DNA from: Lachnospiraceae bacterium
Lineage (GTDB): Bacteria; Bacillota; Clostridia; Lachnospirales; Lachnospiraceae
NCBI GenBank assembly: GCA_021770245.1
Contig: JAETRI010000005.1
Location: 1-64,000, forward strand
DNA length: 64,000 nt
Direction of reading: 5' to 3'
The notes beneath the pieces were generated by a model. The model was not told the DNA's origin. It was given only the letters and a program-made list of their open reading frames with translations, and ran no database searches. Positions within the stretch are counted from its first letter, which is position 1, and each line of letters opens with the position of its first letter. Below, one piece after another: positions 1 through 64,000 of this stretch. Made by a program: the position numbers and the translations under genes.

Positions 1-116
1 AGACGGGAGCAAGGTTGAAAGCAGGACACTTTCAACCTCCCTGATTAGAGTGCCCGCAAAAGCGGGCAGACGGGAGCAAGGTTGAAAGCAGGACACTTTC
101 AACCTCCCTGATTAGA
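1..116 (+). repeat. Tandem hairpin repeat, 49-bp unit twice at 67-bp period
   Basis: Positions 1-49 and 68-116 are identical. Each unit opens with the family A tail AGACGGGAGC, then a hairpin with arms GGTTGAAAG and CTTTCAACC around a 7-nt loop (13-37 and 80-104), then CCTGATTAGA. A family A stem (TGCCCGC, AAAA, GCGGGCA; 51-68) separates the units. The first unit begins exactly at the window edge, so more copies may lie to the left. The same CCTGATT..GAATGC join occurs near 8600, so this is a shared element and not a chance duplication. Confidence 0.85.
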
Positions 117-117
117 A

Positions 118-147
118 TGCGCGCCCTGCGCGCAGATAGGAGCAGGA
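118..147 (+). repeat. Family A start-site hairpin before the DUF4091 gene
   Basis: Stem TGCGCG / CGCGCA (118-123 with 129-134), loop CCCTG, then GATAGGAGCAGGA, which supplies an AGGAG Shine-Dalgarno 5 nt before ATG 148. The hairpin ends 13 nt before the start codon. It is the third family A stem in a row at this edge. Confidence 0.75.
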
Positions 148-1866
148 ATGAAGCAGATCATAGAATATCGCCAGGCGGGAATACGGCTGAAGGTGCTGGA
201 CAGCCTGGTTAAAGTGTTTTCGGACGAGGAGCCGGTGTGTGCGGGCGAATTCAGAGAGATCCAGGCGCTGCGGGGAGAATGCGTCTCCTTTCAGGTCGCC
301 TATACCTGCAGCGATTTTGAACGGGAAGATTCAGGGCTGTCCCATTTCGGGTTCGCCCGGGTCCGCGTTCTTTCGCCCATCGAAGCCTGCGTGCATGTGC
401 GCGGAGTATGTAACGTGCCCTGTCAGTATCCGGTTCATGCGGGCGTGGACGAAAACTACTTGAGAAAGGCGCCGGGGCTGTATCCGGACCGGCTGGAGGA
501 ACTGAGGGAGGATACGATAATTTTCCAGGCGGGACAGTGGAAAAGCCTTTGGATCGATGTGGAAGTGCCCGAAGAGGCGCAGGCCGGCGATTATCCGGTG
601 ACAATTGTATTTGAGCATCCGGAAGGCGGGAAAAGGATCGGTTCCGTGGAAACGGAGGTGACGATTCTGCCGGCCCTGCTCCCCGTTCAGCGTTTTCCCC
701 GGACGGAATGGTTCCATGCGGACTGCCTTGCGGACTATTATGAGGTTCCCGTTTTTTCGGAGGAGCACTGGAGGATCCTGGAAAACTTCATCGGTGCTGC
801 GGCAAAACGGGGGATCAATATGATTCTGACCCCTCAGTTTACGCCTCCGCTGGATACGGCGGTGGGAAAGGAACGGACCACCGTGCAGCTGGTGGATGTG
901 GAGCGGACGGAGTCCGGTTATTCCTTCGGATTTTCCAAGCTGGTGCGCTGGGTGGAAATGTGCAAAAGACAGGGAATTGTGTACTTTGAGATGTCCCATC
1001 TCTTTTCTCAATGGGGGGCGGTGGCGGCTCCGAAGGTGATAGGGAAAAAGGATGGCAGGATGGAGGAGCTTTTCGGATGGAATACCCCGGCAGTGGGAGG
1101 GGAATATACGGTATTTTTGCATGCCTATCTGCCCAGGCTGCGCCGGGTGCTCCGGGAACTGGGGATTGAGCAGAATACGTATTTTCATATTTCGGATGAA
1201 CCGAACGCAAAACAGATAGATTCCTATCGGGCGGCCCGGGAATCGGTGGCGGAAGAACTGGACGGCTGCAGGTTCCTGGAGGCCCTTTCCGATTATGAAT
1301 TCTACCGTCTGGGGCTGGTGGACAGGCCGGTATGCGCCACCAATCATGTGAAGCCTTTTTTACAGGGGGGAGCGCAGAGGCTGTGGACTTATTATTGCAC
1401 CGGGCAGGCGGCGGATGTGAGCAACTGCTTTATCGCCATGCCTTCGGACCGGACACGGATTTACGGGGTGCAGCTGTTTAAATTCGGGATAGAAGGCTGT
1501 CTGCACTGGGGATACAATTTTTATAACAGCGTGGAATCCCTGTACGGAATCGATCCCTTCCGGGTCACAGACAGCGGCGGCGCATTTCCGTCAGGCGATG
1601 CGTTCCTGGTCTATCCCGGTAAGGGAGGAAAGCCGGAGGAATCCATCCGTATGATGGTACTGGACGAAGCCATGGGAGACCTGCGTGCCCTCCTGCGCCT
1701 GTCCGAGCTTGTAGGGAGAAAGCGGGTGCTGGAGATGGTGGAAGAGGGGCTGGATGTGCCCTTGGATTTCGATGCCTTTCCCGCATATCCCCGGGCGGCG
1801 GATTATCTGCTGCGGCTGCGCAGAAGGGTAAACCGGGCGATCTGCGAGGCGGAAGCGGGCGCATGA
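148..1866 (+). CDS. DUF4091 domain protein, glycoside-hydrolase-like
   Basis: 572 aa, with no signal peptide, so probably cytoplasmic. The first ~170 residues look like a beta-rich accessory domain and the middle like a TIM-barrel glycosidase. Residues about 482-491 (SGDAFLVYPG) followed by SIRMMVLDEAMGDL match the DUF4091 signature, and HISDEPN near residue 350 is an acidic motif of the type seen at glycosidase active sites. DUF4091 proteins are uncharacterised or putative glycan-active enzymes in gut bacteria; the substrate cannot be read from sequence. ATG 148 has a good AGGAG site supplied by the family A element. The gene converges with the amino-acid ABC genes, leaving only 16 bp between stops. 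Confidence 0.85.
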   Translation: MKQIIEYRQAGIRLKVLDSLVKVFSDEEPVCAGEFREIQALRGECVSFQVAYTCSDFEREDSGLSHFGFARVRVLSPIEACVHVRGVCNVPCQYPVHAGVDENYLRKAPGLYPDRLEELREDTIIFQAGQWKSLWIDVEVPEEAQAGDYPVTIVFEHPEGGKRIGSVETEVTILPALLPVQRFPRTEWFHADCLADYYEVPVFSEEHWRILENFIGAAAKRGINMILTPQFTPPLDTAVGKERTTVQLVDVERTESGYSFGFSKLVRWVEMCKRQGIVYFEMSHLFSQWGAVAAPKVIGKKDGRMEELFGWNTPAVGGEYTVFLHAYLPRLRRVLRELGIEQNTYFHISDEPNAKQIDSYRAARESVAEELDGCRFLEALSDYEFYRLGLVDRPVCATNHVKPFLQGGAQRLWTYYCTGQAADVSNCFIAMPSDRTRIYGVQLFKFGIEGCLHWGYNFYNSVESLYGIDPFRVTDSGGAFPSGDAFLVYPGKGGKPEESIRMMVLDEAMGDLRALLRLSELVGRKRVLEMVEEGLDVPLDFDAFPAYPRAADYLLRLRRRVNRAICEAEAGA

Positions 1867-1882
1867 ATTGTGAACCGTTATC

Positions 1883-2659
1883 TCATGCCGGACCTTCTGC
1901 CGCCCCCCGGGCGCCGGCCTCCGGGATGCCGCCGATGGTCTGCAGAAACAGCCTGGTGCGTTCCTGCCTGGGATTGGCGAAGAATTCCCTGGAAGGCCCC
2001 TGTTCCAAAATGCTCCCGTTATCCATGAAGATGACTTTGGAGGAAACATTTCTTGCGAAATTCATTTCATGGGTTACCACGAGCATGGTCATCCCGTCCT
2101 CTGCGAGCCGGCGCATGACGGAAAGGACTTCACCGATCAGCTCCGGATCCAGGGCCGAGGTGGGCTCGTCAAAGAAGATGATTTCCGGTTCCGTGGCAAG
2201 AGCCCGGGCGATCGCCACACGCTGCTGCTGGCCGCCGGAGAGCTGATTGGGATAGTGGTCATACCGGTCGGACAGCCCAACCTTATCCAGGGCGCGTTTC
2301 CCGGCCTCCACTGCCCGGGCCTTGGGGATTTTCCGGGCGACGATCAGGCCCTCCGTTACATTCTGCAGCGCGGTTTTGTTCAGGAACAGATTATAGTTTT
2401 GAAATACAAAGGCTGTTTTCTTGCGGATTCTGGCGATATCCCTGCGCGAGATATGGTTCATCTGAAAGGTTTCGCCGTCAAAGATCATGACGCCCTCGTC
2501 CGCCTGCTCCAGATAATTGATGCAGCGCAGCAGGGTGGTCTTTCCGGAACCGCTGGGCCCGAGGATGGCGATCACGTCCCCTTGACTGACCTCCAGGCTC
2601 ACGTCCCGGAGCACCTCCAGGTTTCCGAATGTTTTTCTGATATTTTGTATCGTCAGCAT
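1883..2659 (-). CDS. Polar amino acid ABC transporter, ATP-binding protein
   Basis: 258 aa. Walker A GPSGSGKTT lies near residues 34-42, the Q-loop is in FVFQNYNLF, the ABC signature is LSGGQQQRVAIARAL, Walker B is IIFFDEPTSALD and the switch His is in VVTHEMNFA. This is the GlnQ/HisP class that powers uptake of polar amino acids. It lies 30 bp downstream of its permease on the minus strand, in the same operon. No solute-binding protein is encoded next to the pair, so the substrate is unknown and the binding protein must come from elsewhere. Confidence 0.95.
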   Translation of the reverse strand: MLTIQNIRKTFGNLEVLRDVSLEVSQGDVIAILGPSGSGKTTLLRCINYLEQADEGVMIFDGETFQMNHISRRDIARIRKKTAFVFQNYNLFLNKTALQNVTEGLIVARKIPKARAVEAGKRALDKVGLSDRYDHYPNQLSGGQQQRVAIARALATEPEIIFFDEPTSALDPELIGEVLSVMRRLAEDGMTMLVVTHEMNFARNVSSKVIFMDNGSILEQGPSREFFANPRQERTRLFLQTIGGIPEAGARGAAEGPA

Positions 2660-2689
2660 ATAGTCAACCGTGCCTTTCCGGAAATATCG

Positions 2690-3370
2690 TTATGCCTTTT
2701 TATGGTGTCCGTAGGAATTGAGTTTCTTTTCCCCCACGCTCTGCAGTTTTGTGAGTACCGTGGAGAACAGCAGGTAGATCAGGCCCACCTCTATGTAGAG
2801 CGCCAGAGGTTCATAGGTCCTGGCTACGATGCGTTGGGTTGCCATGAACATTTCCGTCACCGTGATGTTGGCAGCCAGAGAGGTATCCTTGACCAGGGCG
2901 ATGAGGGAATTGGACAGGGAAGGGAAGGCGGTGCGCATGGCCTGGGGCAGGACGATCCGCCGCATAATCTGCAGGTAGGACATACCCACGCAGTAACCGG
3001 CCTCCATCTGCCCGGCGGGTACGGATTCCAGCGCGGCACGGATGATTTCCGCGGCGTAGGCCCCTTCATTGATGGAAAAGACCACAACGGCGGCCGGAAA
3101 CGGATCGATGACAATGCCCAGGCCCGGAAGCCCGTAGAAAATCACGTAGAGCTGCACCAGAAGCGGCGTACCGCGGATCACCCAGATATAGAACCGGGCG
3201 AGCTGTTTTAAGCCTTTCAGATTGGCGAACTGGATCAGCGCCATAATGACTGCAATGACCAGTGCGATGGTAAAAGAAATGGCTGTGAGAGGAATGGTCA
3301 TAGTAAGCCCCGGCAGCAGGATCTTGCCGAAGGAATCTACGAGAATGCCATATAGCCGTTCAGTGATCAT
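2690..3370 (-). CDS. Polar amino acid ABC transporter, permease
   Basis: 226 aa, HisM/GlnP type, with hydrophobic segments spread over the whole length and the cytoplasmic coupling region GYCVGMSYLQIMRRIVLPQA near residues 125-145, which matches the EAA loop of this family. It forms the membrane pore for the ATPase encoded just downstream. The N-terminus (ITERLYGILVDSFGKILLPGL) is typical of the family, which supports the start although the AAGGAGG site is about 13 nt away. A likely promoter lies at 3454-3482, inside an 8-bp inverted repeat. Confidence 0.93.
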   Translation of the reverse strand: MITERLYGILVDSFGKILLPGLTMTIPLTAISFTIALVIAVIMALIQFANLKGLKQLARFYIWVIRGTPLLVQLYVIFYGLPGLGIVIDPFPAAVVVFSINEGAYAAEIIRAALESVPAGQMEAGYCVGMSYLQIMRRIVLPQAMRTAFPSLSNSLIALVKDTSLAANITVTEMFMATQRIVARTYEPLALYIEVGLIYLLFSTVLTKLQSVGEKKLNSYGHHKKA

Positions 3371-3453
3371 GGTTTTGGTGATGCCTCCTTCTCGCTTTCT
3401 TCCGTGTGTGTTGAAAGGTATGACTGCGGGCGGGGAGTTTCAGCCCGGATATA

Positions 3454-3482
3454 AGTATAATCTGATTTTTAAAATATAACAA
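3454..3482 (-). promoter_or_regulatory. Promoter and inverted repeat of the amino-acid ABC operon
   Basis: Read on the minus strand: TTGTTA (3482-3477), a 17-nt spacer, TATACT (3459-3454), about 84 nt before the permease start. A perfect inverted repeat ATAAGTAT (3451-3458) / ATACTTAT (3482-3489) brackets the promoter. The LysR gene immediately upstream is a plausible ligand-dependent regulator acting here; that link is inference. Confidence 0.6.
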
Positions 3483-3502
3483 TACTTATCTTGTATGGCC
3501 TG

Positions 3503-4411
3503 CTATAGCTTTGAGGCATCGCTAAAACTGCCGGCCATCCCTTCCGGATTCAGACATTGTCTCGCAAAGTCCACAAAGGCCCTTACCGCAGGAGGCATGG
3601 CCTGATTTTTCTTCCAGACCAGGACGGTGGAACTCTCCAGTTTGGGCGAAAGGGGGATATACCGCATTCCCTCGTAGCTGCAGTCCAGCTTTAAGGTAAG
3701 AAGAAAACCGATTTCCGCTTTGCAAAGCTGCGCCATATTATAGGGTAGGTTTCCGTTGGCCGCAATACGGATATGGTCGGAATATTGGCCGAACCAGCTG
3801 ACGATTTCTTCTTTAATCAGATCGCGTCTGGTAAAAATCAGCGGCCGGTCCGCCAGGTCTTTTGGCGTGACGGAATCCCTGGAAGCGAGATCGCTTTCCT
3901 CGCAGGCCAGAATACACCATTCCTCCTTCCGAGGGCTGCGGATGAATTCGTATTTGCTCACATCCACCGGTTCCAGCAGAAATCCCACATCCAGAATGCC
4001 CCTTTCGATACGCTCCTTGATATTGTCGGAATGCCCGCTGTATAGGTGAAAGGTAATGTCAGGATGACGGCGGCGGAAAGCGCCGAGAATCTGTGCCAAT
4101 AAACGGCTGTTTTGATATTCGCCGCTGCCAATGGCGATTTCGCCGCTTAGGACTTCCTCCTGGGAAAGCTCCTGCTTGGTTTTATCCGCCAGGGAGATCA
4201 GTTCCTGTGCCCGCCGTTTCAAAAGCATACCGTGCCGGGTGAGCAGGATACGATGGCGGCTTCTCGTAAACAGCTTGACGCCGAGTTCTTCCTCCAGCTG
4301 CATGAGCTGACGGGAAAGGGTTGGCTGGGTGATATGGAGCAGGGCAGCGGCCCGGGTAATGTTTTCTTCCTGAGCCACGGTTAAGAAATAGTTTAGAACG
4401 CGGATATCCAT
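3503..4411 (-). CDS. LysR-family transcriptional regulator
   Basis: 302 aa. The winged HTH occupies residues ~1-60 (YFLTVAQEENITRAAALLHITQPTLSRQL, a classic LysR start) and the effector-binding domain about 90-290. AAGGAGG precedes ATG 4411 at good distance. It is transcribed in the same direction as the amino-acid ABC genes, 132 bp upstream of them, and divergently from the aldo/keto reductase. It could control either; the bracketed promoter at 3454-3482 favours the transporter. A TATAAT-like -10 on the minus strand lies at 4464-4469, without a clear -35. Confidence 0.93.
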   Translation of the reverse strand: MDIRVLNYFLTVAQEENITRAAALLHITQPTLSRQLMQLEEELGVKLFTRSRHRILLTRHGMLLKRRAQELISLADKTKQELSQEEVLSGEIAIGSGEYQNSRLLAQILGAFRRRHPDITFHLYSGHSDNIKERIERGILDVGFLLEPVDVSKYEFIRSPRKEEWCILACEESDLASRDSVTPKDLADRPLIFTRRDLIKEEIVSWFGQYSDHIRIAANGNLPYNMAQLCKAEIGFLLTLKLDCSYEGMRYIPLSPKLESSTVLVWKKNQAMPPAVRAFVDFARQCLNPEGMAGSFSDASKL

Positions 4412-4619
4412 AGGGCAGCCTCCTTATCTGCCGGCTTTCGTCCGGCCCTGTTTGTATAAAGGTATTATAAGGCAAAAATGCGGCGGAAGGAAGGATAAAA
4501 GTACGGCATTAAAAATAGAAAAGCGGTGGTAATTCTGCCGGGAATCATTTATAATGGGAAAAGAAGGCAGCAGCTTTTGCACAGACGAAAGGAAAGACGG
4601 GATAGGAGGAGTAGGGTAA

Positions 4620-5753
4620 ATGGAGAAAAGAAGACTGGAAAAACTCGGAATCGAAACTTCTCTGCTGGGATTCGGATGCATGCGCTTCCCCACCACGGCG
4701 GACGGAAGGATCGACGAACCGGAAGCGGAGCGGATGGTGGACAAGGCCATCGCGGCAGGCGTAAACTATATTGACACCGCATACCCTTATCATAACGGGG
4801 AGAGCGAGCCGGTTGTGGGAAGAATTTTGAAAAAATATCCCAGGGATTCCTTCTTCCTGGCGACCAAGCTTCCCCTTTGGCTCGTAAAAAGTACGCAGGA
4901 TGCGGAAAGGATTTTCCGGGAACAGCTGGAAAGGCTGCAGACGGATCACGTCGATTTCTATCTGCTGCACGCCATGAATAAGGAAAGATGGGACAGCATG
5001 AAGGCCCTGGGTGTGGTGGAATACTGCGAAAAGCTGAAGGAAGAGGGAAAGATCAGGTATCTGGGCTTCTCCTTCCACGACGATTATGAGGTGTTCGAGG
5101 AGATCCTCCGTTACCGCGATTGGGATTTCTGCCAGATCCAGTATAATTATATGGATACCGGAGAGCAGGCCGGTGACAAAGGCTATGCGCTGGCGGAAAG
5201 CCTTGGGATCCCTCTCGTGGTCATGGAGCCCGTAAAGGGCGGGAGCCTGGCGTCATTTTCCGAGGATATCAACGAGAAGTTCCGCACGCTGGATCCCGGC
5301 AGGAGCATTGCCTCCTTTGCGCTGCGCTGGGTGGGCAGCCATCCCGGGGTGAAGGTGATCCTGAGCGGCATGACGAGCATGGAACAGGTGGAGGACAACC
5401 TGAAAACCTTTACGGATTTTAAGCCCCTTAGCGAAGAAGAAAAGGCCGGGCTCGAAGGGATCGTGAAGGAACTGCGTTCCCGGGTGCAGAACGGGTGTAC
5501 GGGCTGCCGCTATTGTATGCCCTGTCCGGCCGGCGTGAACATACCGGGCAATTTCAAAATATGGAACAACTATCACATGTATCGCACATACGGCCATGTG
5601 AAGTGGGCCTGGGAGACCGAGATGAAGGAAGAGGAGCGGGCAAAGAACTGCATAAAGTGCGGCAAGTGTGAAGGCGTATGTCCGCAGAAGCTGCCGATCC
5701 GGGATCATCTGACGAGAGTGCAGAGTGATCTGGACGGGAGGATCTATCAGTAA
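4620..5753 (+). CDS. Aldo/keto reductase with C-terminal 4Fe-4S domain
   Basis: 377 aa. The AKR barrel spans residues 1-~285 (GFGCMRFP; YIDTAYPYHNGESE with the catalytic Tyr; LATKLP). The tail carries two cysteine clusters: CTGCRYCMPCPAGVNIP (~residues 293-310) and CIKCGKCEGVCPQKLPI (~340-357), predicted to bind Fe-S clusters. Proteins of this arrangement are common in Clostridia; the physiological substrate is unknown. An AGGAGG site precedes ATG 4620, and a TATAAT box sits at 4550-4555 without a strong -35. It is followed 77 bp later by galK and may be co-transcribed with it. Confidence 0.92.
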   Translation: MEKRRLEKLGIETSLLGFGCMRFPTTADGRIDEPEAERMVDKAIAAGVNYIDTAYPYHNGESEPVVGRILKKYPRDSFFLATKLPLWLVKSTQDAERIFREQLERLQTDHVDFYLLHAMNKERWDSMKALGVVEYCEKLKEEGKIRYLGFSFHDDYEVFEEILRYRDWDFCQIQYNYMDTGEQAGDKGYALAESLGIPLVVMEPVKGGSLASFSEDINEKFRTLDPGRSIASFALRWVGSHPGVKVILSGMTSMEQVEDNLKTFTDFKPLSEEEKAGLEGIVKELRSRVQNGCTGCRYCMPCPAGVNIPGNFKIWNNYHMYRTYGHVKWAWETEMKEEERAKNCIKCGKCEGVCPQKLPIRDHLTRVQSDLDGRIYQ

Positions 5754-5800
5754 GAAAGCCGGATCCGGCCAGAACCGGCCGTGCAGGAGGCATAAAAAGG

Positions 5801-5823
5801 TACCCGCTGAAGCGGGCAGGAGG
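5801..5823 (+). repeat. Family A start-site hairpin before galK
   Basis: Stem CCCGC / GCGGG (5803-5807 with 5812-5816), loop TGAA, then CAGGAGG, the Shine-Dalgarno of galK. The usual GAYGGGAGC tail is replaced by a canonical AGGAGG, but the geometry (14 nt from stem foot to ATG 5831) is kept. Confidence 0.6.
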
Positions 5824-5830
5824 TATGGGT

Positions 5831-6994
5831 ATGAAAGAAAAGATTCTGCAGAAGTTCGGAGAAGTGTTCGGCGGGGATACGGGAGCGTCGGTCTACTTCG
5901 CACCGGGCCGTGTGAACCTGATCGGGGAGCATACGGACTATAACGGCGGACACGTGTTTCCCTGTGCGCTGACGATCGGTACATACGGGGTGGCCCGACA
6001 GAGGGCGGATCGGAAGCTGCGCTTTTTCTCCATGAATTTTGACCACCTGGGCGTGCTGGAGGGCAGCCTGGACGAGCTGAAGCCGGATAAGGCGGCGGGC
6101 TGGACCAATTATCCGAAGGGCGTGATGTGGGCCTTTGAGGAGAGAGGATTCGAGATCCCCTATGGCATGGATCTGCTTTTATACGGAAATATTCCCAACG
6201 GCTCCGGACTTTCCTCTTCCGCATCCGTAGAGGTGCTGACGGGCTTTATCCTGCGGGACATGTTCGGCTTTTCCGTAACGAATCAGGATCTGGCGCTGAT
6301 CGGCCAGTACTCGGAGAACCGGTTTAACGGGGTAAACTGCGGAATTATGGATCAGTTCGCCATCGCCATGGGTAAGGAGAACCATGCGATTTTCTTAGAT
6401 ACAGCGGATTTAAAGTTTGAATATGCGCCCATTCGTCTGGAAGGGGCGAAGATCGTCATTGCCTGCAGCAACAAGAAAAGAGGGCTGGGTGATTCCAAAT
6501 ATAACGAAAGAAGGAGCGAGTGTGAAACCGCTCTCGCAGAGCTTCAGGAGGTGGTGGGGATCAATTCCCTGGGCGATCTGACGGAGGAGCAGTTTGAACA
6601 GTACAAATCGGCCATCAAGGACGACGTGCGAAGGAAACGGGCGAAACACGCGGTGTATGAGAACCAGCGTACCGTAAAAGCGGTGGAAGCGTTGAAGGCT
6701 GCCGATATTGCGCAGTTCGGACGGCTGATGAACGACTCCCACATATCCCTGCGGGACGACTACGAGGTGACCGGAGCCGAGCTGGATGCGCTGGTGGAAG
6801 CGGCGTGGGAGGTTGACGGAGTGATCGGCTCCCGTATGACCGGAGCGGGCTTTGGCGGATGTACGGTAAGCATTGTAAAAACGGACGCCATCGACGGCTT
6901 CATCGAGAAGGTCGGGGCCGAGTATCTGAAAAAGATCGGTTATGCCGCCGATTTCTATGTGGTGGAGATCGGGGACGGGCCGCGGGTGATTTGA
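5831..6994 (+). CDS. galK: Galactokinase
   Basis: About 387 aa from ATG 5831. It phosphorylates D-galactose with ATP to galactose-1-phosphate (Leloir pathway). Signatures: GRVNLIGEHTDYNGG near residues 23-37 (galactose binding), GSGLSSSASVEV (ATP-binding GHMP motif) and the C-terminal GAGFGGCTVSIV. I chose ATG 5831 over ATG 5825 because AGGAGG ends at 5823, which leaves proper spacing only for the second ATG. galT follows 38 bp downstream, so the product is passed to GalT. No galE or galM is in the window. Confidence 0.96.
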   Translation: MKEKILQKFGEVFGGDTGASVYFAPGRVNLIGEHTDYNGGHVFPCALTIGTYGVARQRADRKLRFFSMNFDHLGVLEGSLDELKPDKAAGWTNYPKGVMWAFEERGFEIPYGMDLLLYGNIPNGSGLSSSASVEVLTGFILRDMFGFSVTNQDLALIGQYSENRFNGVNCGIMDQFAIAMGKENHAIFLDTADLKFEYAPIRLEGAKIVIACSNKKRGLGDSKYNERRSECETALAELQEVVGINSLGDLTEEQFEQYKSAIKDDVRRKRAKHAVYENQRTVKAVEALKAADIAQFGRLMNDSHISLRDDYEVTGAELDALVEAAWEVDGVIGSRMTGAGFGGCTVSIVKTDAIDGFIEKVGAEYLKKIGYAADFYVVEIGDGPRVI

Positions 6995-7000
6995 TTTATA

Positions 7001-7026
7001 TGCGCGCCAAGGCGCGCAGATGGGAG
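7001..7026 (+). repeat. Family A start-site hairpin before galT
   Basis: Stem TGCGCGC / GCGCGCA (7001-7018, loop CAAG), then GATGGGAGC; the stem foot is 14 nt before ATG 7033. This copy pairs perfectly. The related copy at 54306-54323 has C-to-T changes in its 5' arm that keep G-U pairs. Confidence 0.75.
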
Positions 7027-7032
7027 CCAAAA

Positions 7033-8556
7033 ATGATTCAGGACAATATCAAGGAACTGGTGCGGTACGGATTGGCCACGGGGCTGGTGGAGCCGGAGGA
7101 CGCGGTCTATACGGCCAACAGGCTGCTGGAGATTTTCGGATTGGATGAGATAGAGGGGGAGATCCCCGTTTCGGCGGAGGGCTGTAGGGAGGAAGAACTT
7201 GTGGACCGGCTGGAAGGCATCCTGAAGGAAATGCTGGACTATGCCGCGCAGAAGGGCCTTTTGGAAAACGACAGCGTGGTTTACCGGGATCTGTTCGATA
7301 CGAAGATCATGAGCGTTTTGGTGGCACGTCCCAGCGAAATCATCCGGAGGTTCCGGGAGGAATATGCGAAATCCCCGGAAGCGGCCACGGAATATTTTTA
7401 TAAGTTCAGCCAGGATACGGATTATATCCGGCGCTATCGGGTGAGCAGGGATCAGAAGTGGGTTGCCCACACCAAGTACGGGGATCTGGACATTACCATC
7501 AACCTTTCCAAGCCGGAAAAAGACCCCAAGGCGATCGCGGCGGCCAGGAACGCAAAACAGAGCGCTTATCCCAAGTGCCAGCTGTGTATGGAAAACGAGG
7601 GCTATGCGGGCCGTGTGAACCATCCGGCCAGAGGGAACCACAGAATTATCCCCATTACGATCAACGGGGGAAGGTGGGGGTTCCAGTATTCCCCTTATGT
7701 GTATTATAATGAACATTGTATCGTGTTCAATGCCAACCATATTCCCATGAAGATCGAACATGATACCTTTGTGAAACTGTTCGACTTCGTGAAGCTTTTT
7801 CCCCACTATATGCTGGGTTCCAATGCGGATCTTCCCATTGTGGGCGGCTCGATTTTGAGCCATGACCATTTCCAGGGGGGCCATTATGAGTTCCCCATGG
7901 CAAAGGCGGAGGTGGAAAGGCGTTTTACGGTCAAGGGCTTTGAGGACGTGCAGGCGGGGGTGGTATGCTGGCCCATGTCGGTGATCCGCCTTTCCGGCCC
8001 GGACAGTGACAAGCTGATCGCTCTGGCGGACGTGATTCTGGAGAAGTGGCGGGGATACACGGACGAGGAGTCCTTCGTGTTTGCCGAGACGGACGGGGAA
8101 CCTCACAACACCATCACTCCCATCGCAAGAAAGCGGGGAGAGAATTTTGAACTGGATTTGGTGCTGCGTAACAACATCACCACGCAGGAGCATCCGTTGG
8201 GAGTCTACCATCCCCACGCGAAGCTCCATCATATCAAAAAGGAAAATATCGGCTTGATTGAGGTGATGGGCCTGGCAGTCCTGCCCTCCCGTCTGGACGG
8301 CGAGATGGCTGCGCTGGAAAAAGCTATTTTGGAGGGGGCGGATCTCCGGCAGGATGAAACGCTTCGGAAACATGCGGATTGGGTAGAGGAATTCCTTCCC
8401 AAATATGAGACGGTGAACGCGCAGACGATCCATGAGATCATCCGGACGGAGATCGGCCAGGTGTTCATGGAGGTGCTGGAAGACGCCGGGGTCTATAAGA
8501 GAACGGCAGAGGGCCAGGAAGGATTCGACCGGTTCCTGGCGGCGTTGAATCCGTAA
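7033..8556 (+). CDS. galT: UDP-glucose--hexose-1-phosphate uridylyltransferase (class II GalT)
   Basis: 507 aa from ATG 7033, the usual size for the Gram-positive class II GalT. It exchanges galactose-1-phosphate with UDP-glucose to give UDP-galactose and glucose-1-phosphate. The region GGSILSHDHFQGGHYEFP near residues 272-289 carries the HDH-type motif of this class. An in-frame reading extends 58 codons upstream into galK, but ATG 7033 follows the GGGAGC ribosome site of the family A element and begins with the typical N-terminus (IQDNIKELVRYGLATGL). It is the last gene of the galactose unit before a terminator at 8726. Confidence 0.95.
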   Translation: MIQDNIKELVRYGLATGLVEPEDAVYTANRLLEIFGLDEIEGEIPVSAEGCREEELVDRLEGILKEMLDYAAQKGLLENDSVVYRDLFDTKIMSVLVARPSEIIRRFREEYAKSPEAATEYFYKFSQDTDYIRRYRVSRDQKWVAHTKYGDLDITINLSKPEKDPKAIAAARNAKQSAYPKCQLCMENEGYAGRVNHPARGNHRIIPITINGGRWGFQYSPYVYYNEHCIVFNANHIPMKIEHDTFVKLFDFVKLFPHYMLGSNADLPIVGGSILSHDHFQGGHYEFPMAKAEVERRFTVKGFEDVQAGVVCWPMSVIRLSGPDSDKLIALADVILEKWRGYTDEESFVFAETDGEPHNTITPIARKRGENFELDLVLRNNITTQEHPLGVYHPHAKLHHIKKENIGLIEVMGLAVLPSRLDGEMAALEKAILEGADLRQDETLRKHADWVEEFLPKYETVNAQTIHEIIRTEIGQVFMEVLEDAGVYKRTAEGQEGFDRFLAALNP

Positions 8557-8560
8557 CAGC

Positions 8561-8697
8561 GTGAAATCTTCGATTTCACAGGAAACGAAAGTTTCCTTAG
8601 CCTGATTTGAATGCCCGCCGGGGCGGGCAGATGGGAATTGCAGATAAAAAACTGCATTCGCGGTTTCTCATCGTGCTGCCGCACAGAGCGCGGCATG
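8561..8697 (+). repeat. Composite hairpin array after galT (orphan copy)
   Basis: In the 391-bp gap after galT, five small hairpins follow one another: GTGAAATC / GATTTCAC (8561-8579); GGAAAC / GTTTCC (8581-8596); a family A stem TGCCCGC / GCGGGCA (8612-8629) with tail GATGGGAA; a degenerate D module (8640-8674, ending TTTCTCATCG); and a family C stem TGCCGC / GCGGCA (8677-8695). No start codon follows at the usual distance. The array runs straight into a terminator, so this copy does not serve a ribosome site. Confidence 0.75.
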
Positions 8698-8725
8698 CCG
8701 GTTAGAGACAGAGATGTGATTTCGG

Positions 8726-8771
8726 GCCTGAAGGATACCGGCTGTGGCGGGCGGTATCCTTCAGGCTTTTT
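8726..8771 (+). terminator. Rho-independent terminator after galT
   Basis: A perfect 15-bp stem, GCCTGAAGGATACCG (8726-8740) with its complement at 8752-8766, an 11-nt loop, then TTTTT at 8767-8771. It ends the galK-galT unit and insulates the IclR promoter 56 bp further on. Confidence 0.93.
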
Positions 8772-8826
8772 ATATACATGGCAGGGATAAGCGGTACAGC
8801 ATTTTGTATTTTATGTGTGGCGCCGA

Positions 8827-8855
8827 TTGACAAACCCTTTAAAAAGAGGTATATT
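8827..8855 (+). promoter_or_regulatory. Sigma-A-type promoter for the IclR/fucI unit
   Basis: TTGACA (8827-8832), a 17-nt spacer, TATATT (8850-8855): a near-consensus promoter, about 93 nt ahead of the IclR start, in an AT-rich stretch. Confidence 0.8.
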
Positions 8856-8875
8856 GTTTTTATAAAAATAAATAA

Positions 8876-8902
8876 TGTTTAATAATAATAAACAAATGTT
8901 TA
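8876..8902 (+). promoter_or_regulatory. Candidate operator, TGTTTA palindrome
   Basis: TGTTTA (8876-8881) and TAAACA (8889-8894) form an inverted repeat with a 7-nt AT spacer, and a third TGTTTA half-site follows at 8897-8902. Its position just downstream of the -10 box fits a roadblock or repressor site. IclR-family proteins bind short palindromes and often control their own promoter, so autoregulation by the adjacent gene is the simplest reading. Confidence 0.5.
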
Positions 8903-8947
8903 GGGCCGGGGACGACGGTCAGGCGGCCGGCGGGGAGAGAACGGAGT

Positions 8948-9721
8948 ATGGAAGAATCCTATAAAAAAGAGTCCATGGAAACGGACGTGAAGGTAAAGTC
9001 TTTGGTAAAAGCGGTTCAGGTGCTGGAATGTTTTACCGAGGAAAAGCCCAGCCTGGGTATTTCCGAAATGGCGGGTATGCTGGGGTATAATAAAACCACC
9101 ATATACAATATTGTAGCCACCTTTGCGTCTCTGGGATATCTGGTGCAGGATCCTGTTACGCAGAAATACAGTCTTGGGCTGAAACTGCTTCATTTCGGCT
9201 ATATCATTAACAGCCGAATCACATTGTCGGCAGCGTTGGAACCGTATTTGCAGAAAATAGCGGATGCAACCAGAGAAACGGTGTATTTGGGGATTCCCTA
9301 TGAAAGCAGGGTGCTCTATCTGGATACGAAGACGCCGGGGGCAGCGTTCCAAAGGCCTATTCTCGGAGAGAAGGCGCCTATGTACTGTACCGGACTGGGA
9401 AAATGTCTGCTGGCTTTTCGGACGGACAGGGACTTTTCGGATATACCGGATCCGCTTCCGGCATATACGGTGAATACGATTACCGGTAAGGCGGAGCTGT
9501 TAAAGGAGCTGGACGGAATCAGGCAGAGGGGGTATGCCGTGGACAACATGGAGCATGAATTCGGGATTTCCTGTGTGGCCGTTCCGTTATTCGGGCAGGC
9601 AAAGGAGGTGATCGGCGCTGTCAGTGTGTCGGGTCCGTCCCTTCGCTTTACGGAGGAATCGATGCCGAAGATCTATAGGATGATGGCAGATATCCTAGCA
9701 GAAGTGCAGTACATATATTAA
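8948..9721 (+). CDS. IclR-family transcriptional regulator
   Basis: 257 aa. The HTH is in residues ~15-75 (SLVKAVQVLECFTEEKPSLGISEMAGMLG...TTIYNIVATFASLGYLVQD) and the C-terminal effector domain about 85-255 (ETVYLGIPYESRVLYLD; GLGKCLLAF). Members usually respond to a sugar acid or an aromatic or sugar catabolite. The stop is only 36 bp before fucI, so the regulator and the isomerase almost certainly share a transcript and a pathway. The start follows GGGGAGAG. Confidence 0.92.
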   Translation: MEESYKKESMETDVKVKSLVKAVQVLECFTEEKPSLGISEMAGMLGYNKTTIYNIVATFASLGYLVQDPVTQKYSLGLKLLHFGYIINSRITLSAALEPYLQKIADATRETVYLGIPYESRVLYLDTKTPGAAFQRPILGEKAPMYCTGLGKCLLAFRTDRDFSDIPDPLPAYTVNTITGKAELLKELDGIRQRGYAVDNMEHEFGISCVAVPLFGQAKEVIGAVSVSGPSLRFTEESMPKIYRMMADILAEVQYIY

Positions 9722-9728
9722 CGGGAGT

Positions 9729-9752
9729 GCGTGCTTTGCACGCGGATGGGAG
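9729..9752 (+). repeat. Family A start-site hairpin before fucI
   Basis: Stem GCGTGC / GCACGC (9729-9734 with 9738-9743), loop TTT, then GGATGGGAGC; the stem foot is 14 nt before ATG 9758. The arm sequence differs from other copies but is fully paired. Confidence 0.72.
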
Positions 9753-9757
9753 CAAAT

Positions 9758-11554
9758 ATGGCAGAGAACAGATACATAGGAAAATATCCGGTGATCGGCA
9801 TAAGGCCGGTGATAGACGCCAGACGCGGATATCTGGATGTGAGGGGATCTTTGGAGGAACAGACCAGGAATATGGCATTGTCGGCCAAACGTCTGTTTGA
9901 AGAGAAGCTCCGGTATTCCAACGGGGAACAGGTACAGGTGGTCATCTCTCCCACGACTATCGGCCGCGCAGCGGAGGCGGCGCGGTGTGCGGATTATTTT
10001 GAGCGGGAGGGCGTGGCTGTCACGCTGACCGTGACGCCCTGCTGGTGTTATGGGGCGGAAACCATGGATATGTCTCCGCATACCATCAAGGGCGTGTGGG
10101 GCTTTAACGGGACGGAGCGCCCCGGAGCGGTCTATCTGGCTTCCGTGCTGGCAACCCATGCCCAGAAAGGCCTGCCCGCATTCGGCATCTATGGACATGA
10201 CGTGCAGGAGGCGGATTCTACGGAAATCCCTGCAGACGTGGAAGAGAAGCTTCTCCGATTCGGACGTGCGGCGGTCGCCGCCGCAACCATGCGCGGAAAA
10301 TCTTACCTGCAGATCGGTTCCGTCTGTATGGGGATCGGCGGCTCGATCATCGATCCGGCTTTCCTGGAAGAATACCTCGGTATGCGCGTGGAGTCCGTGG
10401 ATGAGGTGGAAATCCTGCGCCGTATGGAAAAGGGGATCTACGATCAGGAAGAATTTGAAAAGGCCTATCGATGGACCAGGAAGTACTGCAGGGAGGGATT
10501 CGATAAAAATCCGGTCGAAATTCAAAAAACGCCCGAGGAAAAGGAAGAGGACTGGAAATTTGTGGTCAAGACCATGTGCATCATCAAGGATTTGATGAAC
10601 GGGAATCAAAATCTTCCGAAGGGAAACGAAGAAGAGATGCTGGGCCACAATGCCATTGCGGCCGGCTTCCAGGGACAGAGACAGTGGACGGATTATTATC
10701 CGAACTGCGATTTCGCGGAGGCGCTGTTAAATACCACTTTTGACTGGAACGGCGCCAGGGAGCCCTATATCCTGGCTACGGAAAACGATGTGTTAAACGG
10801 TCTGGGCATGCTGTTTTTAAAGCTTCTTACGAACCGGGCACAGATCTTTGCGGACGTGCGCACCTATTGGAGCCCTGAGGCGGTGAAAAAGGCGGCCGGA
10901 TATGAGCTGGAGGGTGCAGCGAAGGAAGCCGGCGGATTTATTCACCTGATCAATTCCGGAGCGGCGTGTCTCGACGCCTGCGGCAGAGCCAGGGACGCGG
11001 AGGGAAATCCGGTTATGAAGCCATGGTATGAGGTTACGGATGAGGATCAGGCGGCTATCCTGGAGGCAACCACCTGGAACGAAGCGGATTTCGGGTATTT
11101 CAGGGGAGGCGGTTATTCGTCCAGATTTGTTACAAAGGCCCAGATGCCCGTGACCATGATACGGCTGAATCTGGTAAAGGGCCTGGGGCCCGTGCTTCAG
11201 ATCGCAGAAGGCTGGACCGTGCAGCTGCCCGACGAGGTGACGGATATCCTGTGGAAACGGACGGATTACACCTGGCCCTGCACCTGGTTTGCCCCGAGAT
11301 GCGACGGGAAAGAAGGACCCTTCCGTGATGCCTACAGCGTGATGAACAACTGGGGGGCAAATCATGGGGCTATCAGCTACGGGCACATCGGCGCCGATCT
11401 TATTACGATGTGTTCCATGCTGCGTATCCCCGTAAGCATGCATAATGTGGCGGAGGATAAGATCTTCCGTCCTGCGGTATGGAATGCCTTTGGCATGGAC
11501 AAGGAAGGACAGGACTACAGGGCATGCGCGGCTTTCGGGCCGCTGTATAAATAG
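9758..11554 (+). CDS. fucI: L-fucose isomerase
   Basis: 598 aa, the normal size for FucI, which converts L-fucose to L-fuculose (also D-arabinose to D-ribulose) using Mn2+. Recognisable family stretches are [19 protein letters not shown] at the N-terminus, [13 protein letters not shown], and [15 protein letters not shown], which carries the metal-binding Glu and Asp of the family. I chose ATG 9758 because it follows the GGGAGC site of the family A element; a 9-codon upstream extension would start inside the hairpin. No fuculokinase or aldolase is in the window. A stem-loop at 11596 follows. Confidence 0.95.
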
Positions 11555-11595
11555 AATCGCCGCCGCGTTTTGCGGACGGACTGCGGGAAACGAAG

Positions 11596-11622
11596 GGCGC
11601 AGGAGGAGATCCCTCCTGCGCC
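11596..11622 (+). terminator. Stem-loop terminator after fucI
   Basis: GGCGCAGGAGG (11596-11606) pairs perfectly with 11612-11622 around a 5-nt loop, followed by TAAAATTATTT. The U-tract is interrupted, so termination may be incomplete. Confidence 0.62.
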
Positions 11623-11644
11623 TAAAATTATTTAGGAAACAAGA

Positions 11645-11675
11645 CAAACAGATGACCTGTTTGGAGCGCTATAAT
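11645..11675 (+). promoter_or_regulatory. Promoter -10 with overlapping palindrome, WYL operon
   Basis: A perfect inverted repeat CAAACAG-N5-CTGTTTG (11645-11663) stands where a -35 would lie, 6 nt before a TATAAT box (11670-11675). The WYL regulator starts 46 nt downstream. The palindrome is a good candidate operator for that regulator, or for an activator replacing the missing -35; both are inference. Confidence 0.6.
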
Positions 11676-11721
11676 AGCGACAGTATCAAAGGCTATGTCT
11701 GCGATATGTGGGGGGAGCATT

Positions 11722-12651
11722 ATGAAAATCGACAGATTAATAGGCATTCTGTCCATCCTGCTGCAGAAGGATGTGGTTACGGCCCCCAGTCTGGCGGAAC
11801 ACTTTGAGGTTTCCAGACGGACGATTGGCAGGGACATTGACGCCCTGTGTCAGGCGGGGATCCCGATTGTGACCAGGCAGGGCGCCAACGGGGGAATCTC
11901 CATCATGGAGAACTACAAAATAAGCAGAACCCTTCTTACCAACCGGGAGATGCAGGACATCCTTGCCGGACTGCGCAGCCTGGACAGCATCAACGGGACA
12001 AACCGGTACGGGCAGCTGATGGAAAAGCTGTCGGCTGGCTCCTCGGACTTTATGAGCGGGAACCAGTCCGTGCTGATCGATCTTTCATCCTGGTATAAGG
12101 CCTCCCTGGCGCCCAAAATAGAATTGATCCGCAGCGCGATCGATCTCTCCCGGGAGATGGAATTTCTCTATTTTGCGCCTCATGGAGAAAGCGTAAGGAG
12201 GATTGAGCCGTACTATCTGATTTTCAGATGGTCGAGCTGGTATGTATGGGGGTGGTGCAGGGAGCGGGAAGATTACCGCCTGTTTAAGCTGAATCGGATG
12301 GAAGAGGTACGGATTACGGAGGAGAGCTTCACGAAACGGACCGTACCCCTGCCGGATCTGAGCAATGAACGGATCTTTCCCGGAGGTATCCGCGTCAAGG
12401 CGGTGTTCGATGCGAGGTGTAAATGGAGGCTGGTGGAGGAGTTCGGCAGGGGGTGCTACGAAGAACTGCCGGACGGGAAGCTTTTGTTCCGGGCGGATTA
12501 TACGGATCCGGATAATCTGCTTTCCTGGCTTTTCTCCTTCCGGGATCAGGCAGTGCTTCTGGAACCGGAGGAGCTTAGGCGCGAGATGGAAGGGATATTG
12601 GAGCGGATGGCAAAAGGCTACGGGGAGAGGAAAAAATCCCCTCCGAATTGA
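11722..12651 (+). CDS. HTH/WYL-domain transcriptional regulator (YafY-type)
   Basis: 309 aa from ATG 11722. The DeoR-like HTH is in residues ~1-60 (RLIGILSILLQKDVVTAPSLAEHFEVSRRTIGRDIDAL) and the WYL domain about 140-220 (FLYFAPHGESVRRIEPYYLIFRWSSWYVWGWCRERED), then a C-terminal wing domain. These regulators sense a small ligand or nucleic acid through the WYL domain. GGGGGAG precedes this ATG; the upstream in-frame ATG has no ribosome site. The stop codon TGA lies inside a repeat copy (12645-12666), and a DUF3795/GyrI pair follows. Confidence 0.92.
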   Translation: MKIDRLIGILSILLQKDVVTAPSLAEHFEVSRRTIGRDIDALCQAGIPIVTRQGANGGISIMENYKISRTLLTNREMQDILAGLRSLDSINGTNRYGQLMEKLSAGSSDFMSGNQSVLIDLSSWYKASLAPKIELIRSAIDLSREMEFLYFAPHGESVRRIEPYYLIFRWSSWYVWGWCREREDYRLFKLNRMEEVRITEESFTKRTVPLPDLSNERIFPGGIRVKAVFDARCKWRLVEEFGRGCYEELPDGKLLFRADYTDPDNLLSWLFSFRDQAVLLEPEELRREMEGILERMAKGYGERKKSPPN

Positions 12652-12785
12652 GAGCCGCCTTGCGGCATGAAAGGGGTTAGGTTGAAAAAAGGCCTGATGG
12701 CCTTTTTTCAACCGGGAATTTGTGCTGCCGCACAAAGTTCCCTTTGAATTGAGAGCCGCCTTGCGGCGGCAGAATGGTGGTTAAA
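12645..12785 (+). repeat. Composite hairpin array between WYL and DUF3795 genes
   Basis: A 22-bp direct repeat (12645-12666 and 12746-12767, core GAGCCGCCTTGCGGC) flanks two hairpins: GGTTGAAAAAAGGCC with its complement (12680-12694 / 12699-12713, loop TGAT) and GGGAATTTGTG / CACAAAgTTCCC (12714-12742, one bulged G). The second repeat copy continues as the family B start cassette (hairpin, AGAATGGTGGTTAAA, ATG 12786). The first copy contains the stop codon of the WYL gene. Confidence 0.82.
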
Positions 12786-13085
12786 ATGACGGAAAACAAA
12801 TTGAATTTAAGCTGCTGTGGGACAAACTGCGCCGTCTGCAGCTTCTATGGCGGCATGTGTGCCGGATGTAACGAATGTGAAGGAAAAGTATTCCACGCGC
12901 CTAAGGGCAGCGCCTGCCGGATCTATGAATGCTCCGTTCAAAAGAACGGATACGAAAACTGCAAAGACTGTGCCAAGCTGCCCTGCGACATCTGGAAGGC
13001 TACAAAGGATCCTTCCATGTCGGACGAGGAATTTGAGAATTCCATCAGAGAGCGTATCAATAACCTGAAAGGAAGTATGAATTGA
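12786..13085 (+). CDS. DUF3795 cysteine-rich protein
   Basis: 99 aa from ATG 12786. Ten cysteines in metal-site-like spacing (SCCGTNCAVCSFYGGMCAGC; CRIYEC; CKDCAKLPCDIW) match DUF3795, a small putative zinc-binding family of unknown role. An in-frame ATG 12 nt upstream (12774) is possible. The 28 nt up to and including ATG 12786 are identical to those before the YitT gene at 48463, which argues that the second ATG is the intended start. It overlaps the GyrI-like gene by one base. The WYL + DUF3795 + GyrI trio suggests a shared small-molecule or metal response. Confidence 0.88.
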   Translation: MTENKLNLSCCGTNCAVCSFYGGMCAGCNECEGKVFHAPKGSACRIYECSVQKNGYENCKDCAKLPCDIWKATKDPSMSDEEFENSIRERINNLKGSMN

Positions 13086-13735
13086 TGGCCTTTGACTATA
13101 AAAAGGAATACAGAGAATTTTATCTGCCGGGGAAAAAGCCGGAAATCGTCGCCGTCCCCCGTATGAATTACATAGCCGTGCCCGGAAAAGGCGATCCGAA
13201 CGAAGAGGGCGGAGCATATAAAAAGGCGGTCGGCGTGCTGTATGCCATTGCGTATACCATTAAAATGAGCAAAATGGGGGATCATCGCATCGACGGCTAT
13301 TTTGACTTCGTGGTGCCGCCCCTGGAGGGACTTTGGTGGCAGGAGGGCGTGGAAGGATTCGATTACACGAAAAAATCCGCCTTTCAATGGATCGCCATGA
13401 TCCGTCTGCCCGATTTTGTCACACGGGAGGATTTCGCCTGGGCCAGACAGGAGGCGTCCGAAAAAAAGAAGACAGACTGTTCCTGTGCCGAATTTTTCAC
13501 GCTGGAAGAGGGACTGTGCGTCCAGATCATGCATATAGGCCCTTATGAAGAGGAGGCGGCCTCCGTGGTTTTGATGGACAAGCTGGCAGAGGAAAAGGGA
13601 TACCGCAGCGATTTCACCGAGGTGCGGCGGCATCATGAAATCTATCTGTCGGATGTGAGAAAAACGGCTCCCGAAAGATGGAGGACGGTGATCCGCCATC
13701 CCGTGGCGCCCTCTGCCGGCAGAACGGATGACTAA
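13085..13735 (+). CDS. GyrI-like small-molecule-binding protein
   Basis: 216 aa from ATG 13085, which shares its A with the TGA of the DUF3795 gene (translational coupling). The sequence (VAVPRMNYIAVPGKGDPNEEG; VVPPLEGLWW; LCVQIMHIGPYEEEAASV; YRSDFTEVRRHHEIYLSD) fits the stand-alone GyrI-like ligand-binding family related to effector domains of MerR and AraC multidrug regulators. It has no DNA-binding domain of its own. Together with the WYL regulator it may buffer or present a xenobiotic; that role is inference. A TTG one codon upstream is the less likely start. Confidence 0.88.
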   Translation: MAFDYKKEYREFYLPGKKPEIVAVPRMNYIAVPGKGDPNEEGGAYKKAVGVLYAIAYTIKMSKMGDHRIDGYFDFVVPPLEGLWWQEGVEGFDYTKKSAFQWIAMIRLPDFVTREDFAWARQEASEKKKTDCSCAEFFTLEEGLCVQIMHIGPYEEEAASVVLMDKLAEEKGYRSDFTEVRRHHEIYLSDVRKTAPERWRTVIRHPVAPSAGRTDD

Positions 13736-13840
13736 GCGACGGGGGCGGACGGATCTGCCATGCCCTGCGGGCATGCTTCACGGCCGTCTGCCGGGTAAAA
13801 GGGGCCGTTAAGAGCTCCCGAATCATACGGAAGTAATACA

Positions 13841-13878
13841 ACAGACCGCATGAGATCCGTGGAAATCATGCGGTCTGT
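13841..13878. terminator. Hairpin between converging genes
   Basis: A perfect 13-bp stem (ACAGACCGCATGA at 13841-13853 with 13866-13878), 12-nt loop. It lies between the GyrI-like gene and the minus-strand oxidoreductase that converge here. There is no proper T-run on either side, so it is a weak bidirectional terminator at best. Confidence 0.5.
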
Positions 13879-13931
13879 GGCATTACGCTCAAACACTGCA
13901 GCGGCTTCTTTGGCGCCGTGTGAAGACAATC

Positions 13932-14876
13932 CTACAGATTGGCATACATCGGTCCGGCCGCTGCGGAATAGCTCTGCCAGAACCGGCCGCCGTTGAAGGA
14001 AGGCTGGACGGTATCCAGTTCCTCCAGGGACACGGCTCTGCCGTCCGCGGCGCGGGAAGCCGCCCCGGCCAGCATGATCCGGACGGACTCCAGAAGATCA
14101 GAGACGGGAACCAGAAGGCTGGGCTTTCCCTCCATGTAATTACAGATCTGTTCCAGCAATGCCCGATAGAGACGGGAGGAATCGATGGTGAATACATGGG
14201 TGGTCTTGGTGGTCATGACGGTGACGGCGAAGGGCTGCCAGAGGCCTGTAAAGGTGTTATACAGGAAGCTTTTCCCGCTGTCGTACTGGACGTAGTAGCT
14301 TTCACAGTATTTCCCGTCCGCCTGGGAGCGGCCCAGGTATTTCACCCAGCGGGCCCCGGTACCCAGGAGCGCGCCGGCAGCCTCCACGATATGGATACCG
14401 TAGTTGAATTCGTCCACGCCGCTGGTGCCGAACAGCTGTACCGTTTCGCCGCGCTCCTCTATGGGCCGGCTCAGATATTCCCGGATCTCATAACAATAAC
14501 GCACGCTGGAGCAGCCCAGAATGACGGCTCCGTTCCCGGTAAGTTCTTCTACCCGTCTGCAGTCCTCCAGATTGCCGACCAGAGGTTTGTCGATGAAAAC
14601 CGGTTTCTTCCGGTCAAAAAAAGGCTGGGCACAGCGTAAATGATCGTCCCAGTTACAGCCATGGATAAAACCGATATCGCACATATCCGCCAATTCTTCC
14701 AGGCTGTCGCAGCGTTTCTCAAGTCCAAACCGACGGATAAAACCGTCTACTTCCGCATTCCGGCGGAACGAGTCGTCATATACCCCCACGTATTTCGCCC
14801 GGCCCATCTGTTCCAGGGCTTCCCCAAAGCCCAGGGGATGGGACGTATCGATGTTGACAGCTCCGATCCGTATCAT
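13932..14876 (-). CDS. Gfo/Idh/MocA-family oxidoreductase
   Basis: 314 aa, slightly short for the family. The N-terminal Rossmann segment begins IRIGAVNIDTSHPLGFGEAL, in which the usual GxGxxG is not evident; the family dinucleotide-site lysine is in the FIDKPLVG stretch near residue 97. The C-terminal half (VDEFNYGIHIVEAAGALLG) carries the typical substrate-site His. These enzymes oxidise or reduce sugars or inositols with NAD(P). AGGAGGA precedes ATG 14876. It lies 209 bp downstream of an AraC regulator on the same strand and probably shares its regulation. Confidence 0.88.
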   Translation of the reverse strand: MIRIGAVNIDTSHPLGFGEALEQMGRAKYVGVYDDSFRRNAEVDGFIRRFGLEKRCDSLEELADMCDIGFIHGCNWDDHLRCAQPFFDRKKPVFIDKPLVGNLEDCRRVEELTGNGAVILGCSSVRYCYEIREYLSRPIEERGETVQLFGTSGVDEFNYGIHIVEAAGALLGTGARWVKYLGRSQADGKYCESYYVQYDSGKSFLYNTFTGLWQPFAVTVMTTKTTHVFTIDSSRLYRALLEQICNYMEGKPSLLVPVSDLLESVRIMLAGAASRAADGRAVSLEELDTVQPSFNGGRFWQSYSAAAGPMYANL

Positions 14877-15085
14877 TTTAATATCCTCCTCCTATTTTGG
14901 CATGCTCTTTCCGGTCGTTTCCCCTGCCCTGGGCCGTACTCTTTCGGACGGCCTCTTTGCAGGGAATCCTACAGCTTCATGGTATCACGGAGAATGGCAG
15001 AAGGCTTTGCAGATTTTACGGCTTTTTTTGCACTTTAACCGTTTCCGCGCGCTATTAAAGGAAGTGGAACGTTTCCGGCAGGGGT

Positions 15086-15913
15086 TTACGGAAAGGTAAA
15101 GTAGCGGTTCCTGGAGTTGAGCATCCGATATTCTATGGGGGTGCAGTTTTCTTTGCTTTTAAAATAGCGGCTGAAATAGTGGATACTCTGAAATCCCACC
15201 AGCTCGGCAATATCACCGATGGAGGTGTCGGTATTGACCAAGAGCTCCCGGGCCTTCTGCATGCGGATGGAGTTGACGTAACGGATGGGGGTGGTATTGT
15301 AGAGCTCCTTGAACATGTTGGTCAGCGTGGTTTTACTGGCGTGGGCTGCCAGGGCCATGTCGTCCAGGCTGATAATATGGGAATAATGAACCTGGATGTA
15401 TTCCATCAGGGCCGCCACATTGACTCCCCGATAGGTCTGTACCGGCTCCGGCTCCGGACTCCGGGACTGGAGGGCGGGCGTATCGTCGGACGCTTCCCGA
15501 ATCAAATTGACGAGCATTTCAAACAGGTGGTTACAGATGGTGGGATAATAATACTTCTGCCGTTTTGTGCTTTCCCGGATAATCCTTTCGAAACAGTGTA
15601 CATACCAAGAATAATTCCCGGAGACGAAGGGCAGGCTGATTCCGGTGAGATCCTCGAAGAGAGGCTGGCTTTGGACGGAAAATTTGATATCCAGTATATG
15701 GGGGAAATGATTGGGAGCAGCGTGAATGGCATGAAACTGCTGGGGCAGGACCAGATAGATCTGTTTCGGAGACACGGGATAATCATCGTTTTCGATCATC
15801 ATCTGGCAGCTGCCTTCCGAAAAGGCAAACAGCTGAAAAAAGGTGTGGTTATGAGGATCGTTTTCCCAATTCTGACGGTACTCTCCGCACCAAAGTACGC
15901 TGCACGCATTCAT
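15086..15913 (-). CDS. AraC-family transcriptional regulator
   Basis: 275 aa. The N-terminal cupin sensor spans residues ~15-130 (HNHTFFQLFAFSEGSCQMMIENDDYPVSPKQIYLVLP) and the C-terminal double HTH about 175-275 (LDDMALAAHASKTTLTNMFKELYNTTPIRYVNSIRMQKARELL; IGDIAELVGFQSIHYFSRYFKSKENCTPIEYR). GGAGG precedes ATG 15913. It is divergent from the glycan operon starting at 16152, with back-to-back promoters in the 238-bp gap, so it is the best candidate regulator of that operon. Confidence 0.93.
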   Translation of the reverse strand: MNACSVLWCGEYRQNWENDPHNHTFFQLFAFSEGSCQMMIENDDYPVSPKQIYLVLPQQFHAIHAAPNHFPHILDIKFSVQSQPLFEDLTGISLPFVSGNYSWYVHCFERIIRESTKRQKYYYPTICNHLFEMLVNLIREASDDTPALQSRSPEPEPVQTYRGVNVAALMEYIQVHYSHIISLDDMALAAHASKTTLTNMFKELYNTTPIRYVNSIRMQKARELLVNTDTSIGDIAELVGFQSIHYFSRYFKSKENCTPIEYRMLNSRNRYFTFP

Positions 15914-16006
15914 AGATACCTCCGTTTCTGCGCAGATATTCCGCGCCTTGATGCCGCGGCCCGATCGAAAGTCCCGGGTTTGGCTCCATAACTTACTATG
16001 AAAATA

Positions 16007-16035
16007 AGTATAAATCCCTTTTTGTGCCTCCGCAA
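16007..16035 (-). promoter_or_regulatory. Promoter of the AraC gene
   Basis: On the minus strand TTGCGG (16035-16030), a 17-nt spacer, TATACT (16012-16007); the start codon is about 94 nt further. It is paired back-to-back with the plus-strand promoter at 16072. Confidence 0.6.
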
Positions 16036-16071
16036 GGACAGTGGTTTTTTTTCCAAAAAATTACGTTTAAT

Positions 16072-16100
16072 TTGCAAAGCAATCCGAAAATCGATATGTT
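16072..16100 (+). promoter_or_regulatory. Promoter of the glycan-use operon
   Basis: TTGCAA (16072-16077), a 17-nt spacer, TATGTT (16095-16100), 52 nt before the first gene at 16152. The -10 is imperfect, as expected for an activator-dependent promoter. Confidence 0.55.
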
Positions 16101-16151
16101 ATGATCTTTTTAAGCCACGGGGGATGAGCCAAAAGAGAAAGGGGAGGCAGG

Positions 16152-17417
16152 ATGGCGGGGAAAATAGAAGGGGTTTTGTTGCAGTTTGACAGGGAACCGC
16201 TGATACAGCCGTTCGGATTCAAAGGGGGATATCTGGACGAGTTGTGGCAGAGCTTCTGCGAGATCCGTACGTCGGACGGAAAGGCCGGTACGGGGAGGGG
16301 AGTGCAGAGCGTGCTTTGGGCGGATGCGGTTACCTTTGCGGGGCATTCTCAGGCAGGCGCCAACGCGATGATGCTCGCGGTGACGGAAAAGGCGCTTGAC
16401 CTGTTAAAGGGAAGGGAATTTACGGATCCATGTGACTTGATGCACGTCGTCTTTCCACAATGCTATTCTTATGCTTCCCAGGTTACGGGCAATGACAGGC
16501 TGCCGGCCACCTTTGTCTTAAACGCGCTTGTCCCGGTGGACTTCGCGCTTTGGCAGATTGCGGCGGCCGAGGAGGGATGGGAAGATTTTTCACGTCTGGC
16601 AGAGCGCTTCTGCCCGTCCATGAACCGGCGGCATGGGAAATTGGGGGCCATTCCGCTGATCAGCTACAACACCCAAGACGAAGAGGTGGAAGCGCTTCTT
16701 GAGGAAGGGATTTTCCTGTTAAAAATTAAAATCGGATCCAACCCGGGCGGACGCGGCGACCTGGAGGAAATGTGCCGCTGGGATGTGGAACGCCTGCGGC
16801 GGATCCATGAGATCGCGGCCCGCTATGAGACGCCGTATACTGACTGCGGCCATCCGGTCTATTATCTGGATGCCAACGGGCGCTACGATAACAGGGAACG
16901 CCTTGAGACGTTCTTAAAGGGAGCGGCGGACTGCGGCGCCCTGGAACGGATCGTCCTCCTGGAGGAGCCCTTTTCGGAGGATGCGGGGATATCCGTAAGA
17001 GGCCTTCCCGTGCGCATCGCAGGAGACGAGAGCATCCATAGCGCCGAGGACGCTGTCCGGTGTATCGACGGATTGGGATACGGGGCGGTGGCGCTAAAGC
17101 CCATTGCCAAAACGCTCAGCGCCACGCTGGAGATCTACGGGCAGGCGGCGAAACGCGGGATTCCCTGTTTCTGTGCGGACTTGACCGTTCCTCCTGCCAT
17201 GCTGGAATGGAACATGCAGGTGGCGGCCAGGATCGGAACCGTTCCCGGCCTGAAAACAGGGGTGGTGGAAAGCAATGGCGCGCAGAATTACCGAAACTGG
17301 GATAGACTATTGCAAAGCACGGGCCATCCGGATGCCGGCTGGCTGCATCCCCGGGACGGCGTGTTTGATATGACAGATTTTTATTCACAATGCAACGTAT
17401 TCCGGCACGGAGCTTAA
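16152..17417 (+). CDS. Enolase-superfamily (MR/MLE) enzyme
   Basis: 421 aa. The C-terminal barrel shows the muconate-lactonising-enzyme pattern: KxK in LLKIKIG (~residue 191), metal ligands in DANGRYDN, LLEEPFSED and IAGDES, and a final Lys in ALKPIAKT. Two opposed lysines place it nearer the dipeptide epimerase/OSBS-like subgroup than the mandelate racemase subgroup, so it may be an epimerase, cycloisomerase or dehydratase. The substrate is not evident. GGGGAGG precedes ATG 16152. It is the first gene of the operon and presumably acts on an acid derived from the imported glycan. Confidence 0.85.
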   Translation: MAGKIEGVLLQFDREPLIQPFGFKGGYLDELWQSFCEIRTSDGKAGTGRGVQSVLWADAVTFAGHSQAGANAMMLAVTEKALDLLKGREFTDPCDLMHVVFPQCYSYASQVTGNDRLPATFVLNALVPVDFALWQIAAAEEGWEDFSRLAERFCPSMNRRHGKLGAIPLISYNTQDEEVEALLEEGIFLLKIKIGSNPGGRGDLEEMCRWDVERLRRIHEIAARYETPYTDCGHPVYYLDANGRYDNRERLETFLKGAADCGALERIVLLEEPFSEDAGISVRGLPVRIAGDESIHSAEDAVRCIDGLGYGAVALKPIAKTLSATLEIYGQAAKRGIPCFCADLTVPPAMLEWNMQVAARIGTVPGLKTGVVESNGAQNYRNWDRLLQSTGHPDAGWLHPRDGVFDMTDFYSQCNVFRHGA

Positions 17418-17436
17418 GAGCCTGCATGAACGGAGA

Positions 17437-17535
17437 GCCGCCTGCGGCGGCAGAATGAGAGGAAGATTGAAAATTAAAATATTCAATCTTACGGATTTGG
17501 GCCTATTCCCGTTTGGGGAAGACCCAAAACGGGAA
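17437..17535 (+). repeat. Composite hairpin array before the Gfo/Idh gene
   Basis: Three hairpins in the 134-bp gap: a family B stem GCCGCC / GGCGGC (17437-17451) followed by AGAATGAGAGG; AAGATTGAA / TTCAATCTT (17463-17490); and TTCCCGTTT / AAACGGGAA (17506-17535), whose foot is 16 nt before ATG 17552. The last stem again abuts the ribosome site. Confidence 0.7.
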
Positions 17536-17551
17536 AGGCATGGGTATAAAA

Positions 17552-18604
17552 ATGGAAGATCGTGGGGATAAAGTTACCTTCGGGTTTGCGGTCATCGGAT
17601 GCGGTCTGATTTCACGGTTCCACATCGGCGCGATCGAAGAGATTGACGACGCATTCCTTGCCGGTGTCTATGACCAGAACCGGGAGGCGGCCGAAAAGAC
17701 GGCCGGAGAACATGGTGTACGCTGTTACGACAGTTTTAAAGAGGCCCTTGACGATCCGGCGGTGGATGTGGTCTGTATCTGTACGCCCAGTTACCTGCAT
17801 GCCTCCATGGCGTGCAGCGCGGTGGAGGCGGGAAAGTCCGTGCTGGTGGAAAAGCCTCTGGCGCTCTGCCTGGAGGACTGTGACCGTCTGATTGAACTGG
17901 CGGCGCAGAAGGGAGTACAGGTGGGAACGGTTTCCCAGCTTCGTTTTGCACCCGCCATCGGTAAAGTGAAGAAAGCGATGCAGGACGGGACGCTGGGCAG
18001 GCTTACCAGAGCCGATCTGTATATGAAGTACTATCGCTCCCAGGAATATTACGATCAGGGGGGCTGGCGGGGGACCGTGGAAAAGGACGGCGGCGGCGCC
18101 CTGATGAACCAGGGCATCCATGGGGTGGATCTTCTGAGGTACCTGGCCGGGCCGGTAAAAAGCATTTATGCGCTGAGCGCCACGAGGGTGCATGACATCG
18201 AGGTGGAGGATACGCTTACGGCCGCCTTATCCTTCCAGAACGGGGCACTCGGAGTGATAGAGGCCTCCACGGGGGATTGGCCGGGCGCGCCGCGCCGGCT
18301 GGAGCTGAACGGGGAATGCGGCGTCATCATTCTGGAGGAGGACCGCATCGTAAAATGGGAAGTGGAAGGGGAAAAGGGATTTTCCCTGTATGAGCGCAAC
18401 GACGTTCAGACGGAATCCCACCGCGATCCGGGGAAAATCGATGCATCCGGACATGTGTGTCAGATACGGAATTTCATCAGCGCCCTGCGGGGGGAAACAG
18501 AGCTTTTGGTGGACGGAAAGGAAGGCAGGAAAGCGCTGGAGCTGATCCTTTCCGCATATGCTTCCGCGGAAACGGGAGAGGCAGTCGTGCCGGGCGCGGG
18601 ATGA
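17552..18604 (+). CDS. Gfo/Idh/MocA-family oxidoreductase
   Basis: About 350 aa. The Rossmann motif is FAVIGCGLISRFHIGAI near residues 12-28, VEKPLAL contains the family's dinucleotide-site Lys, and GGGALMNQGIHGVDLLRYL carries the substrate-site His. It is an NAD(P)-dependent sugar or inositol dehydrogenase of unknown substrate. In-frame starts at 17540 and 17552 are both possible; the spacing from the preceding hairpin and the weak GGG site favours 17552. It lies between the MR/MLE gene and a 2-hydroxyacid dehydrogenase, so the three likely form an oxidation-isomerisation series. Confidence 0.9.
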   Translation: MEDRGDKVTFGFAVIGCGLISRFHIGAIEEIDDAFLAGVYDQNREAAEKTAGEHGVRCYDSFKEALDDPAVDVVCICTPSYLHASMACSAVEAGKSVLVEKPLALCLEDCDRLIELAAQKGVQVGTVSQLRFAPAIGKVKKAMQDGTLGRLTRADLYMKYYRSQEYYDQGGWRGTVEKDGGGALMNQGIHGVDLLRYLAGPVKSIYALSATRVHDIEVEDTLTAALSFQNGALGVIEASTGDWPGAPRRLELNGECGVIILEEDRIVKWEVEGEKGFSLYERNDVQTESHRDPGKIDASGHVCQIRNFISALRGETELLVDGKEGRKALELILSAYASAETGEAVVPGAG

Positions 18605-18639
18605 TAGGATTTATATAAAAAGGAGGGAGAAGCAGTCAA

Positions 18640-19629
18640 ATGAAAATTGCGATGTTGTTGGAAGAGGAATTAAGACAGGATCTGTTTTCACAGGCGGCTA
18701 TGGAAAGGCTTGGCCGTCTGGGAGAGGTGGTCTGTAACGAGACGGGTAAAAAGGACGAAGAGACGATAGGGGAACTGTTAAAGGGGGCCGATATCGCCAT
18801 TTCCTCCTGGGGAACGCCGCAGCTGACAAAGGAGCTGTTAAGTAACGCGCCGGATCTGAAGCTGGTGGCCCATGCGGCAGGCAGCGTGAAGGGCGTCGTA
18901 TCGGACGAGCTCTACGACAGGGGAATCCGGGTGATCTCCAGCGCGCGCGTACTCAGCAGAGGGGTATCCGAGATGGCCATGGGGCTTGCCATCGCCGCCG
19001 CGAAAAACATATTTGCCTATAACGCTTCCATCCACGCGGGAAACTGGCCGTCGGATAAGAGCGAGGTGAGCGAACTTTTCGATATCAATGTGGGCGTGGT
19101 GGGATGCGGCTTCGCAGGCTCGCATTTCATCGAGCTGCTGCAGGACTATGGGGTGAACGTACTGGCCTATGACCCCGGAGTGAGTGAGGAGCGGATACGG
19201 GCGCTGGGAGCGAAGAAGGCGGAACTGGAAGAGGTATTCCGGCAAAGCGATATCCTTTCCCTGCACGCGCCGTCCATCGATGCCACAAAACATATGGTGA
19301 ACGAAGAAACCCTGGGGTGGATGAAGGAGAACGCGATCCTGATCAATACGGCACGGGGCTCCCTGATCGACGAAGAAGCGCTTTACCGGTGCATGAAAGG
19401 CGGAAAACTGAAATATGCCTGCCTGGACGTGACGGATCCGGAACCGCCTGCGGCGGATCATCCCCTGTATGAACTGCCGAACTGTATTTTTACGCCCCAT
19501 GTGGCAGGGCTTGCCAATAACGGGAAACGGAAGATCGGCGTTCATGTCTGTCAGGAAATAGAACGGTTCGAGAAAGGTGAGCCGCTCGAAACGCAGGTGA
19601 CGAAGGAAATGCTTGCCACGATTGCATGA
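18640..19629 (+). CDS. D-2-hydroxyacid dehydrogenase, NAD-dependent
   Basis: 329 aa. The NAD-binding motif VGVVGCGFAGSHF lies near residues 147-159. Catalytic residues are visible: Arg in INTARGSL, Glu in the DPEPP stretch and His in FTPHVAG. This is the SerA/glyoxylate reductase fold; members interconvert 2-oxo and D-2-hydroxy acids. AGGAGGGAG precedes ATG 18640. In this operon it may reduce a keto acid released from a sugar acid; phosphoglycerate dehydrogenase activity is less likely since no ACT domain is present. Confidence 0.92.
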   Translation: MKIAMLLEEELRQDLFSQAAMERLGRLGEVVCNETGKKDEETIGELLKGADIAISSWGTPQLTKELLSNAPDLKLVAHAAGSVKGVVSDELYDRGIRVISSARVLSRGVSEMAMGLAIAAAKNIFAYNASIHAGNWPSDKSEVSELFDINVGVVGCGFAGSHFIELLQDYGVNVLAYDPGVSEERIRALGAKKAELEEVFRQSDILSLHAPSIDATKHMVNEETLGWMKENAILINTARGSLIDEEALYRCMKGGKLKYACLDVTDPEPPAADHPLYELPNCIFTPHVAGLANNGKRKIGVHVCQEIERFEKGEPLETQVTKEMLATIA

Positions 19630-19642
19630 GGAGGATGTGACC

Positions 19643-20644
19643 ATGCCGACGATTGACCTTTGCGGGGAAGAGCTGCGCTCCTTTCAGGGGAGGACGCCCC
19701 GGCCGGCGGATTTCGATGCGTTTTGGGAGGAAGGGCTTGCATGCATGGAAGCGATTGCGGAGGAGCCGCAGACGGAGCCTGCAAAGATAGAGATCCCGGG
19801 CGTTTCCTGCTGTCATCTGTACTATACAGGGGTGGGAAACGCACGGATCTATGCGAAATACTTAAGGGCAAAGGTGCGGCAGGCAGATAGGCCTACCCTT
19901 CTGGTTTTCCACGGGTACAGGCGTTCCAGCCCGTCCTGGTTGAACCTGATGTCCTTTGTGGGAGCAGGGTTCGATGTAATGGCCATGGACTGCCGCGGAC
20001 AGGGAGGACGTTCCCAGGATGTGGGGGGAATCCTCGGAACTACGTACAGCGGCCATTTTATCCGAGGGTTGGACGACCCGGATCCCCATCGGATGCTGAT
20101 GCATCAGATCATGCTGGACGCCGCCCGCCTGGCGCGGATCGCGTCCCGGATGGACGGCAAAGGAGACGTGCCGGTGGCGGCATTCGGAGCTTCCCAGGGA
20201 GGCGGACTGGCCCTCGCGTGCGCGGCGCTCTTCCCGGCCATAAAAAAGGTGGCGGCGGTCTGCCCGTTCCTGTGTGATTACCGCAGGGTTTGGGAAATGG
20301 ACCTGGGGGATACGGCCTATGCGGAGCTGACGGATTACTTTAAGATGTTTGACCCGAGGCATGAACGGGAAGAGGAGATTTTTACAAAGCTTGGATATAT
20401 CGACGTCCAGCATCTCGCACCGCGGATCCGTGGGGAAGTGCTGCTGCTGACGGGGCAGATGGATACCGTCTGTCCGCCGTCCGCACAATATGCGGCATAT
20501 AACAAGATCCGTGCGCCGAAGCAGGCGTATCTGTATCCGGATTACGGGCATGAGGTGGCGCCTGACATGGAGGATATGGCCCTCCGGTTCCTGGTCCCCA
20601 TGGCGGGGAGGGGGAATGGGACGGACGGGCAGGAGAGGAAGTGA
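19643..20644 (+). CDS. Acetyl xylan esterase / cephalosporin-C deacetylase family (CE7)
   Basis: 333 aa from ATG 19643, placed after GAGGAGG. It is an alpha/beta hydrolase: the nucleophile Ser is in GASQGGG, Asp in LTGQMDTVCPP and His in PDYGHE. The start (DLCGEELRSFQGRTPRPADFDAFWEE) is typical of CE7 enzymes, which remove acetyl groups from small oligosaccharides. There is no signal peptide, so it would act on imported sugars. It ends 4 bp before the ABC permease start. Confidence 0.9.
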   Translation: MPTIDLCGEELRSFQGRTPRPADFDAFWEEGLACMEAIAEEPQTEPAKIEIPGVSCCHLYYTGVGNARIYAKYLRAKVRQADRPTLLVFHGYRRSSPSWLNLMSFVGAGFDVMAMDCRGQGGRSQDVGGILGTTYSGHFIRGLDDPDPHRMLMHQIMLDAARLARIASRMDGKGDVPVAAFGASQGGGLALACAALFPAIKKVAAVCPFLCDYRRVWEMDLGDTAYAELTDYFKMFDPRHEREEEIFTKLGYIDVQHLAPRIRGEVLLLTGQMDTVCPPSAQYAAYNKIRAPKQAYLYPDYGHEVAPDMEDMALRFLVPMAGRGNGTDGQERK

Positions 20645-20648
20645 TGCG

Positions 20649-21548
20649 ATGAAAAAAAGAAGGGAAGGTATTCGGCGGGACCGGATCAAGAGCGGGATGT
20701 TCGTGTGGATTATCCTGATCCCGATTTTGATCCAATATACATTGACCAGCGTGATTCCTATGTTGATCAGTTTTTTCCTCACTTTTACCGATTGGAATCT
20801 GGTCGGGGGATGGAATTTCGTGGGTTTGGACAACTGGAAGCGGCTTTTCACCGACGCCGCTGTGTGGCATTCCCTGAAGGTATCCGTGGTTTACGCCTTG
20901 TATTCCGTGATACCCACGGTGGTCATCGGACTGCTTTTGGCATTGGCGGTCAATACCAAAAAGAAGGGAACTGCTTTTTTCAAAAGTGCCTGGTTTTTCC
21001 CCGTGATCACTTCGGTGGTCGTGGTAGCCAGCATCTGGAAATGGATGTTTACGGCGGAGGAGGACGGGATCATCAATCAGGTGCTGGGACTTTTCGGCAT
21101 AGAACCACAGTTTTTCTTCGGAACGGATCTGGCCCTGGTCACGGTCGCCCTGCTGGGGATCTATCAGAGCGTGGGCACGGCAATGGTTTATTATTACTCC
21201 GGCCTCAAGGGGATAGACACGAACCTGCATGAGGCTGCGAAAGTGGACGGATGTACGGGGACGCAGGCCTTTTTCCATATCACGCTGCCGCTTCTGCGGC
21301 CGACCATGGCGTATGTGCTGATCACTTTAACCAGTGGTGCGCTGAAGGTGTTCGATTCGGTTTATACGTTGTATAACCAGACCGGAGGACCGCAAAATGC
21401 TGCGAATACGTTGGTCATGCATGTATATCGGACCGGGTTTTTCAGTATGCAGATGGGTTACGGAAGCACCATCGCGTATCTGCTGTTTCTCATTATCATG
21501 ATTATTTCCGTGATCCAGTATCGGATTACGAACCGGGATGTGGAGTAA
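20649..21548 (+). CDS. Carbohydrate ABC transporter permease (MalF-like)
   Basis: 299 aa from ATG 20649; the open frame extends upstream into the esterase but lacks a ribosome site there. It has several membrane segments and the coupling motif EAAKVDGCTGTQAFFHITLP near residues 196-215. With the next gene and the binding protein it forms a CUT1-type oligosaccharide importer. No ATPase gene is adjacent; in Firmicutes a shared MsmK-like ATPase often serves several such importers. Confidence 0.94.
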   Translation: MKKRREGIRRDRIKSGMFVWIILIPILIQYTLTSVIPMLISFFLTFTDWNLVGGWNFVGLDNWKRLFTDAAVWHSLKVSVVYALYSVIPTVVIGLLLALAVNTKKKGTAFFKSAWFFPVITSVVVVASIWKWMFTAEEDGIINQVLGLFGIEPQFFFGTDLALVTVALLGIYQSVGTAMVYYYSGLKGIDTNLHEAAKVDGCTGTQAFFHITLPLLRPTMAYVLITLTSGALKVFDSVYTLYNQTGGPQNAANTLVMHVYRTGFFSMQMGYGSTIAYLLFLIIMIISVIQYRITNRDVE

Positions 21549-21558
21549 GGAGGCGCCA

Positions 21559-22380
21559 GTGAAAAAAAAGATCGGTAATTTTTTCTTTTACGTCGTATGC
21601 ATCCTGTTGTGCGTAATCTTTCTGTTTCCGTTCGTGGTTATGCTGTTCGGTTCCCTGGATGCGGAAACCAAATATGCGGTCACGATCACCAGCTGGTTTC
21701 CCAGGCAGTTTTCCTTAAAACAGTATCAGTCGGTGCTGAGCGTGGGAGGCAGGATGTCGAGGTGGGTACTCAACTCGGTGATTATCAGTATCATACCCAC
21801 CATAACGGGCGTATTTCTGGATGCGCTGCTGGGATATATTTTCGCTAAAAAGAGGTTCCCGGGCAGACAGTTTATTTTCTGGTATTTTATGGCTGCGATC
21901 ATGGTACCTTATCAGGCGACGATCGTATCCAATTATCTCTTATATAACTGGTTAGGCTGGATCAATACCTACTGGGCATTTTTAATCCCGGGGATGTGGA
22001 CCGTGCTGTACATGTTTATGATGCGGCAGAATATTGCAGCAATTCCGGACGCGCTTCTGGAGGCGGCGAGGATCGACGGGGCGGGAGAGTGGAGAACCTT
22101 TCTTCAAATCGTCATTCCGGTGAGCAAACCGGGGCTGAGTACGGTGGCCATATTCACTTTTATGAACAGCTGGAACAATTTTATGGGGCCGCTGATTTTT
22201 ACCACCAGCGAGAAGATGTACAATCTGGTGGTGGGACTTTCCACCCTGAACCAACAGAGCGCTTCCTTCAATATGCAGATGACGGCAGGCGTCATCACCT
22301 TTGTACCCATGTTTCTGGTATATATGGCATTCCAGAAGTATTTCGTGGACGGTATCACGGTGGGGAGCGTGAAGGGTTAG
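21559..22380 (+). CDS. Carbohydrate ABC transporter permease (MalG-like)
   Basis: 273 aa from GTG 21559. An ATG at 21538 lies upstream of the AAGGAGG site (21547-21553), so the GTG with 5-nt spacing is the better start. The EAA motif is EAARIDGAGEWRTFLQIVIP, and the C-terminus ends in FVDGITVGSVKG as in most family members. It pairs with the preceding permease. Confidence 0.93.
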   Translation: MKKKIGNFFFYVVCILLCVIFLFPFVVMLFGSLDAETKYAVTITSWFPRQFSLKQYQSVLSVGGRMSRWVLNSVIISIIPTITGVFLDALLGYIFAKKRFPGRQFIFWYFMAAIMVPYQATIVSNYLLYNWLGWINTYWAFLIPGMWTVLYMFMMRQNIAAIPDALLEAARIDGAGEWRTFLQIVIPVSKPGLSTVAIFTFMNSWNNFMGPLIFTTSEKMYNLVVGLSTLNQQSASFNMQMTAGVITFVPMFLVYMAFQKYFVDGITVGSVKG

Positions 22381-22444
22381 AGGGAACCGCTGCCCAAGAG
22401 CCGGTTTATGCGGCCGGACAGACGAAAAATAAAACAGGTTACCT

Positions 22445-22460
22445 GCTTCCGACCGGAAGC
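22445..22460 (+). promoter_or_regulatory. Stem-loop before the solute-binding protein gene
   Basis: GCTTCC / GGAAGC with loop GACC, 29 nt before the start. Such stems between permease and binding-protein genes often protect or process the mRNA so that binding protein is made in excess; that role is inference here. Confidence 0.4.
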
Positions 22461-22488
22461 TTGTTGATAAAAAAGGAGGGTATTATTT

Positions 22489-23871
22489 ATGAAGATGAAG
22501 AAAGTATTGGCAATCTGCCTGAGCATGGCAATGCTCCTAGGTCTCGCCGGATGCGGCGGCTCCAATTCTGGCGGAACGAACACGGACGGAGCGGCTCCGG
22601 AATCATCCGCGGCGGAATCGGCGCCGGCACAGGAAGAGGATGCGGGCAAAACGGAGGAAGCTTCGGAGGCTCCCGCTCAGACGGAGGATGTGACGTTAAC
22701 GATGTGGACGTTCCCCTTCGGGACCGATGAACAGGGCGCGGAAGAACGCGCAAACTATGAGACGATGGCAGCGGAATTTGAAGCGGCTACGGGAATCCAT
22801 GTGGACGTGGAGATTATCCCCTGGGGAAACCGGGAAACCAAGATGCTCACCGCAATCGCTTCCGGGGAAGGGCCGGATGTGATGTATTTAAATCCGGACA
22901 TCCTGAAGCAGTTCCAGGCCTACGGCGTGGTGTCGCCCATTACGGATTATGTATCGGCCGAGACATTGGCAGGATATTCCGAATCCCTGCTGGACAACAG
23001 CGTGCGTATTCAGGGCGAGCTGTACGGCCTGCCTGTATTGGTGGATCTGGGAAGACCCGTCTATAACCTGGACCTTCTGGCCGAAATCGGCATGACGGAA
23101 GACAATCTGCCTACCACCTGGGAAGAGTATGACGCCATGCTCGCCGCTTTGAAAGAAAAGGGGATCTATGGCGTATATTGCAACTATCCTTCCGGCGGCG
23201 TGTCCAGTTATGCATTTGCCCAGTTCTTCTCCGAGGGCTGCGATGTGGTAAAGGAAGACGGTACGGTGGATATCGACAGCGAGGCGGGCAAAAAGGTGCT
23301 GGGGAGGCTGGCCTCCTGGTATCAGAACGGCTACACTCCTACGGATTCTTTGAGTATTGCTGACGATGATGCCAGCTTTATGTCCGGCAAAGTGGCCAGC
23401 ACTCTTTCCAGCAAGGGCGCGGGATTCTTTGTGAGGATGGCTCCTGATATCACTTTTAACTGGGCAGCAGGCCCGATCCTTTCCGGAGAAGGCGGCCAGT
23501 ACGGCATTTCCACGGTGGGAAGCCTGGGCGTATCCAAGAGCTGCGAGAACGTGGAAGCGGCCGTAAAGTGGATCGAATTCTTCACGGAGGTGGACAGACT
23601 TCAGGAATGGTGTAACTTCGGCGGATATATTTGTGCAAAAGAAGGCGGAGAAAGCCCTTATCAGAATTTAAAGGGATACGCTTATCTTCTGGAGAATATG
23701 GACTGCGTACGCGGCGAGCCCAATCATGCGGCGGCCCGTACCATGTCAAGCGTATTTACGCCCGACCTGCAGGCGATCGTATCCGGGGACGTGTCTTTGG
23801 ATGAGGGGATTGCCAAGATGAAAGCGGATATCGAGGGGATCGTCAGCACGGTGGATGCGCTGAGGAACTGA
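22489..23871 (+). CDS. Extracellular sugar-binding lipoprotein of ABC importer
   Basis: 460 aa. A lipoprotein signal (KKVLAICLSMAMLLGLAGCGG, lipobox LAGC with Cys 22) is followed by a Ser/Ala/Glu-rich linker to about residue 65, then a family 1 solute-binding fold (VTLTMWTFPFGTDEQG; LPTTWEEYDAMLAALKEKGIYG). It is anchored to the outer face of the membrane and delivers a sugar or oligosaccharide to the two preceding permeases. AAAGGAGGG precedes ATG 22489. Confidence 0.94.
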   Translation: MKMKKVLAICLSMAMLLGLAGCGGSNSGGTNTDGAAPESSAAESAPAQEEDAGKTEEASEAPAQTEDVTLTMWTFPFGTDEQGAEERANYETMAAEFEAATGIHVDVEIIPWGNRETKMLTAIASGEGPDVMYLNPDILKQFQAYGVVSPITDYVSAETLAGYSESLLDNSVRIQGELYGLPVLVDLGRPVYNLDLLAEIGMTEDNLPTTWEEYDAMLAALKEKGIYGVYCNYPSGGVSSYAFAQFFSEGCDVVKEDGTVDIDSEAGKKVLGRLASWYQNGYTPTDSLSIADDDASFMSGKVASTLSSKGAGFFVRMAPDITFNWAAGPILSGEGGQYGISTVGSLGVSKSCENVEAAVKWIEFFTEVDRLQEWCNFGGYICAKEGGESPYQNLKGYAYLLENMDCVRGEPNHAAARTMSSVFTPDLQAIVSGDVSLDEGIAKMKADIEGIVSTVDALRN

Positions 23872-23901
23872 CGGGTTTCACCCGATAACAGATCTGTTTA
23901 T

Positions 23902-23936
23902 GCAGCGCCATGGGGCGGGAAGCCTCATGGCGCTGC
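23902..23936 (+). terminator. Stem-loop after the binding-protein gene
   Basis: GCAGCGCCATG (23902-23912) pairs perfectly with 23926-23936 around a 13-nt loop; no U-tract follows, so it may attenuate or protect the transcript more than end it. Confidence 0.45.
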
Positions 23937-23973
23937 TGTGTAAAGGGAAGTGTGAAAGATTTACTGATTTATT

Positions 23974-24000
23974 TGCACGCAGTAGCGCGCAGACGGGAGC
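23974..24000 (+). repeat. Family A start-site hairpin before the isomerase
   Basis: Stem TGCACGC / GCGCGCA (one A-C mismatch), loop AGTA, then GACGGGAGC; the foot is 13 nt before ATG 24005. Confidence 0.7.
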
Positions 24001-24004
24001 AGAT

Positions 24005-24862
24005 ATGAAATTATCATACATTACGGACGAGGCGACGCAGGATTTCGAGGAGGCCATCTATCTTGCCCGGGAAAACGGGCTGGACGGACTGGAGCTGCGC
24101 AGCGTGGAGAACAAAGGGATTGAGGAAATCCCGTCCATGATCTGGCAGGCCTGGAAAAGGCGGTTGGATGAGGAGGGACTGACGGTATCCAATATCGCGG
24201 GGAGCTTTCTGAAATGTGAATATTCCATGGCACACATGGAAAAGGAGCTGGAAAAGCTGCGGCGGCTGTGCGATGCGGCCGATGCGTTTGGCTGTGACAC
24301 CATCCGGGGATTCTGCTTTCTGGCGCCGGAGGAAGGGGCCGTGGAAGCCGCCCGTCTGGCGCCCTGCCTGGAACAGGCGGGAACGATCCTTACGAAACGC
24401 GGAAAACGTCTGCTGCTGGAGGCGGATCCTTCCGTAAATACCAGCAACCATCGGGGACTGGCGGCCCTTCTTAAGCTGCTGGATCCCGCATTGTTTGGAG
24501 CCATCTATGATCCCGGTAACGATCTGTTCGATCCGTTGGGGGAGGACCCTTTTCCGGAAGGATATGAGGTAATCGCTCCGTGGCTGGCCCACGTCCATAT
24601 TAAGGATGCCGTTTATGATGAAAATCACGAGCCTGTGTGTGTGGCGCCGGGCAGCGGCCTGGTGGGCTACGATGCCCTGCTGAAACGCCTAAAACAGGAC
24701 GGCTATGACGGCTGGCTTTCTCTGGAGCCTCACTACCGCAAGGATGTGGAACTGACCCGGGAACAGATGCTGCTGCCCGGCGGAAGCGATTTCTCCAGGG
24801 GCGGCGCGGCTTCCCTGAAGGAAAGCGCGGATGCGCTGAAGAAGCTTCTGGGAAACGGTTAA
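24005..24862 (+). CDS. Sugar phosphate isomerase/epimerase family (xylose-isomerase-like TIM barrel)
   Basis: 285 aa from ATG 24005; a longer in-frame reading would begin in the upstream stem-loop. Features of the AP-endonuclease-2-like barrel are visible: ENGLDGLELRSVENK, LLLEADPSVNTSN, FGAIYDPGND, LAHVHIKDAVYDE (metal-ligand His and Asp) and GYDGWLSLEPHYRKD (Glu, His). Proteins of this fold isomerise or epimerise keto sugars, and some cleave 3-keto-glycosides. Its pairing with Gfo/Idh oxidoreductases in this locus makes a 3-keto-sugar step worth considering, but that is inference. Confidence 0.88.
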   Translation: MKLSYITDEATQDFEEAIYLARENGLDGLELRSVENKGIEEIPSMIWQAWKRRLDEEGLTVSNIAGSFLKCEYSMAHMEKELEKLRRLCDAADAFGCDTIRGFCFLAPEEGAVEAARLAPCLEQAGTILTKRGKRLLLEADPSVNTSNHRGLAALLKLLDPALFGAIYDPGNDLFDPLGEDPFPEGYEVIAPWLAHVHIKDAVYDENHEPVCVAPGSGLVGYDALLKRLKQDGYDGWLSLEPHYRKDVELTREQMLLPGGSDFSRGGAASLKESADALKKLLGNG

Positions 24863-24911
24863 TCCGGGCCTGTCGGACGGTGGAAGAAATACGCGGGCAT
24901 GGAGGAAGATT

Positions 24912-26108
24912 ATGACGGTTATTCATAACATAAGGCTGGTGGAGGGCGGAACCGTTACCCCTTGTGAGATCGGGATAGAACAGGGAAGAATCGCGGCGAT
25001 AGAACCGCCGGGAGGTCTCGCCGCCGTCCCGGGAGCGGACAGGGTGGACGGAGAGGGGATGTATCTGTCCCATGGGTTTGTCGATATCCATGTGCACGGA
25101 GGGGGCGGATTTGATTTTATGGACGCGGGGGAGGAAGCCTGGCATGGGATAGCAGCCTTTCATCTGCGGTACGGGACAACCCAGCTGGTGCCTACCACAC
25201 TGGCGGCGGATCGGGAAGGCCTGCTCAAGGCCCTGGATACCTACATGGAGTGCCGGGAAGGACGGGGTGACGGGGCGGAATTTCTGGGGATCCATGTGGA
25301 AGGGCCTTATCTGGTCCCTGCGCAGTGCGGAGCCCAGGATCCCAGATATATACGCAGGCCGGAGCGGAAGGAGTATGAGGAGATGGTGGAGCGCTGTCCC
25401 GATATTCTGCGCTGGACCGTTGCACCGGAGATACCGGGAGGCCTGGAAATGGGCGATTATCTGGCCGCAAAGGGGATTACCGCCTGCATCGGCCATTCCG
25501 ATGCCACCTGTGAAGAGGTGAAAAAGGCGATTCTGCACGGATATACCCACATCACCCATCTTTATTCCGCCATGTCCACGATCGTACGCAGACAAGGTTT
25601 CCGACATGCGGGGATCGTGGAAAGCGCCTATCTGTTCCCGGAGCTGACCAGCGAGGTGATTGCGGACGGCTGTCATCTTCCCGGAGATTTATTAAAGCTG
25701 GCCTACAGGCAGATCGGCCCCCGCAGGCTCTGCCTGGTGACGGATGCCATGCGGGCGGCCGGGCAGACGGAGGGGGAAAGCATTCTGGGAGATTTGTCGG
25801 ACGGCCAGCGCGTGATCATAGAAGACGGGGTGGCAAAACTGCCTGACCGGCAGGCCTTTGCGGGCAGCATCTGTACGGCGGACCGCCTGGTGCGTACCAT
25901 GGTCCGGCAGGGCGGCGCGAGCCTTCCGGATGCGGTGGAAATGGTGACCGCCACGCCGGCCGGGATTTTGGGGCTGGAGAGGCAGACGGGAAGAGTGAAG
26001 GTGGGCAGGAAGGCCGATCTGGTGCTCTTCGATGAGGACATCCGAATCAGGAGAGTGTTCCGGGAAGGGGTCCTGAAATATGAGGAGCCGGCGGCAGGAG
26101 GAGCCTGA
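24912..26108 (+). CDS. nagA: N-acetylglucosamine-6-phosphate deacetylase
   Basis: 398 aa. Amidohydrolase signature residues: FVDIHVHGGGGFDFMD (metal-binding His pair), HVEGPYLVPAQCGAQDP, CIGHSDATCEE (His), THITHLYSAM, and catalytic Asp in LVTDAM. It removes acetate from GlcNAc-6-phosphate to give glucosamine-6-phosphate. GGAGGA precedes ATG 24912 by 6 nt. nagB follows, giving a complete route from GlcNAc-6-P to fructose-6-P. The usual HNFNAM stretch reads HLYSAM, a modest deviation. Confidence 0.93.
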   Translation: MTVIHNIRLVEGGTVTPCEIGIEQGRIAAIEPPGGLAAVPGADRVDGEGMYLSHGFVDIHVHGGGGFDFMDAGEEAWHGIAAFHLRYGTTQLVPTTLAADREGLLKALDTYMECREGRGDGAEFLGIHVEGPYLVPAQCGAQDPRYIRRPERKEYEEMVERCPDILRWTVAPEIPGGLEMGDYLAAKGITACIGHSDATCEEVKKAILHGYTHITHLYSAMSTIVRRQGFRHAGIVESAYLFPELTSEVIADGCHLPGDLLKLAYRQIGPRRLCLVTDAMRAAGQTEGESILGDLSDGQRVIIEDGVAKLPDRQAFAGSICTADRLVRTMVRQGGASLPDAVEMVTATPAGILGLERQTGRVKVGRKADLVLFDEDIRIRRVFREGVLKYEEPAAGGA

Positions 26109-26117
26109 TGAACGAAA

Positions 26118-26144
26118 TGCCTGCTAAAGCGGGCAGATGGGAGC
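26118..26144 (+). repeat. Family A start-site hairpin before nagB
   Basis: Stem TGCCTGC / GCGGGCA with one T-G wobble, loop TAAA, then GATGGGAGC; the foot is 16 nt before ATG 26152. It lies in the short nagA-nagB gap. Confidence 0.72.
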
Positions 26145-26151
26145 AAAATAC

Positions 26152-26913
26152 ATGAAAGAATGGAAAAAGGATAATTTGACGGTACGGCGTTTTGAAACGA
26201 GAGCGGAGATGGGGAGCGCTGCGGCACGGGATATCGAAGCGGCCATCGGGGAGGTTTTATCCCGGAAGGATATGTGCAATATGATTTTTGCGGCGGCTCC
26301 TTCCCAGAACGAGGTCCTGGCCGGGCTGAGGGAAGCGAAGGTAGATTGGACGCGGGTTCACGCCTTCCATATGGACGAGTATATCGGCCTGCCGGACGGA
26401 GCGCCCCAGAGCTTCGCCGTTTTTTTGAAAAATGCTTTGTTCGGCCAGCTGCCCTTCGGCAGCGTGGAATATATCGACGGAAAGGCGCTTCCGGAGGAGG
26501 AAACGGGCCGTTACGGGGAGCTTCTGTGCAGGTATCCCTGCGATATCGTGGTAATGGGGATCGGAGAGAACGGGCATCTGGCGTTTAACGATCCCGGCGT
26601 AGCGCTTTTTGAAGACCCGGAGAAGGTAAAGGTGGTGGAACTGGATGAGGCGTGCAGAACGCAGCAGGTTCATGACGGCTGTTTTGAATCGCTGGACCAG
26701 GTGCCTCATCAGGCTATGACACTGACGATTCCCACCCTGCTCTCCGGGGAATATGCATTCTGTATCGTTCCCGCTTCCACGAAGGCGGAGGCGGTAGCGA
26801 AAACGCTGGAGGGGCCGATCTGCGAGGAATGTCCGGCCTCGGTCCTGCGCAGGCATCCCAGGGCCGTTCTCTATCTGGACCGGGACAGCGCGGCAGGGCT
26901 GGGCGAAGAATAG
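26152..26913 (+). CDS. nagB: Glucosamine-6-phosphate deaminase
   Basis: 253 aa. It converts glucosamine-6-phosphate to fructose-6-phosphate and ammonia. Family motifs are FHMDEYIGLPDGAPQSF and VMGIGENGHLAFNDPGVA. I chose ATG 26152 over ATG 26137, which lies inside the conserved GATGGGAGC tail of the family A element. It is the last gene of the glycan operon, followed by a strong bidirectional terminator. Confidence 0.94.
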   Translation: MKEWKKDNLTVRRFETRAEMGSAAARDIEAAIGEVLSRKDMCNMIFAAAPSQNEVLAGLREAKVDWTRVHAFHMDEYIGLPDGAPQSFAVFLKNALFGQLPFGSVEYIDGKALPEEETGRYGELLCRYPCDIVVMGIGENGHLAFNDPGVALFEDPEKVKVVELDEACRTQQVHDGCFESLDQVPHQAMTLTIPTLLSGEYAFCIVPASTKAEAVAKTLEGPICEECPASVLRRHPRAVLYLDRDSAAGLGEE

Positions 26914-26963
26914 CGCACTGGGCGCGGCATATCGATTGGATGTACTGTATAATAGGATAAACC

Positions 26964-27012
26964 GATAACAAAAGCGGGGCCGTCACACAATGACAGCCCC
27001 GTCTTTGTTATC
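26964..27012. terminator. Bidirectional terminator
   Basis: GATAACAAA...GCGGGGC (26964-26980) pairs with 26996-27012, giving an AAA/TTT-flanked GC stem usable from both strands. It separates nagB from the converging minus-strand oxidoreductase. Confidence 0.88.
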
Positions 27013-27048
27013 AAGGAAATCCTTTCGGACCTTCCGGAGGGATATCGT

Positions 27049-28059
27049 CTAGATTTGATTTTCCAGCAACAATTCCACCATCCGCATGCTCTTCGCCGCA
27101 TCCTCAATCCCGCACAAAGGGGCCTTTCCGGTCTGAAGCATTTCGATGAAATCCCGATCCTCCTGGAGGTAGCCGTAATACTGATGGTATGCTTTTCCTC
27201 CGGCAATTTCCAGTCCGTCGATCACATCGATCTGCTGCTCACCCACACCGGCCGAGGCGATGGAATAGATGGTCTTACCGCCGAAATGAAGAATTTTTGC
27301 GTCGCAGGCGGCATCTCCGAATCCCAGATTGATAAAGGCACTGGCATTCGGGCCGTGGATTTCAAAGGTGTGCACCCGTCCGCCTGTCTGATAATTGGCC
27401 CGCAGGGTGCCTGTAACCCCGTTTTCAAAACGCATCACCGAGCTCCAGGCATTATCCACCGGGCTGTTATAAGCGGAGGCTACTGTGGCGGCCCTGCAGG
27501 GTTCGGAACCGGCGAAATAGCGAACCAGATCCGCCGCATGTACGATATCACAGACAAAGGAGCTCGCATAGTTCCAGCATTCGGCCACGTCGCTGTTTTT
27601 AATGAAAACGCCGTCCACCTGCGTGATGGGGGTGAGTTCTTTCATTCGGTTGAAAACATACTGGACCAAGGGGATGAAACGACGGTTCATGCCCACCGCC
27701 ACCTGCAGGCCGGTTTTTTGGGATTTACGGGCGAGAGATTCGGCCTGATAGGAATTGATGCCCGCCGGCTTTTCCATGAAGACCGGGAAGCCCGCGTCCA
27801 GGCATTCCCAAACGACCCGGAACATGCGGTCCGGTTCCACCAAACACAGGATGCCGTCCGGCTTCTCCTGTGTGAACATTTCCCTCATCAGGGTATAGCT
27901 GTGGGGAACGGCATACTTTTGGGCGGTAGCCTCCGCCTTTTCCTTGTTCAGATCGCAGACAGCGACGAGCTCGCAGTCCTCGATTTCCGCCAGGCTGGGC
28001 AGGTGGACGCTGTTGGCGATGCCGCCGGCTCCGATTACCGCAACTTTTTTACGTTCCAT
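27049..28059 (-). CDS. Gfo/Idh/MocA-family oxidoreductase
   Basis: 336 aa. The Rossmann motif is KVAVIGAGGIANSVHLPSL at residues ~5-23, the family Lys is in FMEKPAGIN, and the substrate-site His is within FVCDIVHAADLVRYF. It is an NAD(P)-dependent sugar dehydrogenase of unknown substrate. It lies downstream of a nitrilase-family gene on the minus strand with a 79-bp gap, so the two probably form one operon. It converges with nagB. Confidence 0.9.
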   Translation of the reverse strand: MERKKVAVIGAGGIANSVHLPSLAEIEDCELVAVCDLNKEKAEATAQKYAVPHSYTLMREMFTQEKPDGILCLVEPDRMFRVVWECLDAGFPVFMEKPAGINSYQAESLARKSQKTGLQVAVGMNRRFIPLVQYVFNRMKELTPITQVDGVFIKNSDVAECWNYASSFVCDIVHAADLVRYFAGSEPCRAATVASAYNSPVDNAWSSVMRFENGVTGTLRANYQTGGRVHTFEIHGPNASAFINLGFGDAACDAKILHFGGKTIYSIASAGVGEQQIDVIDGLEIAGGKAYHQYYGYLQEDRDFIEMLQTGKAPLCGIEDAAKSMRMVELLLENQI

Positions 28060-28138
28060 ACAGATACCATCCTTTCATAGTTTGCGTAGATTGAGTTTGG
28101 GCAGGAAGCCCTGCAGGATTACCGGGCAGGGGCCGGGA

Positions 28139-29074
28139 TTATTCCAGGCTGTTGAGCCTGCATTGCCGGGAACGGGAAAAATAATCGTCCAGCCGTTCTA
28201 TCCCGAATTCCCTCACGATATCCTTTGCGGAAAACGCATCCGATTCGCTGGTGAGCATCACGGCTCCCAAAAAGCCGGGATCGCGGATCTCTATGGCGGA
28301 GCCGTATTTTTCCTTTGCCGCCCGTATTTTTTCCCAGTTGAAATCCAGATGCAGCATTTCATAATCCAGGTTTACGGAGGCGGTGAGGAAGGGATAGTAA
28401 TTGGTGGAATGGGCGATGACCTCTCCCAGCGGATTGATGAGGCTGCAGGGCAGGCCCGCTACCGCTCCCGCAAAATAGCTGCGGCAGTGATAGGCCCATT
28501 CGTTCTGCACCAGACCGCCGTGGTACATGGAGGAAAAAAGGATCAGCTCCGGCTGCTGCTGCTCATATTTTTTCCTAAGCTCCTCAAAGTTCAGGTCAAA
28601 ACAAATGGCGCAGGCTGTGCGTCCGATATCCAGGTCAAAAACAGGCGCCTGGCTGCCGCAGAGAGCCTTTCCTTCGGAGACCTCCGTAACGACCAGATGG
28701 TTTTTGTTATAGATCCCGGAGACCTCCCCTTTCCGGTTTAGCAGCTGCGTGGAGTTGCGATAGCTGCCGTCCGGCAGGAGGCGCGCGGCGCTGTAGGCGA
28801 TATTGCAATGATTTTTCCGGCAGACGGATGCAAAAAAGTCACGGATCCGATTCTGACGGGCTTCATAATAGCGGAAACGCTCTTCCGTGGTAAAGTCCGG
28901 ATACCGGTCGCAGCACTCGGGAAGGAGGATCAGGTCGGGCTTCTCGCACAGGACGTTCGCAAGCTGCTCCTCCCAATGCCGTTCCATGGCTGCAACAAGG
29001 CCGGACAAATCCTCCCGGTAGGGGAGGGAATAGGGTGCAGGGCCCAGGATACTGATTTTAATCGTTCGTGCCAT
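28139..29074 (-). CDS. Carbon-nitrogen hydrolase (nitrilase superfamily amidase)
   Basis: 311 aa. The Glu-Lys-Cys triad is visible: Glu in LILLPECCD (~residue 53), Lys in GIYNKNHLVV (~125) and Cys in ACAICFDLNFEEL (~158). Members hydrolyse amides, carbamoyl groups or N-acyl compounds. Next to nagA/nagB and an oxidoreductase it may release nitrogen from an amide or amino-sugar derivative; the substrate is not known. GGGAGG precedes ATG 29074. Confidence 0.9.
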   Translation of the reverse strand: MARTIKISILGPAPYSLPYREDLSGLVAAMERHWEEQLANVLCEKPDLILLPECCDRYPDFTTEERFRYYEARQNRIRDFFASVCRKNHCNIAYSAARLLPDGSYRNSTQLLNRKGEVSGIYNKNHLVVTEVSEGKALCGSQAPVFDLDIGRTACAICFDLNFEELRKKYEQQQPELILFSSMYHGGLVQNEWAYHCRSYFAGAVAGLPCSLINPLGEVIAHSTNYYPFLTASVNLDYEMLHLDFNWEKIRAAKEKYGSAIEIRDPGFLGAVMLTSESDAFSAKDIVREFGIERLDDYFSRSRQCRLNSLE

Positions 29075-29168
29075 TGGCGTGGCCTCCCTTTCTTTTTATC
29101 GGCATTATATCATTTTTGTACGGGACTGTATTTGCAGATTTCCCCCGCTTATTTGTACAAAAACGGGA

Positions 29169-29195
29169 GCAGGGCCATTCATGCGTTTGTCCTGG
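29169..29195 (+). repeat. Family F half element
   Basis: GCAGGGCCA then the core TTCATGCGTTTG then TCCTGG. It lies in the 221-bp gap between divergent genes and ends 9 nt before the -35 box at 29205. Confidence 0.65.
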
Positions 29196-29204
29196 TTTTT
29201 AGTA

Positions 29205-29233
29205 TTGTCCGGTTGTATTCCATGCCGTATAAT
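29205..29233 (+). promoter_or_regulatory. Promoter of the AAA-like/nuclease gene
   Basis: TTGTCC (29205-29210), a 17-nt spacer, a perfect TATAAT (29228-29233), 63 nt before the start at 29296. Confidence 0.68.
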
Positions 29234-29295
29234 GAATAAAGAAAGCCGTTTCTACAAAGAAGCTAAGCTGAGAGAAACGGGACGGGAGGACGCTG

Positions 29296-30870
29296 ATGGG
29301 GAATTATTTGAATCCGGATAACGAAGGATTTCGCAGGATGGTCAATTCCGAGATATATGTGGATAAAACAGGCTTACTGAATCATACGAATCGAGTAATC
29401 AATACCATGCAATGCTGTCTTTGTGTCAGCCGCCCCCGCCGCTTCGGGAAGTCTATGGCTGCTGCCATGCTGGCAGCCTATTATAGCCGCGGATGCGATT
29501 CGGAGGAATTGTTTTCTTCGTTTGAGATCGCCGGAAGCGCTGATTTTAGGAAATATCTGAATAAATATGATACCGTTTTTCTGAACATGCAGGAATTTTT
29601 AAGTCAGAGCAGCGATATTGGCGGGATGTTGGATCTGATCAGAAGAAGCGTTTTGTGGGAGCTTTTGGAGGAATACCCTGATTTCCGGTATTTTGACAGG
29701 GAGAACCTGATGCGGACTATGCAGGATATATACAGCGGGACGAAGTGCCCATTTGTTATTATTATCGACGAGTGGGACTGTGTTTTCAGAGAATATAAAG
29801 CGGATAAAGAGGCTCAGGAACAGTACCTTGACTTCCTGCGCGATATCCTGAAGGATAAGGGGTATATCCACCTTGTCTATATGACGGGCATTCTTCCGAT
29901 TAAAAAATACGGCACGCATTCGGCATTGAATATGTTTGACGAATTTACCATGATTGATCCGGGGCCGTTGGCTTCCTATGTGGGCTTTACGCAAAAGGAG
30001 GTAGAAGAACTCTGCAAAAAATATGATATTGGGATGGATGAGGTAAAGAACTGGTATGACGGATACGCATTTGAGACGGAACCCTCTGTTTACAGCCCAC
30101 GTTCGGTGGTTAGCTGCATGAGGTTGGGCAGGATCGGGAATTACTGGAATCAGACAGAGACGTTCGAGGCCCTGCAGATTTATATTGATCTGAATTTTGA
30201 CGGCCTGAGAGACGATGTATTGAGTATGATCGCCGGGGAAGAGGTTCCCGTAAACACAGAAAACTTTGTCAATGATATGTCAACCTTCAGGACAAAAGAC
30301 GACGTACTTACGTTGCTTGTCCATTTGGGTTATCTGGGCTATGATCTCTCACACAAGTGTGTGTTCATACCGAACAGCGAGATCCGTTCCGAATATGTGA
30401 ATGCGGTATCGGTGTCGGATTGGGGGGAGATCTCCAAGGCATTGAAGGATTCCGCGGACACCTTATATGCAATTTGGCAGGGACGTTCCGGACAGGTGGC
30501 GGAAAGTATGAGAGAGGCACATTTTGAAACCGCCCACATTCAATATAATGATGAAAACGCGTTAAGCTATACGATTTCGCTGGCTCTATACGCGGCGAGA
30601 AATTTTTATACGATACACCGGGAATTTTCCGGCGGCAAAGGCTTTGCAGATCTGGTATTCATTCCGAGGAAACATTTCAGCGAGAAGCCGGCATTAATCG
30701 TAGAACTAAAATGGAATAAAAATGCGGAGAGCGCATTGGAGCAGATTAAGAGAAAGGAATATTGCAAAAGCCTGGAGGAATATCATGGAAATCTCCTTTT
30801 GGTGGGCGTGAACTATGATAAGGATACGAAAGAACATGAATGTATCATCGAAAAATATATAAAGCGATAA
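29296..30870 (+). CDS. AAA-ATPase-like protein with C-terminal PD-(D/E)XK nuclease domain (DUF1703 type)
   Basis: 524 aa. The N-terminal AAA-ATPase-like domain (YVDKTGLLNHTN...; P-loop variant CVSRPRRFGKSMAA ~residues 48-61; Walker B VIIIDEWDCVF) is followed by a C-terminal PD-(D/E)XK-like domain (FSGGKGFADLVFIPRK; LIVELKWNKNAESALEQI, with the D...ExK pattern). The family is found in many copies in Bacteroides and Clostridia; function is unproven, with suggestions of mobile-element or defence roles. The gene reads more AT-rich than its neighbours, consistent with acquisition. GGGAGGA precedes the start, and it stands alone behind its own promoter. Confidence 0.88.
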   Translation: MGNYLNPDNEGFRRMVNSEIYVDKTGLLNHTNRVINTMQCCLCVSRPRRFGKSMAAAMLAAYYSRGCDSEELFSSFEIAGSADFRKYLNKYDTVFLNMQEFLSQSSDIGGMLDLIRRSVLWELLEEYPDFRYFDRENLMRTMQDIYSGTKCPFVIIIDEWDCVFREYKADKEAQEQYLDFLRDILKDKGYIHLVYMTGILPIKKYGTHSALNMFDEFTMIDPGPLASYVGFTQKEVEELCKKYDIGMDEVKNWYDGYAFETEPSVYSPRSVVSCMRLGRIGNYWNQTETFEALQIYIDLNFDGLRDDVLSMIAGEEVPVNTENFVNDMSTFRTKDDVLTLLVHLGYLGYDLSHKCVFIPNSEIRSEYVNAVSVSDWGEISKALKDSADTLYAIWQGRSGQVAESMREAHFETAHIQYNDENALSYTISLALYAARNFYTIHREFSGGKGFADLVFIPRKHFSEKPALIVELKWNKNAESALEQIKRKEYCKSLEEYHGNLLLVGVNYDKDTKEHECIIEKYIKR

Positions 30871-30915
30871 ATTCGGATATGGACTATTTTAAATACATCA
30901 AGGAGGCACAATGCC

Positions 30916-31242
30916 GTGAAGGACATTACTCTATCCCGGATGCATGAGATCCAGCGGGAGCTGCAGGAAAAGTATAAGGAAAAATGGGGAGGCCTTTCCC
31001 CTAAAGTCGCCAGAGACCAGCTTCTTTGGATGATGATTGAGGCGGGAGAAGCGGCAGACATCATCAAAAAAGAGGGCGATACGGCTATTATGGAAAACAA
31101 AGAGGCCAGGGGCCATTTCATAGAAGAGCTCTGTGACGTGATGATGTACTTAAACGACGTAATGCTCTGCTATTCCGTCACGCCGGAGGAGTTGGCGACG
31201 GCTTATGAGGAAAAACATCGCAGAAATATGACGCGGTGGTAG
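30916..31242 (+). CDS. MazG-like nucleotide pyrophosphohydrolase
   Basis: 108 aa with GTG start at 30916, 9 nt after AAGGAGG. The all-alpha NTP-PPase fold shows the metal-binding pattern EAGEAADIIKK and EELCDVMMYLNDVM (the ExxE and ExxD pairs of MazG). It would hydrolyse a nucleoside triphosphate to the monophosphate and PPi, probably as house-cleaning. It is 45 bp after the AAA-like gene and may be co-transcribed with it. Confidence 0.85.
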   Translation: MKDITLSRMHEIQRELQEKYKEKWGGLSPKVARDQLLWMMIEAGEAADIIKKEGDTAIMENKEARGHFIEELCDVMMYLNDVMLCYSVTPEELATAYEEKHRRNMTRW

Positions 31243-31264
31243 GGCAGGAGTGTCGCAAAAGGCC

Positions 31265-31291
31265 GCAGAGCCATTCATGCGTTTGTTCCGG
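31265..31291 (+). repeat. Family F half element
   Basis: GCAGAGCCA, core TTCATGCGTTTG, then TTCCGG; 12 nt before the -35 box of the next promoter. Confidence 0.65.
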
Positions 31292-31303
31292 ACGCCGTTT
31301 GCT

Positions 31304-31332
31304 TTGACTTTGATAACGGGTTAGGGTATGAT
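31304..31332 (+). promoter_or_regulatory. Promoter of the radical SAM gene
   Basis: TTGACT (31304-31309), a 17-nt spacer, TATGAT (31327-31332), 84 nt before ATG 31416. Confidence 0.72.
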
Positions 31333-31415
31333 ATTGATACGGAAACGACCCGGCCTGCCCGGTACGGGATGCGCAGGCCGTTTTCCGAAGCTTTATCGGA
31401 CAGGGGCGCGCTATC

Positions 31416-33281
31416 ATGAAATTCCTTCTTATCGCCATCAACGCCAAATTTATCCATTCCAACCCGGCAGTCAGGAGCCTGCGCGCCTGGTGTATCGAAA
31501 GGCAGCCGGAGCTGGCCGGCCGGATCGATGTGGCGGAGTATACGATCAACCAGCCGGCCGGGGAGATTATGGCGGACATTTACCGGCGCCGGCCGGATGT
31601 GGCCGCTTTTTCCTGTTATATCTGGAATTGGAAAATGGTACAGGAAATCCTGTGCGAACTGGGGAAGCTCCTGCCGGATATGCCGGTCTGGCTCGGCGGA
31701 CCGGAGGTATCCTACGATCCGGAGGAAGTCCTTTGGCGTTTTCCCCGGCTGACGGGGATTATGGAGGGGGAAGGGGAAGAGACATTCCGGGAGCTGGCGG
31801 ATTTCTACGGACGCAGGGCGCAGGAGGGCTCCTGTCCCTCCGACGGCCTTTATGGGATCAGGGGGCTCGTCTACCGTCCGGCCGGAGCGGAAGGGAGAGC
31901 CGGGCTGCGCCGGACGCCGCCGCGTCCTTTCGTGGAGATGGACGACCTTCCCTTTCCGTATACGAAGGAGGAACTGGAGGGGCCAGAAAACCGTATCCTC
32001 TATTATGAATCCAGCCGGGGGTGTCCGTACCGGTGTACCTACTGCCTGTCCTCAATAGATAAGACAGTGCGGCTTCGAAGCCCGGATCTGGTAAAAAGGG
32101 ATCTGGACTTTTTCCTGGAGGCAAAGGTTCCCCAGGTCAAGTTCGTGGATCGGACGTTCAACTGCGATCCGGCTCATGCCATGGGGATTTGGAAGTATAT
32201 TCTGGAACACGATAACGGGATCACCAATTTCCATTTTGAAATTTCGGCCGATATCCTCACGGAGGAAGAGACGGCGCTTCTGAGACGTATGCGGCCCGGC
32301 CTGGTACAGATGGAGATCGGGGTACAGTCCACCAACCCGGAGACTCTGCGGGAGATCCGGCGGGGGTCTGATTGGAACAGGCTGAAAAGAAATGTGGAAA
32401 TTCTCCGGCAGGGCAGAAATATCCATCTTCATCTGGATTTGATCGCCGGTCTGCCCCTGGAAGGCGGGGAAAGCTTTCAAAAGTCGTTTAACGACGTCTA
32501 TTCCTGCCGGCCGGAACAGCTGCAGCTGGGATTTTTAAAGGTCCTGAAGGGCTCTTATCTGTATGAACGGGCCAGTGAATACGGCATCGCGTATACGGAA
32601 GGCCCTCCGTACGAGGCACTGTTCACAAAGTGGCTGCCCTATGAAGAAATGCTGCTTTTCAAGCGGGTGGAAGAGGTGCTGGAGCTCTATTATAACAGCG
32701 GTCAGTTTGCGCATACTCTTCCCGTTTTGGAGCAATGCTTTGAGAACCCCTTCGATATGTACAGATGTCTGGCGGAATATGTGGAGGAGAAGGGATATTT
32801 TTTGAAAAGCCCGTCCAGGGAATACCGCTACCGCCTCCTTCTGGACTTCGCCTCGCAGAGGGATCCGGGGAGGAGGGAGCTCTATGGGGAGCTTCTGACC
32901 CTGGATCTGTATCTGCGGGAGAACAGGAAAAACCGGCCGGACTTTGCGCCTGCGCCCTGGGGGGAAGCGGAAAAGAAAAGGATCGTGGAGTTTTACCGCA
33001 GGGAAAGCAGGGAGCCGGTCTATCTGGAAAATTACGTGCGCGCGGGATATGATTCCAGGCAGATGGCCCGTTTGACCCACATTGAGGGATTTACCCATCC
33101 CGTATGGGAACCGGCGGAAGCAAAATCCGATTGGGGGAACAAAACAGGGCAGAAGGCTGCAGGCGGTGTGCCCCGCGGGATTTTCGATGCGGGAGAAAAG
33201 GAGAGGTATTGGCTGCTGTTCGACTACGAAAGAAGAGATCCTCTCACCCGGGCGGCGCGTCTTGTGCCGATACGGCTGTGA
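31416..33281 (+). CDS. B12-binding-domain radical SAM protein (DUF4080 type)
   Basis: 621 aa. The N-terminal cobalamin-binding-like Rossmann domain spans residues ~1-130 (KFLLIAINAKFIHSNPAVRSL; VWLGGPEVSYDPEEVL). The radical SAM core follows (YYESSRGCPYRCTYCLSS, CxxxCxxC near residues 201-208), then VQMEIGVQSTNPETL and a C-terminal domain typical of DUF4080. It is predicted to bind a 4Fe-4S cluster and SAM; the reaction is unknown. It has its own promoter, and no obvious partner gene is adjacent. Confidence 0.9.
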   Translation: MKFLLIAINAKFIHSNPAVRSLRAWCIERQPELAGRIDVAEYTINQPAGEIMADIYRRRPDVAAFSCYIWNWKMVQEILCELGKLLPDMPVWLGGPEVSYDPEEVLWRFPRLTGIMEGEGEETFRELADFYGRRAQEGSCPSDGLYGIRGLVYRPAGAEGRAGLRRTPPRPFVEMDDLPFPYTKEELEGPENRILYYESSRGCPYRCTYCLSSIDKTVRLRSPDLVKRDLDFFLEAKVPQVKFVDRTFNCDPAHAMGIWKYILEHDNGITNFHFEISADILTEEETALLRRMRPGLVQMEIGVQSTNPETLREIRRGSDWNRLKRNVEILRQGRNIHLHLDLIAGLPLEGGESFQKSFNDVYSCRPEQLQLGFLKVLKGSYLYERASEYGIAYTEGPPYEALFTKWLPYEEMLLFKRVEEVLELYYNSGQFAHTLPVLEQCFENPFDMYRCLAEYVEEKGYFLKSPSREYRYRLLLDFASQRDPGRRELYGELLTLDLYLRENRKNRPDFAPAPWGEAEKKRIVEFYRRESREPVYLENYVRAGYDSRQMARLTHIEGFTHPVWEPAEAKSDWGNKTGQKAAGGVPRGIFDAGEKERYWLLFDYERRDPLTRAARLVPIRL

Positions 33282-33410
33282 ACGGAGTCTCCTGGGAGGA
33301 CGGAACGGATAATCTTTGCGGCATACCGGATTCGGGAAGATTGTGAACGGCGTTCCCGGAGAGCGGAATGAGAAGCGGCCGGGGCTCGGAACCGGCATGG
33401 AGGAAAGGGA

Positions 33411-34052
33411 ATGAAACAAAAGGAACGGGTGGCTGCGATCCTGCAGCGGCTGGATGAACACTATGGGACGGACATCATCTGCTATCTGGAACACGAAAAT
33501 GCCTGGCAGCTTTTGATTTCGACCATCCTGAGCGCCCAGTGTACGGATGCCAGGGTGAATCTGGTAACCAAGGATTTGTTCCGCAAATATCCGGGTGTGG
33601 AGGCTTTTGCCAAGGCGGACCTTCCGGAGCTGGAGCAGGATATACGTTCCACGGGCTTTTATCACAATAAGGCAAAAAATATCATTTCCTGCTGTCGGGA
33701 TCTGCAAGACCGGTTTGACGGACAGGTGCCCCGTTCCATAGAGGATCTCACTTCCCTGGCGGGCGTGGGCAGAAAGACGGCCAATGTGATCCGGGGAAAT
33801 ATCTACCATGAGCCGAGTATTGTGGTGGATACCCATGTGAAACGGATTTCCCGCAGACTTGGTTTTACGAAGGAAGAGGATCCGGTGAAGGTGGAATACG
33901 ATCTGATGAAGGTGCTGCCCAAGGATCACTGGATTACCTTTAACCTGCAGATTATCGCGCTGGGAAGGGAGATCTGTAAAGCGCCCCACGCGAAATGTGA
34001 AATGTGTTTTCTGACGCAGTTCTGTCCATACTATCAAAGGACGAAGGGATAA
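33411..34052 (+). CDS. nth: Endonuclease III
   Basis: 213 aa. A DNA glycosylase/AP lyase that removes oxidised pyrimidines. The helix-hairpin-helix SLAGVGRKTANVIRGN contains the catalytic Lys, VVDTHVKRISRRLG the catalytic Asp, and the Fe-S cluster loop CKAPHAKCEMCFLTQFC has the C-x6-C-x2-C-x5-C pattern. The length is normal. It is followed 5 bp later by an exonuclease gene, forming a small DNA-repair pair. Confidence 0.96.
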   Translation: MKQKERVAAILQRLDEHYGTDIICYLEHENAWQLLISTILSAQCTDARVNLVTKDLFRKYPGVEAFAKADLPELEQDIRSTGFYHNKAKNIISCCRDLQDRFDGQVPRSIEDLTSLAGVGRKTANVIRGNIYHEPSIVVDTHVKRISRRLGFTKEEDPVKVEYDLMKVLPKDHWITFNLQIIALGREICKAPHAKCEMCFLTQFCPYYQRTKG

Positions 34053-34057
34053 AGGGA

Positions 34058-34807
34058 ATGGATGCTCCGCTGCGGGATTATGTCAGTGTGGACTTGGAGA
34101 CCACAGGCCTTCGGCCCAAATACGATAAAATCATAGAGATCGGCGCGGTGAAGGTGGAGGACGGACAGATCGCCGGAACCTGGCAGAGCCTGGTGAATCC
34201 GGGCCGCAGGCTGGAGGAGGCTACCGTCAGTCTGACAGGGCTTACGGACGGCATGCTCCGGGAGGCACCGGGAATCGAAGAGGCCCTGCCGGGTTTCCTG
34301 GAATTCTGCCGGGGACATGTCCTTTTGGGTCACAGCCTGGCATTCGATTATTCGTTCCTGAAAAGGGCTGCGGTGAATGCCGGGTATTCCTTTGAAGCGG
34401 AGGGGATCGATACGCTAAAGCTGTCCCGGAGGTTCTTAGCAGATCTGGAAAGCCGTACCCTGGGATATCTGTGCTCCTACTTTGGGATCCCTCATCGGGC
34501 CCATCGGGCCCTGGACGACGCGCTGGCGGCCCACCGGCTGTATGAAGAGCTGTGCGGCCGTTTTTTCCCGGAAGAGGGCCGTGCGTTCCTTCCCTTTCCG
34601 CTGGCCTGCCGGGTGAAGAAGGACCGGCCGGCGGGGCAGGCACAGAAGGAACGTCTGCGTTTCCTTGCCCAGGCCCATGGGCTGGAGCTGGATGTGGACG
34701 TGGAGAGGCTGACCAGGAGCGAGGCCAGCCGCCTGGCCGACAGAATCCTTTTCCGGTTCGGAAAGATTCCGGCGGAGGAGAAAAAAGGAGGAGGGAGGAA
34801 CGTCTAA
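34058..34807 (+). CDS. DEDD-family 3'-5' exonuclease (PolC/DnaQ-like)
   Basis: 249 aa from ATG 34058. Exo I is VSVDLETTGL, Exo II LGHSLAFDYSFL, and Exo III HRALDDALAAHRLY (DEDDh type). The C-terminal ~70 residues (DRPAGQAQKERLRFLAQAHG...) form a short extra domain of unknown role. It could be a stand-alone proofreading-type or RNA/DNA-trimming nuclease. The frame extends 18 codons into nth, but AAGGGA sites support 34058. Confidence 0.9.
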   Translation: MDAPLRDYVSVDLETTGLRPKYDKIIEIGAVKVEDGQIAGTWQSLVNPGRRLEEATVSLTGLTDGMLREAPGIEEALPGFLEFCRGHVLLGHSLAFDYSFLKRAAVNAGYSFEAEGIDTLKLSRRFLADLESRTLGYLCSYFGIPHRAHRALDDALAAHRLYEELCGRFFPEEGRAFLPFPLACRVKKDRPAGQAQKERLRFLAQAHGLELDVDVERLTRSEASRLADRILFRFGKIPAEEKKGGGRNV

Positions 34808-34933
34808 AATGAAAAAATGCTGTTTTCTTCCCCCATTTTTGTGCCATTGATTGTGCGTCTGGCCGGTTGCAAAAAGAAAAAGATTCATATATAATAAGCA
34901 TCTGAAGCACAGTAGGCAGGTGGGGTTCCCGGG

Positions 34934-34997
34934 GCCGTCCTGCGGCGGCAGAAGGGAAAATTTGATGAAAAGAAGCCGTGCACGGCACGGATGGGAG
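34934..34997 (+). repeat. Family B stem and family A start-site hairpin before a 34-codon gene
   Basis: A family B stem GCCGTC / GGCGGC (34934-34949, one T-G wobble) is followed by AGAAGGG; then a family A stem GCCGTG / CACGGC (34975-34986) and GATGGGAGC, with its foot 16 nt before ATG 35003. This element is good evidence that the tiny open frame behind it is translated. Confidence 0.7.
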
Positions 34998-35002
34998 CGG
35001 AT

Positions 35003-35107
35003 ATGTTTAATCTGTATAATAAAAAGAGCAGGAAGATCATTTCGTCCATTATCATTGTCATCCTTGTTTTGGCAATGATCGTTCCCACGTTATTGTATTT
35101 TCTGTAA
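35003..35107 (+). CDS. 34-residue single-span membrane peptide
   Basis: Reading from ATG 35003: a short polar, basic head (MFNLYNKKSRK) and then an unbroken hydrophobic helix (IISSIIIVILVLAMIVPTLL), ending YFL. It has one membrane span with positive charges on the cytoplasmic side. The start follows GGGAGCGG from a family A hairpin. It ends 15 bp before the VanW gene start, so co-expression is likely. Function is unknown; it could be a membrane partner of the VanW protein or a leader peptide. Confidence 0.78.
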   Translation: MFNLYNKKSRKIISSIIIVILVLAMIVPTLLYFL

Positions 35108-35122
35108 GGACGGGTGCAGCTT

Positions 35123-36724
35123 ATGAGAAAAAGGGTATGGATACCGGTGTTGGCTCTGGTAATCGGAGCAGTTCTGACAGGGGTGGGTTTGCATTCCCGG
35201 GCGCAGGCCAGACCAGACGATACCATTTTGGACGGGGTATATGCGGGGCAGATTTCGCTGGCGGGAATGAACCGCGAGGAGGCCGGCGCTGCCATCCGAT
35301 CCTATGTGGATTCCCTGGGCAGCAGCATCATAACGCTCAATGCAGTGGACGGAAATACGGTTTCCGTGTCCGCATCGGAGCTGGGGCTTTCCTGGGGAAA
35401 CCCCGAACTGGTAGAGGATGCGGTCAATTTGGGGAAATCCGGGAACGTGGTGGTACGCTATAAGGCGCTCAAGGACTTGGAGCACCAGAATATGGTATAC
35501 GATATTGCCCTGTCCTTCGACCGGGCTTCGGTGGCCTCGGTGGTGGAGAACAAGTGTGCGGAGTTCAACGTGGAAGCCGTGGACGCCCATCTGAAACGCG
35601 TGGACGGGAATTTTGTGATAGAGGACGGGCAGACCGGCGTCGTGGTGGAGAATGCGGCGTCCGAGACAGCCATTTACGATTACTTGACTACCCAATGGCA
35701 GGGCGGGGATGCCTCCATAGACCTGGTGGTAACGGAAGAGGTGCCTAAGGGAAGGGGAGAAGAGCTGGCAAAGGTCAAAGACGTTCTGGGAAGCTTTACC
35801 ACCAGCTATTCTTCGTCCGGAAGCAACCGGAGCGAAAATGTGGCAAACGGCTGCAGGCTGATCAACGGGACGACGATCTATCCCGGAGATACGTTTTCCA
35901 CTTATGAGACGGTCAGTCCCTTTACCCTGGAGAACGGCTACTATATGGGCGGTTCCTACCTGAACGGCCAGGTGGTGGACAGCATCGGCGGAGGAATCTG
36001 TCAGGTTTCCACTACGCTTTACAACGCGGTGCTTCAGGCCGAGCTGCAGGTGGAAGAGCGTCACAACCACTCCATGATCGTGGGATATGTGAAGCCTTCC
36101 ATGGATGCGGCCATTGCGGAATCCGCGGGAAAGGATTTCCGGTTCACCAATAACACGGGATATCCGATTTATATAGAGGGTTATACGAGTAATAAAAATA
36201 TTACATTTGTGATATACGGTGTTGAGACCCGGGATGCGGGACGTAAGGTGAGCTATGAAAGCGAAGTCCTGGAGACCATCCATCCCAACACGGAAACAAT
36301 CGTGCAGTCCAGCAGCCAGCCCATCGGGTTTGTGGATGTCCAGTCGGCACACATCGGGTATAAGGCGAGACTGTGGAAGGTGGTAACGGAAAACGGCGTG
36401 GAGGTCAGCCGGGAACAGGTGAACAGCAGCAGCTATAAAATGGTACCCCGTACGGCGACGGTGGGCGTTGCCACGGACGACAGCAATGCCTATAACGAGA
36501 TGCAGGCGGCCATTGCCACGGGCAGTATCGACCATGTGAAGAGCGTGGCGGCGGCGCTGAAGAACGGGCAGAGCAGCGCACCGCCCGAGAACAACGGCAT
36601 CGATCCGGCTCTGGCGGCCATCCTGGCGGGCAGGACGCCGGAGGAACAGGCTATTTTAATCCAGCAGTACAATGAAATGCTGGCCGCGCAGCAACAGCAG
36701 GCGCAGCAGCAGTTAGGGCAGTAA
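35123..36724 (+). CDS. VanW family protein
   Basis: About 533 aa. An N-terminal membrane anchor (VWIPVLALVIGAVLTGVGL) is followed by a putative peptidoglycan-binding-like region (~residues 30-230) and the VanW domain (~235-370: NVANGCRLINGTTIYPGDTFS; GGGICQVSTTLYNAVLQAEL). The C-terminus is a Gln-rich tail after a G5-like stretch. VanW proteins are extracytoplasmic and of unknown biochemical role; they occur in and outside vancomycin clusters, and no van resistance genes are present here. ATG 35123 is preferred to GTG 35114, though neither has ideal ribosome-site spacing. Confidence 0.9.
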   Translation: MRKRVWIPVLALVIGAVLTGVGLHSRAQARPDDTILDGVYAGQISLAGMNREEAGAAIRSYVDSLGSSIITLNAVDGNTVSVSASELGLSWGNPELVEDAVNLGKSGNVVVRYKALKDLEHQNMVYDIALSFDRASVASVVENKCAEFNVEAVDAHLKRVDGNFVIEDGQTGVVVENAASETAIYDYLTTQWQGGDASIDLVVTEEVPKGRGEELAKVKDVLGSFTTSYSSSGSNRSENVANGCRLINGTTIYPGDTFSTYETVSPFTLENGYYMGGSYLNGQVVDSIGGGICQVSTTLYNAVLQAELQVEERHNHSMIVGYVKPSMDAAIAESAGKDFRFTNNTGYPIYIEGYTSNKNITFVIYGVETRDAGRKVSYESEVLETIHPNTETIVQSSSQPIGFVDVQSAHIGYKARLWKVVTENGVEVSREQVNSSSYKMVPRTATVGVATDDSNAYNEMQAAIATGSIDHVKSVAAALKNGQSSAPPENNGIDPALAAILAGRTPEEQAILIQQYNEMLAAQQQQAQQQLGQ

Positions 36725-36733
36725 GGCGATTCG

Positions 36734-37690
36734 ATGGAAATTGGGAAAATACCGGAAAACGTACTCAGGCGTTCCGTATTGAAACAACTGAAGAGCCGCA
36801 GAAGCGAAATCAGACTTGGCGCAGGACTCGGGGAGGACTGCGCCATCCTGGTATCAGAACCGGAAACGGAGCTGCTGTTTTCCGCAGATCCCGTTACGGG
36901 TTATGGGCAGGACACGGCGTTTTATGCCATTCATCGGGCGGCGAATAACATCGCCGCCTGCGGAGGGGAGCCCGTGGCCGTGCTTCTTACGCTGCTGCTT
37001 CCTCCGTCCGGTACGGAAGAGGAGTTAAAGGCCGTGATGGCGCAGGCCGAAACGGTATGCGCCGGACTGCGGATTCAGATTGCCGGCGGACACACGGAGG
37101 TGACGGAGGCGGTAAACCGGATCGTCGTGACGGCGGCTGCGGTGGGAAAGGCAAAGGTCGGCTGCGTAAGGGCGACGGGAACGCTGCGTCCGGGGATGGA
37201 TCTGGTGGTCACCAAATGGGTCGGCCTGGAGGGAACGTCGCTGGCGGCAAAGGAAGGGGAGGGGAAGCTTCTGGAACGTTTCCCCGCCTATCTGGTGAAG
37301 GAGGCGCAGGGCTTCGACCGGTATCTTTCCGTCATCCCGGAGGCCGCGGCCGCCGGAAAGTCCGGCGTTTGCGCCATGACCGACGTATCCGGGGGAGGAA
37401 TCTTCGGAGCGCTCTGGAAAATGGCAGAAAGTTCAGGCGTCGGACTTGACATCGATCTGAAAAAGATTCCCATCCGGCAGGAAACGGTGGAAATCTGTAA
37501 TTATCTGGATCTAAACCCCTATAAACTGCTTTCGGGAGGAAGCCTCCTGGCAGCGGCGGAGAACGGAAACGACCTGGTGCGCGCTCTGGAGGCGGAGGGG
37601 ATCGAGGCTGCCGTGATCGGGAAGGCGGCAGCAGGGAAGGACCGGGTGGTACATAATGGGGAAGAGAAGCGCTTCCTGGAGCCCGCTTGA
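36734..37690 (+). CDS. AIR synthase-related protein (PurM/HypE/ThiL-like fold)
   Basis: 318 aa. PurM-like N-domain (GAGLGEDCAILVSEPETELLFSADPVTG; HRAANNIAACGGEPVAVLLTLLLP) and C-domain (KSGVCAMTDVSGGGIFGALWKMAE; LLSGGSLLAAA). The fold binds ATP in HypE, ThiL, SelD and PurM. No hyp, thi or sel genes are nearby, so the substrate is unknown. It sits head-to-tail with an Lrp regulator and an aminotransferase. The stop TGA lies in the loop of a weak family-A-like stem (CCGC/GCGG). Confidence 0.85.
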   Translation: MEIGKIPENVLRRSVLKQLKSRRSEIRLGAGLGEDCAILVSEPETELLFSADPVTGYGQDTAFYAIHRAANNIAACGGEPVAVLLTLLLPPSGTEEELKAVMAQAETVCAGLRIQIAGGHTEVTEAVNRIVVTAAAVGKAKVGCVRATGTLRPGMDLVVTKWVGLEGTSLAAKEGEGKLLERFPAYLVKEAQGFDRYLSVIPEAAAAGKSGVCAMTDVSGGGIFGALWKMAESSGVGLDIDLKKIPIRQETVEICNYLDLNPYKLLSGGSLLAAAENGNDLVRALEAEGIEAAVIGKAAAGKDRVVHNGEEKRFLEPA

Positions 37691-37720
37691 GCGGACGAGA
37701 GGATACGGGCATCATCGTAC

Positions 37721-37746
37721 TGCCGCAAAGGACGCGGCATGAAAGG
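37721..37746 (+). repeat. Family C start-site hairpin before the Lrp gene
   Basis: Stem TGCCGC / GCGGCA (37721-37726 with 37734-37739), loop AAAGGAC, then TGAAAGG as Shine-Dalgarno; the foot is 13 nt before ATG 37753. Confidence 0.7.
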
Positions 37747-37752
37747 ATTCGT

Positions 37753-38235
37753 ATGAGAGAACAACTGCTTGGTATTATTGAAAAAAACAGCCGCATTGAT
37801 TTAAAGGAGCTGGCTGTAATCCTCGGGGTGGAAGAGGTGGATGTGGTAAACGAACTGGCGGCCCTGGAGGCGGAGGGGATTATCTGCGGCTATCATACGC
37901 TGATCGACTGGGATAAAACCAGCCTGGATAAGATATCCGCCCTGATCGAAGTACGGGTGACGCCTCAAAGGGGCCAGGGTTTCGACAATATCGCGGAGCG
38001 GATTTATAAGTATCCGGAGGTCAACGCAGTATATTTGATTTCCGGCGGCTTTGACCTGCTGGTGACGCTGGAGGGAAGGAATCTAAAGGAAATCTCCTCC
38101 TTTGTATCGGAAAAGCTTTCCGCGCTGGAGGGCGTCCTGAGCACGGCCACCCATTTTATCCTGAAGAAGTACAAAGACCATGGAACCATACTGGCCAAGA
38201 AATATGAAGATACGAGGGAGAAGATTACGCCATGA
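37753..38235 (+). CDS. Lrp/AsnC-family transcriptional regulator
   Basis: 160 aa from ATG 37753. The HTH is in residues ~1-55 (IDLKELAVILGVEEVDVVNELAALEAEGIICGY) and the RAM ligand domain about 65-140 (VNAVYLISGGFDLLVTLEG). It is expected to respond to an amino acid. An in-frame upstream extension runs through the family C repeat and is rejected. The stop overlaps the aminotransferase start (ATGA), so the regulator and enzyme are translationally coupled and likely share a ligand. Confidence 0.92.
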   Translation: MREQLLGIIEKNSRIDLKELAVILGVEEVDVVNELAALEAEGIICGYHTLIDWDKTSLDKISALIEVRVTPQRGQGFDNIAERIYKYPEVNAVYLISGGFDLLVTLEGRNLKEISSFVSEKLSALEGVLSTATHFILKKYKDHGTILAKKYEDTREKITP

Positions 38236-39419
38236 GAAATCCGCTGTCTGATAAAATCGTTACGATCAAGCCGTCGGGCATCCGGAAGTTTTTTGACGTT
38301 GTCAGCGAGATGGAGGACGCCATCTCCCTTGGCGTCGGGGAGCCCGATTTCGATACGCCCTGGCATATCCGGGACGAGGGGATCTATTCTCTGGAAAAGG
38401 GAAGGACCTTTTACACATCCAATGCGGGTCTGAAAGAATTGAAAATAGAGATCTGCAAATATCTGGACCGGCGTTTCGGTCTGGAATATGATTATGCCCA
38501 TGAAGTGCTGGTGACGGTGGGCGGCTCGGAGGCCATAGACATTGCCCTGCGGGCCATGGTGAATCCCGGTGACGAGGTGCTGATTCCCCAGCCCAGCTAC
38601 GTGTCCTATGAGCCCTGCGCCATTCTGGCGGATGCGGAGCCGGTGATCATTAACCTGAAGGAGGAAAACGAATTCCGTCTTACGGCTAAGGAGCTGCGGG
38701 AGGCGGTTACGGAGAAAACCAAGGTGCTCATCCTTCCTTTCCCGAACAACCCTACCGGAGCCATCATGGAACAAGGGGATCTGGAGGCCATTGCGGAGGT
38801 GATCCAGGAAAAGGATCTCTTCGTGATTTCCGATGAGATCTACAGCGAGCTCACCTTCAAAGGGGATCATGTCTCCATTGCTTCCATACCGGGCATGAGG
38901 GAACGGACGATCGTGATCAACGGTTTCTCCAAATCCTATGCCATGACGGGCTGGCGCCTGGGCTATGCCTGCGGACCGCAGGCGATTCTGGACCAGATGC
39001 TGAAAATCCATCAGTTCGCCATCATGTGCGCCCCGACCACCAGCCAGTATGCGGCCGTGGATGCGCTGAGAAACGGAGACGGGGATGTCCGGGAAATGAG
39101 GGAAGCCTATAATCAGAGGAGGCGCTATCTGCTTTATGCGTTTAAGGAAATGGGACTTCCCTGTTTTGAGCCCTACGGCGCCTTTTATGTTTTTCCCTGT
39201 ATCAAGGAATTCGGTATGACCAGCGATGCGTTCGCTACCCGTTTCCTGCAGGAGGAAAAGGTGGCCGTGGTGCCGGGTACGGCCTTCGGGGACAGCGGCG
39301 AAGGATTCATCCGCATCTCCTATGCCTATTCCCTGGACAATTTGAAGGTGGCGATCGGCAGACTGGCGGATTTTATCGGTAAGCTGAAAAAAGAGCAGGC
39401 GGACGGGAGCCGTCCATGA
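38232..39419 (+). CDS. Class I/II PLP-dependent aminotransferase
   Basis: 395 aa. The PLP-Schiff-base Lys is in NGFSKSYAMTGWRLGY, the PLP ring Asp region in FVISDEIYSELTF, and NPTGAIM is the family Asn motif. It resembles bacterial aspartate/aromatic aminotransferases (PatA/AspC types); the amino donor cannot be fixed from sequence. It overlaps the Lrp gene by 4 bp and trmL by 4 bp, so the three are translated as a coupled set. Confidence 0.93.
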   Translation: MRNPLSDKIVTIKPSGIRKFFDVVSEMEDAISLGVGEPDFDTPWHIRDEGIYSLEKGRTFYTSNAGLKELKIEICKYLDRRFGLEYDYAHEVLVTVGGSEAIDIALRAMVNPGDEVLIPQPSYVSYEPCAILADAEPVIINLKEENEFRLTAKELREAVTEKTKVLILPFPNNPTGAIMEQGDLEAIAEVIQEKDLFVISDEIYSELTFKGDHVSIASIPGMRERTIVINGFSKSYAMTGWRLGYACGPQAILDQMLKIHQFAIMCAPTTSQYAAVDALRNGDGDVREMREAYNQRRRYLLYAFKEMGLPCFEPYGAFYVFPCIKEFGMTSDAFATRFLQEEKVAVVPGTAFGDSGEGFIRISYAYSLDNLKVAIGRLADFIGKLKKEQADGSRP

Positions 39420-39922
39420 ATATCGTACTGCACCAGCCGGAGATACCGGCGAATACGGGAAACATCGGAAGGACCTGCGTGGCCACCGGTTCCGTGCTCC
39501 ACTTAATTGAACCGTTGGGCTTCCAGCTGTCGGAAAAACAGATCCGGAGGGCAGGGCTGGACTACTGGGAAAAGCTGGATGTGAGGCGGTATATCAATTT
39601 TGAGGATTTTCTGGAAAAAAACCAAGAGAACCTTTCCCGTTCCCGCCTCTGGATGGCTACCACCAAAGCCATGCAGGCCTATTCGGATGTACGTTTCGGC
39701 CCGCAGGACTATATTATGTTCGGAAAGGAAAGCGCAGGGATCCCGGAAGAGATTTTGGCGGAAAGGCGGGAGGATTGTATCCGGATTCCCATGCTGGATC
39801 GGATCAGATCCTTAAACCTGGGGAACAGCGTGGCGGTCGTACTCTATGAAGCGCTGCGCCAAAACGATTTTTCCGGACTACGGACGGCAGGAGAGCTGCA
39901 CCGGCTGAAATGGAAGAACTAA
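39416..39922 (+). CDS. trmL: tRNA (cytidine(34)-2'-O)-methyltransferase
   Basis: 168 aa SPOUT methyltransferase. It methylates the wobble ribose of certain tRNA-Leu species using SAM. The start NIVLHQPEIPANTGNIGRTC and the knot region (MFGKESAGIPEEIL; CIRIPMLDRIRSLNLGNSVAVVLYEALRQ) are diagnostic. ATG overlaps the aminotransferase stop. A 14-bp stem-loop follows. Confidence 0.95.
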   Translation: MNIVLHQPEIPANTGNIGRTCVATGSVLHLIEPLGFQLSEKQIRRAGLDYWEKLDVRRYINFEDFLEKNQENLSRSRLWMATTKAMQAYSDVRFGPQDYIMFGKESAGIPEEILAERREDCIRIPMLDRIRSLNLGNSVAVVLYEALRQNDFSGLRTAGELHRLKWKN

Positions 39923-39929
39923 AAGTTTA

Positions 39930-39962
39930 GCGGCATCGGCCGGTTATTCCGGCCGATGCCGC
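39930..39962. terminator. Stem-loop between trmL and yjfB-like gene
   Basis: GCGGCATCGGCCGG (39930-39943) pairs perfectly with 39949-39962, loop TTATT. It serves the convergent trmL and the minus-strand small gene; U-tracts are weak on both sides. Confidence 0.65.
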
Positions 39963-39969
39963 CAGACTT

Positions 39970-40149
39970 TCAGGCTCTCAGGTCGAGAAACTCGCCCAGT
40001 CCCGATACCACAGGCACCTCTTCCATCATCTGAGTCAGCGCATCTCCTGTTACTTCGGCCACATCAAGGGCTTTGGACAGGAGGGAGACGCTCATCTCAG
40101 CGGCCATGCGGCCTGTGGAGAAGGACATCGATAAAGATGCGACATTCAT
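39970..40149 (-). CDS. YjfB-like small protein (putative motility family)
   Basis: 59 aa on the minus strand, ATG at 40149 after AAGGAGC at 5-nt spacing, stop TCA-complement at 39970. It starts MNVASLSMSFSTGRMAAEMS and continues with a helical stretch LLSKALDVAEVTGDALTQMM, the pattern of the ~60-aa YjfB family. That family is associated with motility gene sets in Firmicutes, but its function is unproven. No flagellar genes are in the window. Confidence 0.78.
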   Translation of the reverse strand: MNVASLSMSFSTGRMAAEMSVSLLSKALDVAEVTGDALTQMMEEVPVVSGLGEFLDLRA

Positions 40150-40284
40150 ACGCTGCTCCTTTTTAGGAAATCGTCGATTCTGTGACGATTACAGTATAGC
40201 AGGAAGAAGAAGAGAATGCAACAGGCAGGCGCGGGCCGTTTTGCCGGCCGAATGGGGCCGGCGGAATGCAGAAAGTGAGGAGCG

Positions 40285-41778
40285 ATGACGGTAAAAACGA
40301 ATCATGGAGAGGTGGAAGGATTCCTGGACGGAAGGCTGTGGAAATTCTTGGGGATTCCCTACGGGAAGGCGGAGCGGTTTGGTGCGCCAAGGGCGTATGA
40401 CTGGAAAGGGGTATGGAAGGCGGACCACTTCGGGAAAAAGTCCGTTCAGAAGCAAAAGCCGGGGGACACAAACGAGGGAGAACCGGGCAGGGACGAAATG
40501 GGGGAAGACTGCCTGAACCTGAATATCCATGTCCCGGCGGGGGAAAACGGCGAACTTCCGAGGAGACTTCCTGTGGCGGTATACATTCACGGAGGCGCGT
40601 TCCAGGACGGAAGCAATCGGGAGCGGCAGGCGGAACGGGTGATCGGAAATCATTCGTTTCTTTACGTTTCCATAAATTACCGTCTCGGAGTCCTCGGCTA
40701 TCTGTATTTGGGAGAGGCATTGGGAGAAAACTATCGACACACGGGGAATAACGGAACGCTGGATCAGCTGCTGGCCTTGGAGTGGATTTACGAAAATATC
40801 GAATTTTTCGGCGGGGACAGAAGCCGGATCACCCTGTTCGGGGAGTCGGCGGGAGCGAAGGCGATAGGAGCGCTGATGCTGCGTCCCGAATTAAAGAAGT
40901 GGTGCGGCGCTGCCATGCTGGCGAGCGGAGGGTATCAGTGCATCCGGGATGCGCATACCGCTTCCGTGGTAGCAAAAGCTTTCTATCAAGAAGCCCGAAA
41001 GCGCGGTGTTTTGCGGAAGAAGGAGGAGATCCTCACCATGGACGCGGACCTGCTTATGGAAATTCAGGGGCATTTGGTGGATAATCCGGGCAATACCTGC
41101 ATGTTCGGCCCGGTGGCGGACGGAATCGTTCTGCCCTTCGACTGGCAGGAACGAATCCGGCGGGGCGAATATTGGTCGGGAAATGCCATCGTGGGAAGCT
41201 GTCTGCACGAAATGGTTTTTCTGCGTATGCTGCATCCGGACCTGGCAAAAAAAGCTCCGGAAATCGCGTCCTGCCTGTTCGGGGAAAACGGGAAGGCCGC
41301 CCTGGAGACGTTCGGCAAGTATGAGGAGGACGTAAGAAGCCGGGGAAAGGAGCTCTCCTGCGGGGAAGCGGCGGATGAGTGGGTAGAGATTTTCTCGGAT
41401 TTTATGTATCGGACCTACAGCCGCCGTTTGGCAGAGCTTCTGACGGACACGGGAAGCAGGGTATGGTACTATAGCTTTGAGTACGGGACGGCCTCCCACG
41501 TGCTGGACCAGTCCATGGCCTTTGACGGTGCGGCCGGGGCGGATGCTTTTTTCCCGGGCATCCCCAAAGAGCGCAGGGAGAGAACGGCGGAACTGATCCA
41601 CGAAAGCTATGCCCGCTTTTTGGAAACGGGAAGCCCGGAATGGGACGGGATTGCGGAGTGGAAGCCCTTGTGTGAGAAAAAGAGCCGGATGATCTGGAAA
41701 GAGACGCCGGAGGCTGCTGACCTGGACGGGGAAACGGTGCTGGAAGGCTTTCCGGACTCTGTATACAGACTCTTGTAA
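40285..41778 (+). CDS. Type B carboxylesterase family protein
   Basis: 497 aa. Family stretches: FLGIPYGKAERF; GEDCLNLNIHVP; YIHGGAF (oxyanion hole); nucleophile Ser in LFGESAGAKAIG near residue 193. It would hydrolyse a carboxylic ester; no signal peptide, so intracellular. Odd point: where the family usually has the catalytic His (H-G-x-E), this protein reads FDGAAGADAFF, so the His is either displaced (for example in the nearby ASHVLDQ) or missing. AGTGAGGAGCG precedes ATG 40285. Confidence 0.86.
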   Translation: MTVKTNHGEVEGFLDGRLWKFLGIPYGKAERFGAPRAYDWKGVWKADHFGKKSVQKQKPGDTNEGEPGRDEMGEDCLNLNIHVPAGENGELPRRLPVAVYIHGGAFQDGSNRERQAERVIGNHSFLYVSINYRLGVLGYLYLGEALGENYRHTGNNGTLDQLLALEWIYENIEFFGGDRSRITLFGESAGAKAIGALMLRPELKKWCGAAMLASGGYQCIRDAHTASVVAKAFYQEARKRGVLRKKEEILTMDADLLMEIQGHLVDNPGNTCMFGPVADGIVLPFDWQERIRRGEYWSGNAIVGSCLHEMVFLRMLHPDLAKKAPEIASCLFGENGKAALETFGKYEEDVRSRGKELSCGEAADEWVEIFSDFMYRTYSRRLAELLTDTGSRVWYYSFEYGTASHVLDQSMAFDGAAGADAFFPGIPKERRERTAELIHESYARFLETGSPEWDGIAEWKPLCEKKSRMIWKETPEAADLDGETVLEGFPDSVYRLL

Positions 41779-41807
41779 GAAGAAGAAAGCGGCGGGCGGG
41801 CCGTTAT

Positions 41808-41885
41808 GACAAACGTATGGCTCTGCAGCATCCCTGCCCGGCCCCGCGGCGCCGGGCAGGGATGCTGCAGAGTCATGCATTTGTC
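41808..41885. repeat. Family F full palindrome
   Basis: In the 383-bp gap after the esterase. Inner arms 41821-41842 and 41851-41872 are a perfect 22-bp match (start CTCTGCAGCATCCC); outer arms GACAAACGTATG / CATGCATTTGTC match at 10 of 12. The central CCTGCCCGGCCCCGCGG is identical to that of the element at 48273. A further small hairpin (41888-41918, GGCAT/ATGCC) follows. It could fold as a long RNA hairpin or a DNA cruciform, and may also end the esterase transcript. Confidence 0.8.
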
Positions 41886-41969
41886 GTGGCATGGTGCGGG
41901 CTCTGCCCGTGTTATGCCGGGAAAAGGTATGGTATAAAAATCGGGGGATTTGGGGACGATAGGCGTATA

Positions 41970-42143
41970 GGTTGAGAAACGGCCGGACGGCCGTTTCTCA
42001 ACCGCCCATTTGTGCCGCGGACGCCTGAAGCCAAATCGTGGATGCAAAGACGTATCCGCAATTTACCGGGCATGATTTTTCATGTGGCACTGCCGTCAAG
42101 CGTATGGCATGGATGAGGGATGATGTGAAATCTTCGATTTCAT
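41970..42143 (+). repeat. Hairpins ahead of the DUF378 gene
   Basis: A 15-bp perfect stem GGTTGAGAAACGGCC (41970-41984) with 41989-42003, loop GGAC, of the same E type as those at 13-37 and 12680-12713, followed by CCCATTTGTGCCGCGG, also shared with those arrays. A small stem TGAAATC / GATTTCA (42126-42142) ends directly at the AAAAGGAGG site of DUF378 and repeats the stem at 8561. Confidence 0.68.
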
Positions 42144-42161
42144 GAAAAGGAGGTAGTAGTC

Positions 42162-42374
42162 ATGGGAAATAAAGGACTTGATTACACTGCGCTGGTAATC
42201 GCCGTGATCGGTGCGGTGAACTGGGGGCTGATCGGCCTGTTCCGCATGGATCTGGTCGCAATGCTCTTTGGCCAGCTGAGCTGGATTTCCAGGATTGTCT
42301 ATATCCTGGTGGGCATCTGCGGAATCTATATGCTTACCTTTTTCGGGCGCGTGAGGAGCGGCCGACAGGACTAA
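42162..42374 (+). CDS. DUF378 membrane protein
   Basis: 70 aa with two membrane helices (YTALVIAVIGAVNWGLIGLF; RIVYILVGICGIYMLTFF); the NWGLIGLF stretch is diagnostic of DUF378. Function unknown. AAGGAGG precedes ATG 42162 with about 10-nt spacing. It is alone in its unit, and its 3' end converges with the AraC gene at 42431. Confidence 0.9.
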   Translation: MGNKGLDYTALVIAVIGAVNWGLIGLFRMDLVAMLFGQLSWISRIVYILVGICGIYMLTFFGRVRSGRQD

Positions 42375-42430
42375 GGGGCCGCCGTTTCCGCTAAAAAGAG
42401 ACGGCATACGGATTTCGTTTAGAAAGGGAC

Positions 42431-43372
42431 TTACGGTAGCATTCCGGAGGTCTCTTTTCTTTTTGCCTGAGGGGTGCATCCGTAGCGCTCCTGAAACATA
42501 CGCCGAAAGAGCTTATAATTGGTGAATCCATGGCGGGCGAGCAGCTCGGTGATACTGATATCCGTCCGGAGAATATCATCGCACACGTGGGAAAAACGTA
42601 CCTGATTCACGAATTCCAGAAAGGTCAGGCCCATATTTTTCTTGAAAAAACGGCAGAAATATTCCGGATTGAGGGCTACCGTGGAGGCGGCATCGCGCAG
42701 CGATATGGCTTCGTTATAGTGGGCGTTGACAAAGTCCATCACCGTGATCAGGCGGGAGCGCTCCACATCGTTTGGCCGGGGCGCGCCCTCTCCGGCCGGA
42801 AGCTGGTAATAGGTGACGCACAGATACAGAAGCTCATAGAGCAGGCTGGTAAAATGGAGCCGATATCCCGTTTGGCTGCGGGTATGGCAGGACTGGAGTT
42901 CCAGCAGGAGCGAGCGAAACTTGTCGTCCACCTCGGTCTGCCCGCAGGAACCGGAACGAAAACGGACGTTATCATAATCCGGTATATGCTGTACCAAGAA
43001 GGGATAGGGGATCTGCAGGGCGCAGACCCGGGAATGCTCCGGACAATTGGTGGAATGGATATCCCTGGAGTTGATGATCGCGAATTCTCCGGGCTGAAGT
43101 ATGGCAGCCGCATCACCGAGGACAGCCTCCATTTCACCGGAAGAAAGAAGAAGGATTTCCAGGCTGTTGTGCCAGTGCTTGGGAACGAACAGGCCTACCT
43201 CTTCATAGGAAAAGCAACGCACCTGGAGAAGAGGGTCAATTACGATATTCTCATGGAAGTAATTGTCGGAAAGGCTGCTGCCATGGACATGGATCCCGTC
43301 CAGGTAGCTTCCCGGATAAAAGTCAGACGTGGGCTGGTACCCGATTTCCGTTTTTTTCACTGCCTGTCCCAT
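42431..43372 (-). CDS. AraC-family transcriptional regulator
   Basis: 313 aa. The cupin-type sensor spans residues ~40-130 (FVPKHWHNSLEILLLSSGEMEAVLGD; ILQPGEFAIINSRDIHSTN) and the AraC HTH about 210-313 (ISLRDAASTVALNPEYFCRFFKKNMGLTFLEFVNQVRF; ITELLARHGFTNYKLFRRMFQERYGCTPQAKRK). AGGAGG precedes ATG 43372. It is divergent from the GH3 glucosidase at 43741 and is the natural candidate regulator for it. Confidence 0.93.
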   Translation of the reverse strand: MGQAVKKTEIGYQPTSDFYPGSYLDGIHVHGSSLSDNYFHENIVIDPLLQVRCFSYEEVGLFVPKHWHNSLEILLLSSGEMEAVLGDAAAILQPGEFAIINSRDIHSTNCPEHSRVCALQIPYPFLVQHIPDYDNVRFRSGSCGQTEVDDKFRSLLLELQSCHTRSQTGYRLHFTSLLYELLYLCVTYYQLPAGEGAPRPNDVERSRLITVMDFVNAHYNEAISLRDAASTVALNPEYFCRFFKKNMGLTFLEFVNQVRFSHVCDDILRTDISITELLARHGFTNYKLFRRMFQERYGCTPQAKRKETSGMLP

Positions 43373-43432
43373 AGTACCTCCTGCGGAAAATAGGTTTCAA
43401 TGCAAAACAGACCGGTGCATAGGAAGGCACCC

Positions 43433-43521
43433 GGATTTGTGCCGCAGGCGGCCCAAATCCGAATCGCAGATGAGAAATCGCATTTGCGATTTCTCATCGC
43501 ACTGCCGCGCAGGACGCGGCA
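43433..43521 (+). repeat. Composite D + C hairpin element (orphan)
   Basis: In the 368-bp AraC-GH3 gap: stem GGATTTG.GCCG / CGGC.CAAATCC (43433-43460), linker GAATCGCA, stem GATGAGAAATCGC / GCGATTTCTCATC (43469-43498, 13 bp perfect, loop ATTT), then family C stem TGCCGC / GCGGCA (43503-43521). It is closely similar to 59028-59117. The rest of the gap is AT-rich up to a TGTTAAGAT extended -10 near 43675-43683, with no clear -35. No gene starts at the usual distance after the element. Confidence 0.82.
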
Positions 43522-43740
43522 TGTCGGCTGGCGCGTGCTTTTGCAGCAGCGCCGGATGAACCTTCATGGTAAAGAACAGCCTGTAAATACAGTTATATTA
43601 TTTATGGTTTTTCAAAAAAAGTCAATATTTTCCCTGCTCAAGTCAGTTTTGCAATAGCTTTTCGAGGGCAGGCATGTTAAGATAAAAACAGCCTGACAGG
43701 AATAGATGCGCGCCTCCCCCGGCGCAGAAAAGGAGAAGGT

Positions 43741-46020
43741 ATGACAAAGGATCAATTGCAGGAACTGATCGGGAAAATGACTTTGGAAGAAAAGGCGGCC
43801 ATGTGTTCCGGCGCCGATTTCTGGCACACGGAAAGCGTGGAAAGACTCGGGATTCCGGCCATGATGGTTTCCGACGGCCCTCACGGCCTGAGAAAACAGG
43901 ATCAAAAAGCGGATCACCTGGGCGTGAACGACAGCATCAAGGCGGTATGCTTCCCGGCCGGATGCGGAACGGCTGCCAGCTTTAACCGGGAGCTGATCAC
44001 GAAGATGGGAGAGGTACTGGGAGAGGAATGCCAGGCAGAGGGTGTGGGCGTCATTCTTGGGCCGGCCGTGAACATCAAGCGTTCCCCTCTGTGCGGACGG
44101 AATTTTGAATACTATTCGGAGGACCCTTATGTGGCTTCCGAAATGGCGGGCGCCCTGATTGAAGGCGTTCAGAAAAAGAATGTGGGAACCAGCATCAAGC
44201 ACTTCCTGGCGAACAATCAGGAGCACCGTCGGATGTCTTCCTCCTCCGAGGTGGATGAACGGACCCTGCGGGAAATCTACCTGGCGGCCTTTGAGGGAGC
44301 GGTGAGAAAGAAGAAGCCCTGGACGGTGATGTGCTCGTACAACAGGATCAACGGCACTTATGCGGCGGAGAATAAAGAAGTTTTGACGGATATCCTGCGC
44401 GAAGAGTGGGATTTCGACGGATTTGTGATGAGCGACTGGGGAGCGGTGAATAACCGGGTACCGGATCTGTATGCGGGACTGGAATTGGAGATGCCCTCCT
44501 CCGGCGGAATCAACGACAAATTGATCGTGGAAGCGGTGAAGGAAGGACGCCTGGAGGAGGCCGTTTTGGACCGGGCGGTGGAACGGATCCTGAATATCGT
44601 GTACCGTTTTGAGGAAAACAGGGATAAAACGGCGGTATTCGACAGGGACAAGGATCATGAAACGGCGAGGAAGGTGGCTGAAGAAACCATCGTGCTTCTG
44701 AAAAACGAGGGAGATATCCTGCCTCTCGACAAAAAGGAGAAAATCGCCTTTATCGGTAAATATGCGTCAAAACCCCGTTATCAGGGCGGCGGCAGCTCCC
44801 ATATCAACAGCCATAAGGTGACGAGCGCCTGGGACTGTGTGAAGGATTGGGGAAATATTACGCTGGCGGAGGGCTTCCGGGACGAAAAGGACGAGATCGA
44901 CGAGGCGCTGATGGCGGAGGCCGTGGAACAGGCAAAGGCGGCAGGGGCAGCAGTGATTTTTGCAGGGCTTCCGGATGCCTTTGAATCCGAAGGATTTGAC
45001 AGAAGCCATATGAGGATGCCGGAGTGCCAGAATGAGCTGATCGCCCGTGTGGCGGCGGTGCAGCCTAATACGATTGTGGTTTTACATAACGGTTCGCCCG
45101 TGGAGATGCCTTGGGCGGATCAGGTCAAAGGAATCGTGGAGGCCTATTTGGGCGGCCAGGCCGTGGGTGGCGCGCAGGTGGATATCCTGTTCGGTAAGGT
45201 GAACCCCAGCGCGAAGCTTCCGGAGTCCTTCCCCTACAAGCTGGAGGATAACCCTTCCTACCTGTATTATGTGGGAGAAGGGGACAGAGTGGAGTACAGG
45301 GAAGGCGTGTTTGTGGGATACCGCTACTATGATAAGAAGAAGATGGATGTGCGGTTCCCCTTCGGTTTCGGGCTTTCGTATACCACGTTTGATTATTCCG
45401 ATCTGAAACTGAGCACAGAGAGTATTTCCGACCAGGATAACCTGTCGGTGAGCGTGGATGTGACCAATACGGGGAAAATGGCCGGTAAAGAAGTGGTGCA
45501 GCTGTATGTATCCGATGTGGAGAGTACCGTGATCCGTCCGGTGCAGGAGCTGAAGGGATTCGAAAAGGTGGAACTGGCTCCCGGAGAGACGAAGACGGTG
45601 ACCTTTACGCTCGACAAGAGGGCCTTCGCATACTGGAATACCACGCTTCATGACTGGCATGTGGAAAGCGGAGAGTTCCTGATCCGGATCGGGAAATCCT
45701 CAAGGGATATCGTTCTGGAGGCTTCCGTAAACGTAACGTCCACGGTGAGGGTTCCCGTGCGCTACACGCTGGATACCACCTTCGGCGACGTGATGAAGGA
45801 TCCGGAGGCCATGGAGATGATGGCTCCTTTTATGAAGCTGGGTATCCTGGAAACGGGCGGAGAAGAGGAAACCGGCGCTGCATCGGAGGCCATTTCTTCA
45901 CAGATGCAGGAGGCGATGATGCGCTATATGCCGCTGCGTGGACTTCTGAGCTTCTCCGGCGGCGCTGTGACTATGGAACAGCTCCAGGGTATGGTGGATG
46001 CATTGAACGCCAGAAGGTAG
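43741..46020 (+). CDS. Glycoside hydrolase family 3 beta-glucosidase-type enzyme
   Basis: 759 aa. Domain order: GH3 N-barrel (~30-310), GH3 C-terminal domain (~350-560), fibronectin-III-like domain (~590-680), then a short extra tail. The nucleophile Asp is in GFVMSDWGAVNN; substrate-binding stretches are MVSDGPHGLRK and NIKRSPLCGRNFEYYSEDP. No signal peptide, so it acts on imported beta-glucosides or related oligosaccharides. GGAGAAGG precedes ATG 43741. A strong terminator follows. Confidence 0.94.
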   Translation: MTKDQLQELIGKMTLEEKAAMCSGADFWHTESVERLGIPAMMVSDGPHGLRKQDQKADHLGVNDSIKAVCFPAGCGTAASFNRELITKMGEVLGEECQAEGVGVILGPAVNIKRSPLCGRNFEYYSEDPYVASEMAGALIEGVQKKNVGTSIKHFLANNQEHRRMSSSSEVDERTLREIYLAAFEGAVRKKKPWTVMCSYNRINGTYAAENKEVLTDILREEWDFDGFVMSDWGAVNNRVPDLYAGLELEMPSSGGINDKLIVEAVKEGRLEEAVLDRAVERILNIVYRFEENRDKTAVFDRDKDHETARKVAEETIVLLKNEGDILPLDKKEKIAFIGKYASKPRYQGGGSSHINSHKVTSAWDCVKDWGNITLAEGFRDEKDEIDEALMAEAVEQAKAAGAAVIFAGLPDAFESEGFDRSHMRMPECQNELIARVAAVQPNTIVVLHNGSPVEMPWADQVKGIVEAYLGGQAVGGAQVDILFGKVNPSAKLPESFPYKLEDNPSYLYYVGEGDRVEYREGVFVGYRYYDKKKMDVRFPFGFGLSYTTFDYSDLKLSTESISDQDNLSVSVDVTNTGKMAGKEVVQLYVSDVESTVIRPVQELKGFEKVELAPGETKTVTFTLDKRAFAYWNTTLHDWHVESGEFLIRIGKSSRDIVLEASVNVTSTVRVPVRYTLDTTFGDVMKDPEAMEMMAPFMKLGILETGGEEETGAASEAISSQMQEAMMRYMPLRGLLSFSGGAVTMEQLQGMVDALNARR

Positions 46021-46033
46021 TTTCTATAGACAT

Positions 46034-46061
46034 AAAAAGGGCGGCTGCGGCCGCCCTTTTT
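46034..46061. terminator. Bidirectional terminator between GH3 and GH31 genes
   Basis: AAAAAGGGCGGC (46034-46045) pairs with 46050-46061, loop TGCG. The A-run and T-run make it work for both converging genes. Confidence 0.93.
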
Positions 46062-46153
46062 ATGCGCAGTCCCGCATAGGGAAATTAGCTTTTTCACAGC
46101 ATGCGGGCCGCGCGGCGGGCCGGGAGAAAATCTTCCCTGCCCGATTGAAAGGC

Positions 46154-48151
46154 TCAAAGCATTCCGATCAGATAGGATTGCCGTCCGTCCCTTAAGAACA
46201 GGGGCAGGGTATCGAGAGGCGCATCCACCTCGTACCAGGCTCCTCCCGCATATTCCTTTCCGCTTCCCGCATGGATCCAGGATCCGCCTTTGGGAAGGTA
46301 AACGTTCCTTTTCGTCCCTCCCTCGTGGCAGATCGGCGCCACCAGGATGTCCGGGCCGTACAGGTAGGAATCCGTGATGTCCCAGCATTCGGTATCCTGC
46401 GGGAACTCGTAAAACAGGGCGCGCATGACCGGCGAACCCTTCTCATGGGCCTCCTGCATCAGGCTCCTGGTGTAGGCGCGCATTTTCTCACGGATACGGA
46501 TGAATTTCACCAGGATGGGATAGGCCTCCTCGCCGAAGCTCCAGATTTCGTTATCGGCCCCGGTCTGTTCCCGCACCTCCCCGGCCCGGTTGACGATGGG
46601 CTTATGGGGCAGGCGGCTGCCGTGGAGGCGCATCACCGGACAGAAGGCGCCGAATTGGAACCAGCGCACCAGGAGATTACGAAACGCCGCATCCCGGATG
46701 GCGCCGCCGTGAAAGCCCCCGATATCCGTCGTCCACCAGGGGATCCCGCACAGGCCCATGTGGATGCCTGCGCAGATCTGCTTGCGGAAATCCTCCCAGG
46801 AGGACATGACATCGCCGGACCATACCAGCGTGCCGTAACGCTGGCTTCCCACCCAGGCACAGCGGATCAGGTTCACGATATCCTTCTGTCCCATGCTTTT
46901 CTGGCCTTCGTAGAAGAGGCGGGCATATTCCCTGGGATAGATATTTCCCACCCGGGCCACCGGTCCCGCCGCGTATCGGTACATCTCATAATCATAGGTG
47001 GTAAATTCCGGTTCCGCTTCATCCAGCCAGAAGGTACGGATACCCAGATCCGCATAATTTTTCTTCACCTTTTCCCACACGTATTCCCGGGTACGGGGAT
47101 TGGTGGCGTCCATGAATACATTGTTCCCATGGAAAACCATCTGTACGTCCACGCCGGAATGACTTTTCACCAGCAGGCCCTTCTGCTTCATCTCCTCATA
47201 GTTTTCACTGCGCCAGTCCACCTGGGGCCAGATGGAGACCATGGTTTCGATCCCCATTTCGTGGAGCTTTTCCACCATGCCTGCGGGATCCGGAAAGTAT
47301 TCCTCGTCAAAGCGCCAGTCGCCGCAGCGGGGCCAGTGATAATAGTCGATCACCAGCACGTCCACCGGGATATCCCTCTTCTTGTATTCCGCTGCAACGG
47401 AGAGTACCTGCTCCTGATTGAAATAGCGCAGCTTACACTGCCAGAAACCAAGGCCGTATTCCGGCATCATGGGGGGCTTTCCGGTGGCCTGCACGTAGGC
47501 CTCCACGATCTGTGCCGGACTATCCCCCGCGGTAATCCAGTAATCCAGCTGCAGGGTACATGCTGCCGCCCATTCCGTGGTGTTCCTGCCGAAATGCACC
47601 GTGCCCACGGCCGCGTTGTGCCACAGGTAGCCGTAGCCCAGGCTGGACACATAGAAGGGAATACTGGCCTGGGAATTCCGATGGGCCAGCTCCAGGTTGC
47701 AGCCCTTTAAATCCATTACCTCCTGCTGATACTGGCCCATACCGTAGAGCTTTTCCGTCGGATCGGATACGAAGCTGGCCCTCAGCTCATACCCGCCTCC
47801 GGGAAGGGGGTTAAAATGCCGCGCCCTTTTCTGCAGGGCGCCGCCGTTGGGAATTTCCTGCAGCAGAAGCTTCCCGTTCCGATCGTAGAAGCCGATCTGC
47901 AGGGCATGTCCCCAGGGCTGTACCTTCAGTACGGCCGTAATGGCGCCGTTTTGAATGGAGGCCTCCCATTCGTCCGTGATGATCTCGGTTTCCGTTTCTT
48001 CCGGTTCCAGCAGCGCGATGCTCCCTTCCTGAATGTCCCCCAGAAAAGAAGCGCGTACCCGCAGGCTGTTTTTCCCCCAGGGAGCCACCTCCACTGTCTC
48101 ACCGTTTTCCCGGAAGATGAGACGGCTGCCGTTTTTCTCAAAAAAGTCCAT
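46154..48151 (-). CDS. Glycoside hydrolase family 31 (alpha-glucosidase/alpha-xylosidase type)
   Basis: 665 aa. GH31 barrel with nucleophile region TFWLDEAEPEF (~residues 370-380) and VLVIDYYHW, SMWP-like VSIWPQVDW, and WTTDIGGFHGG. The LDEAEPE form of the nucleophile loop is typical of a GH31 branch including bacterial alpha-xylosidases; exact specificity is uncertain. No signal peptide. AGGAGGG precedes the start. It is convergent with the GH3 enzyme; together they would trim alpha- and beta-linked oligosaccharides inside the cell. Confidence 0.92.
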   Translation of the reverse strand: MDFFEKNGSRLIFRENGETVEVAPWGKNSLRVRASFLGDIQEGSIALLEPEETETEIITDEWEASIQNGAITAVLKVQPWGHALQIGFYDRNGKLLLQEIPNGGALQKRARHFNPLPGGGYELRASFVSDPTEKLYGMGQYQQEVMDLKGCNLELAHRNSQASIPFYVSSLGYGYLWHNAAVGTVHFGRNTTEWAAACTLQLDYWITAGDSPAQIVEAYVQATGKPPMMPEYGLGFWQCKLRYFNQEQVLSVAAEYKKRDIPVDVLVIDYYHWPRCGDWRFDEEYFPDPAGMVEKLHEMGIETMVSIWPQVDWRSENYEEMKQKGLLVKSHSGVDVQMVFHGNNVFMDATNPRTREYVWEKVKKNYADLGIRTFWLDEAEPEFTTYDYEMYRYAAGPVARVGNIYPREYARLFYEGQKSMGQKDIVNLIRCAWVGSQRYGTLVWSGDVMSSWEDFRKQICAGIHMGLCGIPWWTTDIGGFHGGAIRDAAFRNLLVRWFQFGAFCPVMRLHGSRLPHKPIVNRAGEVREQTGADNEIWSFGEEAYPILVKFIRIREKMRAYTRSLMQEAHEKGSPVMRALFYEFPQDTECWDITDSYLYGPDILVAPICHEGGTKRNVYLPKGGSWIHAGSGKEYAGGAWYEVDAPLDTLPLFLRDGRQSYLIGML

Positions 48152-48272
48152 TGTCCTGTCCCTCCTTTTCTATCTGCCTATGATGATTATAACAGGTTTC
48201 GAACCTCTGTGGCCAATTATTTCCGTCGTTTCCGGGCAGGGCTTCTCACGCGTTTGCTCCGGGTACCGGCTG

Positions 48273-48348
48273 CGCCAAACGCATGAAAGGCCCTGCGGCC
48301 TCCGCGGCACCCCTGCCCGGCCCCGCGGAGCCTTTCATGCGTTTGGCG
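48273..48348. repeat. Family F full palindrome
   Basis: Arms CGCCAAACGCATGAAAGG (48273-48290) and its perfect complement at 48331-48348, with a nested CTCCGCGG / CCGCGGAG stem inside and GGTACC copies outside each arm (48262 and 48351). The core TTCATGCGTTTG is shared with the half elements and CCTGCCCGGCCCCGCGG with 41808-41885. It fills most of the 311-bp gap between divergent genes; a promoter follows directly. Confidence 0.82.
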
Positions 48349-48368
48349 TGGGTACCGGCAAAGTGAGG

Positions 48369-48397
48369 TTGATTTTTGGCCCGTTTTTGGATATGAT
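48369..48397 (+). promoter_or_regulatory. Promoter of the YitT gene
   Basis: TTGATT (48369-48374), a 17-nt spacer, TATGAT (48392-48397), beginning 20 nt after the family F palindrome and 66 nt before ATG 48463. Confidence 0.7.
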
Positions 48398-48431
48398 AGG
48401 AATGAAGACAAGAGGGACGGGTTGCCGTAGG

Positions 48432-48465
48432 GCCGTCTTGCGGCGGCAGAATGGTGGTTAAAATG
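48432..48465 (+). repeat. Family B start cassette before the YitT gene
   Basis: Stem GCCGTC / GGCGGC (one T-G wobble), then AGAATGGTGGTTAAA and the start ATG. The last 28 nt, including the start codon, are identical to those before the DUF3795 gene at 12786, although the two genes are unrelated. Confidence 0.8.
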
Positions 48466-49380
48466 GAGAATGCAGCGCAGAAGCTTTTGGATGATGTGGA
48501 ACGGAAATGGAAATGGTATCAGATCGACCGCTTTGCGGGGGCCTTGGTGGGTGCGGTAATCTATTCCCTGGGGATTAATCTGTTCATCGTACCGGTTTCC
48601 TTATACAGCGGCGGTGTGATGGGCTTTTCCCAGGTGATCAGGACGGTGCTGGTGCAGTATATGCATTTACCGATTCATAATTTTGATATTGCGGGCCTGG
48701 TCTATTATCTGATCAACGTGCCCATTCTGCTGCTGTCTATGCGGCAGATCGGCCGGCGTTTTTTTGCCAAGACGGTGATGTGTGTTACGGCGGTAACCAT
48801 ACTCCTGTCGGTGATCCCTATACCGGCTCAGCCTGTTCTGCCGGAAGATACCCTGGCGGTCTGTGTGCTCGGCGGCATTATCTGCGGCGCCGGGATGGGG
48901 CTGGCCCTGAAAAACGGGGGCTGTCTGGGCGGAATGGATATCGTCGGGATGATGTTGGTGAAATGGCGCGGGGACTTCAAGGTGGGCAGAGTGAATATGT
49001 TTACCAATATGATCCTTTACGGGATCTGCCTGTTCCTGTTCGATATTCCCACGGTGATCTATTCGCTGATCTACGCTTCAGTGAGTTCCTTTGCCATTGA
49101 CAGGATGCATTCCCAAACGATCAACGTGGAGGTGCAGGTGATCACCAAAACCAGGAACGAGGAGATGGAGAAGGAGATCTGCAGCAGTATGACGAGGGGC
49201 GTGACCAGGTGGGAGGCGGTGGGCGCCTTTACCGACGAACAGGTCCAGGTGCTGTTCATACTGGTTTCCAAATATGAGCTGGGACAGCTGAAAAGCATCG
49301 TGCATAAACATGATCCCCATGCCTTTGTGATGATTAATGAAGGCGTGCGTGTGGTCGGGAATTACTTGACGAAGATATAA
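48463..49380 (+). CDS. YitT family membrane protein (DUF161 + DUF2179)
   Basis: 305 aa from ATG 48463. Five or so membrane helices (residues ~20-200: GGVMGFSQVIR; LCGG-like VLGGIICGAGMGLALKNGGCLGGMDI) are followed by a soluble DUF2179 domain (~220-300: VITKTRNEEMEKEICSSMTRGVTRWEAVGAFTDEQ). Function unknown; widespread in Firmicutes. An in-frame ATG at 48451 lies within the conserved element tail and is less likely the start. It is followed by a terminator at 49411. Confidence 0.93.
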   Translation: MENAAQKLLDDVERKWKWYQIDRFAGALVGAVIYSLGINLFIVPVSLYSGGVMGFSQVIRTVLVQYMHLPIHNFDIAGLVYYLINVPILLLSMRQIGRRFFAKTVMCVTAVTILLSVIPIPAQPVLPEDTLAVCVLGGIICGAGMGLALKNGGCLGGMDIVGMMLVKWRGDFKVGRVNMFTNMILYGICLFLFDIPTVIYSLIYASVSSFAIDRMHSQTINVEVQVITKTRNEEMEKEICSSMTRGVTRWEAVGAFTDEQVQVLFILVSKYELGQLKSIVHKHDPHAFVMINEGVRVVGNYLTKI

Positions 49381-49410
49381 TTAATACGGCAATGAAGTCT
49401 GCCGGGTGGC

Positions 49411-49450
49411 AAAAACCGTGCACGAACAGGCTAAAGCGCACGGTTTTTTT
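49411..49450 (+). terminator. Terminator after the YitT gene
   Basis: AAAAACCGTGC (49411-49421) pairs with GCACGGTTTTT (49438-49448) and a run of seven T follows the GC stem. Confidence 0.9.
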
Positions 49451-49496
49451 GCGTCTTTCAGAAGTCAGACAAACGCCTGCCGGCAAAAAAGGGAGT

Positions 49497-50432
49497 CTAT
49501 TCAAATAATACGGAAGTCTTCAGGGATTCTCGGACATAGTCTATAAATATGCGTTCCGAGGCGTTTAGAGTATTGCCGGCAGGAAGCAGCGCGTACAGGC
49601 TGTAGGGCGGGAAAAATCCGTGCGGAAGCATAAATTTACAGTGCTCGGGTATCTGGCTGCTGATCTGCAGGGAGGGGCTGAAACCGAAGCCGACGGTGGC
49701 GGCGGCCAGCTGGACGACGGTACAGGTACGGCCGATCTGCAGATAGATATGGCCGTCCAGGTCGAGGCCGTTTTGAGCAAGATGGGAGTCGATAAATTCC
49801 GCAGTAGGATTTATGCTGGAATTCTTAATATAGGGATGGTCGGACAGCTCTTGCGGATCGATGACCGGGTACTGATAACCGCTCTCACGGCGGGCGCTTC
49901 GGAAGGAGAGCATTTCGGGATTGGCCACCACAATAACGGAATCCTTTGCGAGGAGGTGGTACTGGAACTCAGAAAGCCGGGAATCGGCATCGGAGTACAA
50001 GATAACCATATTGACGTATCCCTGGCGAAGGGTATCGAGCATCTGGTAATGGGGTCCTTCGTGGATGGTAGCCCTGATATCGGGATGGCTGTTCAGGAAG
50101 GAAGGATAGAGGGAATATAAAATGGAGGCAGCCAGAGAGGTGGTCGTAGCGAAAAGAAATGCTCCCTCATCCCGGGGAGGGGTGGTAAGCTCCTGGATAA
50201 AGCAACGGTAGGAGCGAAGGATTTCCTCGGCCATCCGATAGTATTTTTTCCCGGCTTCGGTCGGAATGAGTCCTGTGGGCGTCCTGTAGAACAGAGAAGT
50301 TCCGATGGTCATTTCAATACGCTGGATTGCCTGGGAAAGGGCCGGCTGAGAGATGAACAGCTTCTGAGAGGCCTTATTCAGGCTGTGCTCATCCATGACC
50401 GTTTTTACATAAAGCAACTCCCGATCTGTCAT
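49497..50432 (-). CDS. LysR-family transcriptional regulator
   Basis: 311 aa. HTH in residues 1-60 (LYVKTVMDEHSLNKASQKLFISQPALSQAIQRIEMTIG), substrate-binding domain about 90-300. GGAGGAGG precedes ATG 50432. It is divergent from the YesN-type regulator at 50704, but no target gene is evident on its own strand. The AT-rich 271-bp divergent gap could hold its operator. Confidence 0.92.
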   Translation of the reverse strand: MTDRELLYVKTVMDEHSLNKASQKLFISQPALSQAIQRIEMTIGTSLFYRTPTGLIPTEAGKKYYRMAEEILRSYRCFIQELTTPPRDEGAFLFATTTSLAASILYSLYPSFLNSHPDIRATIHEGPHYQMLDTLRQGYVNMVILYSDADSRLSEFQYHLLAKDSVIVVANPEMLSFRSARRESGYQYPVIDPQELSDHPYIKNSSINPTAEFIDSHLAQNGLDLDGHIYLQIGRTCTVVQLAAATVGFGFSPSLQISSQIPEHCKFMLPHGFFPPYSLYALLPAGNTLNASERIFIDYVRESLKTSVLFE

Positions 50433-50542
50433 AGGCGTAACCTCCTCCGGAATGGTCTCTGTGAAAAATAATAGGACGTTCTGTCCTTATTATTATAAAT
50501 TATTTTGTCAAAGCAGGCAATGCGCCAGGGAGCGTTAATTTT

Positions 50543-50571
50543 TTCCTATATGGTTATAAATAAAATATAAT
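50543..50571 (+). promoter_or_regulatory. Possible promoter of the YesN/YesM unit
   Basis: A perfect TATAAT at 50566-50571 with a weak TTCCTA 17 nt upstream, 133 nt before the response-regulator start. Confidence 0.4.
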
Positions 50572-50609
50572 ATATGGGCCGAAAAAAACGTGAGATAATG
50601 GGTTGTAAT

Positions 50610-50635
50610 CAGGACAGACGCATGAACGGCCGCAG
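50610..50635 (-). repeat. Family F half element (reverse orientation)
   Basis: On the minus strand: CTGCGGCCG, TTCATGCGTCTG, TCCTG. It differs from the core by one base and lies in the leader of the YesN gene. Confidence 0.6.
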
Positions 50636-50703
50636 TTTGCCATGGCGAAAGGAAGAAACGGTACCGCAGGCCGATCTGTCTGCGCTATGCAGGGGGGATG
50701 GTT

Positions 50704-51471
50704 ATGTATAAGATCGTTTTGGTGGATGACGAAAGATGGGCGTTGGTTTACCTGGAAAAAATTTTTTCAAGAAATGACCTGTCGTTTGAGGTTGTCGGAA
50801 CGGCCTCTTCGTCGGCGATAGCCGCCAATGTGGTTCGGAAAATAAAGCCGGACGTGATTATCACGGATGTCCAGATCCCGAATATGTCCGGTCTTGAGCT
50901 GCTGAGACAACTGAGGGAGGACGGATACAATGGGGAGGCGGTGATCGTGAGCGCTTACCAGGAATTCAATTACGCGAAGGAGGCCTTCCGGTACGGCGTA
51001 TTCGATTACTGCGTGAAACCCATCGGCAGGGATGCGGCAGAAGATCTATTGAAACAGCTTGCGGTAAGGCTGAGGGAGAAGGAAAAGAGGACGTGCCCGG
51101 AAAGCCTTCGGAGGGCGGATTTTGTTTCGGAGGAAAAGGAGGAGGCGCTGATATTCCAGAAGCTTTTGGTGTATATTAAGAACCACTATACGGAAAAGCT
51201 CCTGATCAGGGATCTCGCCAATGAATTTGCTTTTTCACCCAATTACTGCAGCAGCCTTTTCGTGAAAAATGTGGGAATGACCTTTTCCCGGTATCTGACA
51301 AAGCTGCGGATGGAGCATGCCGCCGAGCTGGTGCGGACGACGCTGTTTTCCACGGGAGAAATCGCATCAAGGGTGGGGTATGAGGATGAGACTTATTTCT
51401 ATAAGGTCTTTAAGAAATATTATGGGGTTTCTCCGATCCGGTTCCGTAGCGGGTATGATACATCGGAATAA
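50704..51471 (+). CDS. Response regulator with AraC-type DNA-binding domain (YesN-like)
   Basis: 255 aa from ATG 50704; the ATG at 50698 directly abuts the GGGGGG run, so the second fits ribosome spacing. Receiver domain: KIVLVDDERWALV, phospho-acceptor Asp in VIITDVQIPNMSG (~residue 55), Lys in YCVKPIG. AraC HTH in residues ~155-255 (LIRDLANEFAFSPNYCSSLFVKNVGMTFSRYL). It works with the histidine kinase encoded next and should control the sugar importer that follows. Confidence 0.93.
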   Translation: MYKIVLVDDERWALVYLEKIFSRNDLSFEVVGTASSSAIAANVVRKIKPDVIITDVQIPNMSGLELLRQLREDGYNGEAVIVSAYQEFNYAKEAFRYGVFDYCVKPIGRDAAEDLLKQLAVRLREKEKRTCPESLRRADFVSEEKEEALIFQKLLVYIKNHYTEKLLIRDLANEFAFSPNYCSSLFVKNVGMTFSRYLTKLRMEHAAELVRTTLFSTGEIASRVGYEDETYFYKVFKKYYGVSPIRFRSGYDTSE

Positions 51472-51505
51472 CACCAATCACATAACGACAGATGGAATAA
51501 AATGA

Positions 51506-53233
51506 ATGAAAAAGAAGGCCTTGTATTACAAATTCTTAAAGGTATCTCTTTTAACCGGATTTTTGATGGTGATATTCCAGTTCGGGACCTTTCTCCATCT
51601 TTCCAGGAGCATAACGCAGCAGAATATGGAGCATGCTTCGGCATCGGTTTCCCAGATAACGGAGGCGGTCGAGAAGTCGTTTGCCGAGATCCGGACGGCA
51701 GCCTATTATTTGTCCATAGGGTCAACGATTGAAAATTACCTGATCCCTGAGGACGATTATGAGCTTTATAAGAATCATAAATACTTCACGCAGACGATAG
51801 ATTCTCTGGTGAAGGGAAACAATTATATACAGGATGTCGCCCTGTTCCGGTCGGACGGAAGGATCTTTTATCATTATAGGGCCGACGATACCCTCCACCA
51901 GGTCCTTCGGCTTTATAGGACGGAATATGAAACTAGGCAGCAGGAGTCGGCTTTCCGGGTTATTTATGATGAGGAGGGCCGGAATTCCTATATCGCCTGC
52001 ATCCAGCCCGTGCGTTATCTGACGCGCATCAACGCCTATTGGCGGCAGCAGGTGGGCTGTCTGCTGGTGATCATGGATAAGGAGCAGGTGGGGGCAATCC
52101 TGGATCGGGAAGGGGAAGATTCTATCGGAGCTATCTGCCTTATGGATGATGGAGGAAGACTCATCGATGTCAGGCAGAAAAATAAAAGGCTGGAATACGT
52201 GGACGAAAAGGCGCCGGACATGGACATGCAGAGTATCCGGGGGACGGGATGGCATATCGGATATATACTGGACTATGGGGCAATAAGGAACAGGTATATT
52301 GAATTCCGATACATGGTTTTTTTAATGATTTTTATGGCTTTTTTGCTGCTTTACGCATTGCTGGGAATTTACAATACCGGCATTGTACGTCCGATTTCCG
52401 ATTTGTACGACCAGATAGAGCACGTGATATCCGGCGGGTTGAAAAAGCGGATTACCATGAACCGGGACGATGAAATCGGTCAGATAGCAAAGGTGGTCAA
52501 CAACATGCTGGACCATCAGACCGAGATCTCCTATAAAATGCTGCATACGCAGCAACAGCTGTACGAAAAGGAAATCGAGGCGAAGGAGAACGAGCTTAGG
52601 ATATTGGAAAGCCAGATCAACCCCCATTTCGTGCTCAACACGCTCCAGTGCATCTGCGGAATTGCAACGGCCTATGATGTGCCGATAATCGCCGACATTT
52701 CCGTTGATATGAGCGCCATCTTCCATTATTCCCTTCGGGCGCCGGAAATTGTTACGCTCAAGCAGGAGCTGGATATGATCCGGCATTATTTTCATATCAT
52801 TGAAGTACGGTTCGACGGGAAATACAAGGGGACGGCAGAGACACCGGAGGAAATGCTGTATATGCCTGTCCCCAAAATGTTAATCCAGCCCATGGTAGAA
52901 AACGCGGTACAGCACGGGATGGAGGGACGGGAGAAAGGACATATAGACATCCGTTGTCTTCCGGTTTCGGCGGACGCGGTACAGATTGTGATACAGGATG
53001 ACGGATGCGGGATGGAGCCCGGGAGGCTGGAGGAGCTGCAGAAAATTCTGGAGGATGAGGAAGAGCTGCACAGAAGCAGCCTGAAGCTGAAGCGTATCGG
53101 AATCGCCAACTCCTGCCTGCGGATCAGGAATCTGTATGGGGCATCCTATGGCATTACCATCGAAAGCGCGTATGGGGAAGGGACGGCCGTCAAAATCCTT
53201 CTTCCGAGAGTGGAGGGAGGGTCAGGAGAGTAG
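51506..53233 (+). CDS. Sensor histidine kinase (YesM-like)
   Basis: 575 aa. TM1 is at ~residues 12-32; an extracellular sensor domain runs to ~260; TM2 is YMVFLMIFMAFLLLYALLGI; a HAMP region follows (RPISDLYDQIEHVISGGLKKRI). The phospho-acceptor His is in ESQINPHFVLNTLQ, and the ATPase domain is near the end (PMVENAVQHGMEG; VIQDDGCGMEPG). These kinases sense an extracellular sugar or a liganded binding protein. The start lies 35 bp after the regulator stop with a poor ribosome site. A terminator follows. Confidence 0.93.
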   Translation: MKKKALYYKFLKVSLLTGFLMVIFQFGTFLHLSRSITQQNMEHASASVSQITEAVEKSFAEIRTAAYYLSIGSTIENYLIPEDDYELYKNHKYFTQTIDSLVKGNNYIQDVALFRSDGRIFYHYRADDTLHQVLRLYRTEYETRQQESAFRVIYDEEGRNSYIACIQPVRYLTRINAYWRQQVGCLLVIMDKEQVGAILDREGEDSIGAICLMDDGGRLIDVRQKNKRLEYVDEKAPDMDMQSIRGTGWHIGYILDYGAIRNRYIEFRYMVFLMIFMAFLLLYALLGIYNTGIVRPISDLYDQIEHVISGGLKKRITMNRDDEIGQIAKVVNNMLDHQTEISYKMLHTQQQLYEKEIEAKENELRILESQINPHFVLNTLQCICGIATAYDVPIIADISVDMSAIFHYSLRAPEIVTLKQELDMIRHYFHIIEVRFDGKYKGTAETPEEMLYMPVPKMLIQPMVENAVQHGMEGREKGHIDIRCLPVSADAVQIVIQDDGCGMEPGRLEELQKILEDEEELHRSSLKLKRIGIANSCLRIRNLYGASYGITIESAYGEGTAVKILLPRVEGGSGE

Positions 53234-53240
53234 AAAAGTA

Positions 53241-53290
53241 CAAAAAAGACCGTAGTTATTTCCATAACGGGATAGCTGCGGTTTTTTTAT
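53241..53290 (+). terminator. Terminator after the YesM gene
   Basis: ACCGTAGTTAT pairs with ATAGCTGCGGT (G-U pairs allowed), flanked by an A-run before and seven T after. Confidence 0.85.
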
Positions 53291-53328
53291 AATCCTGTAT
53301 AGACGAAGAAGATTCGGGAGGATGGGAA

Positions 53329-54261
53329 ATGGGAAAAAAGGCGCAGGCCGGAGGTTCTGACCGGCTGAAAAAAGGGCTGTGGCCCAAAATCCGGAGAAAT
53401 GGGGGGCTGTACATTTTTCTCGCCCCTACGCTGCTCTATTTTATTATTTTTAATGTGGCTCCGATCTATGGCTTACAGATCGCGTTTCGCGAATTCAAGC
53501 CGTTCAAGGGGATAACGGGAAGCCCGTGGGTGGGAATGAAATACATAGAGAAATTCATTACCTCCTATTCCTTCTGGAGCCTGTTAAAAAATACCCTGGC
53601 TTTAAGCCTGTACTGCCTGATAATCACGCTCCCGCTGGCGCTGCTTCTGGCAGTCGTTCTGAAATATCTTCCGTTTAAGAGGTTCGGAAGGCTGCTTCAG
53701 ACGGTTTCTTACATGCCTCATTTTATTTCCATGGTGGTCCTGGTGGGGATGCTGAAGGTATTCCTTCTGCCCGGCAGCGGGATTGTCAATGTCTTTCTTG
53801 GGACATCCATCGACTTCATGGGAGATCCGAACTGCTTTCCTCATCTGTATGCGTGGACGAGAGTGTGGTCCCACCTGGGGTATAACGCGATTATCTTTAT
53901 TGCCGGGCTGACCGGGGTGAGCGAGGAGCTGCACGAAGCGGCGATCATGGACGGAGCCAACAAGCTCCAGAGGATTATCCACGTGGACATGCCGAGCGTT
54001 GTCCCCATGCTGATCATCCTGCTGATTATGGAATCGGGGAACCTGTTGAATGTGGGCTTTGAGAAGGCCTTCCTGATGCAGAATGCCACGAACCTGGGAG
54101 TATCGGAAATCATCAGTACCTATGTTTATAAGATGGGCCTGCTGAGCACCCAGTACAGCTACGCGGCGGCAATCGGCCTGTTTAACAATGTGATAAACTG
54201 CCTGATTCTGATCCTGGCCAATCGGGTGGCGCGTAAAACGACGGATTCGTCTTTGTGGTAG
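53329..54261 (+). CDS. Sugar ABC transporter permease (LplB-like)
   Basis: 310 aa. N-terminal cytoplasmic head, first helix YIFLAPTLLYFIIFNVAPIYG, and coupling motif EAAIMDGANKLQRIIHVDMP (~residues 204-223). The LplB-type permease is usually found with YesMN systems and imports complex saccharides. GGGAGGA precedes ATG 53329. The partner permease is at 54445 and the binding protein at 55439; no ATPase gene is present. Confidence 0.93.
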   Translation: MGKKAQAGGSDRLKKGLWPKIRRNGGLYIFLAPTLLYFIIFNVAPIYGLQIAFREFKPFKGITGSPWVGMKYIEKFITSYSFWSLLKNTLALSLYCLIITLPLALLLAVVLKYLPFKRFGRLLQTVSYMPHFISMVVLVGMLKVFLLPGSGIVNVFLGTSIDFMGDPNCFPHLYAWTRVWSHLGYNAIIFIAGLTGVSEELHEAAIMDGANKLQRIIHVDMPSVVPMLIILLIMESGNLLNVGFEKAFLMQNATNLGVSEIISTYVYKMGLLSTQYSYAAAIGLFNNVINCLILILANRVARKTTDSSLW

Positions 54262-54305
54262 CAGGGCCGGAGAAGGAGCCTTGGCTTTCCGATTGACGGC
54301 TGAAA

Positions 54306-54440
54306 TGTGTGCCAAGGCGCGCAGACGGGGGCCTCTAAACTGAGATCCGCCTGGCGGCACCAGGAATTGAGATCACAGGCGAGAAAGCGCATACGCGATC
54401 TCACGTCGCGGTGCCGCAGAGGGCGCGGCATGAAAGGGGT
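54306..54440 (+). repeat. Long composite hairpin array before the second permease
   Basis: Order: family A stem TGTGTGC / GCGCGCA (54306-54323, two G-U pairs) with tail GACGGGGGC; CCTCTAAA; family B-like stem CCGC / GCGG (54347-54357); degenerate D stem TGAGATC / GATCTCA (54368-54103 region end 54403); family C stem TGCCGC / GCGGCA (54412-54430); then TGAAAGGGG as Shine-Dalgarno, 14 nt from stem foot to ATG 54445. The same module order occurs at 58925-59126. Confidence 0.78.
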
Positions 54441-54444
54441 TAAA

Positions 54445-55326
54445 ATGAACAAAAAAGCGGATCGTATTCTGGAGCTGGTTTTCTTACTGATTGCCGTATT
54501 TGTACTGGTTATCTGCGCATATCCGATTTATTTCGTGCTCATCGCGTCCGTCAGCGCGCCGGAACAGGTGGCTGCCGGAAATGTGGTGCTTCTGCCGAAG
54601 GATATTACGTTTTCTGCGTACCAATTTATTATGAAGGAAAAAAGATTATGGATGGGCTATCGTAATACCGTTTTCTACACGATCGGCTCGGTCATATTCG
54701 GCATGGCCCTGACGATTCCTTCCGCGTATGCGCTGTCCAGGAAGGATCTGGTGGGAAGGAACGCCATCATGAAGTTTCTCACCTTCCTCATGTTCTTCCA
54801 GGGCGGATTGATTCCTACCTATTTGGTCGTGAGCAAGATCCATCTGCTGAATACGCCATGGATTCTGATCATTCTCAACTGCATTACCGTGTCCAATATC
54901 ATCGTTGCGCGGACCTTTTTTATGGGGAATATTCCGGACGAGCTGCTGGAGGCGGCCCGGCTGGACGGCTGCGGAAACGTGAAATTCTTTTTTTCTGTTG
55001 TAATCCCGCTTTCCAAAACGATCCTGGCCGTCATGATCCTGTACATAGCCGTATGGCAGTGGAACTCTTATTTTAACGCTCTGATCTATACCACCAACAG
55101 TAAATTACAGCCGTTGCAGCTGGTTTTGAGGGATATTCTCATACAGGGGCAGAATCTGACCACCACGGACGAGATGGACGCGGATGCGGTAAAGTACCTG
55201 ATGGAAATTTCCCAGATGATTAAATACGGGGTGATTGTGGTCGCCACGGTTCCGATCATCTGCGTATATCCCTTTATCCAGAAATATTTTGAGAAGGGGG
55301 TACTGATCGGCTCTATTAAGGGGTAG
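54445..55326 (+). CDS. Carbohydrate ABC transporter permease (LplC/YtcP-like)
   Basis: 293 aa from ATG 54445. First helix ILELVFLLIAVFVLVICAYPIYF; coupling motif EAARLDGCGNVKFFFSVVIP (~residues 171-190); typical end KYFEKGVLIGSIKG. The frame is open for 46 codons upstream, but that stretch is the translated repeat array, so the AAAGGGG-preceded ATG is used. It partners the LplB-like permease. Confidence 0.93.
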   Translation: MNKKADRILELVFLLIAVFVLVICAYPIYFVLIASVSAPEQVAAGNVVLLPKDITFSAYQFIMKEKRLWMGYRNTVFYTIGSVIFGMALTIPSAYALSRKDLVGRNAIMKFLTFLMFFQGGLIPTYLVVSKIHLLNTPWILIILNCITVSNIIVARTFFMGNIPDELLEAARLDGCGNVKFFFSVVIPLSKTILAVMILYIAVWQWNSYFNALIYTTNSKLQPLQLVLRDILIQGQNLTTTDEMDADAVKYLMEISQMIKYGVIVVATVPIICVYPFIQKYFEKGVLIGSIKG

Positions 55327-55438
55327 GCCCCGGTTATATGGGAATGTAAGATAACGGAGCGAGTGGCCGATGCTTCGCTTCCTTTATCTTTCAGATAGAT
55401 ATACATAAGAGTTTATGTTAAGGTTGAAGGAGGGAAAA

Positions 55439-57136
55439 ATGCGTTATCAACAATTTTTAAAACGGATGACCGGACTGGCGGTGGCAGCGGTTCTGGCAGG
55501 CGTGACATGCGCCTGCGGCGCGTCCCAGGCGGATACGGAAGCGGTATCGGAGGAAACTGCGGCGGCGGAAGCAAATGTCGGAGAGGATACGGGGAATGCT
55601 TCCGAAGGAGCCAGTCGTTATTACGACGAAAACGGAGAGTTTATCCTTCCGATTTCGGACGGCTCGTATACCTACAAAATATTGTGGGAAAAGGATGTAA
55701 ACGATGTGGGAACCATCGAGGATAAGGAAATCCTGATGCAGGCTCTGGAAGCGACGGGGATCAAGATCGAGGTGGAGGAGGTGTCCTCACAGAGCTGGGA
55801 CGAACGGCTTTCCGTCCTGTTCGCTTCGGGAGATCTGCCGGACATCATATGCGGACCGATCAACAACATCGCCAATTTTACGGACCAATGTATGGATATC
55901 ACGGATCTGCTTCCAGAGTATGCGCCCTGGATGTATGACTTCATGTATCATCAGGAACCGGCGGTGGCGAGTTCGGAAGTGATTAACGGAAGGCTGTATT
56001 CCCTGCCGCAGGTAAGGATAAACGGCGTATATCCGCGCTTCTTCTGGTCTATTAATACCAAATGGCTGGAACGGGTCGGTTTGGATATCCCGACCACCAC
56101 GGATGAGCTTTACGAAGTGCTCAAGGCGTTCAAGGAACAGGATGCCAACGGAAACGGGGATCCGAATGACGAGATTCCGTATTCCTTTTTTGGATTGGAC
56201 AACAACGACGGCTTATACAGCTGGATGAATATGTTCGGCCTGATCAATGACGGCGCAAACCGTGCCCAGCAGTATATTATGGTGGAAGACGGGCAGGTCC
56301 TCTTTGTGCCCACCGACGACCGTTTTTATGAAATGCTGCAGTACCTGAACAAACTGTATTCCGAAGGGCTTCTGGATCAGGACGGGATGGTACAGGAATA
56401 TACGGACAGGACGGCTAAAGGAAATGCGGATCAGTTGGGATTTATCAATGCGGGCGGTCTGATGACAACGGTTACAGGCAACGAGGTGGGGGAAGAATTT
56501 ACCTATTTGCTTCCGCCTGCGAGTAAGTATGGTTCGGTCATTCAGCAGAACGACCCGGCCGGTGAGCTGGCAAACCATATCTTTACCATTACCACCGCCT
56601 GCGAGCACCCGGAGGAGCTGCTCGTGATGTGCGAGTGGATGAACTCTTCCTCCGAGAACCGCTTTGTGGGCCGCTTCGGACCGGAGGGCGCGGGATGGGT
56701 ATTTGACGATGAGGGAAAACGGGCAAACCAGTCCGATTTCACCAACAAACCCTATGCGAACCGTTCCCAGGCATCCCTGACGACCGGCGGCCAGAACCGC
56801 CTGCCGGTCCTGTGCACGCTGGAAGAGGAGAAGATGAGAGCCTATGTGGGATTTTCTATTGAATATAACGAATTCGGTATGAATGACTACGGCCCGGCCG
56901 GCGGTCACGCCTATGAAGAAGGCTTCCCTCTGGGAAACGATACGCTGGAAGCGGCGGCGGAAAGATCCCAGATGTTCACGGAAATCGATACTTATATCCA
57001 GAACTTCGTGGCGGAATCCGTAACCCTGGGCATTGACGAGGCAAAATGGAAGAACCATCTGGACCGGTGTGCGGCTCTGGATGTGAAAGGGTATCTGGAA
57101 AGTTATCAGTCCTTATATGATACGCTGACCAAGTAA
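55439..57136 (+). CDS. Extracellular sugar-binding protein of ABC importer (LplA-like)
   Basis: 565 aa from ATG 55439, 4 nt after AAGGAGGG. Signal-type N-terminus (FLKRMTGLAVAAVLAGVTCACG), then an acidic Ala/Glu-rich linker and the large family 1 binding fold (YKILWEKDVNDVGTIEDKEILMQALEATGIK; GDLPDIICGP). The lipid-modified Cys is unclear: AGVTC or TCAC, neither a canonical lipobox. It should deliver a complex saccharide to the two upstream permeases, under YesMN control. Confidence 0.92.
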   Translation: MRYQQFLKRMTGLAVAAVLAGVTCACGASQADTEAVSEETAAAEANVGEDTGNASEGASRYYDENGEFILPISDGSYTYKILWEKDVNDVGTIEDKEILMQALEATGIKIEVEEVSSQSWDERLSVLFASGDLPDIICGPINNIANFTDQCMDITDLLPEYAPWMYDFMYHQEPAVASSEVINGRLYSLPQVRINGVYPRFFWSINTKWLERVGLDIPTTTDELYEVLKAFKEQDANGNGDPNDEIPYSFFGLDNNDGLYSWMNMFGLINDGANRAQQYIMVEDGQVLFVPTDDRFYEMLQYLNKLYSEGLLDQDGMVQEYTDRTAKGNADQLGFINAGGLMTTVTGNEVGEEFTYLLPPASKYGSVIQQNDPAGELANHIFTITTACEHPEELLVMCEWMNSSSENRFVGRFGPEGAGWVFDDEGKRANQSDFTNKPYANRSQASLTTGGQNRLPVLCTLEEEKMRAYVGFSIEYNEFGMNDYGPAGGHAYEEGFPLGNDTLEAAAERSQMFTEIDTYIQNFVAESVTLGIDEAKWKNHLDRCAALDVKGYLESYQSLYDTLTK

Positions 57137-57230
57137 CCCAGCGAAAATAAAAGGAAACGACATCCTGCAGAGCCGTGCTGTCAATCGGCGGGCATCCGGC
57201 CCTGCGGGATGGTTTTTTGGAGAGAAAACA

Positions 57231-58628
57231 GTGCAGGCGACAGAATACGGTATCCATACTTTTTTAAATCATATAGAGAGGGATCACATAGAACTCCATA
57301 ATTTGATTCTTTCGGAAGGAGAAAAAATCGTTTTCTGTGGCGGATGGAAACCGTATGATATCCGCACCCCTTATATCCTACATTCCCTTACGAAAATTTT
57401 TACGAACACCGCAGTCGGATTTGCGGTGCAGGAAGGGAAGATCAGGATGTCCGACACGGTGGTGGATTTTTTCCCCGAATATTTTCAGACGGACTATGAT
57501 AGAAGGTATGATGGAATGACGGTGGAAAGCCTGATCAGGATGCAGAACGGGCATGGAAGGATGATCAGCGGGAATGAATGGAGGCCTCAGCAGTCAAGCT
57601 GGCTGGAGGCCTTTTTTCGGGAACCGATGGTATATGAGCCCCTTACCCATCATCAGTACTCCAGCGGGAACAGTTATGTTTTATCCGCTATCCTCCAAAG
57701 AGCTTCCAGTATGACAACAGAGGCGTATCTGCGCACCAGGTTCTTTGAGCCATTGGGGATAGAGGATTATACCTGGGATGTCAGTCCGGAGGGGATCAAT
57801 CCGGGCGGAAACGGACTATCCTTAAGTACGTCGGATCTCCATAAAACAGGGTTGTTTTATCTACAGAGAGGTTTGTGGAAGGGAAAACAGCTGCTTGACG
57901 GAGAATGGATTGACACTGCAATGGGGAAAATCCCCTTTCTAACGGGAGCAAATTCGGGGTACGCCTATCATTGGGAACCACGCGGGGGCTGCTTCCTGGC
58001 AGGCGGGGCTTTCGGACAGACGCTGGCGGTCATCCCGGATAGAAATCTGGTTCTTGCCGCAACAGCCGCCTGCGAAGGAGAAGCTCTGTGGAACCATATC
58101 ATACAGGATCTGTGTCCGAAGGATCAAACCGTGTATTTTCCCCCGGCTGGGGAGGATCTGCAAAAGAGGGCTGAAGGGCTTTCTATGGAGCGGATTCCAG
58201 TTCAGGGAATTCCATTGGAGGAAGGGCCGGAGGGATTCTATGAGATGGAAGAAAACGCTTATGGGATCCGAAGTATAGAGGTGCGGCGGGAAAAGGGCGG
58301 CGTGGTTTTTAAAATGAGGGATCCAAGAGGAGAACACAGTATCCGGTGCGGCACGGATGAATGGAGATATTCCATGACATCCATGACCGGAAACTACCTG
58401 CATCACCAATATCAGCCGGAATGGATAAAGGCGGCGGCGTTCGCCTGGTGGAAGGACAGGCAGCTTCTGTATTTAAAATGGAGGTATCCGGGAATGGCTT
58501 TTTGCGATACCGTAGCGCTTCGTTTCTCTCCGGACGGCGGACGGATCCGGATGAACCGAAGCGTGAACATCAATTCCCAGGCCAGGGTTCTTGATACGGT
58601 AGCCGGGAAGAAACGGGAGGATATATGA
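57231..58628 (+). CDS. Beta-lactamase-fold serine hydrolase
   Basis: 465 aa, GTG start at 57231 after GGAGAG. Ser-x-x-Lys is SLTK (~residues 52-55), the Tyr motif is YSSGNSY (~141-147), and the third motif lies around GGAFGQTL. Penicillin-binding-protein-like/class C esterase family; no signal peptide, so an intracellular esterase or amidase is more likely than a beta-lactamase. The C-terminal ~150 residues form an extra beta-rich domain. It overlaps citD by 4 bp (ATGA), an unusual partner for citrate lyase. Confidence 0.9.
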   Translation: MQATEYGIHTFLNHIERDHIELHNLILSEGEKIVFCGGWKPYDIRTPYILHSLTKIFTNTAVGFAVQEGKIRMSDTVVDFFPEYFQTDYDRRYDGMTVESLIRMQNGHGRMISGNEWRPQQSSWLEAFFREPMVYEPLTHHQYSSGNSYVLSAILQRASSMTTEAYLRTRFFEPLGIEDYTWDVSPEGINPGGNGLSLSTSDLHKTGLFYLQRGLWKGKQLLDGEWIDTAMGKIPFLTGANSGYAYHWEPRGGCFLAGGAFGQTLAVIPDRNLVLAATAACEGEALWNHIIQDLCPKDQTVYFPPAGEDLQKRAEGLSMERIPVQGIPLEEGPEGFYEMEENAYGIRSIEVRREKGGVVFKMRDPRGEHSIRCGTDEWRYSMTSMTGNYLHHQYQPEWIKAAAFAWWKDRQLLYLKWRYPGMAFCDTVALRFSPDGGRIRMNRSVNINSQARVLDTVAGKKREDI

Positions 58629-58921
58629 AAATCACAGAACCATCATCTGCCGGGACGACGCAGCGCAGCGACTGCATGGTCATGCTGGAAAAGGGAGAGG
58701 GCGGAATCGGACTTTCCCTGGAGAGCAGGGTGCTCCGCCAGTATGGAAAGCAGATCGAAAGGGTAGTCAGGAAGACATTGGCAGATTTGGATGTTACGGA
58801 TGCAAAGGTAACCATAGTCGATGAGGGTGCGCTGGACTGGACAATCAGGGCCAGGGTACAATGCGCAGTTTATAGATCCTTGCATCAGACGGAAGGGCTG
58901 CCCTGGGGGGAGCTATCGTGA
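58625..58921 (+). CDS. citD: Citrate lyase acyl carrier protein (gamma subunit)
   Basis: 98 aa. It carries the phosphoribosyl-dephospho-CoA-derived prosthetic group of citrate lyase on a serine; by alignment of the N-terminal pattern this is Ser15 in AGTTQRSDCMVML. The middle (GIGLSLESRVLRQYGKQIERVV) matches CitD. It starts in the ATGA overlap with the serine hydrolase and is separated from citE by a 209-bp repeat array. Confidence 0.9.
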   Translation: MKITEPSSAGTTQRSDCMVMLEKGEGGIGLSLESRVLRQYGKQIERVVRKTLADLDVTDAKVTIVDEGALDWTIRARVQCAVYRSLHQTEGLPWGELS

Positions 58922-58924
58922 GGC

Positions 58925-59126
58925 GCCTGCGAAAGCAGGCAGGATTCCTCTAAATTGCGAGCCGCCTGGCGGTGGCAGAATGGTGCTTAGTGCGGGAAAC
59001 AGGCCTGGCGGCCTATTTCCCGTACCCGGATTTGGGCCGTCTGCGGCCCAAATCCGAATCGCAGATGAGAAATCGCATTCGTGAATTTCTCATTGCGCTG
59101 CTACGAAGGACGTGGCATGAAAGGAC
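58925..59126 (+). repeat. Long composite hairpin array between citD and citE
   Basis: Order: family A-like stem GCCTGC / GCAGGC (58925-58940); CCTCTAAA; family B stem GCCGCC / GGTGGC (58961-58976) with AGAATGGTG; stem CGGGAAA..GGCC / GGCC..TTTCCCG (58993-59022); stem GGATTTGGGCCG / CGGCCCAAATCC (59028-59055); GAATCGCA; stem ATGAGAAAT / ATTTCTCAT (59065-59093); family C stem TGCTAC / GTGGCA (59099-59117); TGAAAGG; ATG at 59131. This is the fullest copy in the window. Confidence 0.85.
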
Positions 59127-59130
59127 TAAA

Positions 59131-60042
59131 ATGAATCATCCGAATAAGAAACGGTTAAGAAGGACCATGCTGTTTATGAGCGCCCAGAATCCCAATCTGA
59201 TCAGGGATCCGTATATCTATCAGCCTGACTGCGTCATTCTGGATCTGGAGGATGCGGTGGCAGAAAACCAGAAGGATGCGGCCAGGTTCTGCCTGTTGCA
59301 GGCTCTAAAGCATGTGGATTATCATGGAGTGGAGCGTGTGGTGCGGATCAACGGGTTAAATACGCCCTATTGGAGGGAAGATATCAGATGCGCCGTGGCG
59401 GGCGCTGCGGACGTGGTCAGGATCCCAAAGGCGGAGACGAGACAGGATGTCCGCAGAGCAGAGAAAGCGATAGCGGAGGCGGAAGAGGAATTCGGCATCC
59501 CGGAGGGAAGAACCCTGATGATGGCGGCCATCGAGTCGGCCAAAGGGGTGATGAAGGCGCTGGAAATCTGTGAAGCCTCCGAACGGTTGCTGGGGATCGC
59601 CCTGTCGGGAGGCGATTATACAAGGGATTTGCAGACCCACATCACAGGAACCGGAATCGAACTGATGGGAGCCAGGCAGAACCTGATCATAGCGGCCAGG
59701 GCGGCAAAGGTGCAGTGCTTTGATACGGTGTATACGGATCTGGACGATATGGAAGGGTTCAGGAGAGATGTGGAAACGATCCATTTATTGGGCTTTGACG
59801 GAAAGAGCGTGATCAACCCCAGACAGATTATGCCGGTACATGAGATCTTTACACCCGGCCGCGGGGAGGTGGAATTTTCCGTAAAGGTGGTCCGGGAAAT
59901 CGAAAGGAGAAGGGCGGAGGGGATCGGTGTCTTTACCGTGGACGGGAAGATGATCGATATCGCTTTCTATGAGGGGGCGAAGCGGGTCATCGCCCTTGCG
60001 GAAAAATCGGGTAAATATACGACGGAGGAGCTGCGGATATGA
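59131..60042 (+). CDS. citE: Citrate lyase beta subunit (citryl-CoA lyase component)
   Basis: 303 aa from ATG 59131. It cleaves the citryl-thioester to oxaloacetate and acetyl-ACP. HpcH/HpaI-type barrel: RRTMLFMSAQNP, DCVILDLEDAV (metal-site region), RVVRINGLNTPYW, LMMAAIESAKGVM (Glu ligand), GIALSGGDYTRDL, GFDGKSVINPRQI. The frame is open for 53 codons upstream, but that is translated repeat sequence. It overlaps citF by 4 bp (ATGA). Confidence 0.94.
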   Translation: MNHPNKKRLRRTMLFMSAQNPNLIRDPYIYQPDCVILDLEDAVAENQKDAARFCLLQALKHVDYHGVERVVRINGLNTPYWREDIRCAVAGAADVVRIPKAETRQDVRRAEKAIAEAEEEFGIPEGRTLMMAAIESAKGVMKALEICEASERLLGIALSGGDYTRDLQTHITGTGIELMGARQNLIIAARAAKVQCFDTVYTDLDDMEGFRRDVETIHLLGFDGKSVINPRQIMPVHEIFTPGRGEVEFSVKVVREIERRRAEGIGVFTVDGKMIDIAFYEGAKRVIALAEKSGKYTTEELRI

Positions 60043-61610
60043 TCAACGCTGTTGGAAGGGATATTCCGGAGGAAATATTAGCCGTTACGGGGAAGGAAGT
60101 TTTTCAGGGAAATTCCCACTTTGACGATTATGAATATACGAAGGTGGGCGCCCATACTAGGTGCGTGGTACGCTCCGGCGGGGATAAGCTGGTGAAAAGT
60201 ATCCGGGATGCCCTGATAAAGTGCGGCATCCGGGACGGGATGACGCTGGGGTTTCACCACCATTTCCGAGACGGGGATTATGTGGTGAACATGGTTATAG
60301 AGGAGGTGCACCGGCTGGGGATCCGGGACATTACCATATGTGCCAGCTCTTTGGGAAAAGCCCATGACGGTCTGGTAAAGTATATCGAAGACGGAACGAT
60401 TACCAACATCCAGTCCTCGGGTGTGAGGGGAAAGATCGGGGAGGCCATTTCCGCAGGTAAGCTACAGGGGCTCGCAGTTATGCGCTCCCATGGAGGGCGC
60501 GTCCGGGCCATCGAGACAGGGGAGGTGAAGGTGGATATCTCATTTATAGGCGCGCCTACCTGTGACGACTATGGAAATTGCCGTGGGATCGGAGGAAAAG
60601 CGGACTGCGGTGTGCTCTCCTACGCGATGGTGGATGCCGATTATGCGGACAAGGTGGTGGCGGTGACGGACTGCCTGGTGGAATTCCCCAATTTTCCCGC
60701 GCATATCTCCATGACAAAGGTGGACTATGTGGTGGTCGTGGATGCCATCGGGGATCCTCGGAAGATCGCCTCGGGGGCCGCCGCTCCCACCACAAGTATG
60801 CGGAAACTCATGATGGCGGATTATTGTACGCAGTTTGTGGTACATTCTCCCTATTTTAAAGACGGATTCTCCTACCAGACCGGTGTCGGAGGCGCTTCGA
60901 TTGCCTCCACGGTTTTCCTGGCGAAGGTTATGAAGGAACGGGGGATACGGATGCGCTTCGGCGTCGGGGGACTGACCAAGCCCATGTGTGATCTGCTGAT
61001 CCATGATCAGGTGGACTGCCTGCTGGATACCCAGGATTTTGATCTGGACGCGGTAGCTTCGGTGAAAGATCTAAAGCATTTCAGGATCAGCGCCGGGGAA
61101 TATGCGGATCCGTTTAATAAGGGGGCTGTGGTAAATAAACTGGATTTCGTCATTCTGGGAGCCCTGGAGGTGGACGTGGATTTTAACTGCAATGTGGTGG
61201 TCGGCTCGGACGGCACGATCATCGGGGCCCAGGGAGGCCATCCGGACACGGCGGCGGGAGCGAAGTGTACGATTGTTATCGTACCTCTGCTTCAGGGAAG
61301 GACTCCCACAGTACGTACGGCGGTCACCACGGTAACAACGCCCGGCGAGTCTGTGGATGTTGTGGTTACGGATTACGGGATTGCCATCAATCCCAGAAGA
61401 GAGGACCTTTTGGAGGCCATGAGGGATGTGAAGCTTCCGTTTACATCCATTGAGAAGCTGCGGGATACGGCATATGAAATTGCGGGAGAGCCGCAGCCCA
61501 TCGAATTTGAGGACCGGGTGGTGGGGATTATTGAAAGCCGGGACGGGACGATTATGGATGTTGTCCGCAGGGTGAAGCCCTATTCTTTACCGGAAACGAC
61601 GGGACGGTAG
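60039..61610 (+). CDS. citF: Citrate lyase alpha subunit (citrate:acetyl-ACP transferase)
   Basis: 523 aa, full length for CitF. It exchanges the acetyl group of the carrier protein for citrate. CoA-transferase-like fold with GMTLGFHHHFRDGDYV, SFIGAPTCDDYGNCRG and SDGTIIGAQGGHPDTAAGA as family stretches. citD, citE and citF give the complete lyase core. The ligase (CitC), the prosthetic-group genes (CitX, CitG) and a citrate transporter are not in the window. Confidence 0.95.
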   Translation: MINAVGRDIPEEILAVTGKEVFQGNSHFDDYEYTKVGAHTRCVVRSGGDKLVKSIRDALIKCGIRDGMTLGFHHHFRDGDYVVNMVIEEVHRLGIRDITICASSLGKAHDGLVKYIEDGTITNIQSSGVRGKIGEAISAGKLQGLAVMRSHGGRVRAIETGEVKVDISFIGAPTCDDYGNCRGIGGKADCGVLSYAMVDADYADKVVAVTDCLVEFPNFPAHISMTKVDYVVVVDAIGDPRKIASGAAAPTTSMRKLMMADYCTQFVVHSPYFKDGFSYQTGVGGASIASTVFLAKVMKERGIRMRFGVGGLTKPMCDLLIHDQVDCLLDTQDFDLDAVASVKDLKHFRISAGEYADPFNKGAVVNKLDFVILGALEVDVDFNCNVVVGSDGTIIGAQGGHPDTAAGAKCTIVIVPLLQGRTPTVRTAVTTVTTPGESVDVVVTDYGIAINPRREDLLEAMRDVKLPFTSIEKLRDTAYEIAGEPQPIEFEDRVVGIIESRDGTIMDVVRRVKPYSLPETTGR

Positions 61611-61654
61611 GCAAAAGATGGGAGCAGGGAATCTTCTTAATCTAAATTTAAAAA

Positions 61655-61680
61655 CGCGCTAAAGTGCGCAGACGGGAGGC
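61655..61680 (+). repeat. Family A start-site hairpin before the second serine hydrolase
   Basis: Stem CGCGC / GTGCG (one G-T pair), loop TAAA, then CAGACGGGAGG. The GGGAGG site ends 5 nt before TTG 61685. A stray AGATGGGAGC tail without a stem lies just upstream (61617-61626). Confidence 0.68.
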
Positions 61681-61684
61681 GAAA

Positions 61685-62596
61685 TTGTCAGTCGAAAAAA
61701 TCATGAAGGAGTTTTCGGATTATGTGACGGACGTTCAGCTGCCGCTGGAAGGGATTGCGGTGGGGAACGGGAAAGAGATTCTGTACGAGCAGCATTTCCG
61801 GCCGGATATTCCGAGAAATATCTACTCGCATACGAAGAGCTTTACGGCCACGGCGGCAGGCATTGCAATCACGGACGGCTTGCTGTCTTTGGAAGACAGG
61901 CTGGCGGACGCGTTCCGTGAATACGTGCCGCAGCAGGCCTCTCCCCTTCTGTATGAGATAAAGTTGAAGCATCTCCTGACCATGTCCAGCGGATTCGGGA
62001 AACCCTATTTGATGGGGAAAGACCGGAGGAGGGGAGTAGGACTTCCGGATTATATGAAATACATGCTGTCCAGGGAAATGCTGGAGCGGCCGGGAGAACA
62101 TTTCGTATATTCCACTGCCGATTCCATCCTGATAGGAAGAATGGTGGAACACGCAACCGGGCAGACCCTGTCCCAATATCTGTATGACCGTGTTTTAGAA
62201 CCTCTGGGAATCGGATTTCCTATTTGGGAAAATGATACCCAGGGACATCCGAACGGCGGCGGAGGGATGCATTTGAAGCTGTCGGACATGATGAAACTGG
62301 GACAGGTCTATCTGGCGGGCGGCGTATGGAAGTCGAAACGGATCGTGCCGAAGGAATGGATCGATATGGCGACCAGAAAGCAGATTGAGGTAGAGGAGGA
62401 AGGGAACGAGGGCGGATACGGCTACCAATTCTGGATTGTTCCCGAAGCGGAAGGCTATCAGGCCGCAGGCTCGTTCGGACAGGTAACCACGATCCTGCCC
62501 CAAAAAGGGCTGGTAGTGGCCGTACAGTGCCCGGAGAGGGGAGATTATGACAGGGTAAAAAAGGCCGTGGAGGAACGGCTCATCGGGCTTCTGTAA
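61685..62596 (+). CDS. Beta-lactamase-fold serine hydrolase
   Basis: 303 aa from TTG 61685. The TTG is chosen because GGGAGG lies 5 nt before it; the next ATG is 61703. Ser-x-x-Lys is SHTK (~residues 45-48), Tyr motif YSTADS (~142-147), third motif AAGSFGQ. It is shorter than the paralog at 57231, lacking that protein's C-terminal domain. Class C esterase/penicillin-binding-like family; no signal peptide. It follows citF and may share its transcript. Confidence 0.9.
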   Translation: MSVEKIMKEFSDYVTDVQLPLEGIAVGNGKEILYEQHFRPDIPRNIYSHTKSFTATAAGIAITDGLLSLEDRLADAFREYVPQQASPLLYEIKLKHLLTMSSGFGKPYLMGKDRRRGVGLPDYMKYMLSREMLERPGEHFVYSTADSILIGRMVEHATGQTLSQYLYDRVLEPLGIGFPIWENDTQGHPNGGGGMHLKLSDMMKLGQVYLAGGVWKSKRIVPKEWIDMATRKQIEVEEEGNEGGYGYQFWIVPEAEGYQAAGSFGQVTTILPQKGLVVAVQCPERGDYDRVKKAVEERLIGLL

Positions 62597-62607
62597 GATA
62601 CGGGACG

Positions 62608-62632
62608 CGGGGCTGTTCATGCGTCTATCCCA
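62608..62632 (+). repeat. Family F half element (divergent copy)
   Basis: GCGGGGCTG, TTCATGCGTCTA, TCCCATG; two mismatches to the core. It lies just after the serine hydrolase stop. Confidence 0.5.
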
Positions 62633-62656
62633 TGTAATATACATAACGAACAAGAC

Positions 62657-62748
62657 GGGGCGGCTGCAGTATACCGGCTCTGCTCCTGACATGGCGCGGT
62701 CAAACGCCGCGCCGTATCAGGGAGACTTCCGGTAAATGCAGCCGCCCC
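62657..62748. terminator. Four-tier extended hairpin between converging genes
   Basis: Successive helices on one axis: GGGGCGGCTGCA / TGCAGCCGCCCC (62657-62668 with 62737-62748), TACCGG / CCGGTA (62672-62677 with 62729-62734), CCTGA / TCAGG (62685-62689 with 62717-62721) and GGCGCGG / CCGCGCC (62693-62699 with 62707-62713), loop TCAAACG. There is no T-run on either side. It may end both convergent transcripts or be a structured element of another kind. Confidence 0.75.
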
Positions 62749-62816
62749 ATATATTTGCCTGACGGATATGGCCCCTCCCTGCTCTCCATAGAGAAAGCCC
62801 TGTCAGGTTTTCCGGG

Positions 62817-64000
62817 TCACTGCCCATGCCCGTCCGCCTCCGTTTTGGGTTCGCAGGTTAAATGCATCCCCAGCTTCCGGAAAACGGACTCGTCCACCGC
62901 GGAAAGCATCACCGAGGAATGTACCTCGCAGCCTTTCAGCTGGCGCAGAGCGCTCAGAGCCAGGGCAGCCCGCTTGTCCGTGGCGGCGCTGATGGAAAGG
63001 GCGATGAGGATTTCGTCCGTGTGCAGCCTGGGATTGATGCTTCCCAGATAGGAGGTCTTCAGGGTCTGGATGGGCTCGATGGCCTGGGGGGACACCAGAT
63101 GCAATTCGTGGTCGATGCCCTCGATGACCTTCAGGGAATTGAGCAGGCAGGCCGAGGCGGCTCCCAGCAGGCCGGAGGTTTTTCCGGTGACGAGGGTGCC
63201 GTCGGAAAGCTCGATGGACACGGCGGGGTGGCCGGTATCTTCTTCCCTTTGCATGGCGGCGTTTACCACGGGACGATCGTTGATGGTAAGGCCGCCCTGC
63301 TTCATGAGGAGCTGGAGCTTGTAGAGGATCTCCTTAGAGCTGTTCCCACGCTTTAAGTCGCACAGGCAGTTATAATAGCGCCGGATGATCTCCTGGTTGG
63401 CGGCCTCCCGACAGGCGGCGTCGTCCACGATACAGTTGCCGGCCATGTTGACGCCCATATCCGTGGGGGATTTATAGGGACTCTCCCCCAGGATCTGTTC
63501 AAAGATGGCGTTCAGAACAGGGAAGATCTCCACATCCCGGTTATAATTGACCGTGGTCTCGCCGTAGGCCTCCAAATGAAAGGGATCGATCATGTTCACG
63601 TCGTTGAGATCCGCAGTAGCGGCTTCGTAGGCGATGTTGACCGGATGTTTCAGGGGCAGGTTCCAAATGGGAAAGGTTTCAAACTTGGCATATCCGGCCT
63701 GGATCCCTCTGCGGTGCTCATGGTAGAGCTGGGATAGGCAGGTGGCCATCTTGCCGCTGCCCGGGCCAGGGGCCGTGATGACCACAAGAGGCCTGCTGGT
63801 TTCCACGTATTCGTTCCGGCCGTAGCCTTCGTCGCTGACGATCAGTTCGATGTTGCCGGGATAACCGTCTATGACATAATGAAGGTAGGAGCGGATCCCC
63901 AGGTTGTTCAGCTTGACCCGATACTGGTCTGCGGAAGGCTGTCCGGCATACTGGGTGATGACCACGGAACCGGACAGAAAACCCATCTTGCGGAAGGTAC
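62817..64000 (-). CDS. DUF1846 family protein (N-terminus beyond window)
   Basis: About 394 codons are visible on the minus strand; DUF1846 proteins are about 500 aa, and the reading frame continues through the right edge (TFRKMGFLSGSVVITQYAG), so the first ~100 residues are missing. ITAPGPGSGKMATCLSQLYHEH is a P-loop-like segment; VNMAGNCIVDDAACREAANQEIIRRYY is typical of the family. Function is unproven; the fold suggests a nucleotide-binding enzyme. The internal ATG at 63986 is not taken as the start. Confidence 0.9.
   Translation of the reverse strand, partial: TFRKMGFLSGSVVITQYAGQPSADQYRVKLNNLGIRSYLHYVIDGYPGNIELIVSDEGYGRNEYVETSRPLVVITAPGPGSGKMATCLSQLYHEHRRGIQAGYAKFETFPIWNLPLKHPVNIAYEAATADLNDVNMIDPFHLEAYGETTVNYNRDVEIFPVLNAIFEQILGESPYKSPTDMGVNMAGNCIVDDAACREAANQEIIRRYYNCLCDLKRGNSSKEILYKLQLLMKQGGLTINDRPVVNAAMQREEDTGHPAVSIELSDGTLVTGKTSGLLGAASACLLNSLKVIEGIDHELHLVSPQAIEPIQTLKTSYLGSINPRLHTDEILIALSISAATDKRAALALSALRQLKGCEVHSSVMLSAVDESVFRKLGMHLTCEPKTEADGHGQ

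What the first reader, a model, noticed from the sequence alone, without database searches (positions are those of the whole stretch)
118..61684. Hairpins locked onto ribosome sites: three sequence families, one geometry
Thirteen unrelated genes (DUF4091, galK, galT, fucI, DUF3795, sugar isomerase, nagB, a 34-codon gene, Lrp, YitT, LplC-like permease, citE, a serine hydrolase) are preceded by a short GC-rich stem whose 3' foot is 12-16 nt from the start codon, directly against the Shine-Dalgarno. Family A: stem + GAYGGGAGC. Family B: GCCGCC-type stem + AGAATGGTGGTTAAA. Family C: TGCCGC/GCGGCA + TGAAAGG. Many genes with ordinary AGGAGG sites in the same operons (nagA, SBP, the dehydrogenase) lack them. 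This resembles a modular translation-start system: mRNA protection, ribosome standby, blocking of read-in from the upstream gene, or a target for an RNA-binding protein.
Basis: seen in the sequence. Interest (0 to 1): 0.86.

Follow-up and report, generated by a model that had tools for sequence, protein, structure and literature searches.

The report
Mobile hairpins that replace ribosome sites
In this gut bacterium and a close relative, short hairpin-shaped repeats appear to have spread to the exact gap between the ribosome-binding site and the start of many genes, each bringing its own replacement ribosome-binding site, a kind of repeat for which I found no description.

Summary
All 13 stems are in the window, and hairpin feet pile up 12-15 nt before starts (34 seen, 4.3 expected). 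A foot 11-17 nt before the start was found at 61/583 starts here and 70/845 in relative G009 (other distances: 19-23 and 16-33), against 1/361 in galT loci of other genera.

The best reading is not a fixed regulatory system. These are dispersed, modular repeats of at least five families inserted between the Shine-Dalgarno (SD) sequence and the start codon, bringing a new SD. Support: ordinary RBSs in relatives at galK, galT and fucI; sites filled in one genome and empty in the other; a family with 21 exact copies only in this genome; chains in which an older SD faces a 'decoy' NTG; the same A element before starts in other genera. Stems covary, so the hairpin itself probably matters.

What moves them is unknown: no Y1 transposase in G000 or G009, no reverse transcriptase in G009 or G099, no longer parent copy of family E. 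Any effect on translation is untested.

The parts
38..77 (+). Family A copy, first of two tandem units before the GH123 gene
   Evidence: R2 hit, 57.5 bits
105..143 (+). Family A copy before the start at 148 (GH123/DUF4091)
   Evidence: R2 hit, 49.9 bits; stem 118-134
5803..5816 (+). Stem CCCGC/GCGGG before galK (5831)
   Evidence: same stem in G009
6988..7027 (+). Family A copy before galT (7033); its TGATTTGA holds the galK stop
   Evidence: R2 hit, 56.8 bits; a B-ended chain in G009, ordinary RBS in relatives
8599..8638 (+). Family A copy in a chain behind galT that does not lead to a gene I could recognise
   Evidence: R2 hit, 45 bits; sequence
9715..9753 (+). Family A copy before fucI (9758)
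   Evidence: R2 hit, 28.7 bits
12755..12785 (+). Family B stem (12755-12770) and tail AGAATGGTGGTTAAA before the 99-aa gene at 12786; last unit of a chain starting near 12640
17437..17462 (+). Family B unit, first in the chain before 17552
17463..17551 (+). Left hairpin plus family E unit (core 17499-17535, RBS AGGCATGGGTATAAAA); site empty in G009
23961..24000 (+). Family A copy before the TIM-barrel isomerase (24005)
   Evidence: R2 hit, 47.5 bits
26105..26144 (+). Family A copy before nagB (26152)
   Evidence: R2 hit, 43.6 bits
34976..35002 (+). Stem and A-type tail before the 34-codon gene (35003)
   Evidence: weak R2 hit 34962-34998, 18.9 bits, E 0.22
37721..37752 (+). Family C stem and TGAAAGG tail before Lrp (37753); a different sequence in G009
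48432..48462 (+). Family B stem with one wobble, and tail, before YitT (48463)
54412..54444 (+). Family C stem and tail before the LplC-like permease (54445)
59099..59130 (+). Family C stem with one wobble, and tail, before citE-like gene (59131)
61640..61684 (+). Weak family A copy before the serine hydrolase (TTG at 61685)
   Evidence: R2 hit 61640-61679, 20.8 bits, E 0.07; sequence

Best explanation
They are a set of short (about 40-110 nt) palindromic dispersed repeats that are inserted, in the sense direction wherever a start follows, at the junction between SD/spacer and start codon. A full unit is: an AT-rich hairpin that usually begins NTGAAA, a linker (CCTGATTTGTA in family A), a GC hairpin, a new SD and a new spacer. 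After insertion the old SD faces the unit's NTG (decoy start, inside the first hairpin) and the unit's SD faces the gene's own start codon, so the gene keeps an RBS. Further units insert at the same place and build chains. Shown: position, gain and loss between related species, a species-specific amplification, chains, covarying stems. Inferred: that DNA units move (by an unknown recombinase, or by recombination or template switching between look-alike RBS|start junctions), that insertion is targeted rather than only selected, and that the hairpins mask the decoy start or keep the new SD open.
For: Position: of 63 family A hits in 853 kb, 38 have a start 3-7 nt after GGGAGC and 10 run into another A copy. 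Of the other 15, by eye 10 also lead to a start, another unit or a contig end, 2 have a start only 34 and 37 nt on, 3 lead to none. Family E: 21 exact copies in G000, 0 in 12 other genomes of the genus; 17 of 21 are followed by an ORF of at least 60 aa, 14 of them at one fixed distance (one of the 17, L259, starts at the NTG of a further unit); 3 by a start with a short ORF, 1 by another unit. By eye the left flanks end in an SD-like sequence of another unit or, in 4 copies (L260, L262, L264, L270), of no recognised unit. Family D: 26 copies, 13 before an ORF, 11 before another unit. Turnover: 228 orthologous starts, 185 alignable to the start, 43 not. Clean cases: window 17552 empty in G009; window 18640 empty here, filled in G009 behind the kept AAAAGGAGGGAG; an E unit inside a B-type site that G009 also has (L271). 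Ordinary RBS in relatives at galK, galT, fucI. Other genera: 18 of 20 A hits fetched are followed 3-9 nt later by an ORF start; in G099 an SD-like sequence lies 6-9 nt before the decoy in 5 of the 8 sense copies that one pattern picked from 20 loci. Stems: 94.1% of cells paired, 48 double-change cells against 16.6 in shuffles; 20 copies from four other genera 92.0%, 12 against 6.2.
Against: No mobilising enzyme or longer parent copy was found. No target duplication or terminal inverted repeats were seen by eye. Boundaries are blurred: G009 is only 77-89% identical in DNA. 29 of 49 hairpins have one at the same distance in G009, so some may be long-lived and functional. The decoy NTG is not universal: several G009 units lack it, and in 2 of 8 G099 copies its first base is unpaired (L316, L364). 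Some relatives have GC hairpins further upstream of the same genes (L175 at galT, L181/L182 at fucI). Some filled/empty calls are start-calling artefacts (for example genes 70, 235, 256, 382, 430). In one search two of the five measures do not exceed shuffles (pairs with a double change 268/500, pair types 262/500), and sliding by two columns still gives 58-76% pairing because the stem alternates G and C.
Confidence: 0.74

Rival explanations
1. A host translational control system: the hairpin next to the SD is a functional module (standby site, insulation from upstream RNA, or target of an RNA-binding protein), kept by selection and only shuffled between genes by recombination.
For: Stem covariation; 29 of 49 hairpins with one at the same distance in G009; conserved unpaired TGATTTG and CAGATGGGAG across genera; slightly more open SD in silico.
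Against: Fast turnover and a one-species family; ordinary RBS at three genes in relatives; genes of unrelated function; chains whose inner SDs face no gene; start codon slightly less open in silico.
Confidence: 0.35
2. Movement needs no dedicated enzyme: template switching or ectopic recombination between look-alike RBS|NTGAAA junctions copies whole units from one start to another.
For: Both junctions of many units look like RBS|NTG; tandem arrays of about 66 and 73 nt; no Y1 transposase in G000 or G009 and no RT in G009 or G099.
Against: Matching stretches are short and degenerate; near-identical E copies at unrelated genes in one species suggest efficient copying. Only two enzyme families were searched for.
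Confidence: 0.35
3. A REP-like or IS200/IS605-derived repeat moved by a Y1 (RAYT/TnpA) transposase.
For: Small palindromes at high copy, hairpins near both ends.
Against: No Y1_Tnp match in G000 or G009, although 6 of 13 genomes of the genus have one over the cut-off. The assemblies are 96-97% complete, so a missed gene is possible.
Confidence: 0.08
4. Chance stems, terminators or gene-calling artefact.
For: Home-made gene caller; 54% G+C window; hairpins at other distances are not rare (19-23 of 583).
Against: 8-fold excess at 12-15 nt, excess over other distances, 1/361 in loci of other genera, covariation.
Confidence: 0.01

Closest known systems
REP/BIME elements with RAYT transposases
   Same: Small dispersed palindromes in many copies, in tandem and mosaic arrays, outside genes
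   Different: No Y1 transposase in G000 or G009; sit at translation starts in sense direction and carry an SD; the GTAG/GGAG foot of REPs is recalled and was not seen in family A
MITEs and ERIC/RU-type small mobile repeats (reviewed in PMC2229807; abstract start and two passages seen)
   Same: Short non-autonomous repeats that become part of mRNAs; ERIC RNA is said there to affect stability of upstream transcripts
   Different: No terminal inverted repeats, target duplication or parent transposon seen; insertion confined to the RBS|start junction with RBS replacement. A term search of that paper (ribosome, Shine, start codon, translation, initiation codon) showed two passages, neither on such a case
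BOX elements of Streptococcus pneumoniae (recalled)
   Same: Modular, hairpin-forming, mosaic intergenic repeats in a Firmicute
   Different: Not compared here by sequence; not known to me to carry the RBS or sit at start codons
Stem-loop sequence families of bacterial genomes (PMC2267715; abstract start and four passages seen)
   Same: Families of intergenic repeats folding into stem-loops
   Different: The term search of that paper found no occurrence of ribosome, Shine or start codon

Membership tests
REP/RAYT | Y1_Tnp (RAYT) gene in the genome | tested here: not met
   PF01797: 0 in G000 and G009; the assemblies are 96-97% complete
REP/RAYT | Conserved GTAG/GGAG tetranucleotide at the 5' foot (recalled) | tested here: not met
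   Family A feet read TGATTTGTA/AGATGGGAG; not scanned for the other families
MITE | Terminal inverted repeats and target duplication | tested here: inconclusive
   None seen by eye in 21 E copies; the relative is too distant for exact boundaries
MITE | Larger parent element with the same ends | tested here: not met
   Family E only: of 29 left-end matches, 28 printed rows are E-type (two pairs of rows show the same place, so 26 places) and all have the right part directly behind them
Retroelement (group II intron, retron) | Reverse transcriptase in every carrier | tested here: not met
   RVT_1: 3 in G000, 0 in G009, G099 and G025, 1 each in G138 and G036
Known structured RNA (Rfam) | Score above a family cut-off | tested here: not met
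   0 matches in the window at gathering thresholds; other loci not scanned
Small mobile repeat (general) | Lineage-specific presence at many unrelated loci with empty orthologous sites | tested here: met
Integron cassette array | Integron integrase and attC sites | not tested
   Only the array-like growth resembles it

The most novel reading that the evidence does not exclude
A new kind of mobile DNA whose attachment site is the start-codon junction itself. The unit is built as [NTG...SD-spacer], so crossing over with a gene's [SD-spacer|ATG] restores an RBS|start pair on both sides. That lets it occupy the junction of many genes (roughly 7-10% of starts here) without killing them, stack in chains, and hold the decoy start in a hairpin, so that the host's translation starts become rewired by a selfish element.
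Probability: 0.45. Interest if true: 0.9.

Novelty: new variant of a known kind. Interest (0 to 1): 0.8.

Why it matters
Small bacterial repeats are usually seen as intergenic passengers. Here they land on one of the most constrained points of a gene and replace its ribosome-binding site, at roughly 7-10% of starts in a gut bacterium (61 of 583, of which about 20 would be expected from the other distances), and they differ between related species. That would make RBS replacement by mobile repeats a source of expression change, gives a natural set of matched filled/empty starts for testing hairpin effects on translation, and raises the question of how DNA mobility can find start codons.

Tried and rejected
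Rfam scan of the window: nothing. Y1 transposase and reverse transcriptase as movers: absent from key carriers; no other enzyme family was searched. Autonomous longer E copies: none. Phage or plasmid carriage: one exact family A pattern 0 in viral contigs, the E stretch of the window 0 in plasmids; other families not searched there. Leader-peptide reading of the first hairpin: some decoy ORFs end by overlapping the next start (ATGA/GTGA, for example L314, L316, L319, read by eye), others stop early or run in frame, so not kept. SD sequestration by the CTCCC upstream: not conserved in other genera (by eye). Operon-position bias: weak (50 of 57 element starts have a codirectional upstream neighbour, 429 of 512 without element). 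Literature: six answered searches aimed at repeats or hairpins at ribosome sites (two of them returned no paper) and one on the genus with repeats listed no title that describes such elements; only listings and starts of abstracts were seen, plus passages of two papers. Subscription journals and preprints are not covered.

Errors of mine: model R1 was built with the structure one column off and was not used; R2 replaced it. The row 'E by left end' has distances distorted by the ATG inside GGCATGGG and is not used. Some gene starts called by my own gene finder are wrong (noted where they matter). Alignment A2 holds all 87 matches up to E 1, including several opposite-strand readings of the same stems, and is fitted to the structure, which flatters the pairing figure.
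Full report
WHAT WAS GIVEN. The window is contig C63 of an unnamed 4.28 Mb genome, G000. Its galT is nearest among the named records returned to an uncultured Eisenbergiella (76% identity), and most of the 80 listed relatives are Lachnospiraceae by title. No Rfam family matches the window. G009 is a genome of the same genus with the second large set of copies.

OBSERVATION. All thirteen stems exist: eight perfect, five with a wobble or mismatch. I took 40 stretches of the genome without regard to the motif, called genes with a simple codon-usage script (582 genes), and listed hairpins of at least 6 bp with at least 5 G-C pairs. Of 268 non-coding hairpins, 34 have their foot 12-15 nt before a start codon against 4.3 expected, and 25 have it at 0-3 nt against 4.9. 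In a second test, a hairpin foot at 11-17 nt was found at 61 of 583 starts in G000 (23, 19 and 22 at the control distances 25-31, 35-41 and 45-51), 70 of 845 in G009 (33, 16, 28), 12 of 249 in five other genomes of the genus taken together (5, 8, 4; G001 4/48, G010 1/50, G002 4/59, G004 1/55, G006 2/37) and 1 of 361 in 80 galT loci of other genera (7, 1, 0). So the excess is strong in G000 and G009, weak and small in number in the rest of the genus, and absent outside; the last group is galT neighbourhoods only.

ANATOMY. Family A is longer than reported: CCTGATTTGTA, then a 6-7 bp stem, then AGATGGGAGC. The stem varies with compensation. In 87 aligned matches (82 distinct), 94.1% of cells pair and 48 cells carry a double change (shuffles 16.6; 0 of 500 as high). 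Two of five measures do not exceed the shuffles. Sliding the partner by one column drops pairing to 13-22%, by two columns to 58-76%. The alignment includes weak and some opposite-strand matches and is fitted to the structure, so the figures lean upward. Many copies are preceded by a second, AT-rich hairpin starting NTGAAA (TTGAAAG...CTTTCAA and relatives). Two more families appear in the same place: D (GGCAGTATCGCA...TGCGATATGCAGGGGTATAA) and E (TTTGGGCCTATTCCCG...CGGGAAAGGCATGGGTATAA). Units occur in tandem, about 66 nt apart for A and 73 nt for D, and in mixed chains such as B then E at window 17437-17551.

POSITION. A covariance model of A without spacer or start codon (R2) gave 63 hits at E<0.01 in 853 kb. 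38 have a start codon 3-7 nt behind GGGAGC, 2 have one only at 34 and 37 nt, 10 run into another A copy, 1 lies in a gene whose start was mis-called, and 12 are 'other'. Reading those 12, I count 9 that lead into a unit of another kind, a missed gene or a contig end, and 3 with nothing behind them. Family E: 21 exact copies; 17 precede an ORF of at least 60 aa, 14 of them at one exact distance (one of the 17 is the NTG of a further unit); 3 precede a start with a short ORF and 1 another unit. Family D: 26 distinct copies; 13 precede an ORF, 11 another unit, 1 a contig end, 1 a start with a short ORF. Random insertion filtered by selection should leave many copies in neutral intergenic DNA, so near-exclusive residence at starts argues for targeting. 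That is inference.

TURNOVER. The word GCAGATGGGAGC occurs 94 times in G000, 131 times in G009, and 0-12 times in each of 11 other genomes of the genus. G009 is syntenic with the window at about 77-89% DNA identity. Of 580 G000 starts, 228 have an orthologous start in the G009 DNA that I held. 185 align up to the start, 27 differ on both sides, 10 are longer only in G009, 3 only in G000, 3 have no anchor; some of the 13 one-sided cases are start-calling artefacts. Clean cases, by eye: at 17552, G009 reads GGAGGTTGACG-ATG while G000 has GGAGCTTAAG, then B, a hairpin and E, then ATG (one-sided class). At 18640, G000 reads AAAAGGAGGGAGAAGCAGTCAA-ATG and G009 keeps AAAAGGAGGGAG, then an A unit, then ATG (counted under both sides differ). 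At L271 both species have a B-type RBS and G000 has an E unit between it and the conserved start. Family E exists in G000 alone among 13 genomes. galT and galK have ordinary RBSs in the seven relatives checked, fucI in six; some of these have a GC hairpin further upstream (L175 at galT, L181 and L182 at fucI). Against a pure turnover story, 29 of 49 strong G000 hairpins have one at the same distance in G009, although a few of these lie in coding sequence or belong to different families. Several shared sites changed the stem with pairing kept (for example genes 59 and 101).

DECOY START. In chains the SD of an inner unit is followed by NTGARA of the next unit at the distance of a real start: 11 of 11 such junctions at 4 nt in G000, and 10 of 15 at 4 nt in G009. 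9 and 21 further pattern matches in the two genomes had neither a called start nor such an NTG; some of these are missed genes, coding matches, or units without NTG. The junctions are not independent, since many come from tandem copies. In another genus (G099), a DNA search with one copy found 23 further matching pieces. A pattern picked 8 sense copies out of 20 loci; 5 of them have an SD-like sequence 6-9 nt before the decoy NTG (L313, L314, L317, L319, L363; by eye). So the left junction reads SD-spacer|NTG(unit) and the right one SD(unit)-spacer|NTG(gene): the pattern expected from exchange at an RBS|start junction.

RANGE. R2 finds family A in 6 of 150 genomes of the family: G000, G009 and four other genera with 1, 4, 10 and 8 hits (stricter filters, candidates capped at 44 per genome). 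I fetched 20 of those 23; 18 are followed 3-9 nt later by a start of an ORF over 40 aa and 2 are not. These 20 also show covariation (92.0% paired, 12 double-change cells against 6.2 in shuffles). The patchy range fits mobility between lineages or repeated loss. No copy was found in viral contigs with one exact pattern, and no plasmid matched the E stretch.

MECHANISM. Most likely these are non-autonomous repeats inserted at the SD|start junction, carrying a replacement SD. The mover is unknown: Y1 transposase is absent from G000 and G009, reverse transcriptase is absent from G009 and G099, and no longer E version exists among the E-type left ends read (28 rows, 26 places). The hairpins may serve the element (folded single-stranded ends), the host (SD exposure, decoy start masked), or both. 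Folding gives a small effect in both directions: SD a little more open, start codon a little less. Covariation suggests that the stem matters but not whether as RNA or DNA.

COMPARISON. They resemble REP, MITE, ERIC and BOX repeats (partly from recall) in size, palindromes and mosaic arrays, but fail the tests made for REP/RAYT, for a MITE parent of family E, and for retroelements. Literature searches gave no description of repeats that insert between SD and start codon. Hence a new variant of small bacterial repeats, with a real chance of being a distinct kind.

Noticed in passing
window 1-148; G000:C91:45-84: The 66-nt tandem A units sit at the edges of contigs C63 and C91; arrays of these repeats probably break the assembly.
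   Followed up: no
L314, L316, L319: In G099 the ORF opened by the decoy NTG ends in a TGA that overlaps the next start codon (ATGA/GTGA), as in translational coupling; other copies do not.
   Followed up: partly
L238, L239, L242, L246, L248, L249: Related genomes G001, G002 and G010 have their own TGCCGCC-type or similar GC hairpins 14-17 nt before some starts, so lineage-specific families may exist across the genus.
   Followed up: no
window 8556-8700: A chain of hairpin, A and C units behind galT leads to no recognised gene: perhaps the remnant of a lost start or a terminal array.
   Followed up: no
G009 contig C24 near 10972-11150: A tandem array in which the left hairpin reads ATAGAAAA instead of NTGAAA, so the decoy start is not essential.
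   Followed up: no
   Followed up: yes
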